Shown piece by piece: positions 1-64,000 of a stretch of DNA of 64,000 bases. A model generated the notes under the pieces. It saw nothing but the letters and a program-made list of their open reading frames with translations, had not been told where the DNA came from and did not search any database. Position 1 is the stretch's first letter, and the number at the start of each line of letters is the position of its first letter. This DNA comes from Halobacillus massiliensis (GTDB lineage Bacteria; Bacillota; Bacilli; Bacillales; Halobacillaceae): assembly GCF_900166625.1 (NCBI RefSeq), contig NZ_LT800499.1:3119676-3183675 (forward strand). The letters run 5' to 3'. The position numbers and the translations under genes were made by a program.

Positions 1-58
1 AAAAAAAAAAAAAAAAAAAAAAAAATACGGAAGTCGAGTAACTCTCGACAACCGTATT
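1..58 (-). terminator. Rho-independent terminator of the mccB operon, with a 25-base T tract on the minus strand
   Basis: An outer stem AATACGG (24-30) pairs with CCGTATT (52-58), and an inner stem GTCGAG (33-38) pairs with CTCGAC (44-49). Read on the minus strand the hairpin is followed by an uninterrupted run of 25 T (plus-strand A 1-25) and it overlaps the mccB stop codon at 57-59. The form is that of an intrinsic terminator. The run is unusually long and sits exactly at the window edge, so part of it may be an assembly artefact. Confidence 0.8.
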
Positions 59-1193
59 ACTTTCTTAATGCTTCCAGAAAATCTTCTTTTAAATCTTCAA
101 TATCCTCAAGTCCAATGGAAACACGCACGAGCCCATCAGAAATTCCGAGTTCTGCTCTGCGATCTGCTGGTATGGACGCATGAGTCATCATGGCAGGGAC
201 CGATATTAAGCTTTCCACAGCTCCAAGACTTTCTGCCAGAGTGAAATACTTAACATTTCGCAGTACCTTATCTGCTTTTTCCCCGCTTCCTACGTCAAAG
301 GAAATCATGCCGCCATTTCCTTTTGCCTGCTTCTTATGAACTTCATGACCGGCGTGAGATTCAAGTCCTGGATAGTAAATGTTTGTAATCTCAGGCAGTC
401 CTTCTAAAAATTCTACAAACTGCTTTGTATTACTTTCAATTTCTTCCATACGCACCCCAAGCGTTTTAATTCCACGCATTAACAGCCAGGAATCTTGCGG
501 CCCTAAAATGCCCCCTGAAGAATTCAATACGAAATGTACATCTTCAGCCAGCTGCTTTGAATTAACAACAACTAAGCCTGCAACCACATCGCTGTGGCCT
601 CCAAGATATTTAGTCGCACTATGAAGCACCACGTCAGCTCCAAAATCTATTGGATTCTGCCAATAAGGTGTGCTGAATGTATTGTCGACAATGAAGGTTA
701 AGTCTTTAGACTTTGCCAGCTCTGAAACTTTATTCATGTCGGTTATTTTTAATAACGGATTTGTCGGTGTTTCTACATAAATTGCTTTCGTCCGGTCATT
801 AACCGCGGCTTCGATGTTTTCAATATGGCTCGTGTCTACAAAGCTTGCTTCAATGCCAAAACGGTTCATCACTTTAGATACAAGCCTGTAGCTGCCCCCA
901 TATACATCATCAGTAAAAACTATATGATCTCCTTGATTATATGTCATTAATACAGCAGTAATGGCTGCCATACCGGAGCCGAAAGCAAAGCCTGCATAAC
1001 CGCCCTCCAGCTCTTTAATTAATTCTTCTAAAGCAAACCGCGTAGGGTTTCCCGTTCGTGAATATTCATAACCAGAGTGTTTGCCCACACCTTCCTGTTT
1101 GTACGTACTTACTTGATAAATTGGGACAGAAACAGCTCCTGTCTTTTCATCTCCTGTAATGCCTCCATGAATTAGCTGGGTTTTCTTCCTCAT
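57..1193 (-). CDS. mccB: Cystathionine gamma-lyase / homocysteine gamma-lyase (MccB)
   Basis: A 378-residue PLP enzyme of the Cys/Met metabolism family. It has the family landmarks: YEYSRTGNPTR near 43-52, the FGSGMAA cofactor loop near 71-77, VDNTFSTP near 169-176, and the PLP lysine in HSATKYLGG (Lys195). Enzymes of this family split cystathionine into cysteine, ammonia and 2-oxobutyrate, the second step of reverse transsulfuration. It overlaps the upstream mccA by 4 bases (ATGA-type junction) and is the last gene of yrrT-luxS-mccA-mccB. Cystathionine gamma-synthase (MetI type) is the main alternative from sequence alone; the operon context favours the lyase. Confidence 0.9.
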   Translation of the reverse strand: MRKKTQLIHGGITGDEKTGAVSVPIYQVSTYKQEGVGKHSGYEYSRTGNPTRFALEELIKELEGGYAGFAFGSGMAAITAVLMTYNQGDHIVFTDDVYGGSYRLVSKVMNRFGIEASFVDTSHIENIEAAVNDRTKAIYVETPTNPLLKITDMNKVSELAKSKDLTFIVDNTFSTPYWQNPIDFGADVVLHSATKYLGGHSDVVAGLVVVNSKQLAEDVHFVLNSSGGILGPQDSWLLMRGIKTLGVRMEEIESNTKQFVEFLEGLPEITNIYYPGLESHAGHEVHKKQAKGNGGMISFDVGSGEKADKVLRNVKYFTLAESLGAVESLISVPAMMTHASIPADRRAELGISDGLVRVSIGLEDIEDLKEDFLEALRK

Positions 1194-2116
1194 TTTATTT
1201 CCTCCTCGTAAATACCCTGACTGATATATCGTTCACTGCTGTCTGGAAAAATGGTAACAATTTTTGTTCCCGGCTCCGCTGACTCCGCTTCCCTCATCGC
1301 AGCTTCAAAGGCTGCGCCAGAAGAGCTAGCCACAAGAAGCCCCTCATGCAGCGCAAGTTTTTTAAGCCTGGAGAAAGCGATTTCATCAGTTATCGTATGA
1401 ATGGAATCAAAGTATCGCTTATCCATATACTCCGGCAAAAACTCCATTCCTATGCCTTCCGTCCGGTGTGGACCTGATTTGCCTCCATTTAAGATAGAGC
1501 CTTGAGGTTCCACGATTACTGTTTTTATCTTTGGATTTTTTTCTTTTAAGAATTGAGACGTTCCCATAAAAGTACCGCCTGTACCGCCGCCCGCAACAAA
1601 AATATCCACTTCCCCATCCATGTCTTCATAAATTTCCGGTCCAAGAGTCTCATAGTATGCGGCAGGATTTGCAGAGTTTGAAAATTGCTGAGGACTATAA
1701 GAGTTTTCGATATCTCTCTGTAATTCCTTAGCTTTTTCAATAGCTCCTTTCATTCCTAATGATGTTTTTGTATTAACAATTTGGGCGCCCAGGGCTTTCA
1801 TCAGCGTTTGTTTTTCCTGACTGAACTTTTGGGGAACAACAAAGATTACGCGATAGCCTTTACCGACTGCTGCCATTGCAAGACCGATGCCAGTGTTGCC
1901 GGCCGTTGGTTCAATAATAGTGCCGCCAGGCTTTAGTAATCCTTTCGTTTCAGCATCTTCAATCAGTTTTAAACCCAGACGGTCTTTAATACTTCCGCCT
2001 GGGTTCATAAATTCAAGCTTTGCAAAAATCCGTGCATTGTTTGGAATCGCTATATGACTGATTTCAATCATCGGCGTCCTTCCAATTAAGGATTGAACAC
2101 TCTTCACGTATCCCAT
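1190..2116 (-). CDS. mccA: Cysteine synthase-fold cystathionine beta-synthase (MccA)
   Basis: 308 residues, fold-type II PLP enzyme of the CysK/CBS family. The PLP lysine is Lys44 in GSIKDR, the substrate loop PTAGNTGIG lies near 70-78 and the phosphate-binding GGGTGGT near 176-182. In Bacillus the MccA paralogue condenses O-acetylserine with homocysteine to give cystathionine. Position between luxS and mccB, with a 4-base overlap into mccB, supports that role over plain O-acetylserine sulfhydrylase. No C-terminal CBS regulatory domains are present, as usual for bacterial MccA. Confidence 0.9.
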   Translation of the reverse strand: MGYVKSVQSLIGRTPMIEISHIAIPNNARIFAKLEFMNPGGSIKDRLGLKLIEDAETKGLLKPGGTIIEPTAGNTGIGLAMAAVGKGYRVIFVVPQKFSQEKQTLMKALGAQIVNTKTSLGMKGAIEKAKELQRDIENSYSPQQFSNSANPAAYYETLGPEIYEDMDGEVDIFVAGGGTGGTFMGTSQFLKEKNPKIKTVIVEPQGSILNGGKSGPHRTEGIGMEFLPEYMDKRYFDSIHTITDEIAFSRLKKLALHEGLLVASSSGAAFEAAMREAESAEPGTKIVTIFPDSSERYISQGIYEEEIK

Positions 2117-2139
2117 TGTGCTTTCCTCACCTTCTGCAG

Positions 2140-2598
2140 TTAGAAAACTTCAGTCCATTCATTACGTTTATCAAGAAGTTCTTGAGCAAGTTCTTTTGCT
2201 CCTTCAAGGCTGTGGCTGGCTGCAAAACCGCACTGCACCTCATTACAGGCCGGCACTTCATCAGCTTTAAGTACGTCCTGTAATGTTTTTTCCAACACCT
2301 CTAATACATTTTCATAACTATCGTCATTGAGAACAGCCAAGTAAAAACCTGTCTGGCACCCCATCGGTCCTATATCAATGATCCGGTCATGGTGATCCCG
2401 GCTCTTTTCAGCCATTAAGTGCTCAAGAGAATGCAGAGACGGCATTTGCATATGCTCTTTGTTAGGCTGTTTTAAACGGATGTCATATTTGTAAATTTTA
2501 TCGCCATGTTCGCCTTCCGTCACGCCTACTAAGCGTACATAAGGTGCTTTGACTTTCGTGTGGTCAAGATTAAAGCTTTCTACGTTCATTTTTGGCAT
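2140..2598 (-). CDS. luxS: S-ribosylhomocysteine lyase LuxS
   Basis: 152 residues, the usual LuxS length. The metal site is visible as HSLEH (His56, Glu59, His60) and the distal Cys123 in VQCG, with the catalytic Cys81 in PMGCQTGFY. LuxS cleaves S-ribosylhomocysteine into homocysteine and DPD, the precursor of AI-2. It starts 3 bases after the yrrT stop, so it is co-transcribed with a methyltransferase upstream and the homocysteine-using mccAB genes downstream. In B. subtilis the corresponding slot holds mtnN instead; the nucleosidase that would make the LuxS substrate is not in this window. Confidence 0.95.
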
Positions 2599-2601
2599 AC
2601 A

Positions 2602-3243
2602 TCATTCTCCTTTTTTAGCATGAATTAACCAGGCAAATTTGTTCAACTGCTTAAATGAAACTACATAGCCTAATTGTAGAAACATCTGCTCTAAATCTTC
2701 AAGAAAAGGATAGTACTCCTCCCGAAGATCCTGTGCTAGATTCAGGTGTCCTTGATCCTCAGCTTCCTGAATTAATTGCTGCTTATATGCTTCATCTTTA
2801 AACAGGGTATCTATAAAAATTACTTCTCCATCTGCTTCCAGTTTATCATAATATTGCTTAAGCGCTAAGCGTTTCTCCTGGTCATTTAAGTGATGAAATG
2901 CAAATGAACTGACTACAGAACGAACCGGTGTCTGCAAAGACGGAAAATTAATAAAGTCTCCGCGATAAATAGCAGCTTCAGGGCATTTAACAAGAGCTAT
3001 CTTCCGCATTTCATCAGAAGGCTCGATCCCGATCACCACTTTATTTTGATCTGTCATTTTTTTTGTTAAATTAGCCGTGCCTACTCCAAATTCGAGGACT
3101 GGGGATATAGCTATGTCCGCTAGCTCCTGAAGCATCTGCTCGTATCCTGCGAACACTTCTTTATATTCGGGATCACTTCCGTTTACCGTATCATCATATG
3201 AGCTCGCCCATTGATTAAAAAGATCCACAAATTCTATTCCCAT
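2602..3243 (-). CDS. yrrT: YrrT-family SAM-dependent methyltransferase
   Basis: 213 residues from the chosen start. A class I methyltransferase: the SAM-binding motif VLEFGVGTANLTKK lies near residues 50-63 and an acidic partner GIEPSD follows. YrrT family members head the mccAB operon of Bacillus; the substrate is unknown. Two in-frame ATGs exist (3249 and 3243). The second lies 10 bases after AGGGG and gives MGIEFVDLF, which resembles the B. subtilis N-terminus as I recall it, so 3243 is preferred. Confidence 0.85.
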   Translation of the reverse strand: MGIEFVDLFNQWASSYDDTVNGSDPEYKEVFAGYEQMLQELADIAISPVLEFGVGTANLTKKMTDQNKVVIGIEPSDEMRKIALVKCPEAAIYRGDFINFPSLQTPVRSVVSSFAFHHLNDQEKRLALKQYYDKLEADGEVIFIDTLFKDEAYKQQLIQEAEDQGHLNLAQDLREEYYPFLEDLEQMFLQLGYVVSFKQLNKFAWLIHAKKGE

Positions 3244-3268
3244 CTTCATTCATCCCCTCATTATTCAT

Positions 3269-3330
3269 AATTCCTATAAGGTTACTTGGAATTATATTAT
3301 TACTTTATCATATAAGAAATAATTGCACAA
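3269..3330 (-). promoter_or_regulatory. Promoter and CymR-like operator of the yrrT-luxS-mccAB operon
   Basis: On the minus strand TTGTGC (plus 3325-3330), a 17-base spacer and TAAAGT (plus 3302-3307) form a plausible sigma-A promoter. Just downstream, over the expected start of transcription, is an inverted repeat AATTCC (3269-3274), 13 bases, GGAATT (3288-3293). GGAATT with AT-rich flanks is the hallmark of operators of the cysteine regulator CymR, which controls this operon in Bacillus. The CymR assignment is inference from motif and context. Confidence 0.6.
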
Positions 3331-3377
3331 CGTTCTTGATTTTTTCTCTTATCATTTAAATGAAACCTCATGAATTA

Positions 3378-3412
3378 AAAAAGCTGCCGAAACTTATGCT
3401 CGGCAGCTTTTT
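3378..3412. terminator. Bidirectional Rho-independent terminator after the DEAD-box helicase gene
   Basis: A 13-bp perfect stem AAAAAGCTGCCGA (3378-3390) / TCGGCAGCTTTTT (3400-3412) with a 9-base loop. It starts 2 bases past the helicase stop codon and ends in T runs on both strands. Confidence 0.9.
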
Positions 3413-3413
3413 T

Positions 3414-4589
3414 TCATCTCTTTTTCCGTTTAGTATATCGTTTTTCCTTAACAACTGGTTCCGTCTCACGTTTTCCAGGAGCCAACGTTTTCAGTGAACG
3501 ACGCTGTAATTTCTCTCCAATTCTTTTCTCAATAAGCTCTAAAGCCTGCATATCTTTGGGAGCAGCAAAAGTGATTGCCAGTCCTTTTCCCCCGGCCCGG
3601 CCGGTTCGGCCGATACGATGAATGTAGCTTTCAGAATCCTGTGGGATATCATAATTAAAGACATGAGTGACTCCTTCGACATCAAGCCCTCTTGCGGCTA
3701 CATCCGTGGCCACTAGATATTGAATCTGAGCTTCTCTGAAACTTTTCATTACTTTCTCCCGCTTGTTCTGCGACAAATCTCCATGTAGTTCATCCACGTT
3801 AAAGCCAGCACTCTTTAATGCTCCATATAACTTACTGGCCCTTCGTTTCGTACGGCAGAAAATCACAGCTAAAAACGGACGATGTTCTTTCATAATTTCA
3901 ATAAGCATCTCTTGTTTAGCCCGGTCTGTTGTTTTATAAAGCAGCTGTTTAATTTCAGATAAGGTTACCGCTTCTGATTTTATTTGAATACGAAGAGGTT
4001 TTTTCAAATATTTTTTCGCTAGCTTATTTACTTTAGGAGAAATTGTAGCGGAAAAGGCGCCTGTTTGGCGGCTGGAAGGAGTATATGATAATATATTTTC
4101 CACTTCAGGGAGAAAACCTGTCTCCAGCATTTGGTCAGCTTCATCAAGAATCACATATTTCACTTTAGATAAATCTACGGTTTCTCTATTTAAGTGATCC
4201 AACAGTCTGCCAGGTGTAGCGATAATGATATGAGGGTGACCTTCAAGTTTTTTTATTTGTCGATTTACATCCTGTCCCCCATAGACAGATAGAACCTGAG
4301 TTTCTTCTGAAACAAGTTTTTCGAGTTCCGTAGTTATCTGTAAAGCAAGCTCACGGGTTGGAGTAATGATTAAACCTTGGACATATTTTTCGGAGCTTTC
4401 TACCTCTTGTAAAAGAGGTAATAAAAAAGCGAGCGTCTTCCCCGTACCTGTCTGCGCCTGTGCTACGATATCTTTTCCTTCAAGCAGGGCAGGAATTGCC
4501 TCCACCTGTATGTCAGTAGGGGCTGCAATGTTCTGTTCTTTCAATTTTTCAATAAAAAACGGGGACACCCCGAGCTCTTTAAAATTCAT
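3414..4589 (-). CDS. DEAD-box ATP-dependent RNA helicase
   Basis: 391 residues with the full set of DEAD motifs: Q-motif region near 24-30 (PTDIQ), Walker A AQTGTGKT 45-52, PTREL near 77-81, TPGR near 125-128, DEAD 149-152, FSAT 179-182, then the C-terminal RecA domain with ARGLD and HRIGRTGR. A short basic tail ends in KRKKR. These enzymes unwind RNA duplexes during ribosome assembly or RNA decay. It lacks the long C-terminal extension of CshA/DeaD, so it is a compact paralogue and I do not assign a symbol. Single gene with its own terminator. Confidence 0.9.
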
Positions 4590-4690
4590 TATTAGTTAAT
4601 ACCTGCTTTCTTTTGATTTGAAGATTAGAAACATTTTTAATAATGCCTGGCCATATAGTATTGTAAACGACTATAAGGAGGCAGAAATTC

Positions 4691-5878
4691 ATGGAAATCC
4701 TTATACGGCCGGGAGATTCCTTATGGTCTTATGCCCGTGCTTTTAATGTTCCATTACCTCTCATTATTCATTCTAATCCTACATTAAACCCTAATGCCTT
4801 GTCGACTGGTCAAGCTGTTCAAATACCAGGATACCGTTTACGGTCCTATACAATTAAAAATGGAGACAGCTTTTATAAGATTGCCACTCAAAACCGAGTT
4901 TCCATTGATACGTTGCTGTTGGCCAACCCTGAAGTAAATTTTAATGACCTGCAGATTGGTCAGACGATAGAGGTTCCATTTCGTGTAACGAGCACAATCA
5001 TTAATCCCAGGCAAAATTATGATTCCACCATTCTAACGACTGACATTGCCGCATTATCGAAGCTGTACCCCTTCCTAAGACGACGTTCAATTGGTACAAG
5101 TGTCATGGGCAAAGAATTAATTGAATTCCAGATTGGGAATGGCAGCAAACTCGTTCATTGGAACGGCTCCTTTCACGCCAATGAATGGATAACTACTGCT
5201 GTTATAATGCAGTTTGTAAACGAATATCTCCTGTCATTAACGAACAACGAAGTTATCCGGGGCCGCCGTATGCTTCCCTTTTACAATGACGTAACTTTGT
5301 CAATTGTACCGATGGTTGATCCCGATGGAGTTGATCTTGTATTAAACGGGCCACCAGCAGGAAGCTATGGGGAAGAAGCATTGAGAATTAATCGGGGAAG
5401 CACTGAATTCAATGGCTGGAAAGCTAACATCCGCGGAGTAGATCTTAACAAACAATTCCCGGCTAAATGGGAATTGGAAGCTGAACGCAAACCTAAAGAA
5501 CCTGCTCCAAGAGATTTTCCAGGGTACGAACCGCTTACCGAGCCTGAATCTATTGCCATGGCTGAGCTTGCAGGCGAATTAGATTTCGAAAAAATGCTGG
5601 CTTTTCATACACAAGGGGAGGTTATATTTTGGGGATTTGAAGGCCTGGAGCCTCCACGATCACGAGCTATTGTCAATGAATTTTCAAGAGTCAGCGGATA
5701 TGAGCCAATCCGGTATGTAGATAGCTTTGCCGGGTACAAAGACTGGTTTATTCAAGATTTCAGAGAACCTGGTTTTACCGTTGAACTTGGTCAGGGGATG
5801 AACCCGCTGCCAATCAGCCAGTTTGATGAAATTTATCAAAAAACGCTGGGTATATTTCTTGCCAGTATGTACATGTGA
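4691..5878 (+). CDS. Gamma-D-glutamyl-L-diamino acid endopeptidase I-like (two LysM domains plus M14 peptidase)
   Basis: 395 residues with two N-terminal LysM domains (about 2-47 and 52-97) that bind peptidoglycan, then a zinc carboxypeptidase (M14) domain. Zinc ligands appear as His162 and Glu165 in GSFHANEW, a later His in AFHTQGE near 305, and the catalytic Glu in TVELGQG near 368. Family members (ENP1, B. subtilis YqgT) cut gamma-D-Glu-diaminopimelate bonds of cell-wall peptides, often during sporulation. There is no cleavable signal peptide, which fits the spore-associated LysM-type enzymes. RBS AAGGAGG sits 7 bases before the ATG. Confidence 0.88.
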   Translation: MEILIRPGDSLWSYARAFNVPLPLIIHSNPTLNPNALSTGQAVQIPGYRLRSYTIKNGDSFYKIATQNRVSIDTLLLANPEVNFNDLQIGQTIEVPFRVTSTIINPRQNYDSTILTTDIAALSKLYPFLRRRSIGTSVMGKELIEFQIGNGSKLVHWNGSFHANEWITTAVIMQFVNEYLLSLTNNEVIRGRRMLPFYNDVTLSIVPMVDPDGVDLVLNGPPAGSYGEEALRINRGSTEFNGWKANIRGVDLNKQFPAKWELEAERKPKEPAPRDFPGYEPLTEPESIAMAELAGELDFEKMLAFHTQGEVIFWGFEGLEPPRSRAIVNEFSRVSGYEPIRYVDSFAGYKDWFIQDFREPGFTVELGQGMNPLPISQFDEIYQKTLGIFLASMYM

Positions 5879-5889
5879 TATATAAACCA

Positions 5890-5922
5890 AAAACAGGGCC
5901 GTCATTATGACAGCCCTGTTTT
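5890..5922. terminator. Bidirectional terminator between convergent genes
   Basis: Stem AAAACAGGGC (5890-5899) / GCCCTGTTTT (5913-5922), extended by GTCA/TGAC inside. It is shared by the M14 peptidase gene and the small minus-strand gene whose stop codon overlaps its right arm. Confidence 0.88.
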
Positions 5923-6271
5923 AAATATCGTCCTGATTCATATGTGCCTTATTTTCTTTAAGAATTGTCAAAGCTTCTTTATAATTTTCTTCTGCAACAT
6001 CAAACTGAAGAAGCTGGGTTAAATGTCCGGCTTCCTCCTCTATATCTTCTTTTTGGCTGTCTTTTTTAGGGTTAAGGAAATCTGTAAAACCGGCTACTCC
6101 TGTAACTGCTGAAGTTCCGCTTTGATTAAGCACAGGGACAACTCCTGTTACATTTCTTCCTTCGGGGATAGCTTCAACTATATCATTTTCAACAGGCATT
6201 TTCTGAAGGGCAGCGCGTGCGCCTTCGGCATCGTTTTCATTTTTGAAATAGGCTTCTACATGCTTCTTCAT
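5921..6271 (-). CDS. Small acidic protein of unknown function
   Basis: 116 residues, no signal peptide or membrane segment. The N-terminus (KHVEAYFKNENDAEGARAAL) has the beta-alpha pattern of small ferredoxin-like or YflT-type general stress proteins, followed by a Gly/Val-rich middle (residues about 36-65) and an acidic helical C-terminal half. A strong RBS (AAAAGGAGAGGG) precedes the ATG. A relation to heat/stress-induced YflT-like proteins is only a guess from pattern; I do not assign a function. Monocistronic, with palindromic repeat elements directly upstream. Confidence 0.6.
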   Translation of the reverse strand: MKKHVEAYFKNENDAEGARAALQKMPVENDIVEAIPEGRNVTGVVPVLNQSGTSAVTGVAGFTDFLNPKKDSQKEDIEEEAGHLTQLLQFDVAEENYKEALTILKENKAHMNQDDI

Positions 6272-6438
6272 CGTAAGTTCCCTCTCCTTTTAGAATTCTT
6301 TGAGATATTTTCACTATTCCCCAAATGACCTTAAATATAACAATGTTAAAGTATCATGAGAAAATAGTTCTGTTTATCCTAAGGAAGAAGCACCGGGCCT
6401 GGAGAGGATTCTTTGATTCTCAGAAATATGAGCTTCCT

Positions 6439-6606
6439 GTTCCGTTTGCCTGAATATAGAGAACCGTGCCTGGGGAAAGACTCGCTTTCCATGGGCGAAC
6501 GGTGAGCTTCCTCAGGCAAAGCCTTCCGGGATCTCACCCTGTTCTATCCTCCCATAGGAGTCTCGCCGTTTCCCCCGGCCCTTTATGGTTTTAAGAGTAA
6601 CGGAAC
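6439..6606. repeat. Palindromic repeat, unit type B (reversed)
   Basis: A 168-bp unit bounded by GTTCCGTT (6439-6446) and AACGGAAC (6599-6606). Inside are the conserved blocks CTTTCCATGGGCGAACGGTG, ATCTCACC and CCTCCCATAGGAGTCTCGCC, flanked by complementary GGGG-rich and CCCC-rich ends (CTGGGGAAA / TTTCCCCCGG). The same unit recurs at 15916-16096 and 38712-38880. It is the left half of a composite whose right half is the type A unit starting at 6651. No coding capacity is credible. Confidence 0.85.
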
Positions 6607-6650
6607 CTTACGAAAGCGAGCTTAAAGATCTTTCACACTGGATTTTTAGC

Positions 6651-6775
6651 GTTCCGTTTCCACTCCTAAAGATAAAGAGGCTGGGAAATGGCGAGACTCC
6701 TGCAGGGAGATAGAACCAAGGTGAGATCCGCGAGTGGAACGAGCTAGCTCACCGGCTCTCCTCTAAAAAGCGATT
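6651..6775. repeat. Palindromic repeat, unit type A, right end decayed
   Basis: Starts with GTTCCGTT (6651-6658) and carries the type A core: CTGGGAAATGGCGAGACTCC, TGCAGGGAGATAGAAC, GGTGAGATCCGCGAGTGG, then GAGCTAGCTCACCGGCTC. The right arm that should read CCCCGCGGAAAGCGAG is degraded after about 6765 and no terminal AACGGAAC is found. The rest of the gap up to the thiolase stop at 6848 shows nothing I recognise. Confidence 0.8.
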
Positions 6776-6847
6776 GATTCCTAAGGTTCGAATCTTTTCT
6801 AACTGAGGCAGCGGCTTCTTTTTTCTTAGAAAAAGTTCACTTACAAA

Positions 6848-8017
6848 TCAGACCCATTCCGCCGGAACTTCTATGAGGATCGCATATCCTTGGCCGCCGC
6901 CTCCACATAGGGAAGCGATGCCTCTTCCTCCGCCGCGGCGTTTTAATGCATGAATAAGGGTTAGCATCAACCGGAATCCTGTTCCGCCAAGCGGGTGTCC
7001 AATGGCAATCGCTCCGCCGTTTATGTTTACTTTATCAGGCTCCAGCTCCAATTCGTTCATACTCGCGATCGCCACACTGGCAAAAGCTTCATTTATTTCA
7101 AATAGGTCAATGTCATCTTTTGTTAACCCATGTCCTCTTAGGATTTTATTGATAGCATCAGCCGGCTTGGTGTGAAGACTAGCATCTGGACCGGCTGTTT
7201 CCGACCAGCCAATTATTCTGGCAAGGGGTGTCTTCCCTATCTTCTCTGCATATCTCTCTGTCGAAACCAGGCCTATGCTTGCTCCATCAGACATCTGGGA
7301 GGCATTTCCTGCAGTGATTGTGCCGCCTTTTCTAAATGCAGGTTTCAGAGAGTTTAACTTTTCAATAGTAGAACCGGCCCGTACTCCTTCATCATGTCTG
7401 AGCTCTTCCCGGCCATTGAAAACAGGAACAATCTCATCATCCAGCCAGCCTTCTTCTTGAGCCTTTGCTGCTTTTAAATGGGAATTTAACGCGAATTTAT
7501 CCTGTTCCTCTCTATTAATAGAGAAACTTTCATTCTGTTCATCAGTTAAGAGGCCCATGGACTGGTCACTTAAAGAACACCAAAGTCCATCATTTATGAG
7601 AGAGTCGGTCATTTCTAAAGAGCCTGCCCCTGCACCATTGCGAAGGGACGCTACATGGGGAGCATTCGTCATTGAATCAAATCCACCGGTTACGTATAAT
7701 TCTCCTTCATCCAATTGAATTCTTCTTGTCGCATCAATAACCGTGGCGAGACCTCCAAGGCAGACATTATTAATGGTAATGGCCGGAACTTCAAGTGAAA
7801 TTCCTGATTTTACAGCTACGTTTCTTGCTGGATTCTGGCCCTGACCAGCTTGAATGACTTGAGCTAGTATTACCCCGCTTGCATCCTTTGTTTCTGGTAC
7901 GCGTTCTACAAGTTCTTTTGCAGCGTATACGCCTAAATCTTTTGCGTTTAACTTTGTAAATCCCCCTTTCCACTTTCCAAAAGGGGTGCGGACTCCATCT
8001 AATATAACAGCATTCAT
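6848..8017 (-). CDS. Acetyl-CoA C-acetyltransferase (thiolase)
   Basis: 389 residues, a complete thiolase. The acyl-accepting cysteine is Cys86 in INNVCLGGL; the C-terminal active-site segments are NEAFA near 300, GHPLGGTG near 345 and the second catalytic Cys in SLCGGGGQG near 375. It condenses or cleaves acetoacetyl-CoA (or longer 3-ketoacyl-CoA). The gene stands alone, 89 bases behind an S-box leader and its terminator hairpin (8064-8205), so SAM should control it, which is not an arrangement I know for a thiolase. RBS AAAGGAGG lies 10 bases before the ATG. Confidence 0.9.
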   Translation of the reverse strand: MNAVILDGVRTPFGKWKGGFTKLNAKDLGVYAAKELVERVPETKDASGVILAQVIQAGQGQNPARNVAVKSGISLEVPAITINNVCLGGLATVIDATRRIQLDEGELYVTGGFDSMTNAPHVASLRNGAGAGSLEMTDSLINDGLWCSLSDQSMGLLTDEQNESFSINREEQDKFALNSHLKAAKAQEEGWLDDEIVPVFNGREELRHDEGVRAGSTIEKLNSLKPAFRKGGTITAGNASQMSDGASIGLVSTERYAEKIGKTPLARIIGWSETAGPDASLHTKPADAINKILRGHGLTKDDIDLFEINEAFASVAIASMNELELEPDKVNINGGAIAIGHPLGGTGFRLMLTLIHALKRRGGGRGIASLCGGGGQGYAILIEVPAEWV

Positions 8018-8063
8018 TTTGACATGCCTCCTTTAGCATTAAGCTTCATAGCGAATGCACTAT

Positions 8064-8205
8064 AAATTAAGAAAGCCTCTTTCCAAAATGGAAAGAGGCA
8101 GAAGATCTCATCTGTTGGACGTATATCTGTCGAAAAGAGCACCTCGTCCAAAGACCGGCTGCCGGGCGTCAAAGGGACAAGTCCCCCAGCCTGCTCTCTA
8201 TAAGA
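8064..8205 (-). promoter_or_regulatory. SAM-I (S-box) riboswitch with intrinsic terminator, upstream of the thiolase gene
   Basis: Read on the minus strand, P1 is TCUUAU (plus 8200-8205) pairing with AUGAGA (plus 8106-8111). Between them come the S-box core blocks GGGACUUGUCCCUUUGACG, CCCGGCAGCC and GAGGUGCU in the right order. Downstream a stem GCCTCTTTCCA/TGGAAAGAGGC (plus 8075-8099) followed by TTTCTTAATTT forms the terminator. The core differs from consensus at a few bases (for example GGCAGCC for GGCAACC), so it could be a degenerate or variant S-box. Confidence 0.75.
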
Positions 8206-8235
8206 AAGTGCTATTGCCGTTATGAAGTTACTTGC

Positions 8236-8264
8236 ATACTACAAATAATCAATTCTAAAGTCAA
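8236..8264 (-). promoter_or_regulatory. Sigma-A promoter of the S-box leader
   Basis: Minus-strand TTGACT (plus 8259-8264), 17-base spacer, TAGTAT (plus 8236-8241). It places the start of transcription near 8229, about 24 bases before the riboswitch. Confidence 0.7.
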
Positions 8265-8292
8265 CTACTTTCAGAAAATTCCGCTGATATAC

Positions 8293-9666
8293 CTAGGAAA
8301 GGTGATTCTTTGCAAGTGAGAGCTGTTCTTTCACCTGCTCAAACCCTGTACCGCCTTCACTGGCTCTCGCAGCTACTACGTGATCCGGCGCCAGTTTTTC
8401 ATAAATGTCTTCTTCAAAAAGCTCAGAAAACTGCTTATACTCATCGAGCGTTAAATCAAGCAGAAACTTTTCCTGGTTGATTGCGTATAAAACAACTTGA
8501 CCGATTACTGAATGGGCATCCCTGAAAGGCAGCCCTTTTACAGCTAAATAGTCAGCAATATCTGTCGCGTTTGAATAGTCTTCATTTACGGCCTGGCGCA
8601 TATTGGCACTTTTCACTTCCATCGTAGAGAGCATTGGCGCTAATAAGGACAGAGCCCCATCAAGCGTATCTACCGTATCAAACATGCCCTCTTTGTCTTC
8701 CTGCATATCTTTATTGTAAGCGAGCGGAAGACCTTTAAGGAGTGTTAACAGACCCATTAAATTGCCATAAATGCGTCCCGTTTTTCCGCGGAGAAGTTCA
8801 GGCACGTCTGGATTTTTCTTCTGCGGCATTATGCTTGAGCCTGTACAAAACGCATCATCCAGTTCTATAAAATTAAATTCCTGACTGCTCCAAAGAATCA
8901 ACTCTTCTGACAGTCTTGAAATATGTGTAATTAAGATAGATGAAATTGATAAGAATTCCAGAATAAAATCACGGTCACTGACCGCATCTAGCGAATTAGG
9001 ATACACATGCTCAAACCCTAGTGTTTCAGCCGCCATTTTTCTATCAATTGGATAAGGTGTACCTGCAAGCGCAGCTGCTCCTAAAGGAGACCAGTCAATT
9101 CGTTTTAAACTATCCTTTAAACGTTCTTTATCCCGCTCAAACATCCAGAAGTATGCAAGTAAATGGTGGGCGAACGATACAGGCTGAGCCCTTTGAAGAT
9201 GCGTATATCCCGGTATAATCGTTTCTACGTGCTGTTCTGCCTGTTCTGTCAGAGATTTCTGCACAGCTTCCACTAATTGAATAAAGTGCTGTGTTTTTTC
9301 CTTTAGATACAGGTGCATATCTGTGGCCACCTGATCGTTGCGGCTTCTTCCGGTATGAAGTTTTCCACCGACAGGACCTATCTCATCAATCAGCAGTTTT
9401 TCGATATTCATATGGATATCTTCATCTGCGACGGAAAACTCTACTTCACCGTTTTCAATTTTCTGTTGAATTTTGTGCAGGCCTTCAGTAATTTGAGCAG
9501 CCTCATTTTCATCAATGATCTTGCATTTCCCCAGCATATCCACATGAGCCAGACTGCCTTTAATATCTTGTAGAGCTAATTTAACATCAAAGCCGATCGA
9601 AGAAGTATATTCTTCGACCAGCTTATCTGTTGGTTTTGTAAATCTTCCGCCCCAAAGCTTACTCAT
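8293..9666 (-). CDS. argH: Argininosuccinate lyase
   Basis: 457 residues, standard length for ArgH. The fumarase/aspartase superfamily signature [12 protein letters not shown] is near residues 277-288; the N-terminus LWGGRF and the TGRSRNDQ segment near 107-114 are diagnostic of argininosuccinate lyase. It splits argininosuccinate into arginine and fumarate, the last step of arginine synthesis. Its start overlaps the end of argG by 8 bases, so both are made from one T-box-controlled transcript. Confidence 0.97.
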
Positions 9667-10894
9667 TCACACTCACCGGCACTTTCTTAGCTGCAATTGG
9701 TTTTTTATGCACATCTGCATTTACTTTCGTTGGAAGTCCCCAAAGCTTAATGAAGCCTACAGCTGCATTGTGATCAAATGCATCGTTCTTAGAATACGTA
9801 GATAGTTCTTCGTTATAAAGGCTGACAGGAGATTTTTTGCCTGTCACATTGTAATGACCTTTGAACAGCTTCACTTTAACTGTTCCGGTTACTACTTTCT
9901 GTGTTTCTTCAACAAATGCCTGCAAAGCCGGCTGAAGCGGTGAATACCATAGGCCATCATAGATCATTTTCGCCATCTGCTGTTCCACATTCACTTTATA
10001 TTGAGAAACTTCTCTGGTTAATGTCAAGAACTCAAGCTCTTTGTGAGCATTGATTAAAATCATCGCCCCCGGGTTTTCATAAACTTCTCTTGATTTAATA
10101 CCGACAAGACGGTTTTCTGTATGGTCTATACGTCCAACGCCATGGATACCGCCAAGTTCATTTAGTTTTTCAATCAATGGCACAATGTCCATCTGTTTTC
10201 CATCAATCGCTACAGGTATGCCTTCATTAAATTCAATTTCAATAGTATCTGGTGTATCAGGAGTCTTTTCTATTGGATTCGTCCAGGCATAAGCAGCTTC
10301 AGGAGCTTCCTGCCACGGATCCTCAAGAACACCCGCTTCACATGCACGGCCCCAGATGTTGGCATCGATTGAAAATGGATTATCTAAATTAACAGGAACC
10401 GGGATCCCTTTCTCTTCTGCATATTTAATCTGCTCATCACGGGTCATACCCCATTCTCTTACAGGTGCAATGATCTCAAGGTCAGGATTCAATGCTTGGA
10501 TCGATACTTCAAATCTTACTTGATCATTCCCTTTTCCTGTACAGCCATGCGCAACAGCCACTGCTCCTTCCTGCTCTGCAACCTCAACGAGCAGTTTAGA
10601 GATAAGAGGACGGGAAAGTGCTGAAGATAAAGGATATTTCCCTTCATATAATGCGTTCGCTTTAAGTGCAGGCATTAAATAGTTCTCTGCCAGCATTTCC
10701 TTTGCATCTACCATGATTGCCTTAATAGCACCCACATCCAGTGCTTTTTGGCGAATCGCTTCAAGATCTTTCCCTTCGCCTACATCTAATCCCAGAGCAA
10801 TTACATCGTATCCGTATTTTTCCTGAATCCATTTTACTGAAATTGATGTGTCCAATCCGCCTGAATATGCTAATACTACTTTAGGTTTTGCCAT
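9659..10894 (-). CDS. argG: Argininosuccinate synthase
   Basis: 411 residues from the ATG at 10894, giving [17 protein letters not shown] with the N-type ATP pyrophosphatase P-loop at residues 10-17. Other family segments are [14 protein letters not shown]-like ([15 protein letters not shown]) and SIDANIWGR. It ligates citrulline and aspartate using ATP. An upstream in-frame ATG adds 10 residues, but AAGGAGG at 10903-10909 is placed 8 bases from 10894, so that start is chosen. First gene of argGH. Confidence 0.97.
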
Positions 10895-10922
10895 AATAAA
10901 TGCCTCCTTATTATTGTCCATC

Positions 10923-11165
10923 AAAAAGTCCGCCTCTTTTGGATAAAAGAGACGGACTTGTTATTCTGTCCGCGGTACCACTCTATTTGCCTATGGTTTA
11001 TAGGCCGCCTTAAATACTGATAACGGGAGGTCCCGGTCCGGGCTACTTTATTCACCCAAACTTCTCGGAAGTGCGTTTCGATATGTTTCAAATACCAGGC
11101 TCCCACCCGCCCTGGTTCGCTGAGATTCTCAACATGTCTACTCTCTTCGTCGTTGAATTCATTTA
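10923..11165 (-). promoter_or_regulatory. T-box leader of argGH, arginine specifier CGC
   Basis: On the minus strand the T-box sequence TGGTACCGCGG (plus 10970-10980) is followed by a terminator stem AAGTCCG-CTCTTTT / AAAAGAG-CGGACTT (plus 10926-10959) and a T run. In Stem I the AGTA motif lies opposite a loop GAAACGCA between stems AACATATC and CTTC; the specifier triplet is CGC (plus 11073-11075, seen as GCG) followed by A. CGC is an arginine codon, matching the regulated genes. Uncharged tRNA-Arg should turn on argGH. Confidence 0.92.
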
Positions 11166-11198
11166 TCGTTTCTGTATTTTTATTATTAATTGTTTATA

Positions 11199-11226
11199 AT
11201 TATACATGGATATGAAAAGAAGTCAA
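11199..11226 (-). promoter_or_regulatory. Sigma-A promoter of the argGH T-box transcript
   Basis: Minus-strand TTGACT (plus 11221-11226), 16-base spacer, TATAAT (plus 11199-11204). Transcription should start near 11192. Confidence 0.8.
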
Positions 11227-11299
11227 CGGTTGTGTGTAAATTTTTTTCTAGAAAAAATTGCTCCTTCTATCTTCCCTGTTTATCCAAATTTGTAAAATA

Positions 11300-11330
11300 A
11301 AAAAACACCCGACCAGGTCGGGTGTTTCGG
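11300..11330 (-). terminator. Terminator of the cysteine-rich four-helix protein gene
   Basis: Stem AAACACCCGACC (11303-11314) / GGTCGGGTGTTT (11316-11327), followed on the minus strand by TTTTTATTTTA. Confidence 0.85.
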
Positions 11331-11338
11331 TAAATCCT

Positions 11339-11668
11339 TTATGAGACTAGCTTTCTGCATTCTTCTGCACAGGCAAAGCATGCGTCCGCACATTTCTTAC
11401 AATGGTCGTGATCATGCTTGTTGCATTCTTCCCCACAGGCTTCACAGATTTTAGCACAGGCTTCTGCTAACTCTGAGACAAATGGAGTTCCTCTTGTGAG
11501 TGCTTGTTCGAAAAATCCACACATATCAGCACATTCACGATCAGTCCTAATACATTCTGCCATCATTTTGACATCCTCTTCTTGCAGGCAGGCATTATAG
11601 CAGTGGTTACAAGCCTCCATACATTCATGCAATTTTTCAATAGTTGATTGGTATTCCTGATGCGACAT
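11339..11668 (-). CDS. Cysteine-rich four-helix bundle, cytosolic copper-storage-like (Csp3/DUF326)
   Basis: 109 residues with 16 cysteines spaced as CxxxC and CxxC pairs along predicted helices (Cys16, 20, 23, 27, 39, 46, 50, 70, 74, 77, 81, 89, 92, 96, 99, 103) and an HDHDH loop near 84-88. This is the layout of DUF326/Csp proteins, tetramers of four-helix bundles that store Cu(I) inside the bundle. No signal peptide, so it is of the cytosolic Csp3 type. RBS GGGAGGGG precedes the ATG. No copper exporter or regulator is adjacent. Copper binding is inferred from family resemblance. Confidence 0.82.
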   Translation of the reverse strand: MSHQEYQSTIEKLHECMEACNHCYNACLQEEDVKMMAECIRTDRECADMCGFFEQALTRGTPFVSELAEACAKICEACGEECNKHDHDHCKKCADACFACAEECRKLVS

Positions 11669-11842
11669 TTAAACCCCTCCCAGGTAAAGTATTTTACATT
11701 CCTCTCTACCCAGGTAGTCCAGTCACTTAAACATATTGTATGCTGAATATTTTTATAATTTATTATCTATAACAAAAAACTTTGCTTGTTTGTTTCAGTG
11801 TCTTACATACTCCCTTATGCAAATTTTGTAGATATTTTTGTT

Positions 11843-11868
11843 GTTTAAAATTATGCAGAAAACGGTAT
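11843..11868 (+). promoter_or_regulatory. Sigma-B-like promoter of the 33-codon gene
   Basis: GTTTAA (11843-11848), 14-base spacer, CGGTAT (11863-11868), against the sigma-B consensus GTTTAA-N12-15-GGGTAT. It lies 46 bases before the small gene's start codon. One mismatch in the -10 box. Confidence 0.55.
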
Positions 11869-11913
11869 TAAGTAAACTATAGAAAGAAAAAATTATTTAG
11901 GAGGCGAATACGA

Positions 11914-12015
11914 ATGAAAATTACTGCCGGCAGCTGGAGAATGCTTTCCACACAAGAAAAGCTATATATCCTTCGTAAAATTAGTCATTTCCCTCACCTG
12001 CTAGAAGCTAAATAA
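11914..12015 (+). CDS. Small protein of 33 residues, possibly stress-induced
   Basis: An ATG-initiated frame of 33 codons preceded by TTAGGAGGCG (SD AGGAGG, 11 bases from the ATG). The product starts MKITAGSWRMLSTQEK, is amphipathic and mildly basic, and ends HLLEAK; it has no clear membrane segment or cysteine. A sigma-B-like promoter lies directly upstream and a strong terminator at 12218-12252 downstream, so this looks like a real short transcription unit. I do not recognise the family. An alternative is that the transcript is mainly a regulatory RNA. Confidence 0.5.
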   Translation: MKITAGSWRMLSTQEKLYILRKISHFPHLLEAK

Positions 12016-12067
12016 ATTTTCCAGGAAAGGAAGTTGTCGCTTATTACTTTACAGGAAAATAGGCAGT

Positions 12068-12148
12068 GGAAGATGATTTTACCGATAAACATATAATTTT
12101 AATTCAGTTGAAGTAGATATATACTTAATTTCTATTAAATCATCTTCC
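12068..12148. repeat. Long inverted repeat downstream of the 33-codon gene
   Basis: GGAAGATGATTT (12068-12079) is perfectly complementary to AAATCATCTTCC (12137-12148) with a 57-base AT-rich loop. It lies inside the presumed 3' part of the small sigma-B-like transcript. It may be an RNA structure, a weak terminator or a remnant. No gene is visible in 12016-12217. Confidence 0.6.
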
Positions 12149-12217
12149 TTATTTATACACTCATCCTACTACTCCCTTTATATATTTCCTCTGAATACTT
12201 CCCCATGCATTAAATAG

Positions 12218-12252
12218 ATCCGCCGGAGAAGCTGTATCCGGCGGATTTTTTA
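12218..12252 (+). terminator. Rho-independent terminator, plus strand
   Basis: Stem ATCCGCCGGA (12218-12227) / TCCGGCGGAT (12237-12246) followed by TTTTTATTT. The only plus-strand gene upstream is the 33-codon frame at 11914, about 200 bases away. Confidence 0.88.
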
Positions 12253-12417
12253 TTTGTCTGCACCGTCTCTTATTTTCCATTATTTTTTATTAGAAAATTT
12301 GTTTTTTTTCAAAGCATCTTAGTTGTATGCCTGCCCTGTTAAGGAGTATAATCATTCCTTAGTTATTAAGCGTGTATTCCAGGATTTGTGATGCATATAG
12401 AAAGGGGGAAACCGCTG

Positions 12418-13860
12418 ATGCCGCAAAATTATAATAAAGTCCTCATTGCCGCACTTCTGATTGCTGGATCGTTTATTACTATTTTAAACCAGACACTGAT
12501 GATTACGGCTATTCCTCCTATTATGGAAGAAATGAATATTTCAGCTAATACAGGTCAGTGGCTGACTACAGTGTTTATGCTGGTGAATGGCATTATGATT
12601 CCAATCAGTGCTTTTCTAATAGAAAGATTTACAACAAGGCAGCTATTTATTACGGCCATGGGCATCTTTGCTTTTGGAACTGTTGTGGGAGGACTGGCTC
12701 CTAATTTTGAATTTCTGCTGGCAGGACGAGTTATTCAGTCTGCAGGTGCCGGTGTTATGCTTCCTTTAATGCAGACTGTTTTTCTGCTGATTTTCCCTGT
12801 AGAAAAACGCGGGGCAGCTATGGGCTATATCGGACTGGTTATCTCTTTCGCTCCAGCAATCGGGCCAGCTTTATCAGGATGGGTAACAGCAAACTACAGC
12901 TGGAGATTCCTTTTCTGGTTTATTTTCCCATTAGCTATCATTATGATTTTCGTTGCCTTTTATATTTTAAGAAACGTAACAGAGCTGAAAAATCCTAAAG
13001 TGGATCCTGTGTCTATCATTTTGTCTTCTCTCGGTTTTGGCAGCCTGCTTTACGGTTTTACAAGTGCCGGTAATAATGGCTGGGCCAGTCCAGTAACTAT
13101 CGGGGTTCTTATTTTTGCAGCCCTTACATTAATAGTTTTCATTACAAGGCAGCTTAAAATGGAACACCCGATGCTTGAATTCCGTGTCTTTAAGCTTGGC
13201 ACGTTTACCATTACTACGATTATTGGAATGGTCGGCTTTATGGGATTAATCGGGGCAGAAACTCTTATCCCGCTATATATGCAGAATATGAGAGACTTCA
13301 CAGCAATGGAATCTGGACTCGTACTACTCCCAGGTGCGCTGATTTCTGGCTTTATGTCTCCGATTACGGGAAGAATTTTTGATAGAATTGGTGCAAGGCT
13401 GCTAGCCATTGTCGGCCTTTCTATTATGACAGCAGCATCTTTAGGGCTTGCTTTTCTATCGGCTGAAACTTCCCTCATGTTCTTAACAGTTATGTACGCC
13501 ATCCGGATGTTCGGTTTTGCCATGGTGATGATGCCTGTAACAACAGCAGGATTAAATCAGCTTCCGCCAAAACTAATCCCGCACGGTGCAGCTATGAGCA
13601 ACACGATGCGCCAAATTGCAGCTTCTGTAGGAACAGCGATTCTAGTTACAGTAATGACCACAACAGCTCAGACAGCTGATCAGCGTCCAACCATTCCACA
13701 CCCTGAAATTCACGGCGTGAATGTCGCATTTCTCGTTATAACAGCATTGTCGTTTATAGCGTTAATTCTATCCATCTTTGTAAAAAGGACATATCCGCCT
13801 ACGGATGAAGAGTGGGAGGCTCAATCTGAACAAAAAGAAGCACTTAAACGGAACGGCTAA
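12418..13860 (+). CDS. DHA2-family MFS drug:proton antiporter (LmrB/EmrB-like)
   Basis: 480 residues from the ATG at 12418, with about 14 hydrophobic segments typical of the DHA2 group. Motif-like stretches include LNQTLMITAIPPIM in TM1, GQWLTTVFMLVNG near TM2, the antiporter motif C-like GPALSGWVTANYSWRF, and GLNQLPPKLIPHGAAMSNTMRQ late in the protein; the whole resembles B. subtilis LmrB. It would export lipophilic drugs with proton influx at the membrane. GTG/ATG codons at 12388/12391 are in frame, but AAAGGGGG at 12400-12407 fits the 12418 start. No regulator is adjacent. Confidence 0.9.
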   Translation: MPQNYNKVLIAALLIAGSFITILNQTLMITAIPPIMEEMNISANTGQWLTTVFMLVNGIMIPISAFLIERFTTRQLFITAMGIFAFGTVVGGLAPNFEFLLAGRVIQSAGAGVMLPLMQTVFLLIFPVEKRGAAMGYIGLVISFAPAIGPALSGWVTANYSWRFLFWFIFPLAIIMIFVAFYILRNVTELKNPKVDPVSIILSSLGFGSLLYGFTSAGNNGWASPVTIGVLIFAALTLIVFITRQLKMEHPMLEFRVFKLGTFTITTIIGMVGFMGLIGAETLIPLYMQNMRDFTAMESGLVLLPGALISGFMSPITGRIFDRIGARLLAIVGLSIMTAASLGLAFLSAETSLMFLTVMYAIRMFGFAMVMMPVTTAGLNQLPPKLIPHGAAMSNTMRQIAASVGTAILVTVMTTTAQTADQRPTIPHPEIHGVNVAFLVITALSFIALILSIFVKRTYPPTDEEWEAQSEQKEALKRNG

Positions 13861-13885
13861 AGCCGACCGTTAAGTGCTTTTTATA
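13838..13885 (+). terminator. Terminator of the MFS transporter gene
   Basis: Stem AAGCACTTAA-ACGG (13838-13851) / CCGT-TAAGTGCTT (13866-13878) followed by TTTATATT. The left arm lies in the last codons of the gene. Confidence 0.8.
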
Positions 13886-13888
13886 TTA

Positions 13889-14104
13889 TTAATTGTCTTG
13901 ATCTTCCTCCTGGTCATCTTCATTATCCTCTGCACCATTTCCTCCATCACCTTCGTCGGATTGATCTCCGTCATAATTTTCTTCGTTCATATCGTCATTC
14001 ATTTCCTGATCCTCATTTTCCTGCTGTTCATCTTCTCCCCCGCAAGCGCTAAGAAGAGATAAAGCAAAAATCGAGATACCCAGTTTATATATCCATTTTT
14101 TCAA
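13889..14104 (-). CDS. Small, very acidic lipoprotein of unknown function
   Basis: 71 residues. A lipoprotein signal peptide with lipobox LLSAC (lipidated Cys21) is followed by about 50 residues made almost only of Asp, Glu, Asn, Gln and Gly. The protein should be anchored to the outer face of the membrane. Such polyacidic tails are common in halophilic Bacillaceae. RBS AGGAGGAT is present. It lies 89 bases downstream of the DUF692 gene on the same strand. No function can be assigned. Confidence 0.75.
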   Translation of the reverse strand: MKKWIYKLGISIFALSLLSACGGEDEQQENEDQEMNDDMNEENYDGDQSDEGDGGNGAEDNEDDQEEDQDN

Positions 14105-14193
14105 AAATAATCCTCCTCATTAAATGATATATAATTAAAGGTACCCGACTCATTTAAAGGTAAATCTGTCTATTTTTTAAAAATTTGTTAATT

Positions 14194-15003
14194 TCATTCC
14201 TTTACTAATTGATACAGCTTAGGAGTCTGCTCTCTTATAATCTCCGCATTTGTTCGCCATTCGAAAATAGGTCCTACTCCTCCATATTCAAAAGAAGCCA
14301 CCCATGGTTCGCGCCACATCCCTTGTTTAATATTTTGGAGTACCCATTCAGCTAACTTCCAATCTTTATGACTCATCGGCATACTGTCCCTGAACTTCCC
14401 GTCTTTTTTTTGAATACCGGTGATATGCAGCTCTTTCAATTGATTTACAGGGAATCTGCTTAAATATTGATAAACATCTTCTCCTGTATAAAAACAGGTC
14501 ATTTGGGCGTGGGCAATATCAAGCAGCAGACCACACCCGGTTTCCTCCACCACCTTAGTAATTACATTCGGATCAATAATAGCCCGCTGCATGTCACTTT
14601 TTTCGTCCCGATAAACGACGTTTTCCAAAATAACACGATCTTTCCCATATTTTTGAGTAACTTCAAAGATATCTTCAATTACCGGCTCCATAATTTTAAT
14701 AATCTCATCAGACTTACTTGTATTGACAGCCAGACTGGGAAAGTGCTCCGAGTAGGCGACGAGATGTAAATTAATATAAGGAGTGGCTGTAACTTTTAAT
14801 AGTTGATCAATGTTTTTCCAGTTCACGGAATCCACCGTCCTAGCCCCTGCATTTAAATCAAAATGGATATAAGCCGGCTTTGAGAGCTCTGCTTCTTTAA
14901 TAAGCTCCCTGTCAAAATCAGGACATTTAAAAAGATCTATTTCAATCTGCTGACGATCCACAAGCTTTTTGGCTTCTGGAGAATAATTAATCGCAAACTT
15001 CAT
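14194..15003 (-). CDS. DUF692 / multinuclear non-heme iron oxidase (MNIO)-like protein
   Basis: 269 residues, TIM-barrel-like. All positions expected for the MNIO metal site appear in order: His47 (YIHFD), His80 (INLHL), Glu127 (LENV), Asp162 and His165 (LLLDIAHAQ), His193 (ELHITG), Asp206, His212 (MSHKDW) and Glu239 (FEYGG). Characterised relatives (MbnB, TglH) use an iron cluster to modify cysteines of peptides, usually with a separate partner protein. Neither partner nor obvious precursor peptide is adjacent. It follows a metallophosphoesterase gene by 33 bases (operon). GGGAGAGG places the start at 15003; an ATG at 15021 is also in frame. Xylose-isomerase-like epimerases are the alternative. 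Confidence 0.75.
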   Translation of the reverse strand: MKFAINYSPEAKKLVDRQQIEIDLFKCPDFDRELIKEAELSKPAYIHFDLNAGARTVDSVNWKNIDQLLKVTATPYINLHLVAYSEHFPSLAVNTSKSDEIIKIMEPVIEDIFEVTQKYGKDRVILENVVYRDEKSDMQRAIIDPNVITKVVEETGCGLLLDIAHAQMTCFYTGEDVYQYLSRFPVNQLKELHITGIQKKDGKFRDSMPMSHKDWKLAEWVLQNIKQGMWREPWVASFEYGGVGPIFEWRTNAEIIREQTPKLYQLVKE

Positions 15004-15036
15004 AAGCTCTTCCTCTCCCATGGGCGATTCGCGGCC

Positions 15037-15759
15037 CTAGTTTTTAGAGTAGCGATACTTTGCATACAAAAGCTCCTGCTCATATTTATCCAGTTCCGGC
15101 ATTCCAGCTTCACGGGCAATTTGCAGTTCTGCTTCTTTGTCGTATGGAACGCGGATGAATTGGATAGCGATATTCGGCCTTGAAGCATCCACGATCGCAT
15201 AAGATGCTGCGGTCAAATCAAGTGAATTGCCGACACTTCCTACATTACATAGAACCCCCTGCTTATAAGTCTGTAATAAAGTGGTATGTATATCTCCGTA
15301 AAACACAGCAGCGGGCGGAACGGTGTCTCCAGTATGAGGGCTGTTATCAAACATAGAGAGTCTTTTTTCAAGAGAATGATGAGGTAAAATTCGCTCAAAT
15401 TCACTTCTTGGTGAAGCATGAAAAAAACGAAGCAACTGGCCATTCAATTCTATATCAATGTGGAACGGCAAGGATGATAAATAGGAATAATCCTCCTCGG
15501 TTAAACGGTCCTTAAACCATTGGATAAATGAATTGGGTGCAGGATTTTGAATAAATACATCCCAGTTCCCGCGAATGACTTTTTCGCAGTGCTGCTTAAT
15601 CAGCTGTATACATTCTGAACCTTGAGGTCCTTTGCCGATCAAATCACCTAAACAGAAGATTCTCTCGACTTGTCTGGAGTGGATATCATTTAGAACTTCC
15701 TGTAGAGCTGTTTTGTTTCCGTGTATATCAGAAATTACTGCAATTTTAGTCACTGACAC
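15037..15759 (-). CDS. Calcineurin-like metallophosphoesterase
   Basis: 240 residues. Metallophosphoesterase motifs in order: DIHGN (Asp11, His13), GDLIGKGP near 38-45, GNWD in place of the usual GNHD near 69-72, FHASP near 113, and GDIHT near 154 followed by VGSVGN. It resembles the YfcE/MJ0936 group of phosphodiesterases or protein phosphatases. The GNWD variant replaces one usual metal-site His by Trp. It leads a two-gene unit with the DUF692 protein. The substrate cannot be read from sequence. Confidence 0.85.
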   Translation of the reverse strand: MSVTKIAVISDIHGNKTALQEVLNDIHSRQVERIFCLGDLIGKGPQGSECIQLIKQHCEKVIRGNWDVFIQNPAPNSFIQWFKDRLTEEDYSYLSSLPFHIDIELNGQLLRFFHASPRSEFERILPHHSLEKRLSMFDNSPHTGDTVPPAAVFYGDIHTTLLQTYKQGVLCNVGSVGNSLDLTAASYAIVDASRPNIAIQFIRVPYDKEAELQIAREAGMPELDKYEQELLYAKYRYSKN

Positions 15760-15915
15760 TCCACCTTATCTTTCTCATTATATTTATATATTCTCATAAG
15801 AATGTATTGTATCCTAGTGGGATGGTAAAAAATGTGTTTTTTATCGGGGCTAAAACCTAAAAATCTCACCCTTGTTCTGGGCTCCTATAAGGCTTCTTAG
15901 ATGAAAAAGAATTCT

Positions 15916-16096
15916 GTTCCGTTTGCCTGAATATGGAGAACCGGGCCGGGGGAAACAACTCGCTTTCCATGGGCGAACGGTGAGCTTCCTCGGGCTTTTA
16001 GCCCTCCGGGATCTCACCATGTTCTATCCTCCCATAGGAGTCTCAAGAGTCTCTCCGTTTCCCCCGGCCCTTCGCGTTTATTAGGAGTAACGGAAC
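15916..16096. repeat. Palindromic repeat, unit type B (reversed), best-preserved copy
   Basis: 181 bp bounded by GTTCCGTT (15916-15923) and AACGGAAC (16089-16096). Inside is a 14-bp perfect inverted repeat GGGCCGGGGGAAAC (15943-15956) / GTTTCCCCCGGCCC (16057-16070), then GGTGAG (15979-15984) / CTCACC (16013-16018), and a central hairpin GGGCT / AGCCC (15992-15996, 16000-16004). Single-stranded, the unit would fold into one long imperfect hairpin. It forms the left half of the composite with the A unit at 16147. Confidence 0.88.
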
Positions 16097-16146
16097 ATTG
16101 AGTAAGAAAAAGTCACTTCCTTAATAGCGATTACTGAAATTACAGC

Positions 16147-16310
16147 GTTCCGTTTATACCTCCAATGGTAAAGAGGATGGGAAATGGCGAGACTCCTGCA
16201 GGGAGATAGAGCCCGGGTGAGATCCGCGAGTGAAACGAGCTAGCTCACCGGCTCCCCGCGGAAAGCGAGTTATTTCCCAGTCGCTTTTCTCTTCCTACAG
16301 TTAACGGAAC
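16147..16310. repeat. Palindromic repeat, unit type A (forward), complete
   Basis: 164 bp bounded by GTTCCGTT (16147-16154) and AACGGAAC (16303-16310). Internal complementary blocks: TGGGAAAT (16178-16185) / ATTTCCCA (16272-16279), GGGAG / CTCCC, and GGTGAG / CTCACC around GAGCTAGCTC. It shares CGAGACTCCT, GATAGA and GGTGAGATC with type B, so A and B look like diverged relatives. Confidence 0.88.
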
Positions 16311-16590
16311 AGCCTTTCCCTTCCTCCATAATTTAGAACAAAGGAAAAAGTGTGACTCCTACAGGGATATAGAGCAAGGGTGAGATCCGTGAGTGGAACG
16401 AGCTAGCTCATCGGCTCTCCGCGAAAAGCGAGTTATTTCCCAGCCGCTTTTCTCTTCCTACAGTTAACGGAACAGTCTTTTCCTTCCTAAATAATTTAAA
16501 ACAAAGGAAAAGGTGGGACTTCTGCAGGGAGATAGAGCAAGGATGAGATCCATGAGTGGAATGGGCTAGGTCACCGGCTCCCTGCTTAAA
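16311..16590. repeat. Tandem copies of unit A (one full 163-bp repeat and a truncated one)
   Basis: After the first A unit the same core is repeated at 16351-16473, ending again in AACGGAAC (16466-16473), and once more at 16513-16585 with a truncated right arm. The repeat distance is 163 bp (AACGGAAC at 16303 and 16466). The two copies share the junction AACGGAACAG followed by a CTTTCCCTTCC/CTTTTCCTTCC linker, which shows direct duplication rather than independent insertion. Confidence 0.85.
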
Positions 16591-16601
16591 AGTAAAGTAA
16601 A

Positions 16602-16628
16602 AAAAGTGAGCCATTTCGGCTCACTTTT
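16602..16628 (-). terminator. Terminator of mtlD
   Basis: Stem AAAAGTGAGCC (16602-16612) / GGCTCACTTTT (16618-16628), 5-base loop, T-rich on the minus strand (TTTTTTACTTTACT). Confidence 0.88.
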
Positions 16629-16632
16629 GTTT

Positions 16633-17760
16633 TCATAAATGCTTCTCTACCAATTTAATTAACGGATGCCCGTCTGATAGTTTTGCAATTTCTTTTAATG
16701 TTGCAATGGCTCCATCATTTTCCACTCGTTTTTGCAGTTCTTGGGCTTCTTCATCTTCTGATTCATTAAACTCAAGGGCAGCTGCAATTATTTCCGGAAG
16801 ATAAACAGGCTCTTCATCCAGCCATTCTAAATAATCAGCAGCAGGGAGAATGAGACGATCCTGCGGTCCAAGTTTTCTAATCGGTCCTCTTCCCACCCGG
16901 GCCACTTCATCTGTCATACTTGGATTTGAAAAGCGTTCCATGATTTTAGCGATGTAAGCATTATGTTCCTCTTCATTGAACTTATACTTGGCTACAAGTA
17001 CAGCTCCCGTCTCCTGAAGGGTCCCGCGTACTTTTTCGACCACTTTTTCATCCTGCATCGCCTGCTGAATAGTATCATAACCATATCTACGACCAATATA
17101 TGCCGCAGCTGCATGGCCTGTATTTACGGTAAAAAGCTTACGCTCAATAAAAGGAGTTAAATCCTCCACATAGGTTAAGCCTTCAATCGCTGGACGTTCT
17201 CCTTTAATTTCCGCAGTTTCTACTACCCACTCATAAAAAGGCTCCACTTCTACTGTCAGCGGATCCTCGTGATGCTGAATGGGTACGATGCGATCTACTC
17301 CGGCATTCGGAAAGCCTGCCAGACGATTTAAGGAGGCTGTTTCATCTAGTTGTTCTTCTACTTTTTCCTTTAATAGTGAACTACCACCTATCATGTTTTC
17401 ACAAGCAATAATATTAATAGGGGAATCGTTCGCAACAAATCGCCGTTCTAGTGCCGTTGCAAGTAGTGGGGCAATTTTTGGCAGGATATGCGGGCCGATA
17501 GCTGTTGTCACAAGATCGGCAGTTTTAATGGCTTCAATTACCTGCTCCTCCTGTGTCATACTATTCAGTCCGGATACATTTTTCACTTGCAGCTTTTGGT
17601 TTCCCCCGGCAAGAATCACTTCGTATTCGTTTTTTTCATTTAAGGCTTGAATAATTTGCTCATTTACATCGACAAAAATAGTTTCATAACCAGCCTGGTC
17701 TAGTAAAGCTCCGATAAATCCGCGGCCGATATTACCTGCTCCAAAGTGAACAGCCAGCAT
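16633..17760 (-). CDS. mtlD: Mannitol-1-phosphate 5-dehydrogenase
   Basis: 375 residues with the N-terminal NAD-binding motif FGAGNIGRGFIG (6-17) and the family segments NDSPINIIACENMIGGS, PNAGVDRIVP and KLFTVNTGHAAAAYIGR, which contains the catalytic lysine/histidine region of polyol-specific long-chain dehydrogenases. It oxidises imported mannitol 1-phosphate to fructose 6-phosphate. It starts 1 base after the mtlF stop. Last gene of the mtlR-mtlF-mtlD unit, with its own terminator. Confidence 0.95.
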   Translation of the reverse strand: MLAVHFGAGNIGRGFIGALLDQAGYETIFVDVNEQIIQALNEKNEYEVILAGGNQKLQVKNVSGLNSMTQEEQVIEAIKTADLVTTAIGPHILPKIAPLLATALERRFVANDSPINIIACENMIGGSSLLKEKVEEQLDETASLNRLAGFPNAGVDRIVPIQHHEDPLTVEVEPFYEWVVETAEIKGERPAIEGLTYVEDLTPFIERKLFTVNTGHAAAAYIGRRYGYDTIQQAMQDEKVVEKVRGTLQETGAVLVAKYKFNEEEHNAYIAKIMERFSNPSMTDEVARVGRGPIRKLGPQDRLILPAADYLEWLDEEPVYLPEIIAAALEFNESEDEEAQELQKRVENDGAIATLKEIAKLSDGHPLIKLVEKHL

Positions 17761-17761
17761 G

Positions 17762-18196
17762 CTAGTTCACCTCACTGAAAATAGCTAAGACTTCTTCTTC
17801 AGTTTCTGCTGAAAGGATTTTATCAATGTTTTCTTCTTCTGAACATACGATGGCGATTTGAGAAAGGATTTCTAAATGATCATTGCCTTTACCGGCAATT
17901 CCAATCATTAGTTTCACAATATTCCCATCCCCAAAATCAACGCCATCCGGTACTGTAACAACCGCAATCCCCGTTTCATTAACAGCTTTCTTCGCATCTT
18001 CAGTTCCGTGCGGGATTGCAACAAAATTCCCCATAAAGGTTGAGGTGATTTCTTCGCGTTTCAGCATTTCGTCGATATAGCTTTCCTCTACGTAGCCATG
18101 GTCTTTTAAAACAGCTCCCACGTAGCGGATGGCGTCTTCTTTACCGCTGAAGCTTTCATTTAGTTTTACATTGTCAGTTGTTAGAATATTTGTCAT
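17762..18196 (-). CDS. mtlF: Mannitol PTS enzyme IIA
   Basis: 144 residues from the ATG at 18196. A fructose/mannitol-type EIIA domain: the phosphorylated histidine is His63 in AIPHGTED. It takes phosphate from HPr and passes it to the IIB domains of MtlA. ATGs at 18205 and 18202 are in frame, but they lie only 4 to 7 bases from GGGAG; 18196 is 13 bases from it. The start region touches or overlaps the mtlR stop, so it is translationally coupled to mtlR. Confidence 0.93.
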   Translation of the reverse strand: MTNILTTDNVKLNESFSGKEDAIRYVGAVLKDHGYVEESYIDEMLKREEITSTFMGNFVAIPHGTEDAKKAVNETGIAVVTVPDGVDFGDGNIVKLMIGIAGKGNDHLEILSQIAIVCSEEENIDKILSAETEEEVLAIFSEVN

Positions 18197-18201
18197 TATC
18201 A

Positions 18202-20313
18202 TCAATCTCCCTTTAGATTTATTTTTATTCTAAGAAAATAATGAAGCTGGTTGGATAAATAATGAAGGATTTTATCCTGATCCTTTGAGTCCAATATCTC
18301 TATAGCCTTTGAATCCTCTACAATTAATGAACTAAGGAAACTGAGAACTTCCAATCCTTCTTTATAAAAATCTTTTGGTGCAAGCATTAGCAGCATAGTT
18401 GTCATTTCCATTTCTTCCTGATCCATGCTCATAATTTTCACCGGTTTATCGAGAAGATGAACAGTAAACGACGGCTGTTTTACTTGATTTGTCCGAGTAT
18501 GGTAGAGTGCAATGCCTGTCCCCGGAATACCCAGACCGCCCAGTTTCTCTCGTTCGGCCAGTTCTTTTTTCACTTCAAAGGCCTCTTTAATAATTTCCCT
18601 GCTTTGAAGTTCATTAACCGCCGGCTCCACAACTTCTATCCCGGCATATTGGAGATATTCAACAGATAAAGAGTCAAGCAGCTGTTGGACAGCAGTTACA
18701 TAGCGTTGAATCGCCTGTACAGATGCCTGAATGGTCGTAACCGTTTCATCCGTACCAGGGAGGTCATGTACACTTTCCTTCTGGCTATCCGTTTGTTTTG
18801 TGACCTTCAACCGCCGAATAGCATGCTCAATCTTTTGAATATCTTTTCCCGGAAGCATCGGACTCACTTGAATATAATTCGTGAAGTCGACGAGACCGAT
18901 TGTGGAAACAACTAAATCATATTTTGAACGGTCAATATCCTTCAAATCAAACAGAGAGACATGGTCAACCTCTTCAATTTCCTTAAATTCCTGATTCAGT
19001 TTTGCTGCAAGGATTTTTGCTGTTCCTATACCGCTTGAGCAGACAACTAATACGCGGACTCCTTGTATTTGCTCATCATTTAATAGAGCTGAAGCAAAGT
19101 GCATAACAAGATATGCGGTTTCTTCTTTTGGAAACTGAAATTCAGGAAAGACATGTTTGACGGCGTCCTCGACTATTCGAAATAGATCCCTGTAGTCTGT
19201 CTCAATCTGATCCATTAAAGGGTTCTGAATATCCATCTGCTGCTGAATACGATAGATGCTCGGTTTTAAATGAACGACTAAATCATTTAGCAAATGCGAT
19301 GAATCATGAAGGTTTACACCAATCTCTTTTGAAATAAAGTCAATCAGCTGCTTAGCCTTAAAAGCCACACTTAAGCTTGTTGATTCAAGAAAAGAGTCCT
19401 GATTATAGCGAATTTTCGCACCCATAAGGTGCATCGTAATATATCCTGTTTCTGCCTCTGGAATCTTCAACTCAAAGGTGGATTCCAGCTGATCGATTAA
19501 ACGGCTGGCCAGTGAAAATTCTTTTGTCTGCCTTAGCTGTGATAAATAGTTCTCGTCAATTTCAATAATTTCGCCCTGCTGAATCCGCTCTAACGCCAAT
19601 GCTAAGTGAATGACAAGTCCAATATAGGCACTGTCAGCTAAGTCATAAGTTAAAGAAGATCGAATTTGTTCCACACTTCTTTCAATCAGCATCAGCTTCT
19701 CTTTATCTACAAGCCCGAGCAGCTGATCAGATACAGTATCAACGGTTTCCGCAGAAGAATTCCCCAGGTTTTCACGTAAAATTTTTATAAAATCCAATTC
19801 ATCCATATGGTGCATAATAAGAAAACTTATCGCTTCACGGATTTTACTTTCATTCCCCTGAACTTCAACACCATAGCCGCGTTTTCGAAGAAGAGTGAGA
19901 TGGAAGCCGTATAAATCATCTTCAATTTTATCTAAATCATTGCTGATCGTGGCGACAGTTACACCTAGTTCATTCGCAAGTGTGAAGAGCTTTACAGGTT
20001 CCCTGGCTTCCAAGAGCCTTGATAGAATAATGACGTGCCTTTCTTCAGATGTGTAATCAGAAGGCATCTGCTGACGGAGAGTTTCCAGCAGCTTCTTTCG
20101 GTTTTCTTGAGCTCCTTGAACTTCCAGTCCGCTCCCGGTCTTTTTCTCAAGATGCAGATCAAAGGATGTAAGAATATTTTCTACTCCTTTAATGTCGCGG
20201 TGAATAGTTCTTGTACTTACATCAAGTTCTTCGGCAATTTCCTTCACAGTTACCGTCTCATCCGTGCCAAACAGATAATCGATAATTTTTCTTTCTCTTG
20301 CTGTCATATACAT
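18202..20313 (-). CDS. mtlR: Mannitol operon activator MtlR (PRD-containing)
   Basis: 703 residues from the ATG at 20313 (MYMTARERK), placed 8 bases after AGGAGGT; upstream codons to 20430 lack an RBS. Domain order: two N-terminal HTH segments (about 1-160), two PTS regulation domains (about 170-400), a IIB-like domain with VLVVCSSGIGTAK near 425, and a C-terminal IIA-like domain with GIALYHTR. In Bacillus MtlR activates mtlA and mtlD promoters when phosphorylated on PRD2 and relieved at the IIA/IIB-like domains. Here it lies between mtlA and mtlF rather than at a distant locus. Confidence 0.93.
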   Translation of the reverse strand: MYMTARERKIIDYLFGTDETVTVKEIAEELDVSTRTIHRDIKGVENILTSFDLHLEKKTGSGLEVQGAQENRKKLLETLRQQMPSDYTSEERHVIILSRLLEAREPVKLFTLANELGVTVATISNDLDKIEDDLYGFHLTLLRKRGYGVEVQGNESKIREAISFLIMHHMDELDFIKILRENLGNSSAETVDTVSDQLLGLVDKEKLMLIERSVEQIRSSLTYDLADSAYIGLVIHLALALERIQQGEIIEIDENYLSQLRQTKEFSLASRLIDQLESTFELKIPEAETGYITMHLMGAKIRYNQDSFLESTSLSVAFKAKQLIDFISKEIGVNLHDSSHLLNDLVVHLKPSIYRIQQQMDIQNPLMDQIETDYRDLFRIVEDAVKHVFPEFQFPKEETAYLVMHFASALLNDEQIQGVRVLVVCSSGIGTAKILAAKLNQEFKEIEEVDHVSLFDLKDIDRSKYDLVVSTIGLVDFTNYIQVSPMLPGKDIQKIEHAIRRLKVTKQTDSQKESVHDLPGTDETVTTIQASVQAIQRYVTAVQQLLDSLSVEYLQYAGIEVVEPAVNELQSREIIKEAFEVKKELAEREKLGGLGIPGTGIALYHTRTNQVKQPSFTVHLLDKPVKIMSMDQEEMEMTTMLLMLAPKDFYKEGLEVLSFLSSLIVEDSKAIEILDSKDQDKILHYLSNQLHYFLRIKINLKGD

Positions 20314-20439
20314 TGGCTTCCACCTCCTCTTCATAGATTTATACTTGTAGTTTATACATTCATCATATGACTTTATCCTTTTGCCCTCAATGATAAGTAA
20401 AGCAAATTCTTTCAATACTGATGGTGACAATTTTTAATA

Positions 20440-20471
20440 GAAAAGGCCTGAGATAGATTTCAGGCCTTTTC
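20440..20471. terminator. Terminator between mtlA and mtlR
   Basis: Perfect 12-bp stem GAAAAGGCCTGA (20440-20451) / TCAGGCCTTTTC (20460-20471). On the minus strand it lies 4 bases past the mtlA stop and is followed by TATTAAAAATTG, so it may let some transcription continue into mtlR. Confidence 0.8.
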
Positions 20472-20474
20472 GTT

Positions 20475-22283
20475 TTATTTATCTTCCTTTAATTCTTCTA
20501 CGAGTTCCTCATATTTAGGGCTGTTTAAGAAGTTATCTACAGAAATATGATAAGCTCCTGGAACTTTTTGAATCGCACGCTCTGTTAAATCTTTATGAGT
20601 AATTACGACATCTACATCGGAAGGAAGGTCATTGATGGCCATATTAGTGACATTAATATCAATTCCTGCTTTTTTGAACTTATTCTTCAGTAAAGAGGAC
20701 CCCATGGCACTTGACCCCATTCCTGCATCACAGGCAAAAATAATCTTTTCCACCTTTTCTCTGTTTAAAGCAGGCACTTCATCTGTAGAACGTTGCGTCG
20801 ACTGTGTCCCTGCTCCTTCTTCCTGATCATCTTCCTTTAGTTCAGCTACCAGCTCATCATATTTTGGACTATTAAGGAAATTATCAACCGAAATATGGTG
20901 GGCATCTGGAACTCTTTGAATCGCACGTTCTGTTAAATCTTTATGAGTAATTACGACATCTACATCAGATGGAAGGTCATTAATGGCCATATTAGTGACA
21001 TTAATATCAATTCCTGCTTTTTTGAATTTATTCTTCAGTAAAGAGGACCCCATGGCACTTGACCCCATTCCTGCATCACAGGCAAAAATGATCTTTTCCA
21101 CCTTTTCTCTGTTTAAAGCAGGTACTACATCTGTAGAGGTTTGGGTCGGCTGAGTTTCTTTTTCTTCTGTTAAATTTCCAGACACACTGCTCTTCTTACC
21201 TTTCATGCTTTCCATTCTAGCCGTAGCCTCTGTTAAATCTCCTTCTTCCTCCTGTTTGCTCATTTTCAGAATAAGAGAAGCTACAATGAAGGAAACAGCT
21301 GTTGCAATAATTACACCCAGCAGAACACCTACATAATTACCACGTGGCGTCAGGGCAAGATAAGCAAAAATACTACCCGGAGATGGTGTCGCGCTCAGCC
21401 CCACACCAAAGGCTGCAAAAGTCGCCGTACCACTCACACCACCGGCAATAGCTGCTAAGATTAAAGCTGGCTTAGACAAAACATAAGGGAAGTAAATTTC
21501 ATGAATACCACCTAAGAAATGAATAATGGCTGCTCCAGGAGCTGTTTGCTTGGATACGCCTTTCCCAAATACCATAAAAGCAAGCAGTATTCCAAGACCC
21601 GGACCAGGGTTGGACTCCAGCATGAACAGAATAGACTGTCCCATCTCTTGCTGCTGGCTCGCACCAATAGGATTTAAAATCCCGTGGTTAATCGCATTGT
21701 TTAAGAAAAGAACTTTTGCCGGTTCGATGAAGATATTAACGAGCGGCAGAAGTCCAGTATTTATTAAGAATTCCACACCAGCTGCTAATGCTCTGGTAAG
21801 TCCAGATATTACCGGACCTGCAACATAATAAGAAATGATTGTAAGAATAGACCCTAAAATACCTGCAGAAAAGTTATTGACAAGCATTTCAAAGCCTTGG
21901 CGGATACGGCCTTCAATAAGCTTGTCAAACTGCTTGATCGCATAACCGCCGATCGGCCCCATTACCATAGCTCCAAGGAACATCGGAGAATCTGCAGAGA
22001 CAATAACACCCATTACAGCTATCGCTCCAACTACTCCGCCTCGCAGCCCGTGTACTAAACGTCCGCCTGTAAAAGCGATAAGAATTGGCAGAAGATAGAA
22101 TAAAATCGGTTCTACCATTTCGGCTAAGTTTGCATTAGGCAGCCACCCTGTTTCAATAAATAATGCAGTAATAATACCCCAGGCTATAAAGGCGGCAATG
22201 TTCGGCATAATCATTCCGCTTAAAAAACTACCGAACTTCTGCACTCTTGCCCTCATTCCGGACTTTTTCTCTTGTTCAGCCAA
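20475..22283 (-). CDS. mtlA: Mannitol PTS enzyme IICB with a duplicated IIB domain
   Basis: 602 residues from the TTG at 22283 (8 bases after GGAG); a GTG at 22292 is also in frame. An N-terminal IIC domain of about 340 residues with many membrane segments includes GGIHEIYFPYVL, the mannitol IIC signature region. A Gln/Thr/Glu-rich linker leads to two IIB domains in tandem, each with the phosphocysteine loop CDAGMGSS (Cys402 and Cys518), 116 residues apart and nearly identical over about 100 residues. Usual MtlA proteins have one IIB (about 470-480 residues). It transports and phosphorylates mannitol. Likely regulated by MtlR and CcpA (sites at 22326-22421). Confidence 0.93.
   Translation of the reverse strand: MAEQEKKSGMRARVQKFGSFLSGMIMPNIAAFIAWGIITALFIETGWLPNANLAEMVEPILFYLLPILIAFTGGRLVHGLRGGVVGAIAVMGVIVSADSPMFLGAMVMGPIGGYAIKQFDKLIEGRIRQGFEMLVNNFSAGILGSILTIISYYVAGPVISGLTRALAAGVEFLINTGLLPLVNIFIEPAKVLFLNNAINHGILNPIGASQQQEMGQSILFMLESNPGPGLGILLAFMVFGKGVSKQTAPGAAIIHFLGGIHEIYFPYVLSKPALILAAIAGGVSGTATFAAFGVGLSATPSPGSIFAYLALTPRGNYVGVLLGVIIATAVSFIVASLILKMSKQEEEGDLTEATARMESMKGKKSSVSGNLTEEKETQPTQTSTDVVPALNREKVEKIIFACDAGMGSSAMGSSLLKNKFKKAGIDINVTNMAINDLPSDVDVVITHKDLTERAIQRVPDAHHISVDNFLNSPKYDELVAELKEDDQEEGAGTQSTQRSTDEVPALNREKVEKIIFACDAGMGSSAMGSSLLKNKFKKAGIDINVTNMAINDLPSDVDVVITHKDLTERAIQKVPGAYHISVDNFLNSPKYEELVEELKEDK
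20500..21150 (-). repeat. Direct in-frame duplication of the IIB-coding segment in mtlA
   Basis: The segment coding VPALNREKVEKIIFACDAG through NSPKY occurs twice at a spacing of 348 bp (for example the shared GGACCCCATGGCACTTGACC block at 20698 and 21046). Only scattered, mostly third-position differences separate the copies at DNA level, so the duplication is recent or maintained by gene conversion. Confidence 0.9.
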
Positions 22284-22325
22284 GTTAACCACTCCTCATT
22301 TTTATTTTTTCTCTTTAATTTAATG

Positions 22326-22421
22326 ATAAAGCGGTTACACCCCCTACACAATATAATCTAAATGCATGTTTGGCACAGGAGATGTTGCCAAAAGTTAAAT
22401 AGAGAATGCTCCAACTTTTGG
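22326..22421 (-). promoter_or_regulatory. mtlA control region: MtlR-like operator, cre-like site, -10 box
   Basis: TTGGCACA (22370-22377), 5 bases, then TGTTGCCAA (22383-22391) resembles the MtlR operator TTGNCACA-N4-TGTGNCAA. An overlapping second inverted repeat is CCAAAAGTT (22388-22396) / AACTTTTGG (22413-22421). ATAAAGCGGTTACA (22326-22339) matches the cre consensus for CcpA except at one or two positions. A candidate -10, TATATT on the minus strand (plus about 22350-22355), lies between them. Assignments rest on motif similarity to B. subtilis. Confidence 0.55.
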
Positions 22422-22460
22422 TCCTAAAGTATGTTTTTTCAGCTTTTTCTGGAAAAATCC

Positions 22461-22501
22461 TTCAAATCCTTGTTGTATCAGGGCTGAACGAAGGATTTGA
22501 A
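22461..22501. repeat. Inverted repeat of unknown role between mtlA and ectA
   Basis: TTCAAATCCTT (22461-22471) and AAGGATTTGAA (22491-22501) are perfectly complementary with a 19-base loop. The surrounding 22402-22575 is also framed by a direct repeat AATGCTCC(A/C)AC (22405 and 22566). No gene is visible in 22422-22636; it may be a remnant of a small mobile element. Confidence 0.45.
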
Positions 22502-22636
22502 AAGAATGAAATTTCCTAATTTCTTGAAATCTCCTGAAAACACTACTATTTATAAGCAAACTAAACAATGCTCCCACTTAGTGGGTGTCATCCGCACTCT
22601 TTAAGCTTTATCACGTTTAATCAACTTTAGAATGGT

Positions 22637-22665
22637 TTGATAATATTCATCTGCACCCCTATTAT
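22637..22665 (+). promoter_or_regulatory. Sigma-A promoter of ectABC
   Basis: TTGATA (22637-22642), 17-base spacer, TATTAT (22660-22665). Predicted start of transcription near 22672, leaving a leader of about 134 bases. A GGGTAT at 22739-22744 could be a sigma-B -10 box, but no matching GTTT-type -35 is present. Confidence 0.6.
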
Positions 22666-22805
22666 AAAAATATTGGTTATTCCCATTTTGATTAAAAGGC
22701 GTGATGAGCGCATTTATAGGATTTTTTTTTATAAAACAGGGTATTGGATAGTAAACGTTTGATCCATTCCCAATGGGAATAAAAAAACTAAAGGAGGACG
22801 TTATC

Positions 22806-23333
22806 ATTAAAACGATAGAAACGGGTACAACCGCAACGATTCAAAAGACTGATAGCTTAACCTTCGAAAAACCCTCAGTAGAAGACGGTTCCGCAATGTG
22901 GGAGCTTGTTAATAACTCATCCCTCGATCAAAATTCACCTTATAAATATATAATGATGTGTGAATTCTTTTCGGAGACTTGTATCGTGGCAAAAGAGGAT
23001 GACAAAGTTGTAGGATTTGTTACAGCGTTTATCCCGCCGGAAAAAGAGGACGTATTATTTATCTGGCAGGTAGGGACAGATGAGTCTCAGAGAGGAAAAG
23101 GAATAGCCTCCAGACTTTTAAACGGACTTCTGGAACGAGAAAGCTGTAAAGATGTGAAATATGTAGAAGCGACGGTAACACCGTCCAATAAAGCTTCTCA
23201 ATCCTTATTCCAAAAACTTGCTCGTCATAATAACACGCAATGCAAGGTTTCTGACTGTTTTGGGGAAGAACTTTTCCCTGGCGAAGGTCATGAAGAAGAA
23301 CTGACATATCGCGTCGGACCCCTTACTAAATAA
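22806..23333 (+). CDS. ectA: L-2,4-diaminobutyrate N-acetyltransferase, probable AUU start
   Basis: 175 residues from codon 22806. A GNAT-fold enzyme with the EctA pattern: FEKPSVEDGSAMWELV at the N-terminus, the acetyl-CoA loop QRGKGIASRLLNGLL, and ATVTPSNKASQSLF. It acetylates diaminobutyrate, the second ectoine step. AAGGAGG at 22791-22797 is 8 bases before ATT (22806). The only upstream in-frame ATG (22773) has no RBS, and translation from it would run through the RBS itself; there is no ATG, GTG or TTG nearer. The start is therefore inferred to be ATT. First gene of ectABC. Confidence 0.92.
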   Translation: MKTIETGTTATIQKTDSLTFEKPSVEDGSAMWELVNNSSLDQNSPYKYIMMCEFFSETCIVAKEDDKVVGFVTAFIPPEKEDVLFIWQVGTDESQRGKGIASRLLNGLLERESCKDVKYVEATVTPSNKASQSLFQKLARHNNTQCKVSDCFGEELFPGEGHEEELTYRVGPLTK

Positions 23334-23371
23334 ACTGCTATTTTTCTACTAACCGAGGAGGATTTTAAGAA

Positions 23372-24652
23372 ATGAATAACGATCTTAGTGTATTTGAACA
23401 GTTAGAATCAGAGGTTCGCTCGTACTGCCGCAGCTTTCCGACGATGTTTACAAAAGCCCAGGGCTATAAAATGTGGGACGTTGACGGAAAAGAATACCTC
23501 GACTTCTTCAGTGGGGCAGGAGCGTTAAACTATGGCCACAATGATCCCAATATGAAGCAGAAGCTGATTGAATATATTACAAACGATGGAATTACTCACA
23601 GTCTGGATATGGCTTCGACAGCTAAAAAAGACTTCTTAAATAAGCTAAATGACGCGATCTTAAAACCCCGTGATATGGAATATAAAGTAATGTTTCCTGG
23701 ACCAACAGGAACGAACACGGTGGAAAGTGCTCTGAAGCTTGCCCGGAAAGTGACAGGTCGAACCGAAGTAATCAGCTTTACCAATGGTTTTCACGGGATG
23801 ACCATTGGGGCTCTTTCAGTAACTGGAAACTCCTTTAAACGTAAAGGAGCCGGTATTCCGCTTCATCACACGACAACGATGCCTTATGACAATTATATCG
23901 ATGAAAGTTCTGATTCTCTTGATTATTTGGAGCGCTATCTTGAAGACGGCGGCAGCGGTGTAGAAATCCCGGCAGCTGTTATTCTTGAAACCGTCCAGGG
24001 AGAAGGCGGACTGAATACCGCAAGCTTTGAATGGCTGAAAAAATTGGAAACCCTCTGTAAGCGTTGGGGCATCTTTCTGATCATTGATGATGTGCAGGCC
24101 GGTGTTGGACGTACAGGTACGTTCTTCAGCTTTGAACCTGCAGGAATCAAACCAGACATCATTTGCCTTTCTAAATCAATCGGCGGCTACGGCCTTCCGT
24201 TTGCCATTACGCTTATTAAGCCCGAACATGATGTATGGGCTCCAGGCGAACATAACGGAACATTCCGCGGAAACAACATGGCTTTTGTTACGGCAACTGA
24301 AGCTCTGAAATACTGGGAAGATCCAAGCTTTGAGAAAAGCATTCAGGAAAAAGCTGAAAAAATCACGGCTTTCCTTGAAGACCTTATAGAAAAGTATCCG
24401 GAAATGAAAGGATACCGCAAAGGACGCGGAATTATGCAGGGGATTTGCTCAGAAGTAGAAGGATTCTCTGATAAAGTAGCAGCACGCGCGTTTGAACATG
24501 GATTAATTATGGAAACTGCCGGTGCGGACGATGAAGTCTTCAAACTCTTCCCGCCGATCAACATTGATAATGAAGCTCTTGAAGAAGGATTTAAAATTAT
24601 TGAAGAATCCGTAAAATCTGTCGCAAAAGAAAACGATCTTGTTACTTCATAA
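23372..24652 (+). CDS. ectB: Diaminobutyrate--2-oxoglutarate aminotransferase (ectoine type)
   Basis: 426 residues, class III PLP aminotransferase. Landmarks are [15 protein letters not shown] near 45-59, [14 protein letters not shown] near 110-123, [20 protein letters not shown] with the PLP-binding Asp, and [10 protein letters not shown] with the Schiff-base lysine. It converts aspartate semialdehyde to diaminobutyrate, the first dedicated ectoine step. RBS GAGGAGGAT precedes the ATG. 38 bases after ectA, same operon. Confidence 0.96.
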
Positions 24653-24736
24653 CAACTGATATGGGGGAACCCTACTTTCTCCATACATTCAACAATAATC
24701 ACACAATACAACATTATTAAATTGGAGGACTCAAAC

Positions 24737-25129
24737 ATGAAAGTAGTTAAACTAGATGATGTACTCGGAACAGAAAATGAAGTAAAAGGTGAAAACTGGA
24801 CATCCCGCCGCCTTCTCCTTAAGAAGGACGGAATGGGCTATTCCGTACACGATACAACAATTAAAGCAGGCACTGAAACTCACATCTGGTATCAAAATCA
24901 CCTTGAAGCGGTTTACTGCATTGAAGGTGATGGTGAAGTTGAAACTTTGAAAGATGGAAAAGTATGGCCGATCAAAGCTAATGAAATTTATGCACTTGAT
25001 CAAAATGATGAGCACATGCTGCGTGCTAATACGGATATGCGCATGGTCTGCGTATTCAACCCGCCGATCACTGGTAAAGAAACACACGACGAAAATGGTG
25101 TATACCCGATTGTTGAAGATGATGAATAA
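24737..25129 (+). CDS. ectC: L-ectoine synthase
   Basis: 130 residues from the ATG at 24737 (8 bases after GGAGG; the in-frame TTG at 24722 lies within the RBS region). A cupin-fold protein: [20 protein letters not shown], then [21 protein letters not shown] with metal and substrate residues of the EctC family, and [13 protein letters not shown]. It cyclises N-acetyl-diaminobutyrate to ectoine, the compatible solute. It closes the operon; no ectoine hydroxylase (ectD) or dedicated aspartokinase follows. Confidence 0.96.
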
Positions 25130-25146
25130 TAGTTAATTATCAAAAT

Positions 25147-25174
25147 GGCTGACGATTTCTCTCGTCAGCCTTTT
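25147..25174 (+). terminator. Terminator of ectABC
   Basis: Stem GGCTGACGA (25147-25155) / TCGTCAGCC (25162-25170) followed by TTTTAATAT. Confidence 0.88.
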
Positions 25175-25293
25175 AATATATAAATCTAACCCTCCGCCGA
25201 TCAGCCTCTCTTCCCCCTTCAGCAAATTTTCTTCTTTAATTAAAGGATTTTTAGGCTCTTCGCAGAAATCTTTAAGAAAAGGAGTGATGCCCC

Positions 25294-25713
25294 ATGTTTC
25301 AAGTAGGCAGTATATTTATTCCTGTAACTCAATTAGAAATTTCAAAACAATGGTATAAAAAAAACTTTGGATTAATTCTTGTAGATGAATGGACCGATGG
25401 CGCAGGATATGTTTTCTCTTCTGGTTCAACGTCTATCAATTTGATACAAGTAACTAATCCCCAGCCTTCAGAGTTTCAAATAAATCAGGAAAAGAAAAAC
25501 GTGTACTTTAATCTGACCGTCCATGATATTGAGCAAGCCTGGCAGAACTTTAAAAATAACGGAGCGACACCAACAGACATCCACAACACAAACACGATGA
25601 AGAGTTTTGATATTATTGATCCTGATGGAAACGTCCTCAGTATTATTCAAGAAAAACTTCACTCCCCTTTTCACAAAAATCAAATTAAGGAGCGACAGGA
25701 AGTGAAGTTTTAA
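25294..25713 (+). CDS. VOC-family (glyoxalase/dioxygenase-fold) protein
   Basis: 139 residues, one vicinal-oxygen-chelate module with two beta-alpha-beta-beta-beta repeats: SIFIPVTQLEISKQWYKKNFG at the start and the C-terminal FDIIDPDGNVLSIIQE typical of the fold. The substrate cannot be predicted. RBS AAGGAGTG lies before the ATG. Stand-alone; its 3' end abuts a small minus-strand toxin gene (stop to stop distance 2 bases). Confidence 0.82.
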   Translation: MFQVGSIFIPVTQLEISKQWYKKNFGLILVDEWTDGAGYVFSSGSTSINLIQVTNPQPSEFQINQEKKNVYFNLTVHDIEQAWQNFKNNGATPTDIHNTNTMKSFDIIDPDGNVLSIIQEKLHSPFHKNQIKERQEVKF

Positions 25714-25715
25714 GA

Positions 25716-25808
25716 TTACTCTTCATCACGATCCTGGAATTTCAAAATAACGATCACAAGCATACTGAAATTAATCATAAGTGACAAAGCTTCAAACACA
25801 TTCATCAT
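25716..25808 (-). CDS. Holin-like type I toxin peptide, 30 residues
   Basis: A 30-codon frame: MMNVFEALSLMINFSMLVIV, then ILKFQDRDEE. A single membrane segment after FEALSLMINF and a charged tail match the putative holin-like toxin (Hol-Tox) peptides of Firmicutes. RBS AAGGGGGA sits 6 bases before the ATG. The predicted mRNA leader carries TTCCAGGAT (plus 25841-25849, leader sequence ATCCTGGAA), complementary to the 3' end of the coding region (plus ATCCTGGAA at 25731-25739), a 5'-3' lock typical of type I toxin mRNAs. A paralogous gene lies at 27388. I found no convincing antisense RNA promoter here. Confidence 0.7.
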   Translation of the reverse strand: MMNVFEALSLMINFSMLVIVILKFQDRDEE

Positions 25809-25954
25809 ATGAAATCCCCCTTGTAACTTAGCTTTTCCAGTTCCAGGATTGTCCTATACAAAAAAATTATCACCTTCTGCAAGTTCAAGTAAGAATTTTT
25901 TCATACGGAATTATAGGGGCCCCCTGTTATTATGTAGAGCAAAAAAGTGACTGG

Positions 25955-26060
25955 ATAATCACTCGCTTTTTGCGGGGACCCGGCCTCAGGAAGCTCACCG
26001 TTTTCCCATGAAAAGCGATTCGCCTTACCTGGCCCGTCTCTGTATTCATGAAAACGGCAC
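25955..26060. repeat. Decayed copy of the palindromic repeat family
   Basis: CACTCGCTTTTTGCGGGGACCCGG, GGAAGCTCACCG and CCCATGAAAAGCGAT blocks match pieces of units A and B, and the right edge AACGGCAC (26053-26060) is one base off AACGGAAC. The left terminus is not recognisable. The gap 25809-25954 otherwise holds only the toxin leader and promoter. Confidence 0.6.
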
Positions 26061-26090
26061 CGTATCCTATAACCGGAGTAGAAAAAGGAA

Positions 26091-26127
26091 AACTCTCATC
26101 TGCCAATAAGCAGATGAGAGTTTTTTT
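26091..26127. terminator. Terminator of the 43-codon gene
   Basis: Perfect 13-bp stem AACTCTCATCTGC (26091-26103) / GCAGATGAGAGTT (26110-26122) with T-rich flanks on both strands. It lies directly after the minus-strand gene ending at 26126. Confidence 0.88.
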
Positions 26128-26257
26128 ATCGGTTTCTTTTACGAGCTTCTTCCGGTCCTTCAAGCTTTGTTGATCCTGGATAGCTCAAGTCTTGATCACG
26201 ATCAGACTCTACTCTCCCTGACTCTCTTAGCTTTTTTTCCTGTCTGTCTTTACCCAT
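26126..26257 (-). CDS. Small hydrophilic protein of 43 residues
   Basis: A 43-codon frame starting MGKDRQEKKLRESGRVESDR and ending EEARKRNR, preceded by GGGAGGG 9 bases before the ATG and followed at once by a strong terminator. It is highly charged, has no membrane segment or cysteine, and has the composition of small Bacillaceae proteins often linked to sporulation or stress. I do not recognise a named family. A frame in another register (25930-26163) overlaps its 3' end, but that one lies in repeat sequence and lacks an RBS. Confidence 0.7.
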   Translation of the reverse strand: MGKDRQEKKLRESGRVESDRDQDLSYPGSTKLEGPEEARKRNR

Positions 26258-26361
26258 AGCAATCGTCCCTCCCTTCTCCATTAGTATGAAGAAGGCATTA
26301 ACATTTATCCTATGTCAAATATAAAAAGTGTCTCAAATCAACATCTGCAAAAGAAAAATTT

Positions 26362-27048
26362 CTAATAAGAATTAGCATTTCCATTTGGAAGAATTTCTAT
26401 GTGAGCAAATCGTCCATTCAATGTTTTAAATCGTCTGCCTGTATTATACAAAACAGGGTACTGGAAAATTGGGCCATCATAAACAAATGTATGAAACTCT
26501 CCATTCTCCCCGCATGGATCAATTCCACTTGGAAGTGTGTCAACAAATGATTTCGAGAACAACTGGCCTGCTTTGTCTGCGGGAAGTTTTTCAGTATCAA
26601 CCGTTGTAATTACAGCTTTAAATCCTGCTTCGATAAATTTGCTGGCTGTCGTTTTCGTATCCAACTTCCATAATGGATAATATCCATTCATTCCCGTTTT
26701 CTTAAGCAAATCGTCTCTGTATGCTTTAATATCTTCTAAATATAAATCCGCATATGCAATCGTAAATATTCCCGAAGCCTTAAATCTTTTAAACTTTTGA
26801 TTCATGACCCTTTCATATGTAGAATTATCCGCCTGCTCTTCAATAACTGCCTCATTTAACGGAAGTCCGATCGATTGAGCCTGTTGGTAAATCATCTCTC
26901 TGTCCACCTCGTGAATGGGAAGCTTTCCTGTCCTGGAAGAGGTTGTAGAAAACAATCCTTTCACATGATATTGATTGTCTTGCATACATTTATAAAGAGC
27001 ATAAGCACTGTCCTTGCCGCCGCTCCAGGAAGAAATTAAAGGAATCAT
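26362..27048 (-). CDS. Dph6-like adenine nucleotide alpha-hydrolase (ATP pyrophosphatase) family protein
   Basis: 228 residues. The PP-loop SSWSGGKDSAYALYK lies at residues 6-20; later segments ADLYLEDIKAYRDDLLK and the C-terminal GENGEFHTFVYDGP match the Dph6 (diphthine-ammonia ligase) family. In eukaryotes and archaea the family amidates diphthamide on EF-2; bacteria lack diphthamide, so this member must act on another substrate, unknown. Monocistronic, lying between two holin-like toxin loci. Confidence 0.85.
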   Translation of the reverse strand: MIPLISSWSGGKDSAYALYKCMQDNQYHVKGLFSTTSSRTGKLPIHEVDREMIYQQAQSIGLPLNEAVIEEQADNSTYERVMNQKFKRFKASGIFTIAYADLYLEDIKAYRDDLLKKTGMNGYYPLWKLDTKTTASKFIEAGFKAVITTVDTEKLPADKAGQLFSKSFVDTLPSGIDPCGENGEFHTFVYDGPIFQYPVLYNTGRRFKTLNGRFAHIEILPNGNANSY

Positions 27049-27291
27049 TTTACAGCCACCTTTTAAAAAGTTATCGTTTAACCTGTCTCTAAAAAGGTTA
27101 TAAGTAATAATAGCTTTAAATATGAGATACTCAACTATAAAATATTTTGTCTGGTAAAAATTTGAGGAAATGAGAAATACCTTGTCGAATTAGTTCGGTC
27201 GTAACCTTGGAAGTTGTGAGTAAATAGTCTAAATTGACTGTTTATAGGTCAAAACAGATCAATATATTTTCAGAAGTAGGTCGGCGGCTAC

Positions 27292-27320
27292 TTGATATCA
27301 TGTTGTATTAAAGATATAAT
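27292..27320 (+). promoter_or_regulatory. Promoter of the antisense (antitoxin) RNA
   Basis: TTGATA (27292-27297), 17-base spacer, TATAAT (27315-27320): a near-consensus sigma-A promoter on the plus strand, facing the 3' end of the toxin gene at 27388. No plus-strand protein gene follows before the terminator at 27623. Confidence 0.78.
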
Positions 27321-27329
27321 TATTAATGT

Positions 27330-27359
27330 AAAAAAAACCAAGGTGCCCCAACACCTTGG
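27330..27359 (-). terminator. Terminator of the toxin mRNA
   Basis: Stem CCAAGGTG (27338-27345) / CACCTTGG (27352-27359), followed on the minus strand by seven T and then TACATTAAT. Confidence 0.82.
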
Positions 27360-27366
27360 ATTTAAA

Positions 27367-27505
27367 ATCAGAATGAGGCTGAGTATTTTATTGTTTATTG
27401 TGTATTAAAACCGCTATCAGCATCCCAAAGCTTAACATTACGCTTATTGCTTCAAACGGACTCACGGGCCATCACCTCCCTGCAAGAGGTTTTACTCATT
27501 CTGAT
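27367..27505. repeat. Inverted repeat bracketing the toxin gene (mRNA 5'-3' pairing)
   Basis: ATCAGAATGAG (27367-27377) and CTCATTCTGAT (27495-27505), 11 of 11 complementary, one in the toxin 3' UTR and one in the 5' leader. Long-range pairing of mRNA ends is a known translation lock in type I toxin messages. Confidence 0.8.
27388..27465 (-). CDS. Holin-like type I toxin peptide, 25 residues (GTG start)
   Basis: A 25-codon frame starting at GTG 27465: MSPFEAISVMLSFGMLIAVL, then IHNKQ. FEAISVMLSFGMLI gives one membrane helix and matches the Hol-Tox pattern and the peptide at 25716. RBS GGGAGG is 9 bases from the GTG. The mRNA leader ATCAGAATGAG (plus 27495-27505 as CTCATTCTGAT) is perfectly complementary to the 3' UTR (plus ATCAGAATGAG, 27367-27377), an 11-bp 5'-3' pairing that would hold the RBS in an inactive fold. 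An extended -10 promoter TGGTATACT lies near 27522-27530. An antisense RNA covers the gene. Confidence 0.72.
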   Translation of the reverse strand: MSPFEAISVMLSFGMLIAVLIHNKQ

Positions 27506-27622
27506 ACAGGTCCTGCGTTTTGAGTATACCATAAGTTCATTATAGTATGTACAATTTTTTCCATTTTTCTGAAAATTGATCGTAAAGTATTGGTCTATTA
27601 TTACTAAGCGCAGGATAATGCT

Positions 27623-27645
27623 GACGGCTGAGCCGTCTTTTTTTG
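27623..27645 (+). terminator. Terminator of the antisense RNA
   Basis: Stem GACGGC (27623-27628) / GCCGTC (27632-27637), loop TGA, followed by seven T and GTGTTTTC. No plus-strand gene lies upstream, so it most likely ends the antitoxin RNA. Confidence 0.75.
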
Positions 27646-27849
27646 TGTTTTCTTTTCATTTTCTCTTATAAATCTACAAATTCCCTTAACTGATCGCTCA
27701 AATAATCGGTTTACTTCTTTTTATATAGCAGCCTGCAAGACATCGGGTTTTATTTCCAGATTGTGAAGTTTTCCATTTTTACATTTACAAACGGTAAGGA
27801 TTCAGCTAGGATATCATTAAAGCATTATAAAAACTGCATAAGGAAGAAT

Positions 27850-28026
27850 TAGCACTAGGGGAGCTGCCATAGCGCGGCTGAGAAGAGGATGACTCTGACC
27901 CTTTGTACCCGATCTGGATAATACCAGCGTGGGGAAGTGCAGTCAGCCGAATCACCTTTTTAAGGTATTTGAAACTTCTTTTCAGATGAGATGACTGCAT
28001 TCCCATAGGGATGCAGTTTTTTTGTG
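27850..28026 (+). promoter_or_regulatory. TPP (THI-box) riboswitch with terminator/antiterminator platform
   Basis: The aptamer spans 27850-27942: P1 GCACT (27852-27856) / AGTGC (27936-27940), then ACTAGGGGAGC, GCTGAGA near 27877, GACCCTTTG and CCCGATCTGGATAATACCAG, all thi-box blocks. The terminator stem is ACTGCAT...CCC (27994-28004) / GGG ATGCAGT (28008-28017) plus a T run. TGCAGTCA (27938-27945), overlapping the P1 3' strand, is perfectly complementary to TGACTGCA (27992-27999), giving the alternative antiterminator. TPP binding should stop transcription of ykoFEDC. Confidence 0.96.
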
Positions 28027-28051
28027 CTTATCATTAAAGGAGGTTTTTATT

Positions 28052-28651
28052 ATGAACGACCATTGTGGAGGTTTACGTATTGCCGGATGTTCCTTTTCGG
28101 TCCATCCGATGGCAGACCAGTTTGTGGAGTACATTGTGGAAAGTTTAGAGAAGGTCGATACGACTAAGGTATGGTTGAAGACAGATGAGGTGACAACTAC
28201 AATTAGAGGTCGAATCGAGCATGTTTTTGACGTGGCCAAAGCCATCCTGCTGACAGTTGCCCAAACTGGCATACATGCCGCTTTCCAGGGTACGTTTTCC
28301 ATAGGCTGTCCCGGTGATTCATCTGGTGATGTCTATATGGCTGAAACGGCTGACCGAATAAACGCCCCTTCTGTCCAATCGATCCAACAAAACATTGCGG
28401 CAAAATTTTCTCTCTATCCAATGGGAGGTGGCTCCTATATGGAGACAATCTACCGAGAAATTGAGAGAATGAAAACGAGAGGCGTTGCCGTATCATCGGC
28501 TCATTATTCTACACGTCTTGACGGGGATACGCATGCAATCTTTACCGGGCTTGAGGATGTATTCCGAGAAACTGAAAAAAGCGGGTCTTCTCACACCGTG
28601 ATGACCGTAACAATTTCAGCAAACAGTCCCTCTTCAAAGGAGGAGCACTAA
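28052..28651 (+). CDS. ykoF: YkoF-family thiamine/HMP-binding protein
   Basis: 199 residues from the ATG at 28052 (RBS AAAGGAGG). Two repeated beta-alpha-beta domains: GLRIAGCSFSVHPMADQFVEY at the start and a second repeat from about residue 115 (AAKFSLYPMGGGSYMETIYREIE). YkoF of B. subtilis is a 200-residue cytosolic protein that binds thiamine and hydroxymethylpyrimidine (HMP). First gene behind the TPP riboswitch; ykoE follows directly. Confidence 0.93.
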   Translation: MNDHCGGLRIAGCSFSVHPMADQFVEYIVESLEKVDTTKVWLKTDEVTTTIRGRIEHVFDVAKAILLTVAQTGIHAAFQGTFSIGCPGDSSGDVYMAETADRINAPSVQSIQQNIAAKFSLYPMGGGSYMETIYREIERMKTRGVAVSSAHYSTRLDGDTHAIFTGLEDVFRETEKSGSSHTVMTVTISANSPSSKEEH

Positions 28652-29230
28652 ATGAAAAACTGGAAGCTGAAGGAAATCGTTGTTCTTTCTGTACTTGCTG
28701 TTGTCTTTGGTGTTGTGTACTTAGCTTTCATGCCCATTGGACAAATTCTTGTCGGTTTTTTCGGTCCGATTGGATATGATTTAATCTTTGGAATCTGGTT
28801 TATTGTCTCTATTATTGCGGCTTATATTTTAAGAAGACCGGGTGCTGCCTTTTTATCTGAAACGGTAGCAGCTACAGTGGAGGTTCTTCTTGGGAACGCT
28901 CTCGGACCCCTTCTTATTCTTACAGGTATGATTCAAGGGGCAGGAGCTGAAGCGGCTTTTGCCATCACCCGTTATAGAAAGTACAACCTTATAGTTCTTA
29001 TGCTTGCCGGAGTACTTGCTGCCATTTTCAGCTTTGTCTGGGGATACTTTCGCTCTGGCTACGCTGCGCTCGATCCATCTTACGTAACCGCCATGTTAGC
29101 AGTACGCATGATCAGCGGGGCGATAATTGCCGGTATATTTGGAAAAGTCTTAAGTGATTCTTTAGCTAAAACTGGGGTGCTCTCAAGCTTCCCGCTTGGA
29201 AAAGAATTAAGGAGGAAAAAAGCGGCATGA
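28652..29230 (+). CDS. ykoE: YkoE, substrate-binding (S) component of an HMP/thiamine ECF transporter
   Basis: 192 residues with five or six hydrophobic segments and the start MKNWKLKEIVVLSVLAVVFG. The central segment GPLLILTGMIQGAGAEAAFA is characteristic of YkoE. As the S component it would capture HMP or thiamine precursors at the membrane and work with YkoD (ATPase) and YkoC (T). It starts 1 base after the ykoF stop and overlaps ykoD by 4 bases. Confidence 0.93.
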   Translation: MKNWKLKEIVVLSVLAVVFGVVYLAFMPIGQILVGFFGPIGYDLIFGIWFIVSIIAAYILRRPGAAFLSETVAATVEVLLGNALGPLLILTGMIQGAGAEAAFAITRYRKYNLIVLMLAGVLAAIFSFVWGYFRSGYAALDPSYVTAMLAVRMISGAIIAGIFGKVLSDSLAKTGVLSSFPLGKELRRKKAA

Positions 29231-30849
29231 AGCCAATAATAGAAGCTCAGAATCTTACCCTTCATTATGAAGAAACTGAAAAGCCTGTGTTTAAAGATTT
29301 AAGCTTGAAAATTTTCAAAGGTGAAACCTTGCTTATTCTCGGGCCAAGCGGTTCTGGGAAAAGTTCCCTTATCCAATGCTTAAACGGCCTCTATCCTGAA
29401 GAACTAGATGGAACGATGGAAGGGACAGTAAAAATTTTCCACAAGTTCACCACGGAATACACTTCAGGAGAATTAAGCCGCTATGTCGGTATCGTTTTTC
29501 AAGATCCTGAAACCCAATTCTGCATGCTGACCGTTGAGGATGAGATGGCATTTGGACTGGAGAACCTTCAAGTACCACAGGAACAGATGGAATCCATTAT
29601 CGAAACCTATCTAGACTTAGTCGGCCTTCTCGCTTTTAAACAAGCAAATATTACTGAACTTTCTGGAGGACAGAAACAAAAGCTGGCACTGGCCTGTGTC
29701 CTTGCAATGAAACCGTCTGTCCTTATCCTAGATGAGCCAACAGCAAATTTGGATCCGACAGCTACAACTGACTTTGTTAATGTACTCACTCGTATCCAGG
29801 AGAAGCTGGGTATTACCCTCGTTGTTATTGAGCATCAGCTGGATGAATGGATCCACATCATTCACAGAGTATATGTGATGCAAAAGGACGGACAGACTTT
29901 GTATGAAGGCCCTCTTAATGAGGGCGTATTGCTTCATTCCAGTCAGTGGCAGTCAGAAGGGATTTGGATGCCGTACGCCACTCGTTTGGCTTTAAAGAAA
30001 GATATTCTTCCCCTGCCGTTAACCTTAGAAGAGCTGGCTCCCAGGCTTAATGAAAAACAAAACAGAATTGAACACACTTATAAAAAAGGCTCGCTCCTTA
30101 TGGAAGCGAATGAAATTCAATGGAAGGATGTCATTACGGAATTAGACTTTCAAATCGGTAAAGGTGAATTCATTGCGATCTTAGGAGCTAATGGAAGTGG
30201 AAAAACCTCACTCTCTCGTTTATTGGCTAATATTACAGTACCAGACCATGGAGAAGTGAAGCTTTTAAACAAAAAGCTTAAAAGCTGGAATGAAGCGGAT
30301 TTACGCGAGCATATAGGATATGTGTTTCAAAACCCTGAACATCAATTTATAACGGATAGTGTATATGACGAAGTAGCCTTTAGTTTAAGGCTGGATGGTA
30401 AATCCGAACAAGAAATAGATGAGATTGTGTTAAATACATTAAAAGAATGTTTGCTGGACGGCCTTCAGCACCGCCATCCTTTTACATTAAGCCAGGGACA
30501 AAAGCGCCGTTTAAGTGTTGCCGTTATGATTGTTAAACAGCAATCTATCCTAATTTTGGATGAGCCTACATTCGGCCAGGATGCTGCTTCGACCGAAACA
30601 CTTATGACCTGCCTTTCGGAAAAGTTTAAACAGGGAACGACAATTGTGATGATTACCCACGATATGGAGCTTGTCGATCAGTATGCCACTAGAGCGGTTG
30701 TTATGGGGAATGGCAGAATTGTCTTCGATGAAAGTCCACAGGAGCTTTGGAAGCGGCAACACCTTAAGGATTATCATCTTGACCTTCCTCCCCGTGTAAA
30801 ATTAAACCAATTTATAAAGCAAGGGGACTTTCGTTATGTATCTTCATAA
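29227..30849 (+). CDS. ykoD: YkoD, double ATPase of the ECF thiamine-precursor transporter
   Basis: 540 residues holding two ABC ATPase domains. First: Walker A GPSGSGKSS near 38-46, signature ELSGGQKQKLA near 142-152, Walker B VLILDEP. Second: Walker A GANGSGKTS near 320-328, signature TLSQGQKRRLS, Walker B ILILDEP and the H-loop MITHD. A fused A1-A2 ATPase drives the ECF transporter. It overlaps ykoE by 4 bases and ykoC by 14 bases. Confidence 0.95.
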   Translation: MKPIIEAQNLTLHYEETEKPVFKDLSLKIFKGETLLILGPSGSGKSSLIQCLNGLYPEELDGTMEGTVKIFHKFTTEYTSGELSRYVGIVFQDPETQFCMLTVEDEMAFGLENLQVPQEQMESIIETYLDLVGLLAFKQANITELSGGQKQKLALACVLAMKPSVLILDEPTANLDPTATTDFVNVLTRIQEKLGITLVVIEHQLDEWIHIIHRVYVMQKDGQTLYEGPLNEGVLLHSSQWQSEGIWMPYATRLALKKDILPLPLTLEELAPRLNEKQNRIEHTYKKGSLLMEANEIQWKDVITELDFQIGKGEFIAILGANGSGKTSLSRLLANITVPDHGEVKLLNKKLKSWNEADLREHIGYVFQNPEHQFITDSVYDEVAFSLRLDGKSEQEIDEIVLNTLKECLLDGLQHRHPFTLSQGQKRRLSVAVMIVKQQSILILDEPTFGQDAASTETLMTCLSEKFKQGTTIVMITHDMELVDQYATRAVVMGNGRIVFDESPQELWKRQHLKDYHLDLPPRVKLNQFIKQGDFRYVSS

Positions 30850-31615
30850 TATGAATCCCACCGTTAAAGCCTTAACTATTGTGGGTCTCGTCATCTTTTT
30901 AGCCTTACTGTTTGACCCGATTACTCCCTTATTGTATTTGCTATGGACACTGTCTATCACTTTATTGTTAGGCTCTTTTAAAAAGAAATACTACTTTTTT
31001 TACTTTATACCATTCCTTATATTTGCCCTAGGCACACTTTGGACGACTCTTATCTTTGCTGACGTTCCCCATCCGCCTAATGAACAATTAACTGTTTTTG
31101 GGTTCAATTTCCCTAAAGAAGACGTTACTATTGCGCTTTCTTTATCTTTAAGAATTCTGGCTTTTGCTGCTTTATCTCTACTTTTTATCTTTACCACAAA
31201 TATGATAGATTTTATTTTAAGTTTAATTCAGCAGTTGAAGCTGCCTCCTAAACTTGCTTATGGAATTTTAGCAGGCTATCGTTTCCTTCCTATGATGAAG
31301 AGCGAATTTCAGCAGATAAAAACGGCTCATCGGATAAGAGGTATGAATCAAGCTTCTACTTTTAAAGAGAAGCTTGCCCAGTATAAGCGATTCATTATTC
31401 CACTGTTAGCAGGTGCCATCCGAAAAGCCGAACGAACTGCTGTAGCCATGGAATCCAAAGGGTTTACCGGCAGCCGTGACAGAACTTACTATAGAGAATT
31501 TAAAATCAGCAAGGCTGATTGGATCTTTCCGATCGTGATGTTTAGTGTTCTCGGCTTTCTCGTATTTATAGCTGCACAGTTTGGATATTTCTCCTGGTAC
31601 AGCGGACAGCTTTAG
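30836..31615 (+). CDS. ykoC: YkoC, transmembrane (T) component of the ECF transporter
   Basis: 259 residues, CbiQ/BioN-like. About five hydrophobic segments plus the cytoplasmic coupling helices seen as AYGILAGYRFLPMMKSEF, AHRIRGM and ERTAVAMESKGF, where Ala-Arg-Gly-type motifs contact the ATPases. It closes the ykoFEDC operon. The start region overlaps ykoD by 14 bases. Confidence 0.93.
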   Translation: MYLHNMNPTVKALTIVGLVIFLALLFDPITPLLYLLWTLSITLLLGSFKKKYYFFYFIPFLIFALGTLWTTLIFADVPHPPNEQLTVFGFNFPKEDVTIALSLSLRILAFAALSLLFIFTTNMIDFILSLIQQLKLPPKLAYGILAGYRFLPMMKSEFQQIKTAHRIRGMNQASTFKEKLAQYKRFIIPLLAGAIRKAERTAVAMESKGFTGSRDRTYYREFKISKADWIFPIVMFSVLGFLVFIAAQFGYFSWYSGQL

Positions 31616-31616
31616 T

Positions 31617-31641
31617 GAAGAGGAGACTCTCTCTCCTCTTC
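31617..31641. terminator. Hairpin between convergent ykoC and the flavoprotein gene
   Basis: Perfect 10-bp stem GAAGAGGAGA (31617-31626) / TCTCCTCTTC (31632-31641) with a 5-base loop. Only weak T tracts follow, but it lies between two stop codons. Confidence 0.65.
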
Positions 31642-32540
31642 TACTTTAATTGAAATAGACTTTTGTGGATATGAATGGCCGCCTGTGCTCCTTCTCCCAT
31701 TGCGACTGTGACAAGCTCCGAATGGGCAGTTATATCCCCCGCAGCCCACAGATTATTTACCGAGGTCATTTTTGTATGGGGATCTGTTTTTAAATGATTA
31801 TTTTTGAATGTTTTTGCCCCTAATGTCTTAGCTAATTCCGAATGTACTGTATTACCGCCAAAAGCTGCGAACGCTTTCTCCCCTTCAATTAACCCGCCAT
31901 CTGTTAACAAGACGCCGTGAAAAATACCTTCTTCCTGGATGATCTGCCTGATCCTCTTCTTTTCAACTGGTATGGCTGCCTTCTTTAATTTTTTCTTGAT
32001 CTTCCCAGAAATTCTTTGACCATTATTATTAATGTAAGTAATATCCGAACTCCAATAAAGCAGGGCTAATGCCATATTTGCTCCCTTATCTCCAGATCCC
32101 ATCACGATCGTCTTTTTATCTTTTACTTCGTAACCATCACAATCTGGGCAAATGTATACAGAAAGACCGAGACAGGGTTCAAGCCCAGGGAATGGCGGAA
32201 TATTATCTTTTATTCCAGTCGCCAGAAGCAATGTTCTTCCAGCGAAACTCCCTCCAAACTGAGTATGAACTATAAATTCTTTTTTATCCTTATGTACATG
32301 TGTCACTTTCTCTTCTAGAAAAGAAATGCCATAAACTTCTGCTTGTTTGCGACCTGCTTCTCTTAAAAACATACCGCTTACTCCTTTTTCAAACCCCAGA
32401 ATATTATTATACTCGCGGCAGCGGTTTGATCGTCCATTATTAGAGTCAATAACAAGTACCTTTCTCTTATAGCGTCCGAGAAGAATAGAAGCCTGAAGCC
32501 CTGCAATTCCTCCGCCAATAATGATGCAATCATAAGTCAT
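31641..32540 (-). CDS. Thioredoxin reductase-like FAD/NAD(P)H oxidoreductase
   Basis: 299 residues. FAD-binding GGGIAGLQ at 9-16, NAD(P)-binding GSGDKGANMA near 148-157, a redox-active CPDC at 131-134 and the C-terminal FAD motif AAGDIT. TrxB enzymes have CATC or similar at this point; CPDC followed by DGYE is seen in bacterial TrxB-like flavoproteins acting on other thiol or disulfide partners. The second domain is more degraded than in TrxB (GxGxxA not canonical). No thioredoxin gene is nearby. The partner cannot be predicted. Confidence 0.85.
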   Translation of the reverse strand: MTYDCIIIGGGIAGLQASILLGRYKRKVLVIDSNNGRSNRCREYNNILGFEKGVSGMFLREAGRKQAEVYGISFLEEKVTHVHKDKKEFIVHTQFGGSFAGRTLLLATGIKDNIPPFPGLEPCLGLSVYICPDCDGYEVKDKKTIVMGSGDKGANMALALLYWSSDITYINNNGQRISGKIKKKLKKAAIPVEKKRIRQIIQEEGIFHGVLLTDGGLIEGEKAFAAFGGNTVHSELAKTLGAKTFKNNHLKTDPHTKMTSVNNLWAAGDITAHSELVTVAMGEGAQAAIHIHKSLFQLK

Positions 32541-32678
32541 AAATAAACACTCCCATATCTCTTTCTTTTACTTTCCCTCTTTCCCATAAAATTCATACAG
32601 AATGACTAATTTTGACTTATTTTGTCGCATGACAATATTCCTATTAAAATAGATTTGATTCTTTATTAATGGTAAAAT

Positions 32679-32691
32679 ATGTATCATACAT
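32679..32691. promoter_or_regulatory. Palindrome ATGTAT-C-ATACAT upstream of the response regulator
   Basis: A perfect 13-base palindrome 72 bases before the regulator's start codon. It could be an autoregulatory site of this LuxR/NarL-type protein. The assignment is inference from position only. Confidence 0.35.
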
Positions 32692-32762
32692 AAAGATTAG
32701 GATAGGTTTTATTAATTAATTGTCAGGAGTGGTTAAATTACTAATAGGAGGTTAATATGTAA

Positions 32763-33395
32763 ATGATTCGGGTTATGGTAGTTGACGATCATACTGTACT
32801 AAGGGACGGAATATCACATGTAATTAATTTAGACAGCAATATGAAAGTTGTAGAGTCTGCCAGTACTATTGAAGAAGCTATTAAGAAAACCGAAGCCAGT
32901 CTTCCTGATGTAATCCTTGCAGACATTCATCTTCAAGATGAAAGCGGGCTTGACCTTACTGTTTTTTTAAAAAAGAAATTTCCACATATTAAAATCCTGA
33001 TTCTTACTGTAGAAGATAATGAGCATTACCTTAAGCAGGCATTGGATGCAGGGGCTGAAGGTTATTTACTAAAAGACACTTCAAGCGATGAACTTATCTA
33101 CGGCATTCAAAATATTTATAAAGGAAACTGTGTGATTCCCCCATCTATGACCAAAGAATTTCTTCACAGCAGATATCACCCGGGAAGATCTTCTCAAGAG
33201 ATACTGACACCAAGGGAAAAAGAAGTATTAAGAGAGCTCGCCAAAGGCTTTACGAATAAAGAAATCGGCCGAATGCTTTATATAAGTGACAAAACTGTTA
33301 AAATTCACATAAGCAATATATATAAGAAACTTAAAGTCAGCAGCCGATCACAGGCAATCGTATATGCTGTTCAAAAAAATTGGATCATCGCTTAA
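32763..33395 (+). CDS. Orphan NarL/FixJ-family response regulator
   Basis: 210 residues. Receiver domain about 1-120 with Asp8/Asp9, phospho-acceptor Asp54 (ILADIH), Thr near 82 and Lys near 104 (YLLKD); a LuxR-type HTH near 146-206 (LTPREKEVLRELAKGFTNKEIG). It binds DNA when phosphorylated. No sensor kinase lies next to it, so the kinase is elsewhere or the domain is used without one. RBS AGGAGG and a downstream terminator mark a single-gene unit. It precedes the biofilm-like cluster, so it may control it. Confidence 0.9.
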   Translation: MIRVMVVDDHTVLRDGISHVINLDSNMKVVESASTIEEAIKKTEASLPDVILADIHLQDESGLDLTVFLKKKFPHIKILILTVEDNEHYLKQALDAGAEGYLLKDTSSDELIYGIQNIYKGNCVIPPSMTKEFLHSRYHPGRSSQEILTPREKEVLRELAKGFTNKEIGRMLYISDKTVKIHISNIYKKLKVSSRSQAIVYAVQKNWIIA

Positions 33396-33425
33396 CAAAA
33401 AAACCCTCTAATTTAGAGGGTTTTT
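33395..33425 (+). terminator. Terminator of the response regulator gene
   Basis: Stem CCCTCTA (33402-33408) / TAGAGGG (33412-33418) flanked by A and T runs, giving a U-rich end. Confidence 0.88.
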
Positions 33426-33585
33426 TTAGTTTGCAATTTAGAAGGTCCTATATCGTATAGGCCACATGGAGTAACTCATTCTCATTCTTTTTTCTTGTCA
33501 CTTTACTCCTCATGGCTAATACAAAATCTTTCATTTTTTAACGATAATTGACATAGACACTTCCGCTAGAGAAAGGAGATATTCA

Positions 33586-34416
33586 GTGTTTAAAAGCAAG
33601 TTACACCCTCTCATTTATTCAGCTTCCCTCCTGTTTTTCACGGTAGGGTTATTGGCTCAACTCACCTCTAATACAGAAGCAGTATTTGTCGCGACGGAAG
33701 AAAAAGAGATAAACCTTCATACTTCTCCTGTTTTTGAGAGCGGGATGAATGAACGGATAAAAAACCTTGAAAAGCTTTATGAGCACATTTCTGCAGACTA
33801 TGATCATCTATTAAATATTCCAGTACAACATCCCTCTCAAGATCAATATGAGGAAGCGATAGAAACTGGAAACCAACAGCGACAGCATCTAAAGACAGAT
33901 ATGGAAGAATTTCAAATTAAATATGAAAAGACCCTATCTTTTTTAAAAGAAAACAGATCAGATTCTCTTTCTTTTATAGAAGAAGGCCTGCAGCAAGCAT
34001 ATGACTTACATAAGAAATTTAAGAAGATTGACATAAAAAAGGTGGATGAACATTTACAGCTTCTTGAAGATGACTTTGAGAATTGGCAAACAGAGCAGCG
34101 TAAAGAAATAAAGGAGAAAGAAGTAGAGCAGGAAAAAGAGAAAGAGAAAGAAAAAGAGCAAAAAGAAAAGAAAAAAACCTCTACTTCAGCTGATGTTAAG
34201 AAACCAAAACAAACAGAAGAAACTAAAAAAGAGGAGGAATATTCTTCGGAAAAGGATGTTCAAAAACAGGACGATCAGAAATCAGTCGAAACAACTCCGT
34301 CCGATTCTGCTGAAGATACCGAAAAACAAAGTGAAAATGAAGAAATAAAGGTTTCTTCAACAGATACTGAAACCGAAAATTATAAAGGAGATGAAAAGGT
34401 TGAAGAGAATGTTTAA
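33586..34416 (+). CDS. tapA: TapA-like biofilm fibre anchoring/assembly protein
   Basis: 276 residues starting at GTG with RBS AAAGGAGAT 5 bases upstream. A hydrophobic N-terminus (residues about 8-27) is followed by TEAVF, then a helical region of coiled-coil character (about 50-175) and a Lys/Glu-rich tail with KEKEKEKEQKEKKK. Order and neighbours (sipW, then a TasA/camelysin-like protein) match B. subtilis tapA-sipW-tasA, and the B. subtilis protein also has a TSAAF-like post-signal motif and a Lys/Glu-rich tail. Overall sequence similarity looks low and the cysteines of B. subtilis TapA are missing, so the call leans on synteny. Confidence 0.72.
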   Translation: MFKSKLHPLIYSASLLFFTVGLLAQLTSNTEAVFVATEEKEINLHTSPVFESGMNERIKNLEKLYEHISADYDHLLNIPVQHPSQDQYEEAIETGNQQRQHLKTDMEEFQIKYEKTLSFLKENRSDSLSFIEEGLQQAYDLHKKFKKIDIKKVDEHLQLLEDDFENWQTEQRKEIKEKEVEQEKEKEKEKEQKEKKKTSTSADVKKPKQTEETKKEEEYSSEKDVQKQDDQKSVETTPSDSAEDTEKQSENEEIKVSSTDTETENYKGDEKVEENV

Positions 34417-34951
34417 ATTTTTCCAAAAAGCTCTTTCTCTAGCAGGCTGCCTGCTTGTAATATGTCTTGCTGTGTTAGTCATAGCTGTAAAGGCCAGCGG
34501 CGGCGAGCCGACTATTCTTAATCATCAGTTTAAATCCGTTTTATCTGGATCGATGGAACCTGAATTTTCTACCGGTTCCATAATCTCTGTGAAGCTTACG
34601 GAAGATCCGACTGGCTATCAAAAAGGTGATGTTATTACGTTTATCGATAAAGATGAAAACATCGTTACTCACCGGGTGACTGAAGTAGAACAAACCAAAC
34701 AGGATACCATCTACAGGACGAAAGGTGATAACAATGACGGTGTAGATCTTGATCCCGTTTTATCCGAAAATGTGATCGGGCATTACACAGGCTTTGCTAT
34801 TCCATATGCCGGTTATCTATTAAGCTACGCCGGGTCAAAGCTTGGATCAGCGCTTCTCTTGTTTATTCCTGGTCTCATTCTCTTCACCTCTGCTTTATTT
34901 ACATTCAGAGGTGTAGCGAGAGATTTAAAAAGTCAGGAAAAAGCAGCGTAA
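34400..34951 (+). CDS. sipW: SipW-type (ER-like) signal peptidase I
   Basis: About 184 residues. An N-terminal membrane anchor, KASGGEP, then LSGSMEPEFSTGS with the catalytic Ser, DVITFIDKDENIVTHRVTE with the His used as base in ER-type peptidases (His in THR), KGDNNDGVDLDPV, and a C-terminal membrane segment. SipW removes the signal peptides of TapA and TasA. The gene overlaps the tapA end. AAAGGAG at 34384-34390 best fits the TTG at 34400; ATG at 34391 is adjacent to the RBS and ATG 34409 is 18 bases away. Confidence 0.88.
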   Translation: MKRMFKFFQKALSLAGCLLVICLAVLVIAVKASGGEPTILNHQFKSVLSGSMEPEFSTGSIISVKLTEDPTGYQKGDVITFIDKDENIVTHRVTEVEQTKQDTIYRTKGDNNDGVDLDPVLSENVIGHYTGFAIPYAGYLLSYAGSKLGSALLLFIPGLILFTSALFTFRGVARDLKSQEKAA

Positions 34952-35011
34952 CTCGTGTGTCACTTCTTATGCTTCTGCATAAGAGTCCATTATATATAAG
35001 GAGGAATTTAG

Positions 35012-35608
35012 ATGGGATTTATGAAGAAATTAAGCGGAGGATTGGTGACAGCGTCGCTGGGACTATCACTTATGGGAGGAGGTACATATGCATATTTTAG
35101 TGACGAAGAAACAACTAGTAACACATTTGGAATGGGAACTCTTGATGTCTCTGTAAACCCTCAGGTAATTGTAGATATTACAGACTTAAAGCCTGGAGAC
35201 TCAGTATTGAAAGAATTTAAATTAGCAAATGAAGGAACATTGGACATTAAGTCTATTAGTCTATTAACGGATTATCAAGTAGTCGATGCAAAAGGCAATA
35301 ACGGCGGAGATGACCTTGGGGATCACATTCGCGTAAATTTCCTTTGGAACTGGGATAAGGAAAGTGAACCTGTATTTCAAACAACGTTAAGTGAATTACA
35401 GGCGATGGATCCGGATGTAGTAGCAAAAGATATTTTCGATCCTCTATGGGAGCAGCGCGGAGGCCTGGATGTAGGTATGGAGAATACGCTTTGGGTAGAA
35501 TTTGAATTTGTAGACAGCGGGGAAGATCAAAATATCTTTCAAGGCGATGACATGAACCTTGAGTGGACATTTAATGCGAAGCAAACAGATGGCAATGATT
35601 ACGAATAA
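35012..35608 (+). CDS. TasA/camelysin (CalY)-family secreted fibre protein
   Basis: 198 residues. A SipW-type signal peptide (MGFMKKLSGGLVTASLGLSL, cleavage near TYA-YFSD) and the mature start YFSDEETTSNTFGMGTLDV are hallmarks of TasA/CalY proteins (M73 family). TasA forms the amyloid-like fibres of the Bacillus biofilm matrix; camelysin-type homologues are surface proteins with debated protease activity. It is shorter than B. subtilis TasA (about 261 residues) and closer in length to CalY. RBS AAGGAGG 7 bases before the ATG. Confidence 0.85.
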   Translation: MGFMKKLSGGLVTASLGLSLMGGGTYAYFSDEETTSNTFGMGTLDVSVNPQVIVDITDLKPGDSVLKEFKLANEGTLDIKSISLLTDYQVVDAKGNNGGDDLGDHIRVNFLWNWDKESEPVFQTTLSELQAMDPDVVAKDIFDPLWEQRGGLDVGMENTLWVEFEFVDSGEDQNIFQGDDMNLEWTFNAKQTDGNDYE

Positions 35609-35647
35609 GGGTTTAAAGCCTGTATTATATAAAGGAGGACATCTTTA

Positions 35648-37300
35648 ATGAAGAAAAAAATCTTTTCGTCAGCCGCGGCATTAGCCATTGCCCTTGGCGG
35701 ACTGAGCACAGTCCACGCGGATGAAAATCAAATCAAGATAAATGATAAATATAACACACCTTCTTATATCATTGAGAAGTGGGAAATGCCTCCAAAGCTG
35801 ACCCTTTCTAAGAAAAAGGTAACTGAAGAGGAGATCGCCTTATCTTACCTTGAGTATCAAAAAGATAAATTGAAACTAAAAGGAAATATGAAAAACCATT
35901 TTAAAGTTGTGGACACTCAGAAAGATAAAGAAACCGGCACCTCTCACCTACGCTTAGTCGAACACCAAAATGGTGTCCCTATTTATGGTTCTGAACAGAC
36001 TATCTCTATCACTGATAACCAAGAAGTCACTGCCTTTTTTGGCGAGGTGGTTCCGCAAGAACATAAAGAAAATCTAGACACTTCTCCTTCTATCGATGCA
36101 GCTCAGGCAGAAAGTAAAGTCAATCAAGCTATTGAAGATAAGATTGGGGAAGTTAAAGCGTATGATGCTGATCCAAAAGCTGAATTGTACCTATTTGATA
36201 AAGAGGGAGACTTCCACTTAACCTATTTAGTGAAAGCTTCCACATCTAACCCAGCTCCTGGGTATTGGCACTATTTTGTTGATGCCAGCAATGGAGAGAT
36301 CATTGAAAGCTTCAATGCAATTGATAATGTAACAGCTTTTGGAGAAGGTGTTCTTGGAGATAAGAAGAAATTTGAAGTAACAAAAGACAATAACAGCTAT
36401 TACTTATACGACGGCACAAGAGGCGATGGCATCCATACATTTAACGCTCTTAATCTAGATCCAAATTTATTTAATTTACTTTCACAGATCTTCGGCTATC
36501 ACGGAGATGAGATTACAAGTAATCACAAGTTCTTCTCTGATCCGGCTGCTGTTGATGCTCAGGCTCATGCTGCAGATGTATATGACTATTATGAGGAGAC
36601 CTTTAACAGAGATTCTTTTGATGATGAGGGAGCACGGCTGATTTCTTCCGTACATGTAGGAGACGGTTGGAATAATGCTGCTTGGAACGGCGTTCAAATG
36701 ATGTATGGGGACGGAGATGGAGATACATTCATTCCTTTCTCAGGAGCATTGGATGTTATCGGACATGAGTTAACACACGCAGTTACCGACCGCTCTGCGG
36801 ACCTCGTCTACCAGTACGAGCCAGGAGCTCTGAATGAATCTTTTTCTGATATTCTTGGAGCAATGGTTGACCGTGATGACTGGTTGATGGGTGAGGATAT
36901 TTATACACCGGACATAGAAGGGGATGCGCTGCGTTCATTGGAAGACCCTGCTTCTATTCCAAATCCTTTAAACCCTGAAGAAGGGTATCCAGATCACTAT
37001 AGCAAGCTATATACCGGAGAGCTTGACAACGGTGGTGTTCACGTAAACTCCAGTATTAACAATAAAGCCGCTCACCTGCTTTCCGAAGGCGGTACTCATT
37101 ATGATGTAGAAGTAGAAGGAATTGGCCGAAAAGCAACAGAACAAATTTACTACCGGGCCCTTACGAAATATTTAACACCCACTTCTGATTTCAGCATGAT
37201 GAGACAAGCTGCCATCCAGTCTGCAATTGATATATATGGAGAAAACTCTCAGCAGACAATCTCTGTTAAACAGGCATACGATGCAGTGGGCGTAAAATAA
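35648..37300 (+). CDS. Secreted neutral metalloprotease (thermolysin/bacillolysin, M4)
   Basis: 550 residues as pre-pro-enzyme. Signal peptide about 1-24 (ALGGLSTVHA), FTP/PepSY propeptide region to about residue 220, mature domain from about 225. Zinc site: His373, Glu374 and His377 in GHELTHA, and the third ligand Glu in GALNESFSD; the catalytic His is in DNGGVHVNSS. It hydrolyses extracellular proteins. It follows the TasA-like gene by 39 bases with no terminator visible between, so it may be co-expressed with the matrix genes. Confidence 0.95.
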   Translation: MKKKIFSSAAALAIALGGLSTVHADENQIKINDKYNTPSYIIEKWEMPPKLTLSKKKVTEEEIALSYLEYQKDKLKLKGNMKNHFKVVDTQKDKETGTSHLRLVEHQNGVPIYGSEQTISITDNQEVTAFFGEVVPQEHKENLDTSPSIDAAQAESKVNQAIEDKIGEVKAYDADPKAELYLFDKEGDFHLTYLVKASTSNPAPGYWHYFVDASNGEIIESFNAIDNVTAFGEGVLGDKKKFEVTKDNNSYYLYDGTRGDGIHTFNALNLDPNLFNLLSQIFGYHGDEITSNHKFFSDPAAVDAQAHAADVYDYYEETFNRDSFDDEGARLISSVHVGDGWNNAAWNGVQMMYGDGDGDTFIPFSGALDVIGHELTHAVTDRSADLVYQYEPGALNESFSDILGAMVDRDDWLMGEDIYTPDIEGDALRSLEDPASIPNPLNPEEGYPDHYSKLYTGELDNGGVHVNSSINNKAAHLLSEGGTHYDVEVEGIGRKATEQIYYRALTKYLTPTSDFSMMRQAAIQSAIDIYGENSQQTISVKQAYDAVGVK

Positions 37301-37310
37301 TATACAACTA

Positions 37311-37342
37311 AATCCCCGAAGAACAATGGCTCTTCGGGGATT
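37311..37342. terminator. Terminator between M4 protease and AraC-type gene
   Basis: Stem AATCCCCGAAGA (37311-37322) / TCTTCGGGGATT (37331-37342), located between convergent genes. The flanking T tracts are weak. Confidence 0.75.
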
Positions 37343-37353
37343 ACTCTGTAAAG

Positions 37354-38217
37354 CTATTTAACAGGGATCCAAATCTCTGAATAATAATCCTCACTGTAAG
37401 GATCTCCGTCTCCATATACTTCAAGCTCCGGAGAAGGTGCGTGTTCATAACCACTGGATGGAAACCACTCAGAGTATATTTGCTTCCATACCTTCTGAAT
37501 GGCATGTGGCATGGCACCGTGAACACTAAATACCGCCCATTTTGCTGCTGGAATCTGTCTTGTCTCATACCCTTTTGCATCGTTATGATCAGATGTTACA
37601 GCTATCCAATATTCCATCTTCTCACCTTCAGGTTCTCCTACACAAACTCCGAGACAACCTTCGATTTTCTGATTGCTTAAGCTCATGATATCATCAGTGG
37701 TACCATTTGCATTTACTTCTTCCCACATTTTAGAAATACCCTGTTCGTTCTCACCATTAATTAAAGAAAACTGTTGTTTCACCCCAACGACTTGCAGTTC
37801 TTCTTTCTCAACCATTCGATACTGCATCGGCTCTGCTCCTTTCAAATTCACCTGGATGACCAAGCGGTTATAAGAGGTCAGCTTTCCAGCAAATAACCGG
37901 GCTTCTTTCGGCGATACCCCGTGCTGCCTGCGGAAAGCTTTAGTAAATGCTTCAGGAGTTTCATAGCCATACTTAAAGGCAACATCGATTACTTTAGCGT
38001 TGGAACGGGAGAGCTCATGTGCGGCCAAGGTTAATCTTCTTCGTCTTAAGTACTCCCCTGCTGAGGTATCTGTCAGGATGGTAAAGGAACGCTGAAAATG
38101 ATAGGGAGACATGCAGGCTTCTTCTGCAATATCGGAGATTGAAATCGAATTCATCAGGTTCTTTTCCATATAATCAATCGCTTTTTGTAATGATTTAACC
38201 ATTGTCATATGACTCAC
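37354..38217 (-). CDS. AraC-family regulator with C-terminal GyrI-like effector domain
   Basis: 287 residues. An N-terminal AraC DNA-binding domain (about 8-105) with two HTH units, including ISISDIAEEACMSPYHFQRSF and VIDVAFKYGYETPEAFTKAF; then a GyrI-like effector-binding domain (about 125-287) as in Rob, SoxS-linked and BmrR-type sensors of small amphipathic molecules. The target is unknown. Upstream lies the palindromic repeat cluster. A separate stand-alone GyrI-like domain is encoded at 60967. Confidence 0.92.
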   Translation of the reverse strand: MSHMTMVKSLQKAIDYMEKNLMNSISISDIAEEACMSPYHFQRSFTILTDTSAGEYLRRRRLTLAAHELSRSNAKVIDVAFKYGYETPEAFTKAFRRQHGVSPKEARLFAGKLTSYNRLVIQVNLKGAEPMQYRMVEKEELQVVGVKQQFSLINGENEQGISKMWEEVNANGTTDDIMSLSNQKIEGCLGVCVGEPEGEKMEYWIAVTSDHNDAKGYETRQIPAAKWAVFSVHGAMPHAIQKVWKQIYSEWFPSSGYEHAPSPELEVYGDGDPYSEDYYSEIWIPVK

Positions 38218-38294
38218 TCCTTAATTTCAACTTTATCAGGTGATTCTCAAGGTTTCCTGTCTATTTATGCTTAATGAGAACAGGTTTCTTTCTT

Positions 38295-38405
38295 GGGGTA
38301 TCGGTGAGCTAGCTCGTTTTTGCGGGGAGTCGATGAGGCTAGCTCGTTCCACTCGGGGATCTTATCTTGGCTCTTCTCTGTGCAGGAGTCGAACCGTTAT
38401 TTCCT
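38295..38405. repeat. Decayed type A repeat (reversed) with a small internal duplication
   Basis: GGTGAGCTAGCTCGTTTTTGCGGGGAG is followed by a second GAGGCTAGCTCGTTCCACTCGGGGATC and then CTTGGCTCTT and GCAGGAGTCG, pieces of the A core in reverse order with GAGCTAGCTCG-like blocks twice. It lies just left of the intact A unit at 38502. No termini are found. Confidence 0.65.
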
Positions 38406-38501
38406 TATACCTTATAAGTTTGAATAGAGAATGGTTCGTTATCAAGTTTGAAAAAACGGCTGGGAAATAGCTACTTCTTATTTTTGAGAAGTGGAAAGAC
38501 G

Positions 38502-38665
38502 GTTCCGTTTACTTTATAAAGTGGAACGAGGGTTGGAAATAGCTCGCTTTCCGCGGGGAGCCGGTGAGCTAGCTCGTTACACTCGCGGATCTCACCTTGG
38601 CTCTATCTCCCTGCAGGAGTCTCGCCATTTCCCACCCTCTTTACCAGTGGTGGTGAAAACGAAAC
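38502..38665. repeat. Palindromic repeat, unit type A (reversed)
   Basis: 164 bp from GTTCCGTT (38502-38509) to AACGAAAC (38658-38665, one base off AACGGAAC). It contains AGCTCGCTTTCCGCGGGGAG, GGTGAGCTAGCTCG, GATCTCACC and CCCTGCAGGAGTCTCGCC in the order expected for the reverse orientation. With the B unit at 38712 it forms the same composite as at 15.9 kb, inverted. Confidence 0.88.
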
Positions 38666-38711
38666 ACTAAATTTGGAGAAAGATCCTCTACCTTAGTCTT
38701 CTTACGTTAAA

Positions 38712-38880
38712 GTTCCGTTATTCTAACAAACGCAAAGGGCCGGGGGAAACGGCGAGACTCCTATGGGAGAAGAGAACAGGGTGAGATCCCGGAAGGCTTT
38801 AGCCTGAGGAAGCTCAGCGTTCGCCCATGGAAAGCGAGTCTTTCCCCAGACCCGGGTCTCTACATTAAAATAAACGGAAC
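38712..38880. repeat. Palindromic repeat, unit type B (forward)
   Basis: 169 bp from GTTCCGTT (38712-38719) to AACGGAAC (38873-38880), with GGGCCGGGGGAAACGGCGAG, CTATGGGAG, GGTGAGATCCC, GGAAGCTCAGCG and CGCCCATGGAAAGCGAGTC, and CCCGGGTC near the right end. Confidence 0.88.
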
Positions 38881-38899
38881 CGACAGCATTGTACTCTAG

Positions 38900-39010
38900 G
38901 ATAGAGAACTGAGCGAGAATCCCGGAAGGCTTTTGCCTGAGGAAGCTCACCGATCGCCCATGGAAAGCGAGTCTTTCCCCAGGCCCGGGTCTCTTTATTC
39001 AAGCAAACGG
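38900..39010. repeat. Partial tandem copy of unit B
   Basis: A second run of GAGAATCCCGGAAGGC, GGAAGCTCACCGATCGCCC and ATGGAAAGCGAGTCTTTCCCC follows 133 bp after the first, ending AACGGA (39005-39010). The left third of the unit is missing. Confidence 0.8.
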
Positions 39011-39094
39011 ATTAGGGCTCTTAATAAAAGAAATCTTTGAGACAATCTTCGCAAAGCAAAAGATTAAATAATAAAAGTCTAAAAAAGCGCCTTT

Positions 39095-39739
39095 TTAAAA
39101 AGACGCTTCTTTCATACGATGTACAAACTGATGAAGATTATGAAGACTTGATATGTTTTGGTTACAGACCATGCTGTCCTGACAGATATAATTGCCTCTT
39201 TTTAGAAGATGATCTCCTGACGATTTAATCTTTGCAGAAAACAGACCGACTTTTTCATGGCTATTACAAATCGTACAAATATTTTCCTGATAACTGCTTG
39301 AAAAGCTTCCTTCCAAACCGTGCCAATCTCCTTCAATGAAGGTGACTAAATACTTCCGTTTTGCACCATAGTCATTCCACCCAATATAGCTTATATCTCT
39401 TAGATCTATGCCTTCTAGTACGGGTATTTTTAACTTTTTCACCTTTGGAAACAGGTTTTTCAATTTATCCTCACTTACTTGAGGAAAAGGAATGACGTGA
39501 GCACGCAGCTGGGATAGAAAGAAAACAGCATCTGCCTGATCGACGATTTCCTTACTTTTATTTAAAAGCGCTGCCTGATGATCATGGAGCTTAGGAAAAA
39601 CATTTTTTACTTTTTCTTCGGTTAAGGAGCTCATAGCCTCCAGAACGCCTGAATCGTTAACAGTAGTATGAGCGTTGATCAGATGGTTAATCTGTTCTTT
39701 GATGTAATTAAACTGGTCACTTCTGATAAAGGGTTCCAT
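39095..39739 (-). CDS. FusB/FusC-family elongation factor G-binding protein
   Basis: 214 residues. N-terminal helical domain with FNYIKEQINHLI; a C-terminal domain with YIGWNDYGAKRKYLV and a treble-clef zinc finger (ICTICNS near 152, YICQDSMVCNQ near 185). FusB proteins bind EF-G and release it from fusidic-acid-stalled ribosomes, giving fusidic acid resistance; chromosomal homologues are common in Firmicutes. The C-terminal region matches staphylococcal FusB closely in pattern. RBS GGGGG is present. Whether this copy confers resistance is not known from sequence. Confidence 0.87.
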   Translation of the reverse strand: MEPFIRSDQFNYIKEQINHLINAHTTVNDSGVLEAMSSLTEEKVKNVFPKLHDHQAALLNKSKEIVDQADAVFFLSQLRAHVIPFPQVSEDKLKNLFPKVKKLKIPVLEGIDLRDISYIGWNDYGAKRKYLVTFIEGDWHGLEGSFSSSYQENICTICNSHEKVGLFSAKIKSSGDHLLKRGNYICQDSMVCNQNISSLHNLHQFVHRMKEASF

Positions 39740-39872
39740 ACCTTTACCCCCTTCCTTCTCCTATTGTAAACGATTCTTTCATATTCATTAATAAAAAATT
39801 CAGTTCATTTCCTGCATGTCCCATCAAGTGATATACTTCCTGAATAAGAATATATAAAAAGGAGATTCTCTT

Positions 39873-40451
39873 ATGAGCATTTTACCTAAAGAATTTTATG
39901 AGCAGCCAACGTTGGAGCTGGCCCGGTCATTACTAGGGTGCGAGCTGATAAAGGAAACAAAGGATGGTACAGCTTCTGGCTATATCGTAGAGACAGAAGC
40001 CTATATGGGACCAGAAGATCAGGCGGCCCACAGTTTTAACAACCTTAGAACAAAACGTACGGAGGTTATGTTTGGCCCGGCTGGTAATGCTTACACATAT
40101 GTCATGCATACCCACTGCCTTGTAAATGTAGTAAGCGGCCCTGTCGACAAGCCCGAGGCTGTACTTATCCGTGCCGTTGAGCCGGCTCAAGGTATTGATT
40201 TAATGTATGAAAGAAGAGGAGATAAAAAAGAGAAGGATTTAACGAATGGACCAGGAAAGCTGACAAAAGCTCTTGGTATTTCTCAAGAAGACTACGGTCA
40301 TTCGTTAAATATTCCTCCCCTTTATATAAAAGAAGGTTATAAACCTATCGAAATTTCTCAAGGCAGCCGAATCGGGATTGATAACTCTGGTGAAGCACGG
40401 CATTATCCGTGGCGATTCTGGGTGAGTGAGAATAAGTTTGTTTCAAGATAA
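39873..40451 (+). CDS. 3-methyladenine DNA glycosylase (AAG/MPG family)
   Basis: 192 residues, the usual length of the AAG family. LARSLLGCEL near 16-25, the catalytic Glu in VETEAYMGPEDQA near 39-51, AYTYVMHTHCLVNVV near 78-92, and NGPGKLTKALGI near 125-136. It removes alkylated purines from DNA in base excision repair. RBS AAAGGAG precedes the ATG. The last 9 bases overlap the convergent nitronate monooxygenase gene. Confidence 0.94.
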   Translation: MSILPKEFYEQPTLELARSLLGCELIKETKDGTASGYIVETEAYMGPEDQAAHSFNNLRTKRTEVMFGPAGNAYTYVMHTHCLVNVVSGPVDKPEAVLIRAVEPAQGIDLMYERRGDKKEKDLTNGPGKLTKALGISQEDYGHSLNIPPLYIKEGYKPIEISQGSRIGIDNSGEARHYPWRFWVSENKFVSR

Positions 40452-41504
40452 GTGTTTGATCGCATCTTCTCTTTCAGCCATAACCTGCTCAATAATAGCG
40501 GCTGCTGAAAGATGTCTGCTTAACCGGGGGCTCTGGCCCGACCATAAGGACATATAATCTGGTTTATTTTGAGCCGCGGCTTCTTTTCGTATCTCTTTTG
40601 TTAAAGAATTTTGCAATGGATAAGGAGGTGTGTCTACACTTTGCATTTCACGAGTGAACTGGTTTTCAATGCCCCTTGCAGGCTTTCCGCTAAATGCTGA
40701 TGTAATGACTGTTTGGTCTTCAGCTGTATGTAAAATGGCTTCTTTATGAAGACTTTTTGCCCCGCTTTCAACACTTGTCACAAATGCTGTACCCATTTGA
40801 ACCCCTTGTGCTCCGAGAACTTGTGCAGCCAGCAGACCTCTACCGTCCATAATTCCTCCTGCTGCAATGACGGGAATTTGGACTTTATCCACGACCTGAG
40901 GCACTAATGACATCATCCCTATCATTCCTTTTTCAAAAGAATCTTTAAATGTTCCCCGATGCCCGCCAGCTTCACTTCCCTGTGCGGTAACAGCATCCAC
41001 CCCATTTTCCTCATTAATGAGAGCTTCCTCCACAGTGGTTGCTGTGCCTATGACGATAATTCCTTGCTTTTTCAGCTCACGCACAATATCTCTGTCCGGT
41101 ACGCCAAAAGTAAAGCTGCATACAGGCACCTGATGCTTTATAATCAATTCCAGCTGACGATTAAATTCATTGGGAAGGGAAGGAAGTTCATTTTTTTCGA
41201 TATTTAATTCTTTACGATAAGGCGCCAGCTTTTCAGTTGCTTCTTTTAATTCTTTTTCATTTATTTCCGGCCGCTCTGGAATAAATAAGTTCACACCATA
41301 TGGAGAAGTGGTTAAGTCCTTAATTTCATTTAACATCTTTTCCAATGCATCAGCATTCATGTAACCGGCACCTATAGTGCCTAGTGCGCCCGCTTTTGAT
41401 ACCCCAGCTACTAAGTCAGATGTTGTAATCCCGCCAGCCATTCCGGCCTGTACAATTGGATGCTTAATGCCCGTCATTTTCGTAAAATCATTAGGGTTCC
41501 CCAT
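40443..41504 (-). CDS. Nitronate monooxygenase (2-nitropropane dioxygenase family)
   Basis: 353 residues from the ATG at 41504, preceded by AGGAGGAGG. An FMN-dependent TIM barrel: GIKHPIVQAGMAGG at the start, AQGSEAGGHRG near 180 with the catalytic His, IPVIAAGGIMDGRGL near 220 and GVQMGTAFVTS near 240. It oxidises propionate-3-nitronate or other alkyl nitronates. It follows a VOC-family gene by 13 bases, likely in one operon. Enoyl-ACP reductase FabK is the main look-alike. Confidence 0.92.
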   Translation of the reverse strand: MGNPNDFTKMTGIKHPIVQAGMAGGITTSDLVAGVSKAGALGTIGAGYMNADALEKMLNEIKDLTTSPYGVNLFIPERPEINEKELKEATEKLAPYRKELNIEKNELPSLPNEFNRQLELIIKHQVPVCSFTFGVPDRDIVRELKKQGIIVIGTATTVEEALINEENGVDAVTAQGSEAGGHRGTFKDSFEKGMIGMMSLVPQVVDKVQIPVIAAGGIMDGRGLLAAQVLGAQGVQMGTAFVTSVESGAKSLHKEAILHTAEDQTVITSAFSGKPARGIENQFTREMQSVDTPPYPLQNSLTKEIRKEAAAQNKPDYMSLWSGQSPRLSRHLSAAAIIEQVMAEREDAIKHLS

Positions 41505-41517
41505 AAAAGACCTCCTC

Positions 41518-41889
41518 CTATTTGTTAAACTCAATAAGATTTCCGTCAGGATCGCTGATAAAGACCTGGTGCCAATCAGTTTTATTATTCGGCTTGTTCA
41601 CAAATTTAATGTTCTGCTCCTGAAGTCTTTCAATGACTTTGTGAATATCGGCTGCACGGATCGCAAAATGACCGTCCCGACTGTCAATCTCGGTTGTTCC
41701 ACGTAAAGTATTTCCCTCTTCATGAACGATAAGATGCAGCTGGGTATTCCCGATCTGATACCATGCTCCTGGAAAACCAAAGTCCGGACGTTCCCCGCTT
41801 TCTTCGAAGCCCAGTTTTTCCCCATAAAATTGTTTAGCCCGTTCAATATCGGTAACTAAAATGGAAACGTGATGCAATCCTTCATACAT
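41518..41889 (-). CDS. VOC-family protein (glyoxalase/bleomycin-resistance fold)
   Basis: 123 residues with the paired module pattern: LHHVSILVTDIERAKQFYGEKLG at the start, LHLIVHE near 52-58, GHFAIRAADIHKVIERL near 73-89 and FISDPDGNLIEF at the end. Metal ligand candidates are His7, His53, His74 and Glu120. The substrate is unknown. It is the first gene of a two-gene unit with nitronate monooxygenase. Confidence 0.85.
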   Translation of the reverse strand: MYEGLHHVSILVTDIERAKQFYGEKLGFEESGERPDFGFPGAWYQIGNTQLHLIVHEEGNTLRGTTEIDSRDGHFAIRAADIHKVIERLQEQNIKFVNKPNNKTDWHQVFISDPDGNLIEFNK

Positions 41890-41967
41890 AACACAAAACT
41901 CCTTTCTAAATCTATTACTCTCAGGTTACTATATATTAGCTTTCAATACGTGTAAAAAGCATTCTTT

Positions 41968-41997
41968 TTGACACACTATGGAGAATTAATATAGTGT
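41968..41997 (+). promoter_or_regulatory. Promoter and inverted repeat upstream of the DAACS symporter gene
   Basis: TTGACA (41968-41973), 16-base spacer, TATAGT (41990-41995). The promoter is overlapped by an inverted repeat ACACTAT (41973-41979) / ATAGTGT (41991-41997), which could be an operator. Confidence 0.65.
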
Positions 41998-42053
41998 AAG
42001 TAAAGTTAAAACTAAGTAAAACAATTGGAATTAATATAGAGGAGGTTTTGTTA

Positions 42054-43274
42054 ATGAAAAAGATTGCAGCTGGATACATTAAAGCTTCGCTCATTAAGAA
42101 GATCACGATTGCCTTAATAATCGGTGTGCTTACTGGCCTGTTTTTCGGTGAAAATGCAGCTGTCTTATCACCGCTAGGAGACTTACTGCTTCGTCTACTG
42201 CAGTTTATTATTCTGCCGCTTATTCTTTTCACCTTAATTATTGGTGTAAACCAGACAAGCCTTCAAAACCTTGGAAGAATGGGCGGGAAAACGTTTCTCT
42301 ACTATTTAGCAACATCGGCGCTTGCCATTCTCGTTGGCATCAGCATAGCAAGCCTCTTTAATCCAGGGTCCGGAGTAAGTTTAAGAGGAAATGAAAGCTT
42401 TGAGTCTCCCGAAAACCCCGGTGTAGTTCAGGTTTTACTCAACATCGTACCTGATAATATGATCACGGCTTTTTCTGAATTAAATTTACTGGGTATTATT
42501 TTCACAGCTCTAGTCTTTGGTTTAGCCGTTTCTTATTTACGCAATTCACCGGATCAGAAAGAGCTGGGAGAACGGCTTTATAACATATTTCATGCCCTTA
42601 ATGAAGCAACTTTAGCAGTAATGAAAGGCATCCTTCAGTATGTACCTATTGGTGTGTTTGCCATAATTGCCGATGTGGTCGGCAGTCAGGGAGCTTCTAA
42701 CTTATTAGAACTTGGCAGCTTTATCGGAGTATTATATGCTGCACTCTTCGTCCAGCTTTGTTTATATACAGTGGCTCTTTTGCTGGTCAGGATAAGACCT
42801 GGCACTTTCTTTAAAGAAGCAAGAACACCTATGGCAACGGCATTTGTTACCCAGAGCAGTTCTGGCACGCTGCCACTCACATTAAATGCCGCACGAAATT
42901 TAGGGTTAAATCAAAGTTTATATGGCTTCAGCCTTCCATTTGGTGCAACTATTAATATGGACGGAGCCGCTATACGAATCGCAGTTTCCGCGGTATTTGC
43001 CGCTAATATTATAAATGAACCTCTCAGCTTTGCAGCAATCCTGCAAGTTGTGATTATCGGTACTCTTGCTTCTGTAGGAACAGCAGGAGTACCTGGGGCC
43101 GGGATTATAATGATTGCAACGGTTTTTACCCAGCTGGGACTGCCGATGGAGGCTGTTGCACTACTAACAGCTGTTGATGTCCTCGTCGGTATGGGTTGTA
43201 CGGCACTCAATGTAACAGGAGATCTTGTTGGGACCTCTCTCATTAATAAAACTGAAAAAAATACAGCTTCGTAA
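42054..43274 (+). CDS. Dicarboxylate/amino acid:cation symporter (DAACS family)
   Basis: 406 residues from the ATG at 42054 (GAGGAGG 8 bases before it; a TTG at 42048 is also in frame). About eight membrane helices plus two re-entrant loops: the TQSSSGTLPLTLNAAR segment (HP1, serine-rich), GATINMDGAA (TM7 NMDG signature) and VGTAGVPGAGIIM (HP2). Family members take up glutamate, aspartate or C4-dicarboxylates with Na+ or H+. The exact substrate is uncertain. Single-gene unit with a strong terminator. Confidence 0.93.
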   Translation: MKKIAAGYIKASLIKKITIALIIGVLTGLFFGENAAVLSPLGDLLLRLLQFIILPLILFTLIIGVNQTSLQNLGRMGGKTFLYYLATSALAILVGISIASLFNPGSGVSLRGNESFESPENPGVVQVLLNIVPDNMITAFSELNLLGIIFTALVFGLAVSYLRNSPDQKELGERLYNIFHALNEATLAVMKGILQYVPIGVFAIIADVVGSQGASNLLELGSFIGVLYAALFVQLCLYTVALLLVRIRPGTFFKEARTPMATAFVTQSSSGTLPLTLNAARNLGLNQSLYGFSLPFGATINMDGAAIRIAVSAVFAANIINEPLSFAAILQVVIIGTLASVGTAGVPGAGIIMIATVFTQLGLPMEAVALLTAVDVLVGMGCTALNVTGDLVGTSLINKTEKNTAS

Positions 43275-43318
43275 AAAGTAAAGCTTGCAGAGAAATCTGT
43301 AAGCTTTACTTTTTATTT
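43273..43318 (+). terminator. Terminator of the DAACS symporter gene
   Basis: Stem AAAAAGTAAAGCTT (43273-43286) / AAGCTTTACTTTTT (43301-43314), extended inward by GCAG/CTGT, followed by ATTTATAA. Confidence 0.9.
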
Positions 43319-43477
43319 ATAATTCATCTAAAAAAAATACTATGCTCCCCTTTCCATGAAAACCCTTTCATACCAGTATCGACAAGAGATGACAAAATAT
43401 TTTCACTTGTACAACTTTTTACAAACCTATTTAATTTATTTTATTTTCTTTTATAATGACTTACACGGAGTTTACAA

Positions 43478-43494
43478 TGTAAATTTTGTTTACA
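43478..43494 (+). promoter_or_regulatory. GlnR/TnrA-like box upstream of the AbgT transporter
   Basis: TGTAA, seven bases, TTACA matches TGTNA-N7-TNACA in full. It overlaps a palindrome TTTACAATGTAAA (43471-43483). The site lies 57 bases before the start codon. Nitrogen control of a p-aminobenzoyl-glutamate or peptide carrier is plausible but unproven. I saw no convincing -35/-10 pair in this AT-rich gap. Confidence 0.5.
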
Positions 43495-43550
43495 ATTTTC
43501 AGAAATCTTAAATTATTGTTAAAGTTTCTGTCAGGGAAGGAGTCGAAATA

Positions 43551-45071
43551 ATGGAAAAGAAACGTCGAGGACTTTTTCAGCGTTTTCTTGATGGGATTGA
43601 ATTCTTAGGAAATAAACTCCCGCATCCTATTACGCTATTTGCTATTTTAGCATTACTTGTTGTATTTGTATCCGCAATTGTTTCAGCTACAGGAGTTTCG
43701 GTTGATCATCCTGGTGAAGATGGAGGAACAGTTGGGGTTAAAAACCTGTTAAGTGGTGAAGGTATTCAGTATATCTTTGAAAGCATGGTCGATAATTTCA
43801 TTGGATTTGCTCCTTTGGGTGTAGTTCTAGCGACGATGCTGGGGATTGGTATCGCTGAAAGAACAGGATTAATCAGTGCCTGCCTTCGAGGATTTGTATT
43901 ATCTGTACCAAGAAGTCTTGTAACTTTAGGTTTAGTATTCGCAGGGATTATGTCCAGCGTTGCTTCTGATGCTGGTTATGTAGTCCTTCCTCCTCTTGGC
44001 GCTGTGATATTTGCAGCTCTTGGAAGACATCCTCTTGCTGGATTAGCCGCCGCTTTTGCCGGTGTATCTGCCGGGTTTAGTGCTAACCTTTTCCTATCTG
44101 CTACAGACCCAATGCTTGGAGAATTAACAATTGATGCAGCTGCTGTAATAGACCCTGCCTATGCGGAAGGTATGAACATTGCGATGAACTATTACTTTAT
44201 TATTGCATCAGTATTTCTTCTTACCATTGTAGGGGCTTTGGTTACTGAGAAGATTGTTGAACCTCGTCTTGGTAAATACAAAGGCGACAATACAGAAGAT
44301 TTAAAAGGACTTGAACCCATTGAAAGAAAAGGTTTGATTTGGTCAGGTATTTCCCTCCTTATCGCAGCGGCTGCCTTCTCATTACTAATCCTGCCGCCTG
44401 ATGCAGTGATGAGAGGAGAAGATGGAGCTATTGTGCAATCACCTTTCATGAGTTCACTCGTACCGATTATAGCGATCTTATTCTTTATCCCAGGACTTGT
44501 ATACGGTAAAGTTACAAAAACAATCCGTAACGATAAAGATGTAGCTGATCAGCTTTCCGATACTATGGCTTCCATGGGAATGTTTATTGTACTTGCCTTC
44601 ACGGCCGGTCAATTTGTTGCTTACTTCACCGAGTCTAACATGGGTATTGTACTAGGAGTATTTGGCGCTGAATTCCTGGAATCTATTAATCTCTCAGGAA
44701 TCCCACTAATTATTGCCTTTATGCTTGTAGCTGGTTTTATCAACTTATTTATTGGTAGTGCCTCAGCTAAATGGGCAATGATGGCTCCCGTGTTTGTACC
44801 AATTATGATGCAGCTTGGCTATTCACCTGAGCTCACTCAAATGGCTTATCGTGTAGCTGATTCATCTACAAACATCATTACACCGCTCATGACCTATTTT
44901 GCGATCATTATCGCATTTGCTCAGAAGTATGATAAAAAAATGGGTATTGGAACTATGATTTCTGTAATGTTCCCTTATTCCATCATATTCTTCGTTACAT
45001 GGGGACTGCTCCTCATCGTGTGGATGCTCTTTGGCATAAATCTTGGACCAGGATCTCCAATCCATTATTAA
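43551..45071 (+). CDS. AbgT-family p-aminobenzoyl-glutamate transporter
   Basis: 506 residues with about 11-13 membrane segments. Family signature stretches are GNKLPHPITLFAILA near the start, FAPLGVVLATMLGIGIAERTGL near 85-106, VASDAGYVVLPPLGAVIF, FSANLFLSATDPML and GSASAKWAMMAPVFVP. AbgT of E. coli imports p-aminobenzoyl-glutamate; other members (MtrF, YdaH) export sulfonamides. No abgAB hydrolase genes are adjacent. A GlnR/TnrA-like box lies upstream. RBS GGAAGGAG. Confidence 0.92.
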   Translation: MEKKRRGLFQRFLDGIEFLGNKLPHPITLFAILALLVVFVSAIVSATGVSVDHPGEDGGTVGVKNLLSGEGIQYIFESMVDNFIGFAPLGVVLATMLGIGIAERTGLISACLRGFVLSVPRSLVTLGLVFAGIMSSVASDAGYVVLPPLGAVIFAALGRHPLAGLAAAFAGVSAGFSANLFLSATDPMLGELTIDAAAVIDPAYAEGMNIAMNYYFIIASVFLLTIVGALVTEKIVEPRLGKYKGDNTEDLKGLEPIERKGLIWSGISLLIAAAAFSLLILPPDAVMRGEDGAIVQSPFMSSLVPIIAILFFIPGLVYGKVTKTIRNDKDVADQLSDTMASMGMFIVLAFTAGQFVAYFTESNMGIVLGVFGAEFLESINLSGIPLIIAFMLVAGFINLFIGSASAKWAMMAPVFVPIMMQLGYSPELTQMAYRVADSSTNIITPLMTYFAIIIAFAQKYDKKMGIGTMISVMFPYSIIFFVTWGLLLIVWMLFGINLGPGSPIHY

Positions 45072-45074
45072 TAT

Positions 45075-45118
45075 AAACGCCTTATCCTTTTTTGTAAGGA
45101 TAAGGCGTTTATTTTTTT
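45075..45118 (+). terminator. Terminator of the AbgT-family gene
   Basis: Perfect 15-bp stem AAACGCCTTATCCTT (45075-45089) / AAGGATAAGGCGTTT (45096-45110), followed by ATTTTTTT. Confidence 0.92.
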
Positions 45119-45179
45119 ACCTCTTAAGCCAAAATTAGGGGAATACTAATGAACTACTCTTCCAAAAGAGAGTTCTCTC

Positions 45180-45266
45180 CTATTTTGTGCGTTTACCCTG
45201 TTCCCCTTTTTGACGTTTTAAGGCATTTATATCTTCTTTGCTTTTGTTTTTTGCTTTTTTACCCAT
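45180..45266 (-). CDS. Small basic protein of 28 residues
   Basis: A 28-codon frame: MGKKAKNKSKEDINALKRQK, then GEQGKRTK. AAGGAGGAGAT ends 3 bases before the ATG. The product is very lysine-rich with no membrane segment, like short basic Bacillaceae proteins of unknown role. It lies alone between the AbgT gene and the TatD-like gene. No family is recognised; size and RBS are the main support. Confidence 0.55.
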   Translation of the reverse strand: MGKKAKNKSKEDINALKRQKGEQGKRTK

Positions 45267-45387
45267 AGGATCTCCTCCTTTATTAGTAGTTTGAGCTTTT
45301 TTATTAATAAACATGTCTATTTATTGAATTCTAAAATATGGTATGTCATGCTCTAAAAAAAGAAAAATATGTGAAAAGGGGACTAAG

Positions 45388-46164
45388 ATGAAATTTCCGA
45401 TTATCGATGCCCACATTCATTTTGATATGTATGAAAAGCATGAAAGGCAGCAAATAATTGAGGACCTCTTGAAGGAAAAGATCGAAGCGATGATTTCTGT
45501 ATCCAATAACTATACCTCTGCTGTTGAAAACCTGCGCCTGAATAAAACCTACCCTCAAATAAAACCGGCTGCCGGGTATCACCCTGAACAGCCGCTTCCT
45601 TCAAAGAAAGAAACAGCGGATATTGTAGATCTTATTTTTAAAGAAAAGGATAACTTTTATGCAATTGGAGAAGTCGGGCTTCCTTATTATTTACGGAAAA
45701 AAGGCAAAGTTTCCAATTTGAAAGAGTATATAAATATGTTAGAGACCTATATAGACTTAGCAAAACAGCTGGATAAACCCATCATTTGCCATGCCGTATA
45801 CGAAGATGCAAACATTGTACTAGACCTATTAAAAAAGCATTCTGTGGAAAAAGCTCATTTCCATTGGTTTAAAGGTTCCGACCATACACTTGAACAAATA
45901 AGAAAAGCGGGTTATTTCATTTCAGTTACTCCGGACTCCTGTTATGAAAAGGAAATCCAGCACATCGTCTCTAAGTTCCCGCTTGAATATTTGATGGTGG
46001 AAACAGACGGACCCTGGCCTTTTAAAGGGGAGTTCGAGAAGGAACTTACCCATCCCCGCATGATTCATGAATCGATTCAAATCATCAGTAATATAAAACA
46101 GCTGGAACCGAGCGATGTTTATAATAGACTGCTGAAAAACACAAAAAAATTTTATCAATGTTAA
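45388..46164 (+). CDS. TatD-family / amidohydrolase-like metal-dependent hydrolase
   Basis: 258 residues from the ATG at 45388, 6 bases after AAAAGGGG; upstream in-frame codons to 45343 lack an RBS. TIM-barrel metal site: IIDAHIHFD near 5-13, AAGYHPEQ near 58, GEVGLPYY near 92 with the bridging Glu, ICHAVYED near 132, FHWFKGS near 158 and VETDGPWPF near 205. TatD proteins are 3'-5' DNA exonucleases/hydrolases; this one is a divergent member, so the substrate is open. Confidence 0.85.
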   Translation: MKFPIIDAHIHFDMYEKHERQQIIEDLLKEKIEAMISVSNNYTSAVENLRLNKTYPQIKPAAGYHPEQPLPSKKETADIVDLIFKEKDNFYAIGEVGLPYYLRKKGKVSNLKEYINMLETYIDLAKQLDKPIICHAVYEDANIVLDLLKKHSVEKAHFHWFKGSDHTLEQIRKAGYFISVTPDSCYEKEIQHIVSKFPLEYLMVETDGPWPFKGEFEKELTHPRMIHESIQIISNIKQLEPSDVYNRLLKNTKKFYQC

Positions 46165-46190
46165 AAAGCCGCTGAACCAGCGGCTTTATG
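46163..46190. terminator. Bidirectional terminator between convergent genes
   Basis: Stem AAAGCCGCTG (46165-46174) / CAGCGGCTTT (46178-46187), loop AAC, between the TatD-like gene and the ABC substrate-binding protein gene. Confidence 0.85.
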
Positions 46191-47276
46191 CTACTCTTCA
46201 TATTCACCGATAACTTCAACGGCTTTTTCAGTAATCGACGTATCAATTGATTTTTCAAAATCAAACTCGCCGCGGGTTGCCCCATTTTTCTCATACATTT
46301 CATACTGTTTCTTAATATCATCTATAAACATTTTCCCATCAGGATCTAAACCAGTGACGGATACCTTTTCCCAAACAGAAGGATCTTTTAATGCGGTATG
46401 TTTCGTCATGATCTCAATAATTTCTTCTTTTCCTTCTCCTTTATTAAAAGCATCATTATAATCACGAACACCTTTTAAATAAGCCGCCATAAACCTTAAG
46501 GAAACATCCTCTTCTTTTTCTAAAAACACCGGAGAAGCAAGCACCATTGCAATTTGAGCATTAGGTGCAAAGTCTGTCGCATCCTTGAAGCGAGTATGAA
46601 TCCCTTTTTCAACACCCTGTGTAATTAACGGTTCAATTTGAAGAGCCGCATCTATCGTGCCATTTCCCATCGCAGCCAGCATGTTTCCAAAGTCAGACAT
46701 AAGCACAAATTCCACATCATCCTCCGACAAACCGGCATGTTTAAGCATCTCATGATAAATATAATCATCCACCGCGTTCTTTGAAGAAACGGCTATTTTC
46801 CTGCCCTTTAAATCTGAATAGTCCTTAATCTCATCTTCAAGGCCTTTGCGGATCACAAAAGAAAAATAGGATTTGCCTTTCACATAATGCCCTTTATCGG
46901 CTACTATTTTTACATCAATTCCCTGAGCAATCGCATTAAAGAATGAACTTGTAGAGATACCTCCGGCAATGTCCACCTCCCCAGCTGCCAGTGCTGGAAG
47001 CATATCATCACTGTTGGCAAACTGAGTAAATTCTACGTCTATGTTATAATCCTCAAAATACCCTTTTTCTTTAGCAATATAAAAACCGGCCCCAGATGCA
47101 GCGCCATCCTCTGCAATCAACACCTTCGTTTTCTTGCTTAAAGGAGCTAAATCGCCAGTTGGCGGGTCACCACTCACTTCTTTTACTTCCTTCTCTTCCC
47201 CCTTACAGCCTGCCAGTAAAAGAATTAATAAAACCATCGGGATGAAAAACAGTTTAGTCAGCTTTTTCACATTCAT
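46191..47276 (-). CDS. ABC transporter substrate-binding lipoprotein, NitT/TauT type
   Basis: 361 residues. Lipoprotein signal peptide with lipobox LLAGC (Cys24), then an SsuA/THI5-like periplasmic-binding fold: KTKVLIAEDGAASGAGFYIAKEKGYFEDYNIDVEF, LAAGEVDIAGGIS, and GRKIAVSSKNAVDDYIYHEML. Members bind sulfonates, taurine, nitrate or pyrimidine thiamine precursors; the ligand cannot be told here. It is encoded last in permease-ATPase-binding protein order, 12 bases after the ATPase gene. No thi-box or S-box lies upstream of the operon. Confidence 0.9.
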   Translation of the reverse strand: MNVKKLTKLFFIPMVLLILLLAGCKGEEKEVKEVSGDPPTGDLAPLSKKTKVLIAEDGAASGAGFYIAKEKGYFEDYNIDVEFTQFANSDDMLPALAAGEVDIAGGISTSSFFNAIAQGIDVKIVADKGHYVKGKSYFSFVIRKGLEDEIKDYSDLKGRKIAVSSKNAVDDYIYHEMLKHAGLSEDDVEFVLMSDFGNMLAAMGNGTIDAALQIEPLITQGVEKGIHTRFKDATDFAPNAQIAMVLASPVFLEKEEDVSLRFMAAYLKGVRDYNDAFNKGEGKEEIIEIMTKHTALKDPSVWEKVSVTGLDPDGKMFIDDIKKQYEMYEKNGATRGEFDFEKSIDTSITEKAVEVIGEYEE

Positions 47277-47288
47277 CCATCACCTTTC

Positions 47289-48062
47289 TTACACTCTAGA
47301 GCCTTGAACTTCTTCCTGAAGATGTTTCCAGATTTCCACAAAGTGCTCCGCCATCACAGGATCTGCCCGCACCTGTTCCATAGTTCTCGGTCTTGGTAAG
47401 TCGATTACTTTCTCATCAATTATTCTTCCGGGCTGGGAGGTCATCAGCAGAATTCTGTCACTAAGCAGCAAAGCTTCATCAATGCTGTGTGTAATGAACA
47501 AGACCGTCTTTTTTGTCTCAGACCAAATATTTAGAAGCTCTTCCTGAAGAATAAATTTATTCTGTTCATCCAGAGCAGCAAAGGGTTCATCCATTAATAA
47601 TATTTCAGGATCATTTGCAAATGCCCGGGCAATACTTACTCGCTGTTTCATTCCTCCTGAAAGCTCTTTAGGATACAGCTTTGCAAAGTTAGTAAGTCCG
47701 ACTTTTTCTAAATAATAATCTGTTCGCTCTTTTATAACTTTCTTCGGAAGATGTCTCATTTTCAATCCAAATGCTACATTTTCTTCAACCGTCAGCCACG
47801 GAATAACGCCCCGTTCCTGAAAAACCATGGACTGCAGCGGACGATCTTGATTTCCTGTAGCAATTGTAAAATCACCCGTACTTGGAGTTTCCAAATCGGC
47901 TAGAATCCGAAGCAATGTCGTTTTTCCGCATCCGCTTGGGCCGACTAAACAAACAAACTCTCCGTCTTCTATATTTAACGAAATGTTTTGCAATGCCGTA
48001 ACACTGCTGCCTTTTTTATAAAAAACCTTCGTCAGATCGTTAATTGAGATTTTATTCCCCAT
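47289..48062 (-). CDS. ABC transporter ATP-binding protein, NitT/TauT type
   Basis: 257 residues. Walker A GPSGCGKTT near 39-47, Q-loop VFQERGVIPWLTVEENV near 80-96, signature LSGGMKQRVSIARAF near 134-148, Walker B ILLMDEPFAALDE near 154-166, H-loop ITHSIDEA. Q-loop sequence and length are those of SsuB/TauB-like proteins. It powers the transporter with the permease at 48082 and the binding protein at 46191. Confidence 0.95.
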   Translation of the reverse strand: MGNKISINDLTKVFYKKGSSVTALQNISLNIEDGEFVCLVGPSGCGKTTLLRILADLETPSTGDFTIATGNQDRPLQSMVFQERGVIPWLTVEENVAFGLKMRHLPKKVIKERTDYYLEKVGLTNFAKLYPKELSGGMKQRVSIARAFANDPEILLMDEPFAALDEQNKFILQEELLNIWSETKKTVLFITHSIDEALLLSDRILLMTSQPGRIIDEKVIDLPRPRTMEQVRADPVMAEHFVEIWKHLQEEVQGSRV

Positions 48063-48081
48063 AAACTCCCCCCCTTTATAA

Positions 48082-48888
48082 CTAACGCCAAGGAATTAGC
48101 TTCTTCTGAAAACCTCGCAGGATCAATGAAAACAAGTAGCCAAAAAATGAAATCAGCACTAATCCTACATACATTTCCTGAAGAAGAAAGGCTTTGTACG
48201 AGGTCCATATCAAGTAGCCAATCCCGGAGGTAGCTCCCATCATTTCAGCAGCTACAATCGTTAGAAGCGCAATTGCCTGCCCCATCTGTATGCCTTCAAG
48301 CATGACGGGAAGCGACCCTGGAAGAGCGATCTTAAAGAAAAAGTTTTTTGAATCTGCTCCATAGTTTTTTGCCACATCAAGATAGATACGGTCAATATTC
48401 ACAACGCCTGCAACTGTATTAATGACCACAGGGAAAAACACACTGCCCGCAATAGTAACAATTTTTGAAACTTCTCCAACTCCAAAGAGAATCAATATAA
48501 TTGGCAATAAAGCTAATGTAGGTATCGGCATCAAAGCCATAATTAAAGGCGAGAAAAAATGACGCACAGGGGAATAAAGCCCCATGACCAGTCCAATGGC
48601 TATTGCCGGAATAACGCCAAGCAGAAAACCGGCGAAAATACGGAATAAAGAAATACCTATATGACTGAACAGCTCACCACTTGTCCCCATCACTAAAAAT
48701 GTTCGAATAATATCCGTCGGCGGTGGAAAAAACCGCGCATCTACCAGCCCGGTACGAGATAAAAATTCCCAGAGCATCAAAATAAAGATCGGCGATGATA
48801 TTGTAAGTATTTGCTTTAAACGGCTCTTCAGCTGCCTTTTTTTCCACTCCTCCCGTTCGACTACAACCGGATTTTGTGTATATTCCAT
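48082..48888 (-). CDS. ABC transporter permease, NitT/TauT (SsuC-like) type
   Basis: 268 residues, six membrane segments, with the EAA-type loop seen as AKNYGADSKNFFFKIALPGSLPVMLEGIQMG near 170-200, which contacts the ATPase. First gene of the three-gene transporter operon. The start has RBS GAGGTGG upstream. Confidence 0.94.
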   Translation of the reverse strand: MEYTQNPVVVEREEWKKRQLKSRLKQILTISSPIFILMLWEFLSRTGLVDARFFPPPTDIIRTFLVMGTSGELFSHIGISLFRIFAGFLLGVIPAIAIGLVMGLYSPVRHFFSPLIMALMPIPTLALLPIILILFGVGEVSKIVTIAGSVFFPVVINTVAGVVNIDRIYLDVAKNYGADSKNFFFKIALPGSLPVMLEGIQMGQAIALLTIVAAEMMGATSGIGYLIWTSYKAFLLQEMYVGLVLISFFGYLFSLILRGFQKKLIPWR

Positions 48889-48956
48889 CCTTCACCACCT
48901 CTTTTGACAACATATGTGACTGCGCCTAGATGTGTGAAAGGATCGAATTATTCCCA

Positions 48957-48995
48957 ACAAAAAAAGACTGCCTGCGGGAGAAAGTCTTTTTTTGA
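48957..48995 (-). terminator. Terminator of the thioesterase/unknown gene pair
   Basis: Stem AAAAAAAGACT (48960-48970) / AGTCTTTTTT (48984-48993), T-rich on the minus strand. It lies 50 bases downstream of the gene ending at 49045 and upstream of the ABC operon. Confidence 0.82.
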
Positions 48996-49044
48996 TAGGA
49001 AGCTTATCAGCTCTTAATTCGCAGCTGAAGCCTAAGTATTCCAG

Positions 49045-49419
49045 TCATTTTATAAAAGTAGATCCTTGAATTAATTCCGGCTTGGCTCCCAGAATTAGAA
49101 GAAATATCTTCGATTCGCCTACCTTGCTATTTCTTCTCAGCAGCTCCTTCACTTCGTTAATATCTTCATGTTCTTTAAGCTGCTGAACTTCTTTCTGATA
49201 CAAATCTAAAATAGAATCTCTAACAAATTTCGGTTTATATTCAGGGAGTTCTTCATCCATCAAAAGGGAGCCCATATATCCATATTTGAGCTGCATCTGC
49301 CTTGTCAAACTAACGACATGTGTCAGCTGTTCATACAGATCCTCATTATTACTTCTCAGTTCTTCAATATCTTCTTTAGCTTTCCGAACATCATTTAGGC
49401 CCGCCATAACTTGTGCCAT
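49045..49419 (-). CDS. Protein of unknown function, coupled to acyl-CoA thioesterase
   Basis: 124 residues from the ATG at 49419, whose A is shared with the thioesterase TAA stop (TAATG), with AAGGGAG 10 bases upstream. It is mainly helical and charged (KAKEDIEELRSNNEDLYEQL may be a coiled coil, residues about 12-40); a hydrophobic KIFLLILGAKPELI stretch is near the end. No recognised family. Translational coupling suggests a role linked to the hotdog enzyme, but this is inference. Confidence 0.6.
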   Translation of the reverse strand: MAQVMAGLNDVRKAKEDIEELRSNNEDLYEQLTHVVSLTRQMQLKYGYMGSLLMDEELPEYKPKFVRDSILDLYQKEVQQLKEHEDINEVKELLRRNSKVGESKIFLLILGAKPELIQGSTFIK

Positions 49420-49952
49420 TACGCATACACTCCCTTTTCCCAAGGTTTTTCTAATGCAATGATTTCAGTTAATTGTTTGCTGTGCTTTCTTCTGCTTCTT
49501 CTTGTTTCAGCACGCTCTTTTCCTGATTCATATAGGAATTTCTCTTCTTCCGTTTCAGGAACAATTTCCGGCACCTTGACCGGCTTTTTGTTTTCATCTA
49601 AAGCCACAAAGGTTAAAAAGGCGGTAGCAGCCATACGGCGTTCACCAGTGATCATGTCTTCCGCGATAACTTTGCAAAAGATTTCCATTGATTTGTTGCC
49701 CGTATAGGAGACAAATGATTCGACGCAGACAGAATCTGTCTGGTGGATCGGGTAAAGAAAATCAATAGAATCTGTGGAGGCTGTCACGCATTCTTTCACT
49801 CTGGCATGTCTGCGGGCGGATAATGTAGCATTATTATCAAGTTTCTTCATAAGAACTCCGCCGAACAATGTATTATAATTATTTAAATCATTAATCATGA
49901 CTTGGTCTGTATTTACAATCAGGCTTTCTTTCGGGCTTTTTGTTTCTGTCAT
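49419..49952 (-). CDS. ykhA: Acyl-CoA thioesterase, hotdog fold (YkhA-like)
   Basis: 177 residues from the ATG at 49952; a TTG at 49964 lies immediately behind GGAG and is less likely. The hotdog helix region DLNNYNTLFGGVLMKKLDNNA near 21-41 holds the catalytic Asp/Asn of the BACH/YkhA group; DSIDFLYPIHQTD and MAATAFLTFVALDENKKP complete the fold. It hydrolyses fatty acyl-CoA. The N-terminus and length match B. subtilis YkhA (about 172 residues). Confidence 0.9.
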   Translation of the reverse strand: MTETKSPKESLIVNTDQVMINDLNNYNTLFGGVLMKKLDNNATLSARRHARVKECVTASTDSIDFLYPIHQTDSVCVESFVSYTGNKSMEIFCKVIAEDMITGERRMAATAFLTFVALDENKKPVKVPEIVPETEEEKFLYESGKERAETRRSRRKHSKQLTEIIALEKPWEKGVYA

Positions 49953-50111
49953 AACCTGTTTCAACTCCGTTTCAAAATATGATTCTACTTAAGTGTAAAA
50001 CTCACTTTCCAGCATGTGAAATAGTTATTTCTCATTGGTTATATAGATAAAATCTATGCAAATGCTTTCATTCATGCTCTGTGGGAATGATGTTATCTAA
50101 AATCGTCCATA

Positions 50112-50141
50112 AAAAAAACTCCTCATTCATGAGGAGTTTTC
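50112..50141 (-). terminator. Intrinsic terminator downstream of the LysR gene
   Basis: Stem AAAACTCCTCA (50115-50125) / TGAGGAGTTTT (50130-50140), loop TTCA, followed by eight T on the minus strand. It lies 210 bases beyond the LysR stop; the repeat remnant at 50299-50354 lies between them. In 50142-50298 I see no gene. Confidence 0.8.
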
Positions 50142-50298
50142 ATCTGCAGGTGGATAATGAACCGACTTTGGGTGTTGTTATTTCCTCTTTATGAAAAGGG
50201 CAAAGCCTGTGCTTTTTACTTTGAACAGAACTAAGAGGTGGGAAAACAGCATGCTGGAGGGTCAGCATACTGCTCTAATGGAATTAGCCTCTACTTAC

Positions 50299-50354
50299 GT
50301 TCCGTACTCTAAATAAACATAAAGGGTCGGGGGCGAGACTTCTAAGGAAGCTCA
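50299..50354. repeat. Truncated, internally deleted type B repeat
   Basis: GTTCCGTA (50299-50306), AAGGGTCGGGGGCGAGACTTCTA and then AGGAAGCTCA: the left end and core start of unit B joined directly to its GGAAGCTCA block, with the middle deleted. Its right edge runs into the stop codon of the LysR gene (TCA, 50352-50354). A further vague match to unit A flanks is at 50225-50250. Confidence 0.65.
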
Positions 50355-51239
50355 AGAGTTATCCATTGTTAAACGATCCTGCATGAATTTCAACCATTCC
50401 TTCGTAGCATAGGATAAATAGTAATTCTTTTTCCAGATGATCGCTAAATCCCATTCTATTGCAGGCTTAATCACCTTTATGGTACGTACTTCTTCTTTAA
50501 GGAGCATGGCCACACTATAAGGAAGAATAGATATACCCAGTCCAGTAGCTATCATTTTCCCTATAAAGTCCCACTGCGAACTTTCTGAAATTACATTTGG
50601 AAGAAAACCGGCTTCTTTACACGCCTCTCGAATTCGGTCATTTAAAGCAAAATCCTTGTTAAACATAATGAACCATTCATTTTTTAACTCTTCAAGCTTT
50701 AATTGTTTCCGCTCAGCAAGTGAATGGGACGGAGGAAGAACCACTCTTAGTTCTTCCTTCATAAATGAGAAATAATGAAACTCATCTTCTGTCGGCAGTA
50801 CTGTAATGCCGACGTCCAGTTGATCATCCATGATATTCTCCTCGATTTTTTTCGCTCCATTTTCTACAAGTTGGAAGGTAATGTTAGGGTATAGCTGATG
50901 AAAATCACCGAGCAGCCTGATAAAAACTTCAGCATCCATAATGGGAGGGAGACCGATACGAATATGACCTTTCTGGAGTCCTAGTAAATCATCCAATTCC
51001 GTCTGCAAATTAGAAAATGCTTTATCAATAGTTTGAGCCTGGTCTAAAATAACACGTCCTGCATCAGTTAAAATAAGCTGCCTTTTTGATCTTTCAAATA
51101 ATTCAACACCTAATTCTTCTTCTAAATTCTTAATCATCTTACTTATCGTCGGCTGTGTCACAAAAAGGCTTTCTGCAGCCCTTGTAAAGCTATTATGCCT
51201 CGCTACTTCTAAAAAATATTTTAAATGCCTGATATCCAT
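50352..51239 (-). CDS. LysR-family transcriptional regulator
   Basis: 295 residues. Winged HTH at 1-60 (MDIRHLKYFLEVARHNSFTR, AAESLFVTQPTISKMIKNLE), then the two-lobed effector domain (IGLPPIMDAEVFIRLLGDF, DQLDVGITVLP, GLGISILPYSVA). It resembles CidR/YwbI-type regulators, but no cidAB genes are adjacent and the divergent gene (51457, DUF2515) is unrelated. The stop codon lies in truncated repeat DNA, so the C-terminal few residues may have been altered by the insertion. Confidence 0.9.
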   Translation of the reverse strand: MDIRHLKYFLEVARHNSFTRAAESLFVTQPTISKMIKNLEEELGVELFERSKRQLILTDAGRVILDQAQTIDKAFSNLQTELDDLLGLQKGHIRIGLPPIMDAEVFIRLLGDFHQLYPNITFQLVENGAKKIEENIMDDQLDVGITVLPTEDEFHYFSFMKEELRVVLPPSHSLAERKQLKLEELKNEWFIMFNKDFALNDRIREACKEAGFLPNVISESSQWDFIGKMIATGLGISILPYSVAMLLKEEVRTIKVIKPAIEWDLAIIWKKNYYLSYATKEWLKFMQDRLTMDNS

Positions 51240-51456
51240 TTTCGTATTCCCGCCTTAATTTATTATTTTTTGATCATAACATAATAAATTTCATATAGAT
51301 CTAAGGAACATTTAAATCTTCTGTCTATGTTCACCAGCCGCATAAGATATACCGAGGAGTAAATACTAATCATGCAATTATTTTCCATTTTACATGATTT
51401 ATTTATCTGTACAATAAACTTTCTGTTATAAGCGTCAAAATAAGGGGGAAAACCGC

Positions 51457-52572
51457 ATGTTTAAGCCAACCAGGAAGCATATGAGGGACTTGGGCAGACA
51501 GATTAAGCACGCCTTCCCTCTTAGAGAGCTCAGCAGCGAAGACGAAAAACTTATCAAAGAAATTAGAAATCATACAAGGAGTAAAAATCAAAACAATATT
51601 ACGAGAACTCAAGCCTACTTTGACTTTTATAAAAAAAATCCAGAAATTCACTGGGCACTGCTGGCCCACCTCGTGTCCAGAAATGCAGGCTGGAACATGA
51701 CAGACATAAAAGGCGAATATCTGCCAAAAATGCTTACCTATAAAGAACAAGTGGACTTCTTTGCGTTTATTGAAAGAGGAAACTGGCTGATCTTCCAGGA
51801 CGCCTATCCTCAGCTGCTTCTATACGAAGAAAGTAAAAAACAAAATCGCCCCTTATTTCACCTGCTTTCTAGGCTTCATGTATCAAAATTTATGAAACCC
51901 TTTTGGGATAGTTTTTGGAAAGATCATTCCAGTCAAGAACTCACCTTTGCCTTAATTATTAATGAACAGCAATACATCGAAGAACGGGTGGTTCAGAATA
52001 ATCAATATAAACAAACCGTATTAAACACCACCCTGTTTAAGCTGCAGGATGTATTTGACTTTAACCATATTTTGTTTCCATATATGACTCCACTGCAGAA
52101 GAAGACAAAAGTAGTCGGCGGCACTGTCCATCATTTTTCCTCCGTCGAAGACCGGATTGTATTTGGCAAAGGACTGTATGACCTGCTTTTCTCCATTCAG
52201 AGCAGACTGCAGCAAATCGTCTCATGGGCCGAATCTAATCCCCACACCGCATCACGCAAGGATTTCTGGCCCCGGCTTTTTAATGATATAAAAGAAAGCG
52301 CGCCAGGTCAGGTTCATGAATTAAAGGGCAGTCCATGTTCCATGACAGATCCTGCAGCCAGAATATACAGTCCTAAGCTTACGGACGTGTGGGAAGACTG
52401 GATTCACCAGCCGGCTGAGTCTGGCGACTGGTGCAGCAATAAAAAGATGCTTCAACATATCAAAAAACCGATTAAAGTATTGAATGAAGATATTCAGGAG
52501 ATATATTGTAAAACGATTGAAGAGCTTGAACTCGCGGCATTCGCAAAAAATAAATTTTTCCATAAAAAATAA
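51457..52572 (+). CDS. DUF2515 (YppC-like) protein
   Basis: 371 residues, soluble and rich in aromatic residues. Segments such as NNITRTQAYFDFYKKNPEIHWALLAHLVSRNAGWNMTDIKG are typical of DUF2515 (B. subtilis YppC). No catalytic motif is recognisable, and the role is unknown; YppC-like genes occur in spore formers. RBS AAGGGGGA before the ATG. It is divergent from the LysR gene, with 217 bases between. Confidence 0.8.
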   Translation: MFKPTRKHMRDLGRQIKHAFPLRELSSEDEKLIKEIRNHTRSKNQNNITRTQAYFDFYKKNPEIHWALLAHLVSRNAGWNMTDIKGEYLPKMLTYKEQVDFFAFIERGNWLIFQDAYPQLLLYEESKKQNRPLFHLLSRLHVSKFMKPFWDSFWKDHSSQELTFALIINEQQYIEERVVQNNQYKQTVLNTTLFKLQDVFDFNHILFPYMTPLQKKTKVVGGTVHHFSSVEDRIVFGKGLYDLLFSIQSRLQQIVSWAESNPHTASRKDFWPRLFNDIKESAPGQVHELKGSPCSMTDPAARIYSPKLTDVWEDWIHQPAESGDWCSNKKMLQHIKKPIKVLNEDIQEIYCKTIEELELAAFAKNKFFHKK

Positions 52573-52664
52573 AATTCATATCTCAATTATTTGTGTAAAA
52601 TTTTCCATTCCTTTATGCTGAAAATTGAACGACTGTTCACATTCCAGTATAGGAGGAACTTGAT

Positions 52665-53855
52665 ATGGCGAGTACAGAAACCGTTTACCAGTCGAATTTT
52701 AAAAAAGGTGCATATCCTTTTTTTGAAAACCTGAGGAAGCAACAGCCGGTATTTCCCTTATCCGAACAATTCCAACAGACGACATGGCTGATCACGAAGT
52801 ATGAGGACGTGAAAGAACTTTTAAAAAGCCAGAGCTTTATTAAAGATATGAGTAAACTTTCGCCGTCTACAACTAACGAAACTGATGGGGTTTCTGCTAT
52901 TTTTCAAAATATGATGCTCGATGCTGATCCACCTGATCATACAAGACTTCGAAAGCTTGTCCAGCCTTACTTTAATCCAAAATCGATTAAACAGCTGGAA
53001 TCAAGAATTTCGGAAATTACTGAAGACCTGATCCAGGAAATGAAAAGCAAATCTGGGCCCGTGGACCTTGTGGATGATTTCGCTTTTCCTCTTCCGATCA
53101 TTGTCATTTGTGAATTACTAGGGGTTCCTTCTAAAGACCGCAATAAATTTAGAAAGTGGTCCAATACCATTATTGCAGCAGCTGATGAATTTGAAGAAGA
53201 CTTTATTGGGGATGTGGAAGCCTTTCTTGCTTATTTAAAAGAGCTGTTTGATGAGCGCAGAGCCTCACCAGGTGATGACCTGATTTCCAGCCTTCTTCAA
53301 GCAGAGGAAGAAGGCGAACAGCTGAGCAGGAATGAACTCTATTCTATGATGGTTCTATTAATTATTGCAGGTCATGAAACGACAGTAAACCTAATTGCTA
53401 ATACAATGCTAGCTCTATTTGAAAATCCGGAAGAGCTTGAAAAATTGAAAGCTGATCCTTCTTTAGTACCTTCTGCAATCGAAGAAGGTCTAAGATATTA
53501 CAGTCCCGTAGATTTCTCCACAGCACGCTGGGCCGAAGAGGATCTAACTTTTAAAGGCCATACCATCAAAAGAGGCGATACAGTATTGGCTTCTTTAAGT
53601 TCAGCTAATCGCGACGAAGAAAAGTTTGAGAACGCCGATCAATTTAATATTACCCGCACACCAAACTCCCATGTCGCTTTTGGCTACGGCATTCATTTTT
53701 GTCTGGGTGCCCCTTTAGCAAGGCTGGAAGGTAAAGTCGGGATAGAGAAATTGTTAGAAGCATTTCCTAATATAAAACTGAACAGTGAGCAGCCTGAATG
53801 GCGGCCTGTATTTTTATTGAGAGGCTTAGACCATCTTTTTGTAGACCTTAAATAA
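52665..53855 (+). CDS. Cytochrome P450
   Basis: 396 residues, soluble bacterial class I P450. The I-helix oxygen-activation motif AGHETT near 238-243, the K-helix EEGLR near 275, and the heme-binding loop FGYGIHFCLGAPLAR with the proximal Cys near 345. It hydroxylates an unknown hydrophobic substrate and needs a ferredoxin or flavodoxin, neither encoded nearby. The pattern is closest to CYP107/CYP109-type Bacillus enzymes. RBS AGGAGGAAC. Confidence 0.94.
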   Translation: MASTETVYQSNFKKGAYPFFENLRKQQPVFPLSEQFQQTTWLITKYEDVKELLKSQSFIKDMSKLSPSTTNETDGVSAIFQNMMLDADPPDHTRLRKLVQPYFNPKSIKQLESRISEITEDLIQEMKSKSGPVDLVDDFAFPLPIIVICELLGVPSKDRNKFRKWSNTIIAAADEFEEDFIGDVEAFLAYLKELFDERRASPGDDLISSLLQAEEEGEQLSRNELYSMMVLLIIAGHETTVNLIANTMLALFENPEELEKLKADPSLVPSAIEEGLRYYSPVDFSTARWAEEDLTFKGHTIKRGDTVLASLSSANRDEEKFENADQFNITRTPNSHVAFGYGIHFCLGAPLARLEGKVGIEKLLEAFPNIKLNSEQPEWRPVFLLRGLDHLFVDLK

Positions 53856-53856
53856 C

Positions 53857-53890
53857 ATAAGCCCCTGATTTTTTTCAGGGGCTTCTTTTT
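53857..53890. terminator. Bidirectional terminator between P450 and CobW-family genes
   Basis: Stem AAGCCCCTGA (53859-53869) / TCAGGGGCTT (53876-53885) with a T-rich loop, T-rich on both strands. Confidence 0.88.
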
Positions 53891-55079
53891 AATGAGCATG
53901 GACGTGAAAGTCAGGGAGCGGATCTTTAAATGTATTCCACGATTTCTTCATTTCTTCCTCTGTTAATAAACAGTCATCTAATTGATTTATGATTTCTGTT
54001 TTATTCATGTGAATACCTATAAATACAAGCTCTATTTCTCGGTCTCCGTGTTCAGGACTCCAATTTTTTCTTAACTCAGGGTCTTCTTTAAAAATCGCCT
54101 CCTGGTCACTTTTCGAATAAGCGGCTACCCATTGTCCTGCACCTTCTATCATGAGGGACGTACCTGCCTGAGAAAGTAAGCCAGCGACATCATTTCTTGT
54201 GGCTAACCAAAAAAATCCTTTAGCCCTTATCACTTCCTCCGGCCAGTTCCCTTCCAGCCATTCCATAAATCTTTCTGGATGAAATGGCTTTCTGCGCCTA
54301 TATACGAATGAGGTGACTCCATATTCCTCACTTTCAGGTACATGTTCTTCATTCAATTCTTTAATCCAGCCAGCTCCTTGACTCGCCTTTTCAAAATTAA
54401 ACAACTCAGTATTTAACAATTTAACAGCCGGCACATCTCCAAAAGTCGATTCAATGATATGGGCACTGGGATTTAGCTGTTTTAGCAGTGATTTAAGCTC
54501 CAGTTTTTCCTTACTGTTTATTAAATCTACCTTGTTAAGAATAAGAACATTAGCAAATTCAATCTGGTCAATCAGCAGGTCGATTACTTCTCTCATATCT
54601 TCTGAATCTGCTGCTTGGTCTCTATCAAGAAGACATTCACCGGCTCCATAATCAGCCCAGAAGCGATTTCCATCAACAACTGTGACCATCGTATCTAATC
54701 GGCAGCTATCCATTAAATTAATCCCTAAACTCTCATCCATATAGGTAAAACTTTGAGCTACTGGAATAGGCTCGGAAATTCCCGTTGATTCGATAACAAT
54801 GTAGTCGATATCCAGGGAAGCCAGCTTTTCAACTTCTTTTATTAAGTCTTCTCTTAACGTACAGCAAATACAGCCGTTTTGCAGTTCAACTAACTTTTCT
54901 TCTGTCCGGCTGAATCCTCCCTGTTTAATCATACTGGCATCAATGTTTACCTCACTCATATCATTGACAATCACTGCGACCTTTTTATTTTCTTTATTGT
55001 TTAGAAGATTATTTAATAGAGTCGTCTTGCCGGCCCCTAAGTATCCACTAAGAACGGTAACTGGCACTTTTTCTTTCAC
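53889..55079 (-). CDS. CobW/COG0523 GTPase, probable zinc metallochaperone
   Basis: 396 residues. G1/Walker A SGYLGAGKTT at 11-20, the metal-binding GCICC motif (Cys69, Cys71, Cys72), Walker B-like IVIEST, and NKVD near 180 for guanine; C-terminal CobW_C domain from about 255; the tail ends HVHAH. COG0523 proteins of this type (YciC/ZagA, ZNG1) supply Zn to proteins under zinc starvation. It is the third gene of a unit headed by rpsN2 with a Zur box upstream and overlaps the flavoprotein gene by 32 bases. Confidence 0.92.
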   Translation of the reverse strand: MKEKVPVTVLSGYLGAGKTTLLNNLLNNKENKKVAVIVNDMSEVNIDASMIKQGGFSRTEEKLVELQNGCICCTLREDLIKEVEKLASLDIDYIVIESTGISEPIPVAQSFTYMDESLGINLMDSCRLDTMVTVVDGNRFWADYGAGECLLDRDQAADSEDMREVIDLLIDQIEFANVLILNKVDLINSKEKLELKSLLKQLNPSAHIIESTFGDVPAVKLLNTELFNFEKASQGAGWIKELNEEHVPESEEYGVTSFVYRRRKPFHPERFMEWLEGNWPEEVIRAKGFFWLATRNDVAGLLSQAGTSLMIEGAGQWVAAYSKSDQEAIFKEDPELRKNWSPEHGDREIELVFIGIHMNKTEIINQLDDCLLTEEEMKKSWNTFKDPLPDFHVHAH

Positions 55080-56256
55080 TTAATCTCTCCTCCAGTCTCT
55101 CTAGTATTCTTTGGGCCGCTTTACGTGCACCCGCTATATTTCTCGCTACTGGACCAATCTCTAATTCGGCCAAAGCACCTGATACAAACAAGCCATCTGC
55201 CCATTCTAATTCTTTACTTACTACAGGGAATCCACATGGAGCACATGGAAGCTGATTTTTCCGGATCACTTCTTCCACTAACCCTTTACCAGGCAGACAA
55301 GAAGCTGCACCCGTTGCTAACAGCAGCGATCCAGCCGAAAACTTTCCTTGCTTTTTCAGCTGTAGTTTAATTTTCCCTTCATGCACATCTGCTGTCATAA
55401 TGTCATCTGTAATAATTTCGATCTTTCCTTCTGCTTCTCTGCGCTTTAACAGACTATAAAGACTTTGAGTAACAGATCCTCGGTTTCTTGCCTTAGTTAT
55501 CACCTTGCGCCTTTCCTGATAACTATTAATTCTCTCATATTGATTTAAAAATTTTGGACCTAGCCAGCCGGGATCACTATCAAAATCTTTTACTCGAAAC
55601 GGATGGCGCTTAATTAAATAAACGGGCTCACTACTATGATGAGCCTGTTTTAAAGCTAAATGTACGGCAGTAGTACCTGCGCCTGTAATAGCTGCCGGAC
55701 TGGCTCCATGAAATGCTTCCATACCGCGTTCACTAAAAACGTGACTGATTAAGTCTGGAGCCTCTTTTACTAAAGGCTCAGCCCAACCAGGATAATAGGG
55801 CTGATCATTCACTCCAAGCGCAAGAACGACTTGTTTTGAAACAACCTTCCTGTTAGATGAAGTAGTTATACTCCATAGATTCCCATTCTTGTCCAGCGAC
55901 TCAGCCCAAGCCGTCTCCCAGCAGTTCTCTAGTCCGGCAATTTCAAATATTTCCATACAGTGATCGTTAAACATATCGAGTTTAGGACGCTTATAATAGC
56001 CTTTAAACCCACCGGCATAGTCACTGGTTTTAGCAAAGCTTTTCAGGTGATACGGGTCAGGATGCAAATGGCGAACAGAAGGTGATCTTAAGTAATCCAT
56101 TCCAACTCTTTGTGTCAGCCTCTTCCACTTCTCTAAAGGTTCTGGAAAAGGATCAATAATGAGAAGATCATTCTTATTGACTTTTCCGCTTAAAAGCAGA
56201 TGAGCTGCTATTGTACAGCCTTGTATACCTCCTCCTATAATCACCCATTGATACAC
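55048..56256 (-). CDS. FAD/NAD(P)-binding flavoprotein in the Zur operon, function unknown
   Basis: 402 residues starting at GTG 56256 (GGGAGG 8 bases upstream; in-frame codons to 56280 lack one). An N-terminal FAD motif VIIGGGIQGCTIAAHLL near 5-21, a second nucleotide site AITGAGTTAVHLAL near 190-203, and a closing FAD segment GLFVSGALAELEIGPVARNIAGA. Pattern is like SidA/FMO-type and putative amine or lysine N-monooxygenases. It sits between rpsN2 and the CobW GTPase (32-base overlap), so it is expected to be made under zinc limitation. Confidence 0.83.
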   Translation of the reverse strand: MYQWVIIGGGIQGCTIAAHLLLSGKVNKNDLLIIDPFPEPLEKWKRLTQRVGMDYLRSPSVRHLHPDPYHLKSFAKTSDYAGGFKGYYKRPKLDMFNDHCMEIFEIAGLENCWETAWAESLDKNGNLWSITTSSNRKVVSKQVVLALGVNDQPYYPGWAEPLVKEAPDLISHVFSERGMEAFHGASPAAITGAGTTAVHLALKQAHHSSEPVYLIKRHPFRVKDFDSDPGWLGPKFLNQYERINSYQERRKVITKARNRGSVTQSLYSLLKRREAEGKIEIITDDIMTADVHEGKIKLQLKKQGKFSAGSLLLATGAASCLPGKGLVEEVIRKNQLPCAPCGFPVVSKELEWADGLFVSGALAELEIGPVARNIAGARKAAQRILERLEERLSERKSASYRS

Positions 56257-56281
56257 AGTGAGTCCCTCCCCTTCCTGCACA

Positions 56282-56551
56282 TTACCAGCTTGATTTTTTC
56301 ACACCTGGCAGCTGTCCTTTATGAGCTAATTCTCTAAAAGCAATTCGTGACATATTGAATTTCCGCATATAACCCCTCGGTCGTCCTGTTAGCTCACAAC
56401 GGCTACTTAGACGTGTTGGAGACGAATCCCTTGGTAATTTTCTAAGAGCCTCATAATCTCCTTTCTCTTTTAATTCTTTTCTTAAAGCAGCGTACTTCTT
56501 TACTAACTCTTGTCTTTTTTTCTCTTTTACAACTTTAGACTTTTTAGCCAT
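56282..56551 (-). CDS. rpsN2: Zinc-independent ribosomal protein S14 paralogue
   Basis: 89 residues, S14 family (C-terminal [20 protein letters not shown]). The CXXC-X12-15-CXXC zinc ribbon of the short 61-residue S14 is absent; only one Cys remains. This is the C-minus type (YhzA/RpsN2) that replaces the zinc protein S14 when zinc is short and so releases zinc from ribosomes. The gene has a Zur box in its promoter and leads a three-gene operon. Confidence 0.96.
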
Positions 56552-56610
56552 TTCTATATCCTCCTTTATACAAGTAATGATGACGCTTCAAGTGCAAAAA
56601 TAAACACATT

Positions 56611-56663
56611 AAATAGTAATAGTTACGATTTATGATTATATACAAAGTTTATTAATTTGTAAA
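56611..56663 (-). promoter_or_regulatory. Sigma-A promoter with Zur box, rpsN2 operon
   Basis: Minus-strand TTTACA (plus 56658-56663), 17-base spacer, TATAAT (plus 56635-56640), with start expected near 56628. A 21-base operator lies over the start: half-sites AAATAGTAAT (56611-56620) and GTTACGATTT (56622-56631) around a central A, an 18/20 match to the Zur consensus AAATCGTAAT-N-ATTACGATTT. Repression by Zn-Zur is expected. Confidence 0.88.
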
Positions 56664-56753
56664 CCGGAACCTTAAAAGAGGTTTATGATGTCCAAAAAAA
56701 GGAAATATTTTTATAACATTATATTAGAAAGGTAATTAGCGGGAGGTGAGCAA

Positions 56754-57131
56754 ATGGTACATGGAAAGGCATTAGCTATTAAAGGAGTTATGACAATTGT
56801 AGGCCTTTATTTAGTTTTAGGAATTGGTTACGGAGTATCTTTTCTCGGTGTCTTACTTCTAAGTATCGTTCAAGGAGCCCTATCATATGTGGCAGGAGAT
56901 TTGTTTATTTTACCAAGGTTTAAAAACATAATGGCGACTTTTTCGGATTTTTGTTTAACCTTCTTATTAGTAATAGCCAGCGGATCGTTATTCTTTTCTT
57001 TAGAAGGATCCTTATGGATGGCAGCTTTAATCGCAAGTGTGGTTATCGCCGCAGCCGAATATGGCTTCCACTTATACCTCGCTACCAACGTCCTTCCTGC
57101 AAACAATCGAGTGCGGGCGGAGGTTTATTAA
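56754..57131 (+). CDS. DUF2512 (YndM-like) membrane protein
   Basis: 125 residues with four predicted membrane helices (about 8-27, 28-50, 60-82, 88-110). The segment YVAGDLFILPRFKNIMAT is typical of DUF2512/YndM. Function unknown; present in many spore-forming Bacillaceae. RBS GGGAGGTG precedes the ATG. It is divergent from the Zur operon and followed by 21-bp tandem repeats. Confidence 0.82.
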   Translation: MVHGKALAIKGVMTIVGLYLVLGIGYGVSFLGVLLLSIVQGALSYVAGDLFILPRFKNIMATFSDFCLTFLLVIASGSLFFSLEGSLWMAALIASVVIAAAEYGFHLYLATNVLPANNRVRAEVY

Positions 57132-57192
57132 TAGATGAACAAGCGGAGTTTCCCTTGGACTCCGCTTGTAATATGTTCTGGCTTATTTTGAA

Positions 57193-57380
57193 GGTTCTCC
57201 TCTCTTTCGATGGTACTCTTTTCCTTTTCGGCGCTTCTTCCTTCGCTTTCGATGGTTCTCCCCCGCCTTTCAGCGCTTCTGCCTTCTTTCGACGCTCCTC
57301 CTTTCTCTTTCAGCACTTCCTCCTTCGCTTTTGACGGGGCTTCTCCGCCTTTCAGCGCTTACCCTCTCTTTCAGCACTGC
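57193..57380. repeat. Degenerate 21-bp tandem repeat array
   Basis: About nine copies of a 19-21 bp unit, consensus close to CGCTTCTCCTTCGCTTTCRR, alternating endings GA and AG/GG. Translated on the minus strand it gives heptads such as GRSAERR, GRTIESE, GRSAEKE, but no RBS or start context supports a gene. It fills most of the gap between the DUF2512 gene and the SDR gene. Confidence 0.82.
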
Positions 57381-57389
57381 TAAAATAAA

Positions 57390-57421
57390 TAAAAAAGCAG
57401 CCCTTTTCTCAAAGGACTGCA
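57390..57421 (-). terminator. Terminator of the SDR gene
   Basis: Stem GCAG-CCCTT (57397-57405) / AAGGA-CTGC (57411-57420) with one mismatch, T6 and T-rich sequence after it on the minus strand. Confidence 0.78.
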
Positions 57422-57429
57422 ATTGAAAA

Positions 57430-58173
57430 TTACATGGTTTGATTAGTTGGTCGAACGACGATTTCGTTCACGGCTACTTCAGCCGGCTCTTCTAAGGCAA
57501 AGCGAACCGTTCTCGCGATGCTGTCCGGTTTTATCGCCATTTGATAAAGATCATCCACTCCTGATTTAACGTCGTCATCGGTAATAGTAGATGTAAGCTC
57601 TGTTGAAACAGCTCCTGGGGATATAATTGTTGCTCGAATGTTTGATTCCTGAGATTCTTCCATTCTCAGACCATCCGTAATCGCTCGCACTGCAAACTTA
57701 GTTCCGCTGTACACCGCGCTTCCAGGGAATACAACGTGGCCGGCTACGGAAGATAAGTTGATGATGTGGCCCTGCTTTCTTTCACGCATATATGGCAGGA
57801 CGGCTGAAATCCCGTATAAGACCCCTTTAATATTGACATCGATCATCTTATCCCACTCTTCAATTTTTTGCTTATTTAAATATGAGAGCGGCATTAGACC
57901 GGCATTATTTACAATGGCATCAATCTGGCCAAATTTTTCATGCGCGAATTTTGCAAGCTCTTCCATTTCTTTAGCAGATGTCACGTCTGTTGACTTGTAT
58001 ACCGCTTCGCCATTATTATTATTCAAATTATCGGCAATTTCTTTCAAACGTTCTTCTCTTCTGGCGGCTAACACGAGCTTAGCACCTTTAGACGATAACT
58101 CTTTTGCTGTTTCTTCACCAATCCCGCTTGACGCCCCTGTAATAATTACAACTTTATCTTGTATGTTAGACAA
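57430..58173 (-). CDS. Short-chain dehydrogenase/reductase
   Basis: 247 residues, classical SDR. Cofactor motif GASSGIG near 13-19, NNAG near 87-90, catalytic Ser in LSSVAG near 139, and YSGTK (Tyr, Lys) near 153-157. AARREER after beta-2 suggests NADP(H). The substrate is unknown; the sequence is like bacterial YdfG/serine dehydrogenase-type enzymes. RBS AGGAGG. Single gene. Confidence 0.92.
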   Translation of the reverse strand: MSNIQDKVVIITGASSGIGEETAKELSSKGAKLVLAARREERLKEIADNLNNNNGEAVYKSTDVTSAKEMEELAKFAHEKFGQIDAIVNNAGLMPLSYLNKQKIEEWDKMIDVNIKGVLYGISAVLPYMRERKQGHIINLSSVAGHVVFPGSAVYSGTKFAVRAITDGLRMEESQESNIRATIISPGAVSTELTSTITDDDVKSGVDDLYQMAIKPDSIARTVRFALEEPAEVAVNEIVVRPTNQTM

Positions 58174-58257
58174 TTTAAATCCTCCTATAAAAATGACATC
58201 ACTGGCTACTGTTTCCGTTCTTGTTTTTGGTTAAACCCTCCGATAGGCCAATACTCA

Positions 58258-58298
58258 TAAAAAAGCCTCAGCTGTATGAGTTCAGCTGAGGCTTTTTT
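58258..58298 (-). terminator. Terminator of the CNNM/CorC-family gene
   Basis: Perfect stem AAAAAAGCCTCAGCT (58259-58273) / AGCTGAGGCTTTTTT (58284-58298), strong on both strands. Confidence 0.9.
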
Positions 58299-59518
58299 CA
58301 CTTAATAATTTGAACTTTGCGTATCATATGGCCTTCAATTTCAAGGACTTTGAATGTTAGATTGTCACGTTCAAGCACTTCTCCCTTGTCTGGAAAGTCG
58401 TTAAATTCTTTTAACATATATCCTGCAAGGACATCTTCTTCTTCAGGGATATCAGTATCAAAAATAGAATTTAGTCGGCGGAGCGTTATTTTACCGTCAC
58501 ATATAATGTTGGTGTCTGTCAGCTTTTCAACGAGTGGATCAGCTTCCCTGTCGTGTTCATCTTCGATCTCTAGTCCGATCATGGATTCAATAATATCTTC
58601 ATGAGTAAGCAATCCTTCTGTTCCGCCATATTCATCAAGAACAATAGCCATGTGCTTTTTCTCTTTGCTCATTTTGCGGAAAACCCACTCGATGGACTGG
58701 AATTCATAGACGACGACAGGATCATTATCACAATACGCTTCAAAAGGTTTTTCTGGTTCCATCGACCAGGAAAGCAGGTATTTTGAGTGAAAGACCGCTA
58801 CAATATCATCTATGTCTTCATCATAAACTGGATATCTTGTATAAGGGTGCTCAATTACATTGTCACGCACCTCTTCGAAGGAAGCTGTTTTAGGCAGTGC
58901 TTCTATTTCCACGCGCGGGGTCGTCATCACATCTTTTACATTTAAGTTATAAAAGTCCAGGACTCCTTTTATACGGTAGGACTCCGTTTCATTAAAGGTG
59001 CCTTCTGAATCTGCAATATCTACCATTGTTCTGAGCTCTTCTTTTGAAATAGATACATCTACTGGCTGTCCTTTAGAAAGGGCCTTGGTAATGAGTCCAG
59101 TGAGTTTATTCAATACAAACGTAATAGGTTTGAAAATGATAACAAAGAAACGGATGACGGGATATACAATTAAAGCAATTCGGTCAGGAAAGGTTGCTGC
59201 CACGGACTTGGGCAGGACTTCTGCAAAAATAATAATAACTATTGTTAAAATAGCTGAAGCAATTCCGATACTGAAGCCATATTGAATCGCTAACGTTGTC
59301 ACCAACGTCGGCAGTAGTATGTTGGCTATGTTATTGCCAATTAAAATGGTCGTTATAAATTCACTTGGCTTAGAGACGAGGTTCAGCAGTTTCTTCGCTT
59401 TTTTATCGTCATTATCCGCTTTTGTTTTTAATTTCATTTTGTTTGCAGCCGTCAAGGCTGTTTCGCTCCCCGAGAAAAACAGAGAAACAAATATTAAAAA
59501 GATGATCGCAATGATCAC
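58298..59518 (-). CDS. CNNM/HlyC-CorC family membrane protein with CBS pair
   Basis: 406 residues. N-terminal DUF21/CNNM domain with three or four membrane helices (FFSGSETALTAANKMKL near 16-32, FITTILIGNNIANILLP near 54-70), two CBS domains (about 195-325, including VMTTPRVEIEAL and GGTEGLLTHEDI), and a C-terminal CorC_HlyC domain. Family members (MpfA, YhdP) export Mg2+ or take part in divalent metal or Na+ tolerance; older hemolysin names are misleading. Single gene. Confidence 0.92.
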   Translation of the reverse strand: MIIAIIFLIFVSLFFSGSETALTAANKMKLKTKADNDDKKAKKLLNLVSKPSEFITTILIGNNIANILLPTLVTTLAIQYGFSIGIASAILTIVIIIFAEVLPKSVAATFPDRIALIVYPVIRFFVIIFKPITFVLNKLTGLITKALSKGQPVDVSISKEELRTMVDIADSEGTFNETESYRIKGVLDFYNLNVKDVMTTPRVEIEALPKTASFEEVRDNVIEHPYTRYPVYDEDIDDIVAVFHSKYLLSWSMEPEKPFEAYCDNDPVVVYEFQSIEWVFRKMSKEKKHMAIVLDEYGGTEGLLTHEDIIESMIGLEIEDEHDREADPLVEKLTDTNIICDGKITLRRLNSIFDTDIPEEEDVLAGYMLKEFNDFPDKGEVLERDNLTFKVLEIEGHMIRKVQIIK

Positions 59519-59610
59519 AGGTTATTTCCTCCTTAAAGCATGCACACATTTTAGTAAATGTTTAATATCTACTATAGATTATTTAATAAAAGGAAGAAAG
59601 TAATACATCT

Positions 59611-60825
59611 TTAGATGAGCAGACACTCATTTTCATAAATATACGAGTAGCGAATGTCTACAAACAAGAAATGCTTGTCTGTTAAAGGAAAGCTGAATGT
59701 CCGTACCATTTCTTTTGTTTCGATATCTGAATAAATATCAGAAATCGTCCCTCTATTTAAAGTTTTCATTTGCATAACATTTTCTAAAAAGTACGGCCGG
59801 AACGCCCAGTTAGACCCCTTTTTACGAGGTTCGAGCTCCCATTCCTTTTCACGTTTTCTGAAGTTTGAAGAAATTTGCAGGCCGTCACTGTCACATATAA
59901 ACATCCGAAAGCTTTCTTCATTAAATTGATGGCTGAGTAAGTTTATAAATTCATCAATCTTCTTCGTCCCCTCCCATTTAGACAGCAGTCCTTTCACTTT
60001 ATGCTCCCATTCAGTGAGAATGACGAGACGCTGTTCGATCAGCAATTTTTCACGCTGAATATATGCTGCTACTTTGCTTCCAATATCAAGTGAGAGGGAG
60101 TCTTTACTGAGGAGTTCCACATGGGGCCTTGCCAGATAATGCCCTTGGTAATAGCGCCCTCCATTCTTCCAGGCAAAATGAAGCTGAAAATCATCTTCAA
60201 TATTTTCAAAAAGTAGAGCAGCCCCGATACGATGAGCCAGCATAGACAGTGAATACATAATATCTTGAAAGACCTCCGAATTGTGAGTACGGATATGTTT
60301 CGTATCAATTTTTAAAATATGAGGCTCGAGCTGCCGGATTCTATCAATATTTGAACTCTTTGCTCCTACATGATCAATGGCCACCTGGATGCCATAAGTC
60401 TTGTAATAAAGGAGCAGGTTGCTGAGTTTATCAAACTCCTGGTCGAAATCATGCTCTGTCACTTCAATAATAATTCGATTCATGGCAAAACCTCTCTGCT
60501 CAAAGGTAAGCAGTGTTTCTAATAAATCTTCTCCGTCATTTACCATCAACTGTTTTGCTGTTCGATTTATAAATAAGTAGCCGCTATTGTCGTTCTTAAG
60601 CATATCCGATATAGCCAGCTGCAGGATGTGCTGATCGACTTCTACCTTAAATTCCTCAGGTACTTCTTCATCTAAAAAGAAGGAACCCAAGCTTTCAGAT
60701 TCATTATTATCATAAAATCTCCCAAGCACCTCATAGCCGATAACATCGTGTTTTATAGCACTGACAATCGACTGATAAGCTGGTCTGACTTTCTGTAAAT
60801 TTCCTACTACATCTAATGGGTCCAT
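59611..60825 (-). CDS. ykuI: YkuI-like EAL-domain c-di-GMP-binding protein
   Basis: 404 residues. EAL domain (about 10-245) with YEVLGR in place of EAL, FFLDEEVPEEFK, a substrate/metal region ITEH-like EVTEHDFD, AIDHVG and LKIDTKHI, and GHYLARP; then a PAS-like C-terminal YkuI_C domain (about 260-404, DSDGLQISSNF, WAFRPYFLENVMQMKTL). B. subtilis YkuI binds c-di-GMP but shows little or no hydrolysis. The protein lines up with it along its length. Likely a c-di-GMP effector. Confidence 0.92.
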   Translation of the reverse strand: MDPLDVVGNLQKVRPAYQSIVSAIKHDVIGYEVLGRFYDNNESESLGSFFLDEEVPEEFKVEVDQHILQLAISDMLKNDNSGYLFINRTAKQLMVNDGEDLLETLLTFEQRGFAMNRIIIEVTEHDFDQEFDKLSNLLLYYKTYGIQVAIDHVGAKSSNIDRIRQLEPHILKIDTKHIRTHNSEVFQDIMYSLSMLAHRIGAALLFENIEDDFQLHFAWKNGGRYYQGHYLARPHVELLSKDSLSLDIGSKVAAYIQREKLLIEQRLVILTEWEHKVKGLLSKWEGTKKIDEFINLLSHQFNEESFRMFICDSDGLQISSNFRKREKEWELEPRKKGSNWAFRPYFLENVMQMKTLNRGTISDIYSDIETKEMVRTFSFPLTDKHFLFVDIRYSYIYENECLLI

Positions 60826-60898
60826 ATGTCTCCCTCCTCTGTTCTGTTCATCCTGGTTTTTTCGTCTTTGAGAAGACCGTTTTAAAAAACGAGCAACA

Positions 60899-60936
60899 AG
60901 AAAGCCGGGATTAAATTATTATATATCCCAGCTTCT
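60899..60936 (-). terminator. Possible terminator of the sortase-acetyltransferase operon
   Basis: Imperfect stem AAGC-CGGGAT (60902-60911) / ATCCCA-GCTT (60924-60934) with a 12-base AT-rich loop, downstream of the minus-strand gene ending at 60967. Confidence 0.5.
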
Positions 60937-60966
60937 CAACTTGTCATATACGATTGCTAATTATCA

Positions 60967-61455
60967 CTATAGTTTCGTAACAGGGATTAATATATCAAAA
61001 TGTGGATCACTAAGGTCTCGATCGGCGGGATACCTTTCGTGTTTAATTGGCAGTTTATCATAGTATGCAGTGCCTTGTTCTTCAAAAGGGACATAATGGT
61101 TATTCTTCAGCCAATCATAGATTTCTTCATAGGTGAGGCCAATGTTCTCTCCTTTTTCGTGCGAAGTCATAAGGCAGGTCATAGCAGGAACATAAATTTC
61201 TATCATACCTTCAGGAACCGGCTCATTTTCAGGAACTTCGTATACAGAGTAGTGTGAAAAACCATCTGGTCTTAAATGGTAGGAGAGACCTAACTGTATA
61301 GCGGGGTCAACAGGTGAAGAAAACTCTTTAACTCTCTCATTCACCTCTGCAATAACTTCCTTTAATGTATGAACATGAGAATAAGCACCTTCCCACTTTA
61401 AACCGACTGCCCTGTACCCCGGGCGTTCTACAATTTGGTATTTGTCAACTCCCAT
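60967..61455 (-). CDS. GyrI-like small-molecule-binding domain protein
   Basis: 162 residues, a stand-alone GyrI-like/AraC-effector domain: IVERPGYRAVGLKWEG at the start, LGLSYH near 55 and YEEIYDWLKNNHYVP near 108. Such proteins bind drugs or amphipathic ligands and can protect DNA gyrase (SbmC/GyrI) or act as sensors. It ends a sortase-GNAT-GNAT-GyrI-like run with gaps of 9 to 13 bases, so co-transcription is likely. Confidence 0.85.
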   Translation of the reverse strand: MGVDKYQIVERPGYRAVGLKWEGAYSHVHTLKEVIAEVNERVKEFSSPVDPAIQLGLSYHLRPDGFSHYSVYEVPENEPVPEGMIEIYVPAMTCLMTSHEKGENIGLTYEEIYDWLKNNHYVPFEEQGTAYYDKLPIKHERYPADRDLSDPHFDILIPVTKL

Positions 61456-61468
61456 ATGACTTGCTCCT

Positions 61469-62032
61469 TTACTTTTTAATTTTTGCGTAAATGCATGTGT
61501 CCCTTAACTCTGTCTCATCTACAGACAAGTCCTCATTTTGCAGGATTCCTTCAAGGTGAAACCCTAAGCGTTCAGGAACAGTCCGGCTTTTCCTATTTTT
61601 TGAATCACAGCGGATTTCTAAACGACGTGCCTTAAGTTCCTTGAAAGCAAAGTCTGTTATACCTGCTACCGTTTCTGTTACATATCCCTTTCCACTAAAT
61701 CTCGTATCTGCCCAGTAACCGATTTCAAATTTTCGGACTTGCCAATTTAATCGGTGCAGGCCGGAAGAGCATACAAACTGCCCTGAATCTTTTAAAAAGG
61801 CCAGAAATCTTAAATCATCCCGTTTTATAAAGGCTGCATGGGACTCCCTGATATTGGATTCTGTATCTTCCTTTGTTTGATCTTTCTGTGCAAAGGGAAG
61901 CCATTGTTTTAACTCGTTTCTTGATGCTTGTATAGACTCATACACTGAAAGTCCGTCTCCCGGATTCGGCTTACGAATCAACAGTCTTTCGGTTTCAAAC
62001 TGCTCTGGAAAGTCAATTAGTATTGGATCCAT
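61469..62032 (-). CDS. GNAT acetyltransferase (RimJ/RimL-like)
   Basis: 187 residues, GNAT fold: FETERLLIRKPNPGD at the start, FEIGYWADTRFSGKGYVTETV with the acetyl-CoA loop (RFSGKG) near 105-125, and LGFHLEGILQNEDLS near the end. RimJ/RimL-type enzymes acetylate protein N-termini or small amines; the substrate here is unknown. It follows a second, distinct GNAT gene by 12 bases. Confidence 0.9.
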   Translation of the reverse strand: MDPILIDFPEQFETERLLIRKPNPGDGLSVYESIQASRNELKQWLPFAQKDQTKEDTESNIRESHAAFIKRDDLRFLAFLKDSGQFVCSSGLHRLNWQVRKFEIGYWADTRFSGKGYVTETVAGITDFAFKELKARRLEIRCDSKNRKSRTVPERLGFHLEGILQNEDLSVDETELRDTCIYAKIKK

Positions 62033-62044
62033 CTGCTTAACCCC

Positions 62045-62587
62045 TTACTCGTCTTCTGGATTAATGATAGCCAGCATTTGATGGTCTTCCCATCTGCCGT
62101 TGATTTTGACATTTTTTCTGGCAATCCCTTCTTTATGAAAACCTGCTTTCTCCAGCACCCTGATCGATGCTTTGTTCCGCGGCATGACTCCGGCTTCAAT
62201 TCTATGTAATTGCAACTCTTTAAACCCATGCTCAACGACAAGTTCTACTGCTTCTGTGGCAAATCCGAGTCCGTTATGCTTCTGATCTACAAAATAACCT
62301 ACAAACGCTCCCTGCAGTGATCCCCTTAATACTTGAAATAGATTTATAGTACCAATCAATTGATCATTCTCGACATAAAAGATACCAAAATAGTAGCCAT
62401 CATCTTTAACCATTTCTTCGTGAAACTCTTTAATACGCTGTCTTTGCGTCTCCTCTTTATAAAAATCGTCTATTCGTTCCATGGAGAACATTTCAAAAAA
62501 CTTTCTGTTATTCGTCTGGAATGAGGCCATTTCAGAAGCATCTTCCACTTCCAAAGGCCTAATATATACTTTATCTCCCTTTAACAT
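62045..62587 (-). CDS. GNAT acetyltransferase
   Basis: 180 residues: KVYIRPLEVEDASEMASFQ at the start, VGYFVDQKHNGLGFATEAVELV with the acetyl-CoA loop near 100-120, and VLEKAGFHKEGIARKNVKING near the end. Similar to YdaF/RimJ-type acetyltransferases but clearly distinct from the next gene. Lies 9 bases after the sortase gene. Confidence 0.9.
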   Translation of the reverse strand: MLKGDKVYIRPLEVEDASEMASFQTNNRKFFEMFSMERIDDFYKEETQRQRIKEFHEEMVKDDGYYFGIFYVENDQLIGTINLFQVLRGSLQGAFVGYFVDQKHNGLGFATEAVELVVEHGFKELQLHRIEAGVMPRNKASIRVLEKAGFHKEGIARKNVKINGRWEDHQMLAIINPEDE

Positions 62588-62596
62588 GGGTTCCTC

Positions 62597-63274
62597 CTAC
62601 ATATCGGTAGTATTTACAAGTTCTGATTCAATAATATAACGATCCGGAGCATCCCCTAGGAATTCAAAAGGGTAACAGGTCGTTAACGTAAGCGTAGGTG
62701 TCTCTTTATCGACAATCACTGAGCGGTCTTCAGCATCCGTAATCCAAGTTTTCTGAATGACATATTCATATCTTTTCCCTTCAAATTCAAGAAACAACGA
62801 ATCTCCTTTTTCTATATTTTTCAGTTCGGAAAATACCGTATCTCTATGACCGCTTAACACTGTATGTCGTTCTTCATCAGGGGTTGTTGTCCATTGACTG
62901 ACATACATCCCAACTCCCTGTTCTAATGTATCATCATCCGCTCCCCAGTAAGTATGATAGCCTTTCTCAAGCTTAGGAATAACAAGTCGACCGATTTCTT
63001 CCCCTTCGTTCATGTCTTCCATTTCGTCACTCATCCTAAGGGGGGATTCCGGTGCAGCACTGCCTGATTTTATGGGCTTTTTAACTATTTCCTCTTGTTT
63101 ATTGCTCTGGGAATCTTCCGCAGTTTCACTTGAATCCTCTACACCCCCCGCCCATTCCTTCATCTCTTCTTCTGATATTGACTCAAAAGCCTGACTGCTT
63201 TGCCACCACTGAAAACCATAATAACTGACCATAAAAAAACCTATAGCTACCAAAAGAAGCGATAATTTTTTCAC
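62597..63274 (-). CDS. Class D sortase
   Basis: 225 residues. One N-terminal membrane anchor (about 5-22), an acidic linker, then the sortase domain: IGRLVIPKLEKGY near 94-106, His143 in SGHRD, Cys200 in LTLTTCYPF and Arg212 in DRYIIES, the catalytic triad. Class D sortases of Bacillus (YhcS, SrtD) attach proteins with LPXT(S/A) signals to the cell wall. The neighbouring gene at 63360 encodes a substrate with LPNTS. The two genes are separated by a terminator at 63314-63347. Confidence 0.93.
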   Translation of the reverse strand: MKKLSLLLVAIGFFMVSYYGFQWWQSSQAFESISEEEMKEWAGGVEDSSETAEDSQSNKQEEIVKKPIKSGSAAPESPLRMSDEMEDMNEGEEIGRLVIPKLEKGYHTYWGADDDTLEQGVGMYVSQWTTTPDEERHTVLSGHRDTVFSELKNIEKGDSLFLEFEGKRYEYVIQKTWITDAEDRSVIVDKETPTLTLTTCYPFEFLGDAPDRYIIESELVNTTDM

Positions 63275-63313
63275 TATTCACTCACCTCACTTCCTTTTAT
63301 CTTACAATAAACA

Positions 63314-63347
63314 GTAAAAAGCCGCATACCCTTATGCGGCTTTTTAC
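63314..63347. terminator. Terminator between sortase substrate and sortase genes
   Basis: Perfect 15-bp stem GTAAAAAGCCGCATA (63314-63328) / TATGCGGCTTTTTAC (63333-63347). Sortase may be transcribed by read-through or from a promoter in the 40 bases after it. Confidence 0.9.
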
Positions 63348-63359
63348 TTAATTTTTCTT

Positions 63360-64000
63360 TTAAGATTCACTTGGTTTTCGGCTTCTTAAATGGAAAATAA
63401 ATGCCCCACCCAGCATTAAAGCCAGACCCGATAAAGCCATTGTCGGATAAGAAGTAGACGTATTTGGAAGCTCGCCGCCCTCTGTTTCCTCCGGCATCAT
63501 GTCCTCCATAGGTGTTGCGGAAGAAAGTACTTCTTCAGGGACAGTAATTTCACCAACACCATTAAAGTTATCAACCGTCATGTTCATATTAATAACGGAG
63601 TTGATCGTTTCTCCGTCCATATTCATATCAGTATCCATCTCCATGACCGTTCCCGTCATATAATGGTTGTCTTTATCGATCGTAACTTCATATTTAAGAC
63701 TGTTAATAGTCATTTGATTCATCAGCTCGTTCATCATCTCTCCAGATTCCTCATCCTGCATCATAGAGCCAAGCATCTCTCTGGAAGCCTCCATTACAGC
63801 TTCGCCGTCACCTTCATAAGTAAGCAGGTAGGAGTCTCCTTGATCTTCCACACTCATTTCCTCACCGAGTGCTTCTAATTGAGCCATTTGTTCCTCTACC
63901 ATACCCATGCCGGCGAGTTCTGATAACGAATCACTAAATTCATTCGGCATTTTAACCCAGCCTTCTACAGGATCTTCCTGAAAGAATCCTTCGTCTGTCA
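63360..64000 (-). CDS. Cell-wall-anchored protein with LPNTS sorting signal (partial, runs off the window)
   Basis: The frame stays open from the window end (64000) to the stop at 63360; an ATG at 63950 is internal, since codons before it read on without stop (..QEDPVEGWVK). The visible part holds a region rich in Met and acidic residues, similar in pattern to DUF6612 secreted proteins, and a C-terminal sorting signal: LPNTS, a hydrophobic stretch of about 18 residues and LRSRKPSES. It is the likely substrate of the class D sortase next to it. The N-terminus with the signal peptide lies outside. Confidence 0.85.
   Translation of the reverse strand, partial: TDEGFFQEDPVEGWVKMPNEFSDSLSELAGMGMVEEQMAQLEALGEEMSVEDQGDSYLLTYEGDGEAVMEASREMLGSMMQDEESGEMMNELMNQMTINSLKYEVTIDKDNHYMTGTVMEMDTDMNMDGETINSVINMNMTVDNFNGVGEITVPEEVLSSATPMEDMMPEETEGGELPNTSTSYPTMALSGLALMLGGAFIFHLRSRKPSES

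Follow-up and report, generated by a model that had tools for sequence, protein, structure and literature searches.

A head-to-head pair of hairpin units repeated about a hundred times in a Halobacillus chromosome is probably a non-autonomous mobile element

The DNA that we analysed, referred to here as the window, is a 64-kb stretch (positions 3,119,676-3,183,675 of contig C2) of the 4.31-Mb Halobacillus massiliensis genome (G000). A preliminary description of the window had reported three composites, at 6.4, 15.9 and 38.5 kb, in which two related units, B and A, stand in the same head-to-head order around spacers of 44, 50 and 46 bp. Direct reading confirmed all three (Table 1), as well as the GATCTTTC shared by the spacers at 6.6 and 38.7 kb, which reads GAAAGATC in the inverted copy. 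Other details had to be amended. The caps said to bound every unit at both ends are exact in four of the six units, but the A unit at 6651 has lost its outer cap and the inner end of the A unit at 38.5 kb is AACGAAAC. Similarly, each unit was said to fold into a long imperfect hairpin, but the predicted fold of the A unit at 6651 is disrupted. As for the motifs attributed to both A and B, GGTGAGATC and GAGACTCCT are found in 6/6 units (the latter with a preceding T, not C, in the B unit at 15.9 kb), but GATAGA is absent from the B unit at 38.7 kb.

Table 1. Composite units, spacers and related fragments, in positions of the window
Feature	Position	Strand	Basis or remark
Unit B hairpin, first composite	6439..6606	-	Direct reading, fold, model match
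Spacer, first composite, 44 bp	6607..6650	.	Direct reading
Unit A, first composite, degraded outer arm	6651..6800	+	Model match 6652-6800
Unit B, second composite	15916..16096	-	9-bp insertion relative to other B units
Spacer, second composite, 50 bp	16097..16146	.	Aligns with spacers elsewhere in the genome
Unit A, second composite	16147..16310	+	Direct reading, fold, model match
Second A unit of the 15.9-kb array, diverged inner arm	16311..16473	+	Model match 16343-16473
Third A unit of the 15.9-kb array, degraded	16506..16632	+	Model match; extends towards the mtlD terminator
Decayed doublet, outer A arm adjoining outer B arm, centre gone	25928..26058	.	Model match
Outer partial A unit, 38.5-kb array	38306..38403	-	Model match
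Unit A, third composite (inverted)	38502..38665	-	Direct reading, fold, model match
Spacer, third composite, 46 bp	38666..38711	.	Direct reading
Unit B, third composite (inverted)	38712..38880	+	Direct reading, fold, model match
Outer partial B unit, 38.5-kb array	38903..39011	+	Model match
B unit fragment	50299..50350	+	Model match, 21.7 bits

We counted 13 copies of the cap GTTCCGTT in the window where 1.07 would be expected, and none of 100 shuffles reached this number. We found that the arrays at 15.9 and 38.5 kb extend beyond the limits first given to them, with extra partial A or B units outside, and that the doublet at 25.9 kb is a relic, possibly the product of palindrome deletion. No Rfam family matched 15850-16520 at E 1 or better, and the only Rfam matches in the whole window are a T-box leader (10945-11162, minus strand) and a TPP riboswitch (27847-27952, plus strand).

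The same composite recurs throughout the genome. An exact seed (GGAGTCT-N122..152-AGACTCC) was found at 109 places, against none for the reversed pattern used as a control, and single cores (GGTGAGATC..GCTCACC) gave 209 matches. Among the 96 seed places retrieved, 92 are clear B<A> pairs and four were left undecided by a simple score. Profile models recognised 330 units in 100 clusters, a set enriched for composites because it was retrieved mainly by the composite seed; 97 of them follow the arrangement (B<)n-spacer-(A>)m, the irregular ones being two lone B fragments and one B<A>B>. At 14 further places with a listed core but without the seed composite, ten cores have a head-to-head partner and four places hold A units only. 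The spacer measures 45-53 bp in 94 of 98 pairs. Random pairing and spacing of A and B, the outcome held to speak against a composite, was not seen. On the other hand, the closed element of fixed length (380-395 bp) that had been proposed is not borne out, since further units stand outside the composite in 75 of the 97 regular clusters, those beyond B being B units and those beyond A being A units.

We did observe several signs that B, spacer and A spread as a linked composite and not as independent units, as had been suggested. The spacers of the 30 best-scoring copies can be aligned, and across 84 full-length, non-duplicate composites (the 97 clusters minus seven segmental duplicates and six of unfit length) they differ by 0.41 on average and fall into subfamilies. 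In these 84 composites, the three nearest neighbours were shared between A unit and spacer (A1-S) in 41/252 cases against 9.1 in shuffles (maximum 23), between the two units (B1-A1) in 26/252 against 9.4 (maximum 22), and between B unit and spacer (B1-S) in 20/252 against 8.9, the last lying inside the shuffle range (maximum 22). Mantel tests that were row-centred, which removes the effect of age, gave r 0.16 for A and spacer and r 0.09 for B and spacer, with 0/2000 shuffles as high in either case, and r 0.05 for B and A (18/2000). The plain test gave r 0.31 for B and A (4/2000) and was weak for the spacer (B1-S 116/2000, A1-S 339/2000 shuffles as high). The spacer is thus weakly linked to its A and B units, beyond the shuffles in most tests. 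Together with the narrow range of spacer length, this linkage argues that the dimer spreads as a block, and the tests indicate that B, spacer and A travel together, though the modules have been reshuffled. In line with this, blocks of about 390-706 bp are common to distant loci.

The extra outer units are more diverged. Divergence among them is 0.24 and 0.26 against 0.115 and 0.111 among inner units, and an outer unit differs only slightly less from its own inner neighbour (0.167 and 0.166) than from others (0.187 and 0.196; 40 arrays each). Local duplication explains this pattern less well than a process in which new copies enter or replace the centre of old ones, and we infer that arrays grew in this way; a stronger constraint on inner units would fit as well.

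Homologous doublets are present in related genera. A first look, in which at most 11 candidates were scored per genome, gave a match in 43 of 61 genomes. The short-spacer seed matched in 17 of 44 family genomes, with some rows of the count looking like chance and the reversed control matching in three genomes. Seed counts were 109 in this genome, 15 in G036, seven in G017, five each in G004, G023 and G065, and one to three in eleven others. At 24 loci picked by single-unit matches (from G001, G003, G008, G011, G016, G020, G025 and G036), we found 17 head-to-head pairs, no other arrangement, and seven loci with one unit, of which one is cut by a contig end and one was retrieved short. The head-to-head pair is the usual form in several genera and not special to this genome, with a middle whose length varies by lineage: mostly 40-50 bp in G004, 59-69 bp in G036, 87-114 bp in G011, G016 and G025, mostly 114-136 bp in G020, and 159-362 bp in G003.

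The doublets of G003 and G020 lie between GAAGACT..TTTCGAGA repeats, which at one mismatch have 111 and 181 sites, and beyond these repeats come the inverted ends GGCTCTGTTAAA. Among 42 elements chosen largely by these repeats, 24 have GGCTCTGTTAAA as terminal inverted ends (at least 8 of 12 positions at both ends) and 18 are without clear ends. Target duplications of 8 bp, scored as flanking 8-mers equal with at most one mismatch, were found in ten of the 24 elements scored, against a mean of 0.47 and a maximum of 4 in shuffles. These ten elements, of 266-853 bp, comprise seven with a detected doublet, two with one detected unit and one with none detected (L236, 266 bp), suggesting that the ends can move without the doublet. 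MITEs of DDE insertion sequences are short, non-coding and present in high copy number, with inverted ends and target duplications, and the G003/G020 elements are likely to belong among them. For the element of this genome such membership is unproven. Its terminal inverted repeats consist of the short caps only, and the bases just outside the caps are partly conserved, which makes the true ends in this genome unsure; direct repeats around the clusters showed no excess (131 8-mers against 104.5 in shuffled pairs, maximum 133). In G036, 11 copies align over about 575 bp with sharp ends, and no target duplication was seen by eye.

Empty sites in related genomes were found at the one site compared, that of the 15.9-kb array. 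The intergenic region between mtlD and the metallophosphoesterase gene, which holds this array, is 873 bp long here. Among named sequences, this mtlD has its best matches in Halobacillus, which also shares the gene order. By protein matches, Halobacillus sp. A5 (L047) has about 173 bp at this position and H. andaensis (L050) about 275 bp, with no unit match better than E 1 in either. A third relative, Halobacillus sp. A1 (L046), has about 663 bp with a different doublet, in which the B unit is clear, its inverted partner is weak and the ends are of the G003 type. By reading, both filled copies begin close behind the mtlD terminator.

Considering these results, we believe that the composite, present in about a hundred mostly intergenic copies in this chromosome, is probably a MITE-like, non-autonomous mobile element with a body made of two structured hairpin units placed head to head. 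Copying would depend on a transposase supplied in trans, and the hairpins may be kept because propagation needs them, either as bound structures or as single-stranded intermediates. Older copies would often be entered or displaced at their centre by new ones, which could produce the (B<)n(A>)m arrays, the innermost pair being the youngest. What survives of the mobile system in this genome may be no more than a relic.

One may instead regard the composite as a functional cis element kept by selection, such as a bidirectional 3'-end structure, an mRNA stabiliser, a protein or gyrase site or a BIME-like sequence, with mobility being secondary. We consider this rather unlikely. Strong covariation of the local hairpin across genera counts in its favour, as it does for the mobile reading. 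A consensus hairpin of 28 pairs was derived from 52 units of ten genomes and L046, and 93.3% of its cells are paired. Double-changed cells numbered 190 against 62.4 (sd 6.5) in shuffles, and covariation was 0.356 against 0.143 in shuffles, with 0.055 as the highest value on sliding. Predicting the structure from this very alignment works in its favour, and the shuffles ignore relatedness, but the margin is still large. Among folds not forced into local hairpins, the best predicted one for the whole composite is a giant B-A hairpin; because the covariation counted lies within units, we favour local hairpins as the conserved form.

The gene context, too, counts for both readings, the clusters being biased to the 3' sides of genes. 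With context genes taken as open frames of at least 80 aa and duplicates included, 56 of the 100 clusters lie between codirectional genes, 41 between convergent and three between divergent ones, and seven share more than 30 bp with an open frame. The 31 intergenic regions of the window longer than 60 bp, used as a control with the composite-holding ones included, divide into 19, three and nine (Fisher p 9.7e-4 for convergent and 1.1e-4 for divergent). Codirectional clusters have no orientation preference (29 vs 27), as expected of an element working in both directions. A simple finder detected terminators separating gene from cluster at 61 of 128 gene 3' ends and at 15 of 59 5' sides, a result that is suggestive only. 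Scarcity near promoters is also expected of any tolerated insertion, and a selected cis element is opposed by the unit-free relatives at the site compared, by the decay of the outer units and by a lineage-specific burst, with 109 seeds here and five or fewer in each of ten same-genus relatives.

That an old repeat was multiplied without transposition, through segmental duplication, gene conversion and homologous recombination, seems to us quite improbable. Segmental duplications carrying composites do exist, one linker type occurs with several spacer types (16 rows, including a few false members), and the centre-deleted relic at 25.9 kb would suit such a history. Against this, by eye about half of the 28 ends of 14 block pairs between distant loci break at GTTCCGTT/AACGGAAC, several others continuing into outer linkers or units, and the target duplications in relatives and the unit-free sites argue for insertion. 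The recent segmental duplications with composites lie at 442-456 kb, 541.5-545.8 kb, 1.206-1.233 Mb and 3.542-3.547 Mb of G000; one such duplication spans 4155 bp at 100% identity.

To our knowledge, bacterial doublet elements are known mainly as REPINs moved by RAYTs, for which a GTAG/CGTC tag at the foot of the palindrome serves as a criterion. The composite resembles REPINs as described in PMC3116915, REP doublets that form hairpins, with an inverted pair plus spacer as the linked, replicative unit, high copy number, extragenic location, a less conserved spacer and compensatory changes. Moreover, 33 of 44 family genomes have Y1 genes, with one or two matches in each of ten same-genus relatives. 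Nevertheless, the sole Y1 match of this genome contains two stops and lies away from any unit found, units are present in only two of 32 scanned Y1 stretches (30 loci and two overlapping stretches of this genome), and three of the four Y1 regions inspected have other palindromes, which form a separate repeat system. The RAYT-type partner gene with matching ends that the preliminary description proposed to look for was therefore not borne out, and of that interpretation as a whole, the spread of a linked composite and the unit-free relatives stand, but the fixed length and the RAYT partner do not. In addition, G003/G020 elements have 8-bp target duplications, which Y1 elements are not known to make. 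Movement as a REPIN or BIME by a RAYT (Y1 tyrosine) transposase is, on all these grounds, very improbable.

The broken, RAYT-like Y1 gene of this genome lies at 941872-942078 of G000 (L186, L201). In relatives, RAYT-sized Y1 genes are accompanied by GTACCAGGTAC palindromes spaced 28 bp (L310, L319), and CACCTCAGGTCATCCA hairpins stand beside the Y1 gene at L308.

A search of seven to eight genomes for an autonomous parent with the same ends gave none among ISL3, IS240 and IS1595. ISL3 has three open copies with other termini in G020, one copy with stops in G003 and none in five other genomes; IS240 gave nothing over the cut-off in eight genomes and one weak match in G025; IS1595 was found in none of eight genomes. 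By reading, no transposase was recognised in the open frames listed for two subterminal repeats that lie 1.6 kb from each other in G003. There was no match to the composite in plasmid and phage collections, to a G003 element in plasmid collections, or to an exact 33-base pattern in viral contigs, and literature searches by words and sequence strings yielded no paper that we recognised as describing this repeat.

Returning to the mobile element that we propose, its doublet logic is REPIN-like and the ends and duplications of its relatives are MITE-like, the REPIN test having failed on RAYT linkage. It differs from REPINs in the size of its units (about 170 bp, against short REPs), its asymmetric A/B pair, its one-centre arrays, the lack of any RAYT link found and the target duplications in relatives. 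With MITEs it shares small size, absence of coding sequence and high copy number, as well as the inverted ends and 8-bp duplications in G003/G020; unlike DDE MITEs, its body is a conserved, covarying hairpin doublet and its ends differ between genera. A comparable doublet grammar with larger units, without RAYT linkage and with target duplications in relatives suggests that paired hairpins may have evolved as a unit repeatedly, in which case an enzyme other than a RAYT would be required. As copy number differs among many genomes, a gene-association search for this enzyme is feasible. We would only tentatively raise the further possibility of a new class of mobile elements in salt-loving Bacillaceae: two large covarying hairpins, set head to head, would propagate together by means of a non-RAYT enzyme, exchange their outer ends from one lineage to another, and insert downstream of gene terminators as well as in the middle of earlier copies of themselves.

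BIMEs (PMC2817692) are likewise mosaics of palindromic units with linkers; in the present element the units are larger and always stand head to head about a single centre. The stem-loop repeats Bhal-1, Bhal-2 and Bcr1 of Bacillus chromosomes, of 74, 76 and 167 bp in 36, 50 and 31 copies according to PMC2267715, are alike in description.

The first 653 kb of G000 are dense in composite seeds, and none is listed from about 653,100 to 1,134,800 (~480 kb); among the matches listed (one strand), the first single core in this gap is at 1,099,642. A 63-bp tandem repeat, with 10.5 copies within the stretch and 99% matches, is found at 1135842-1136500 of G000 (L143 2543-3201).
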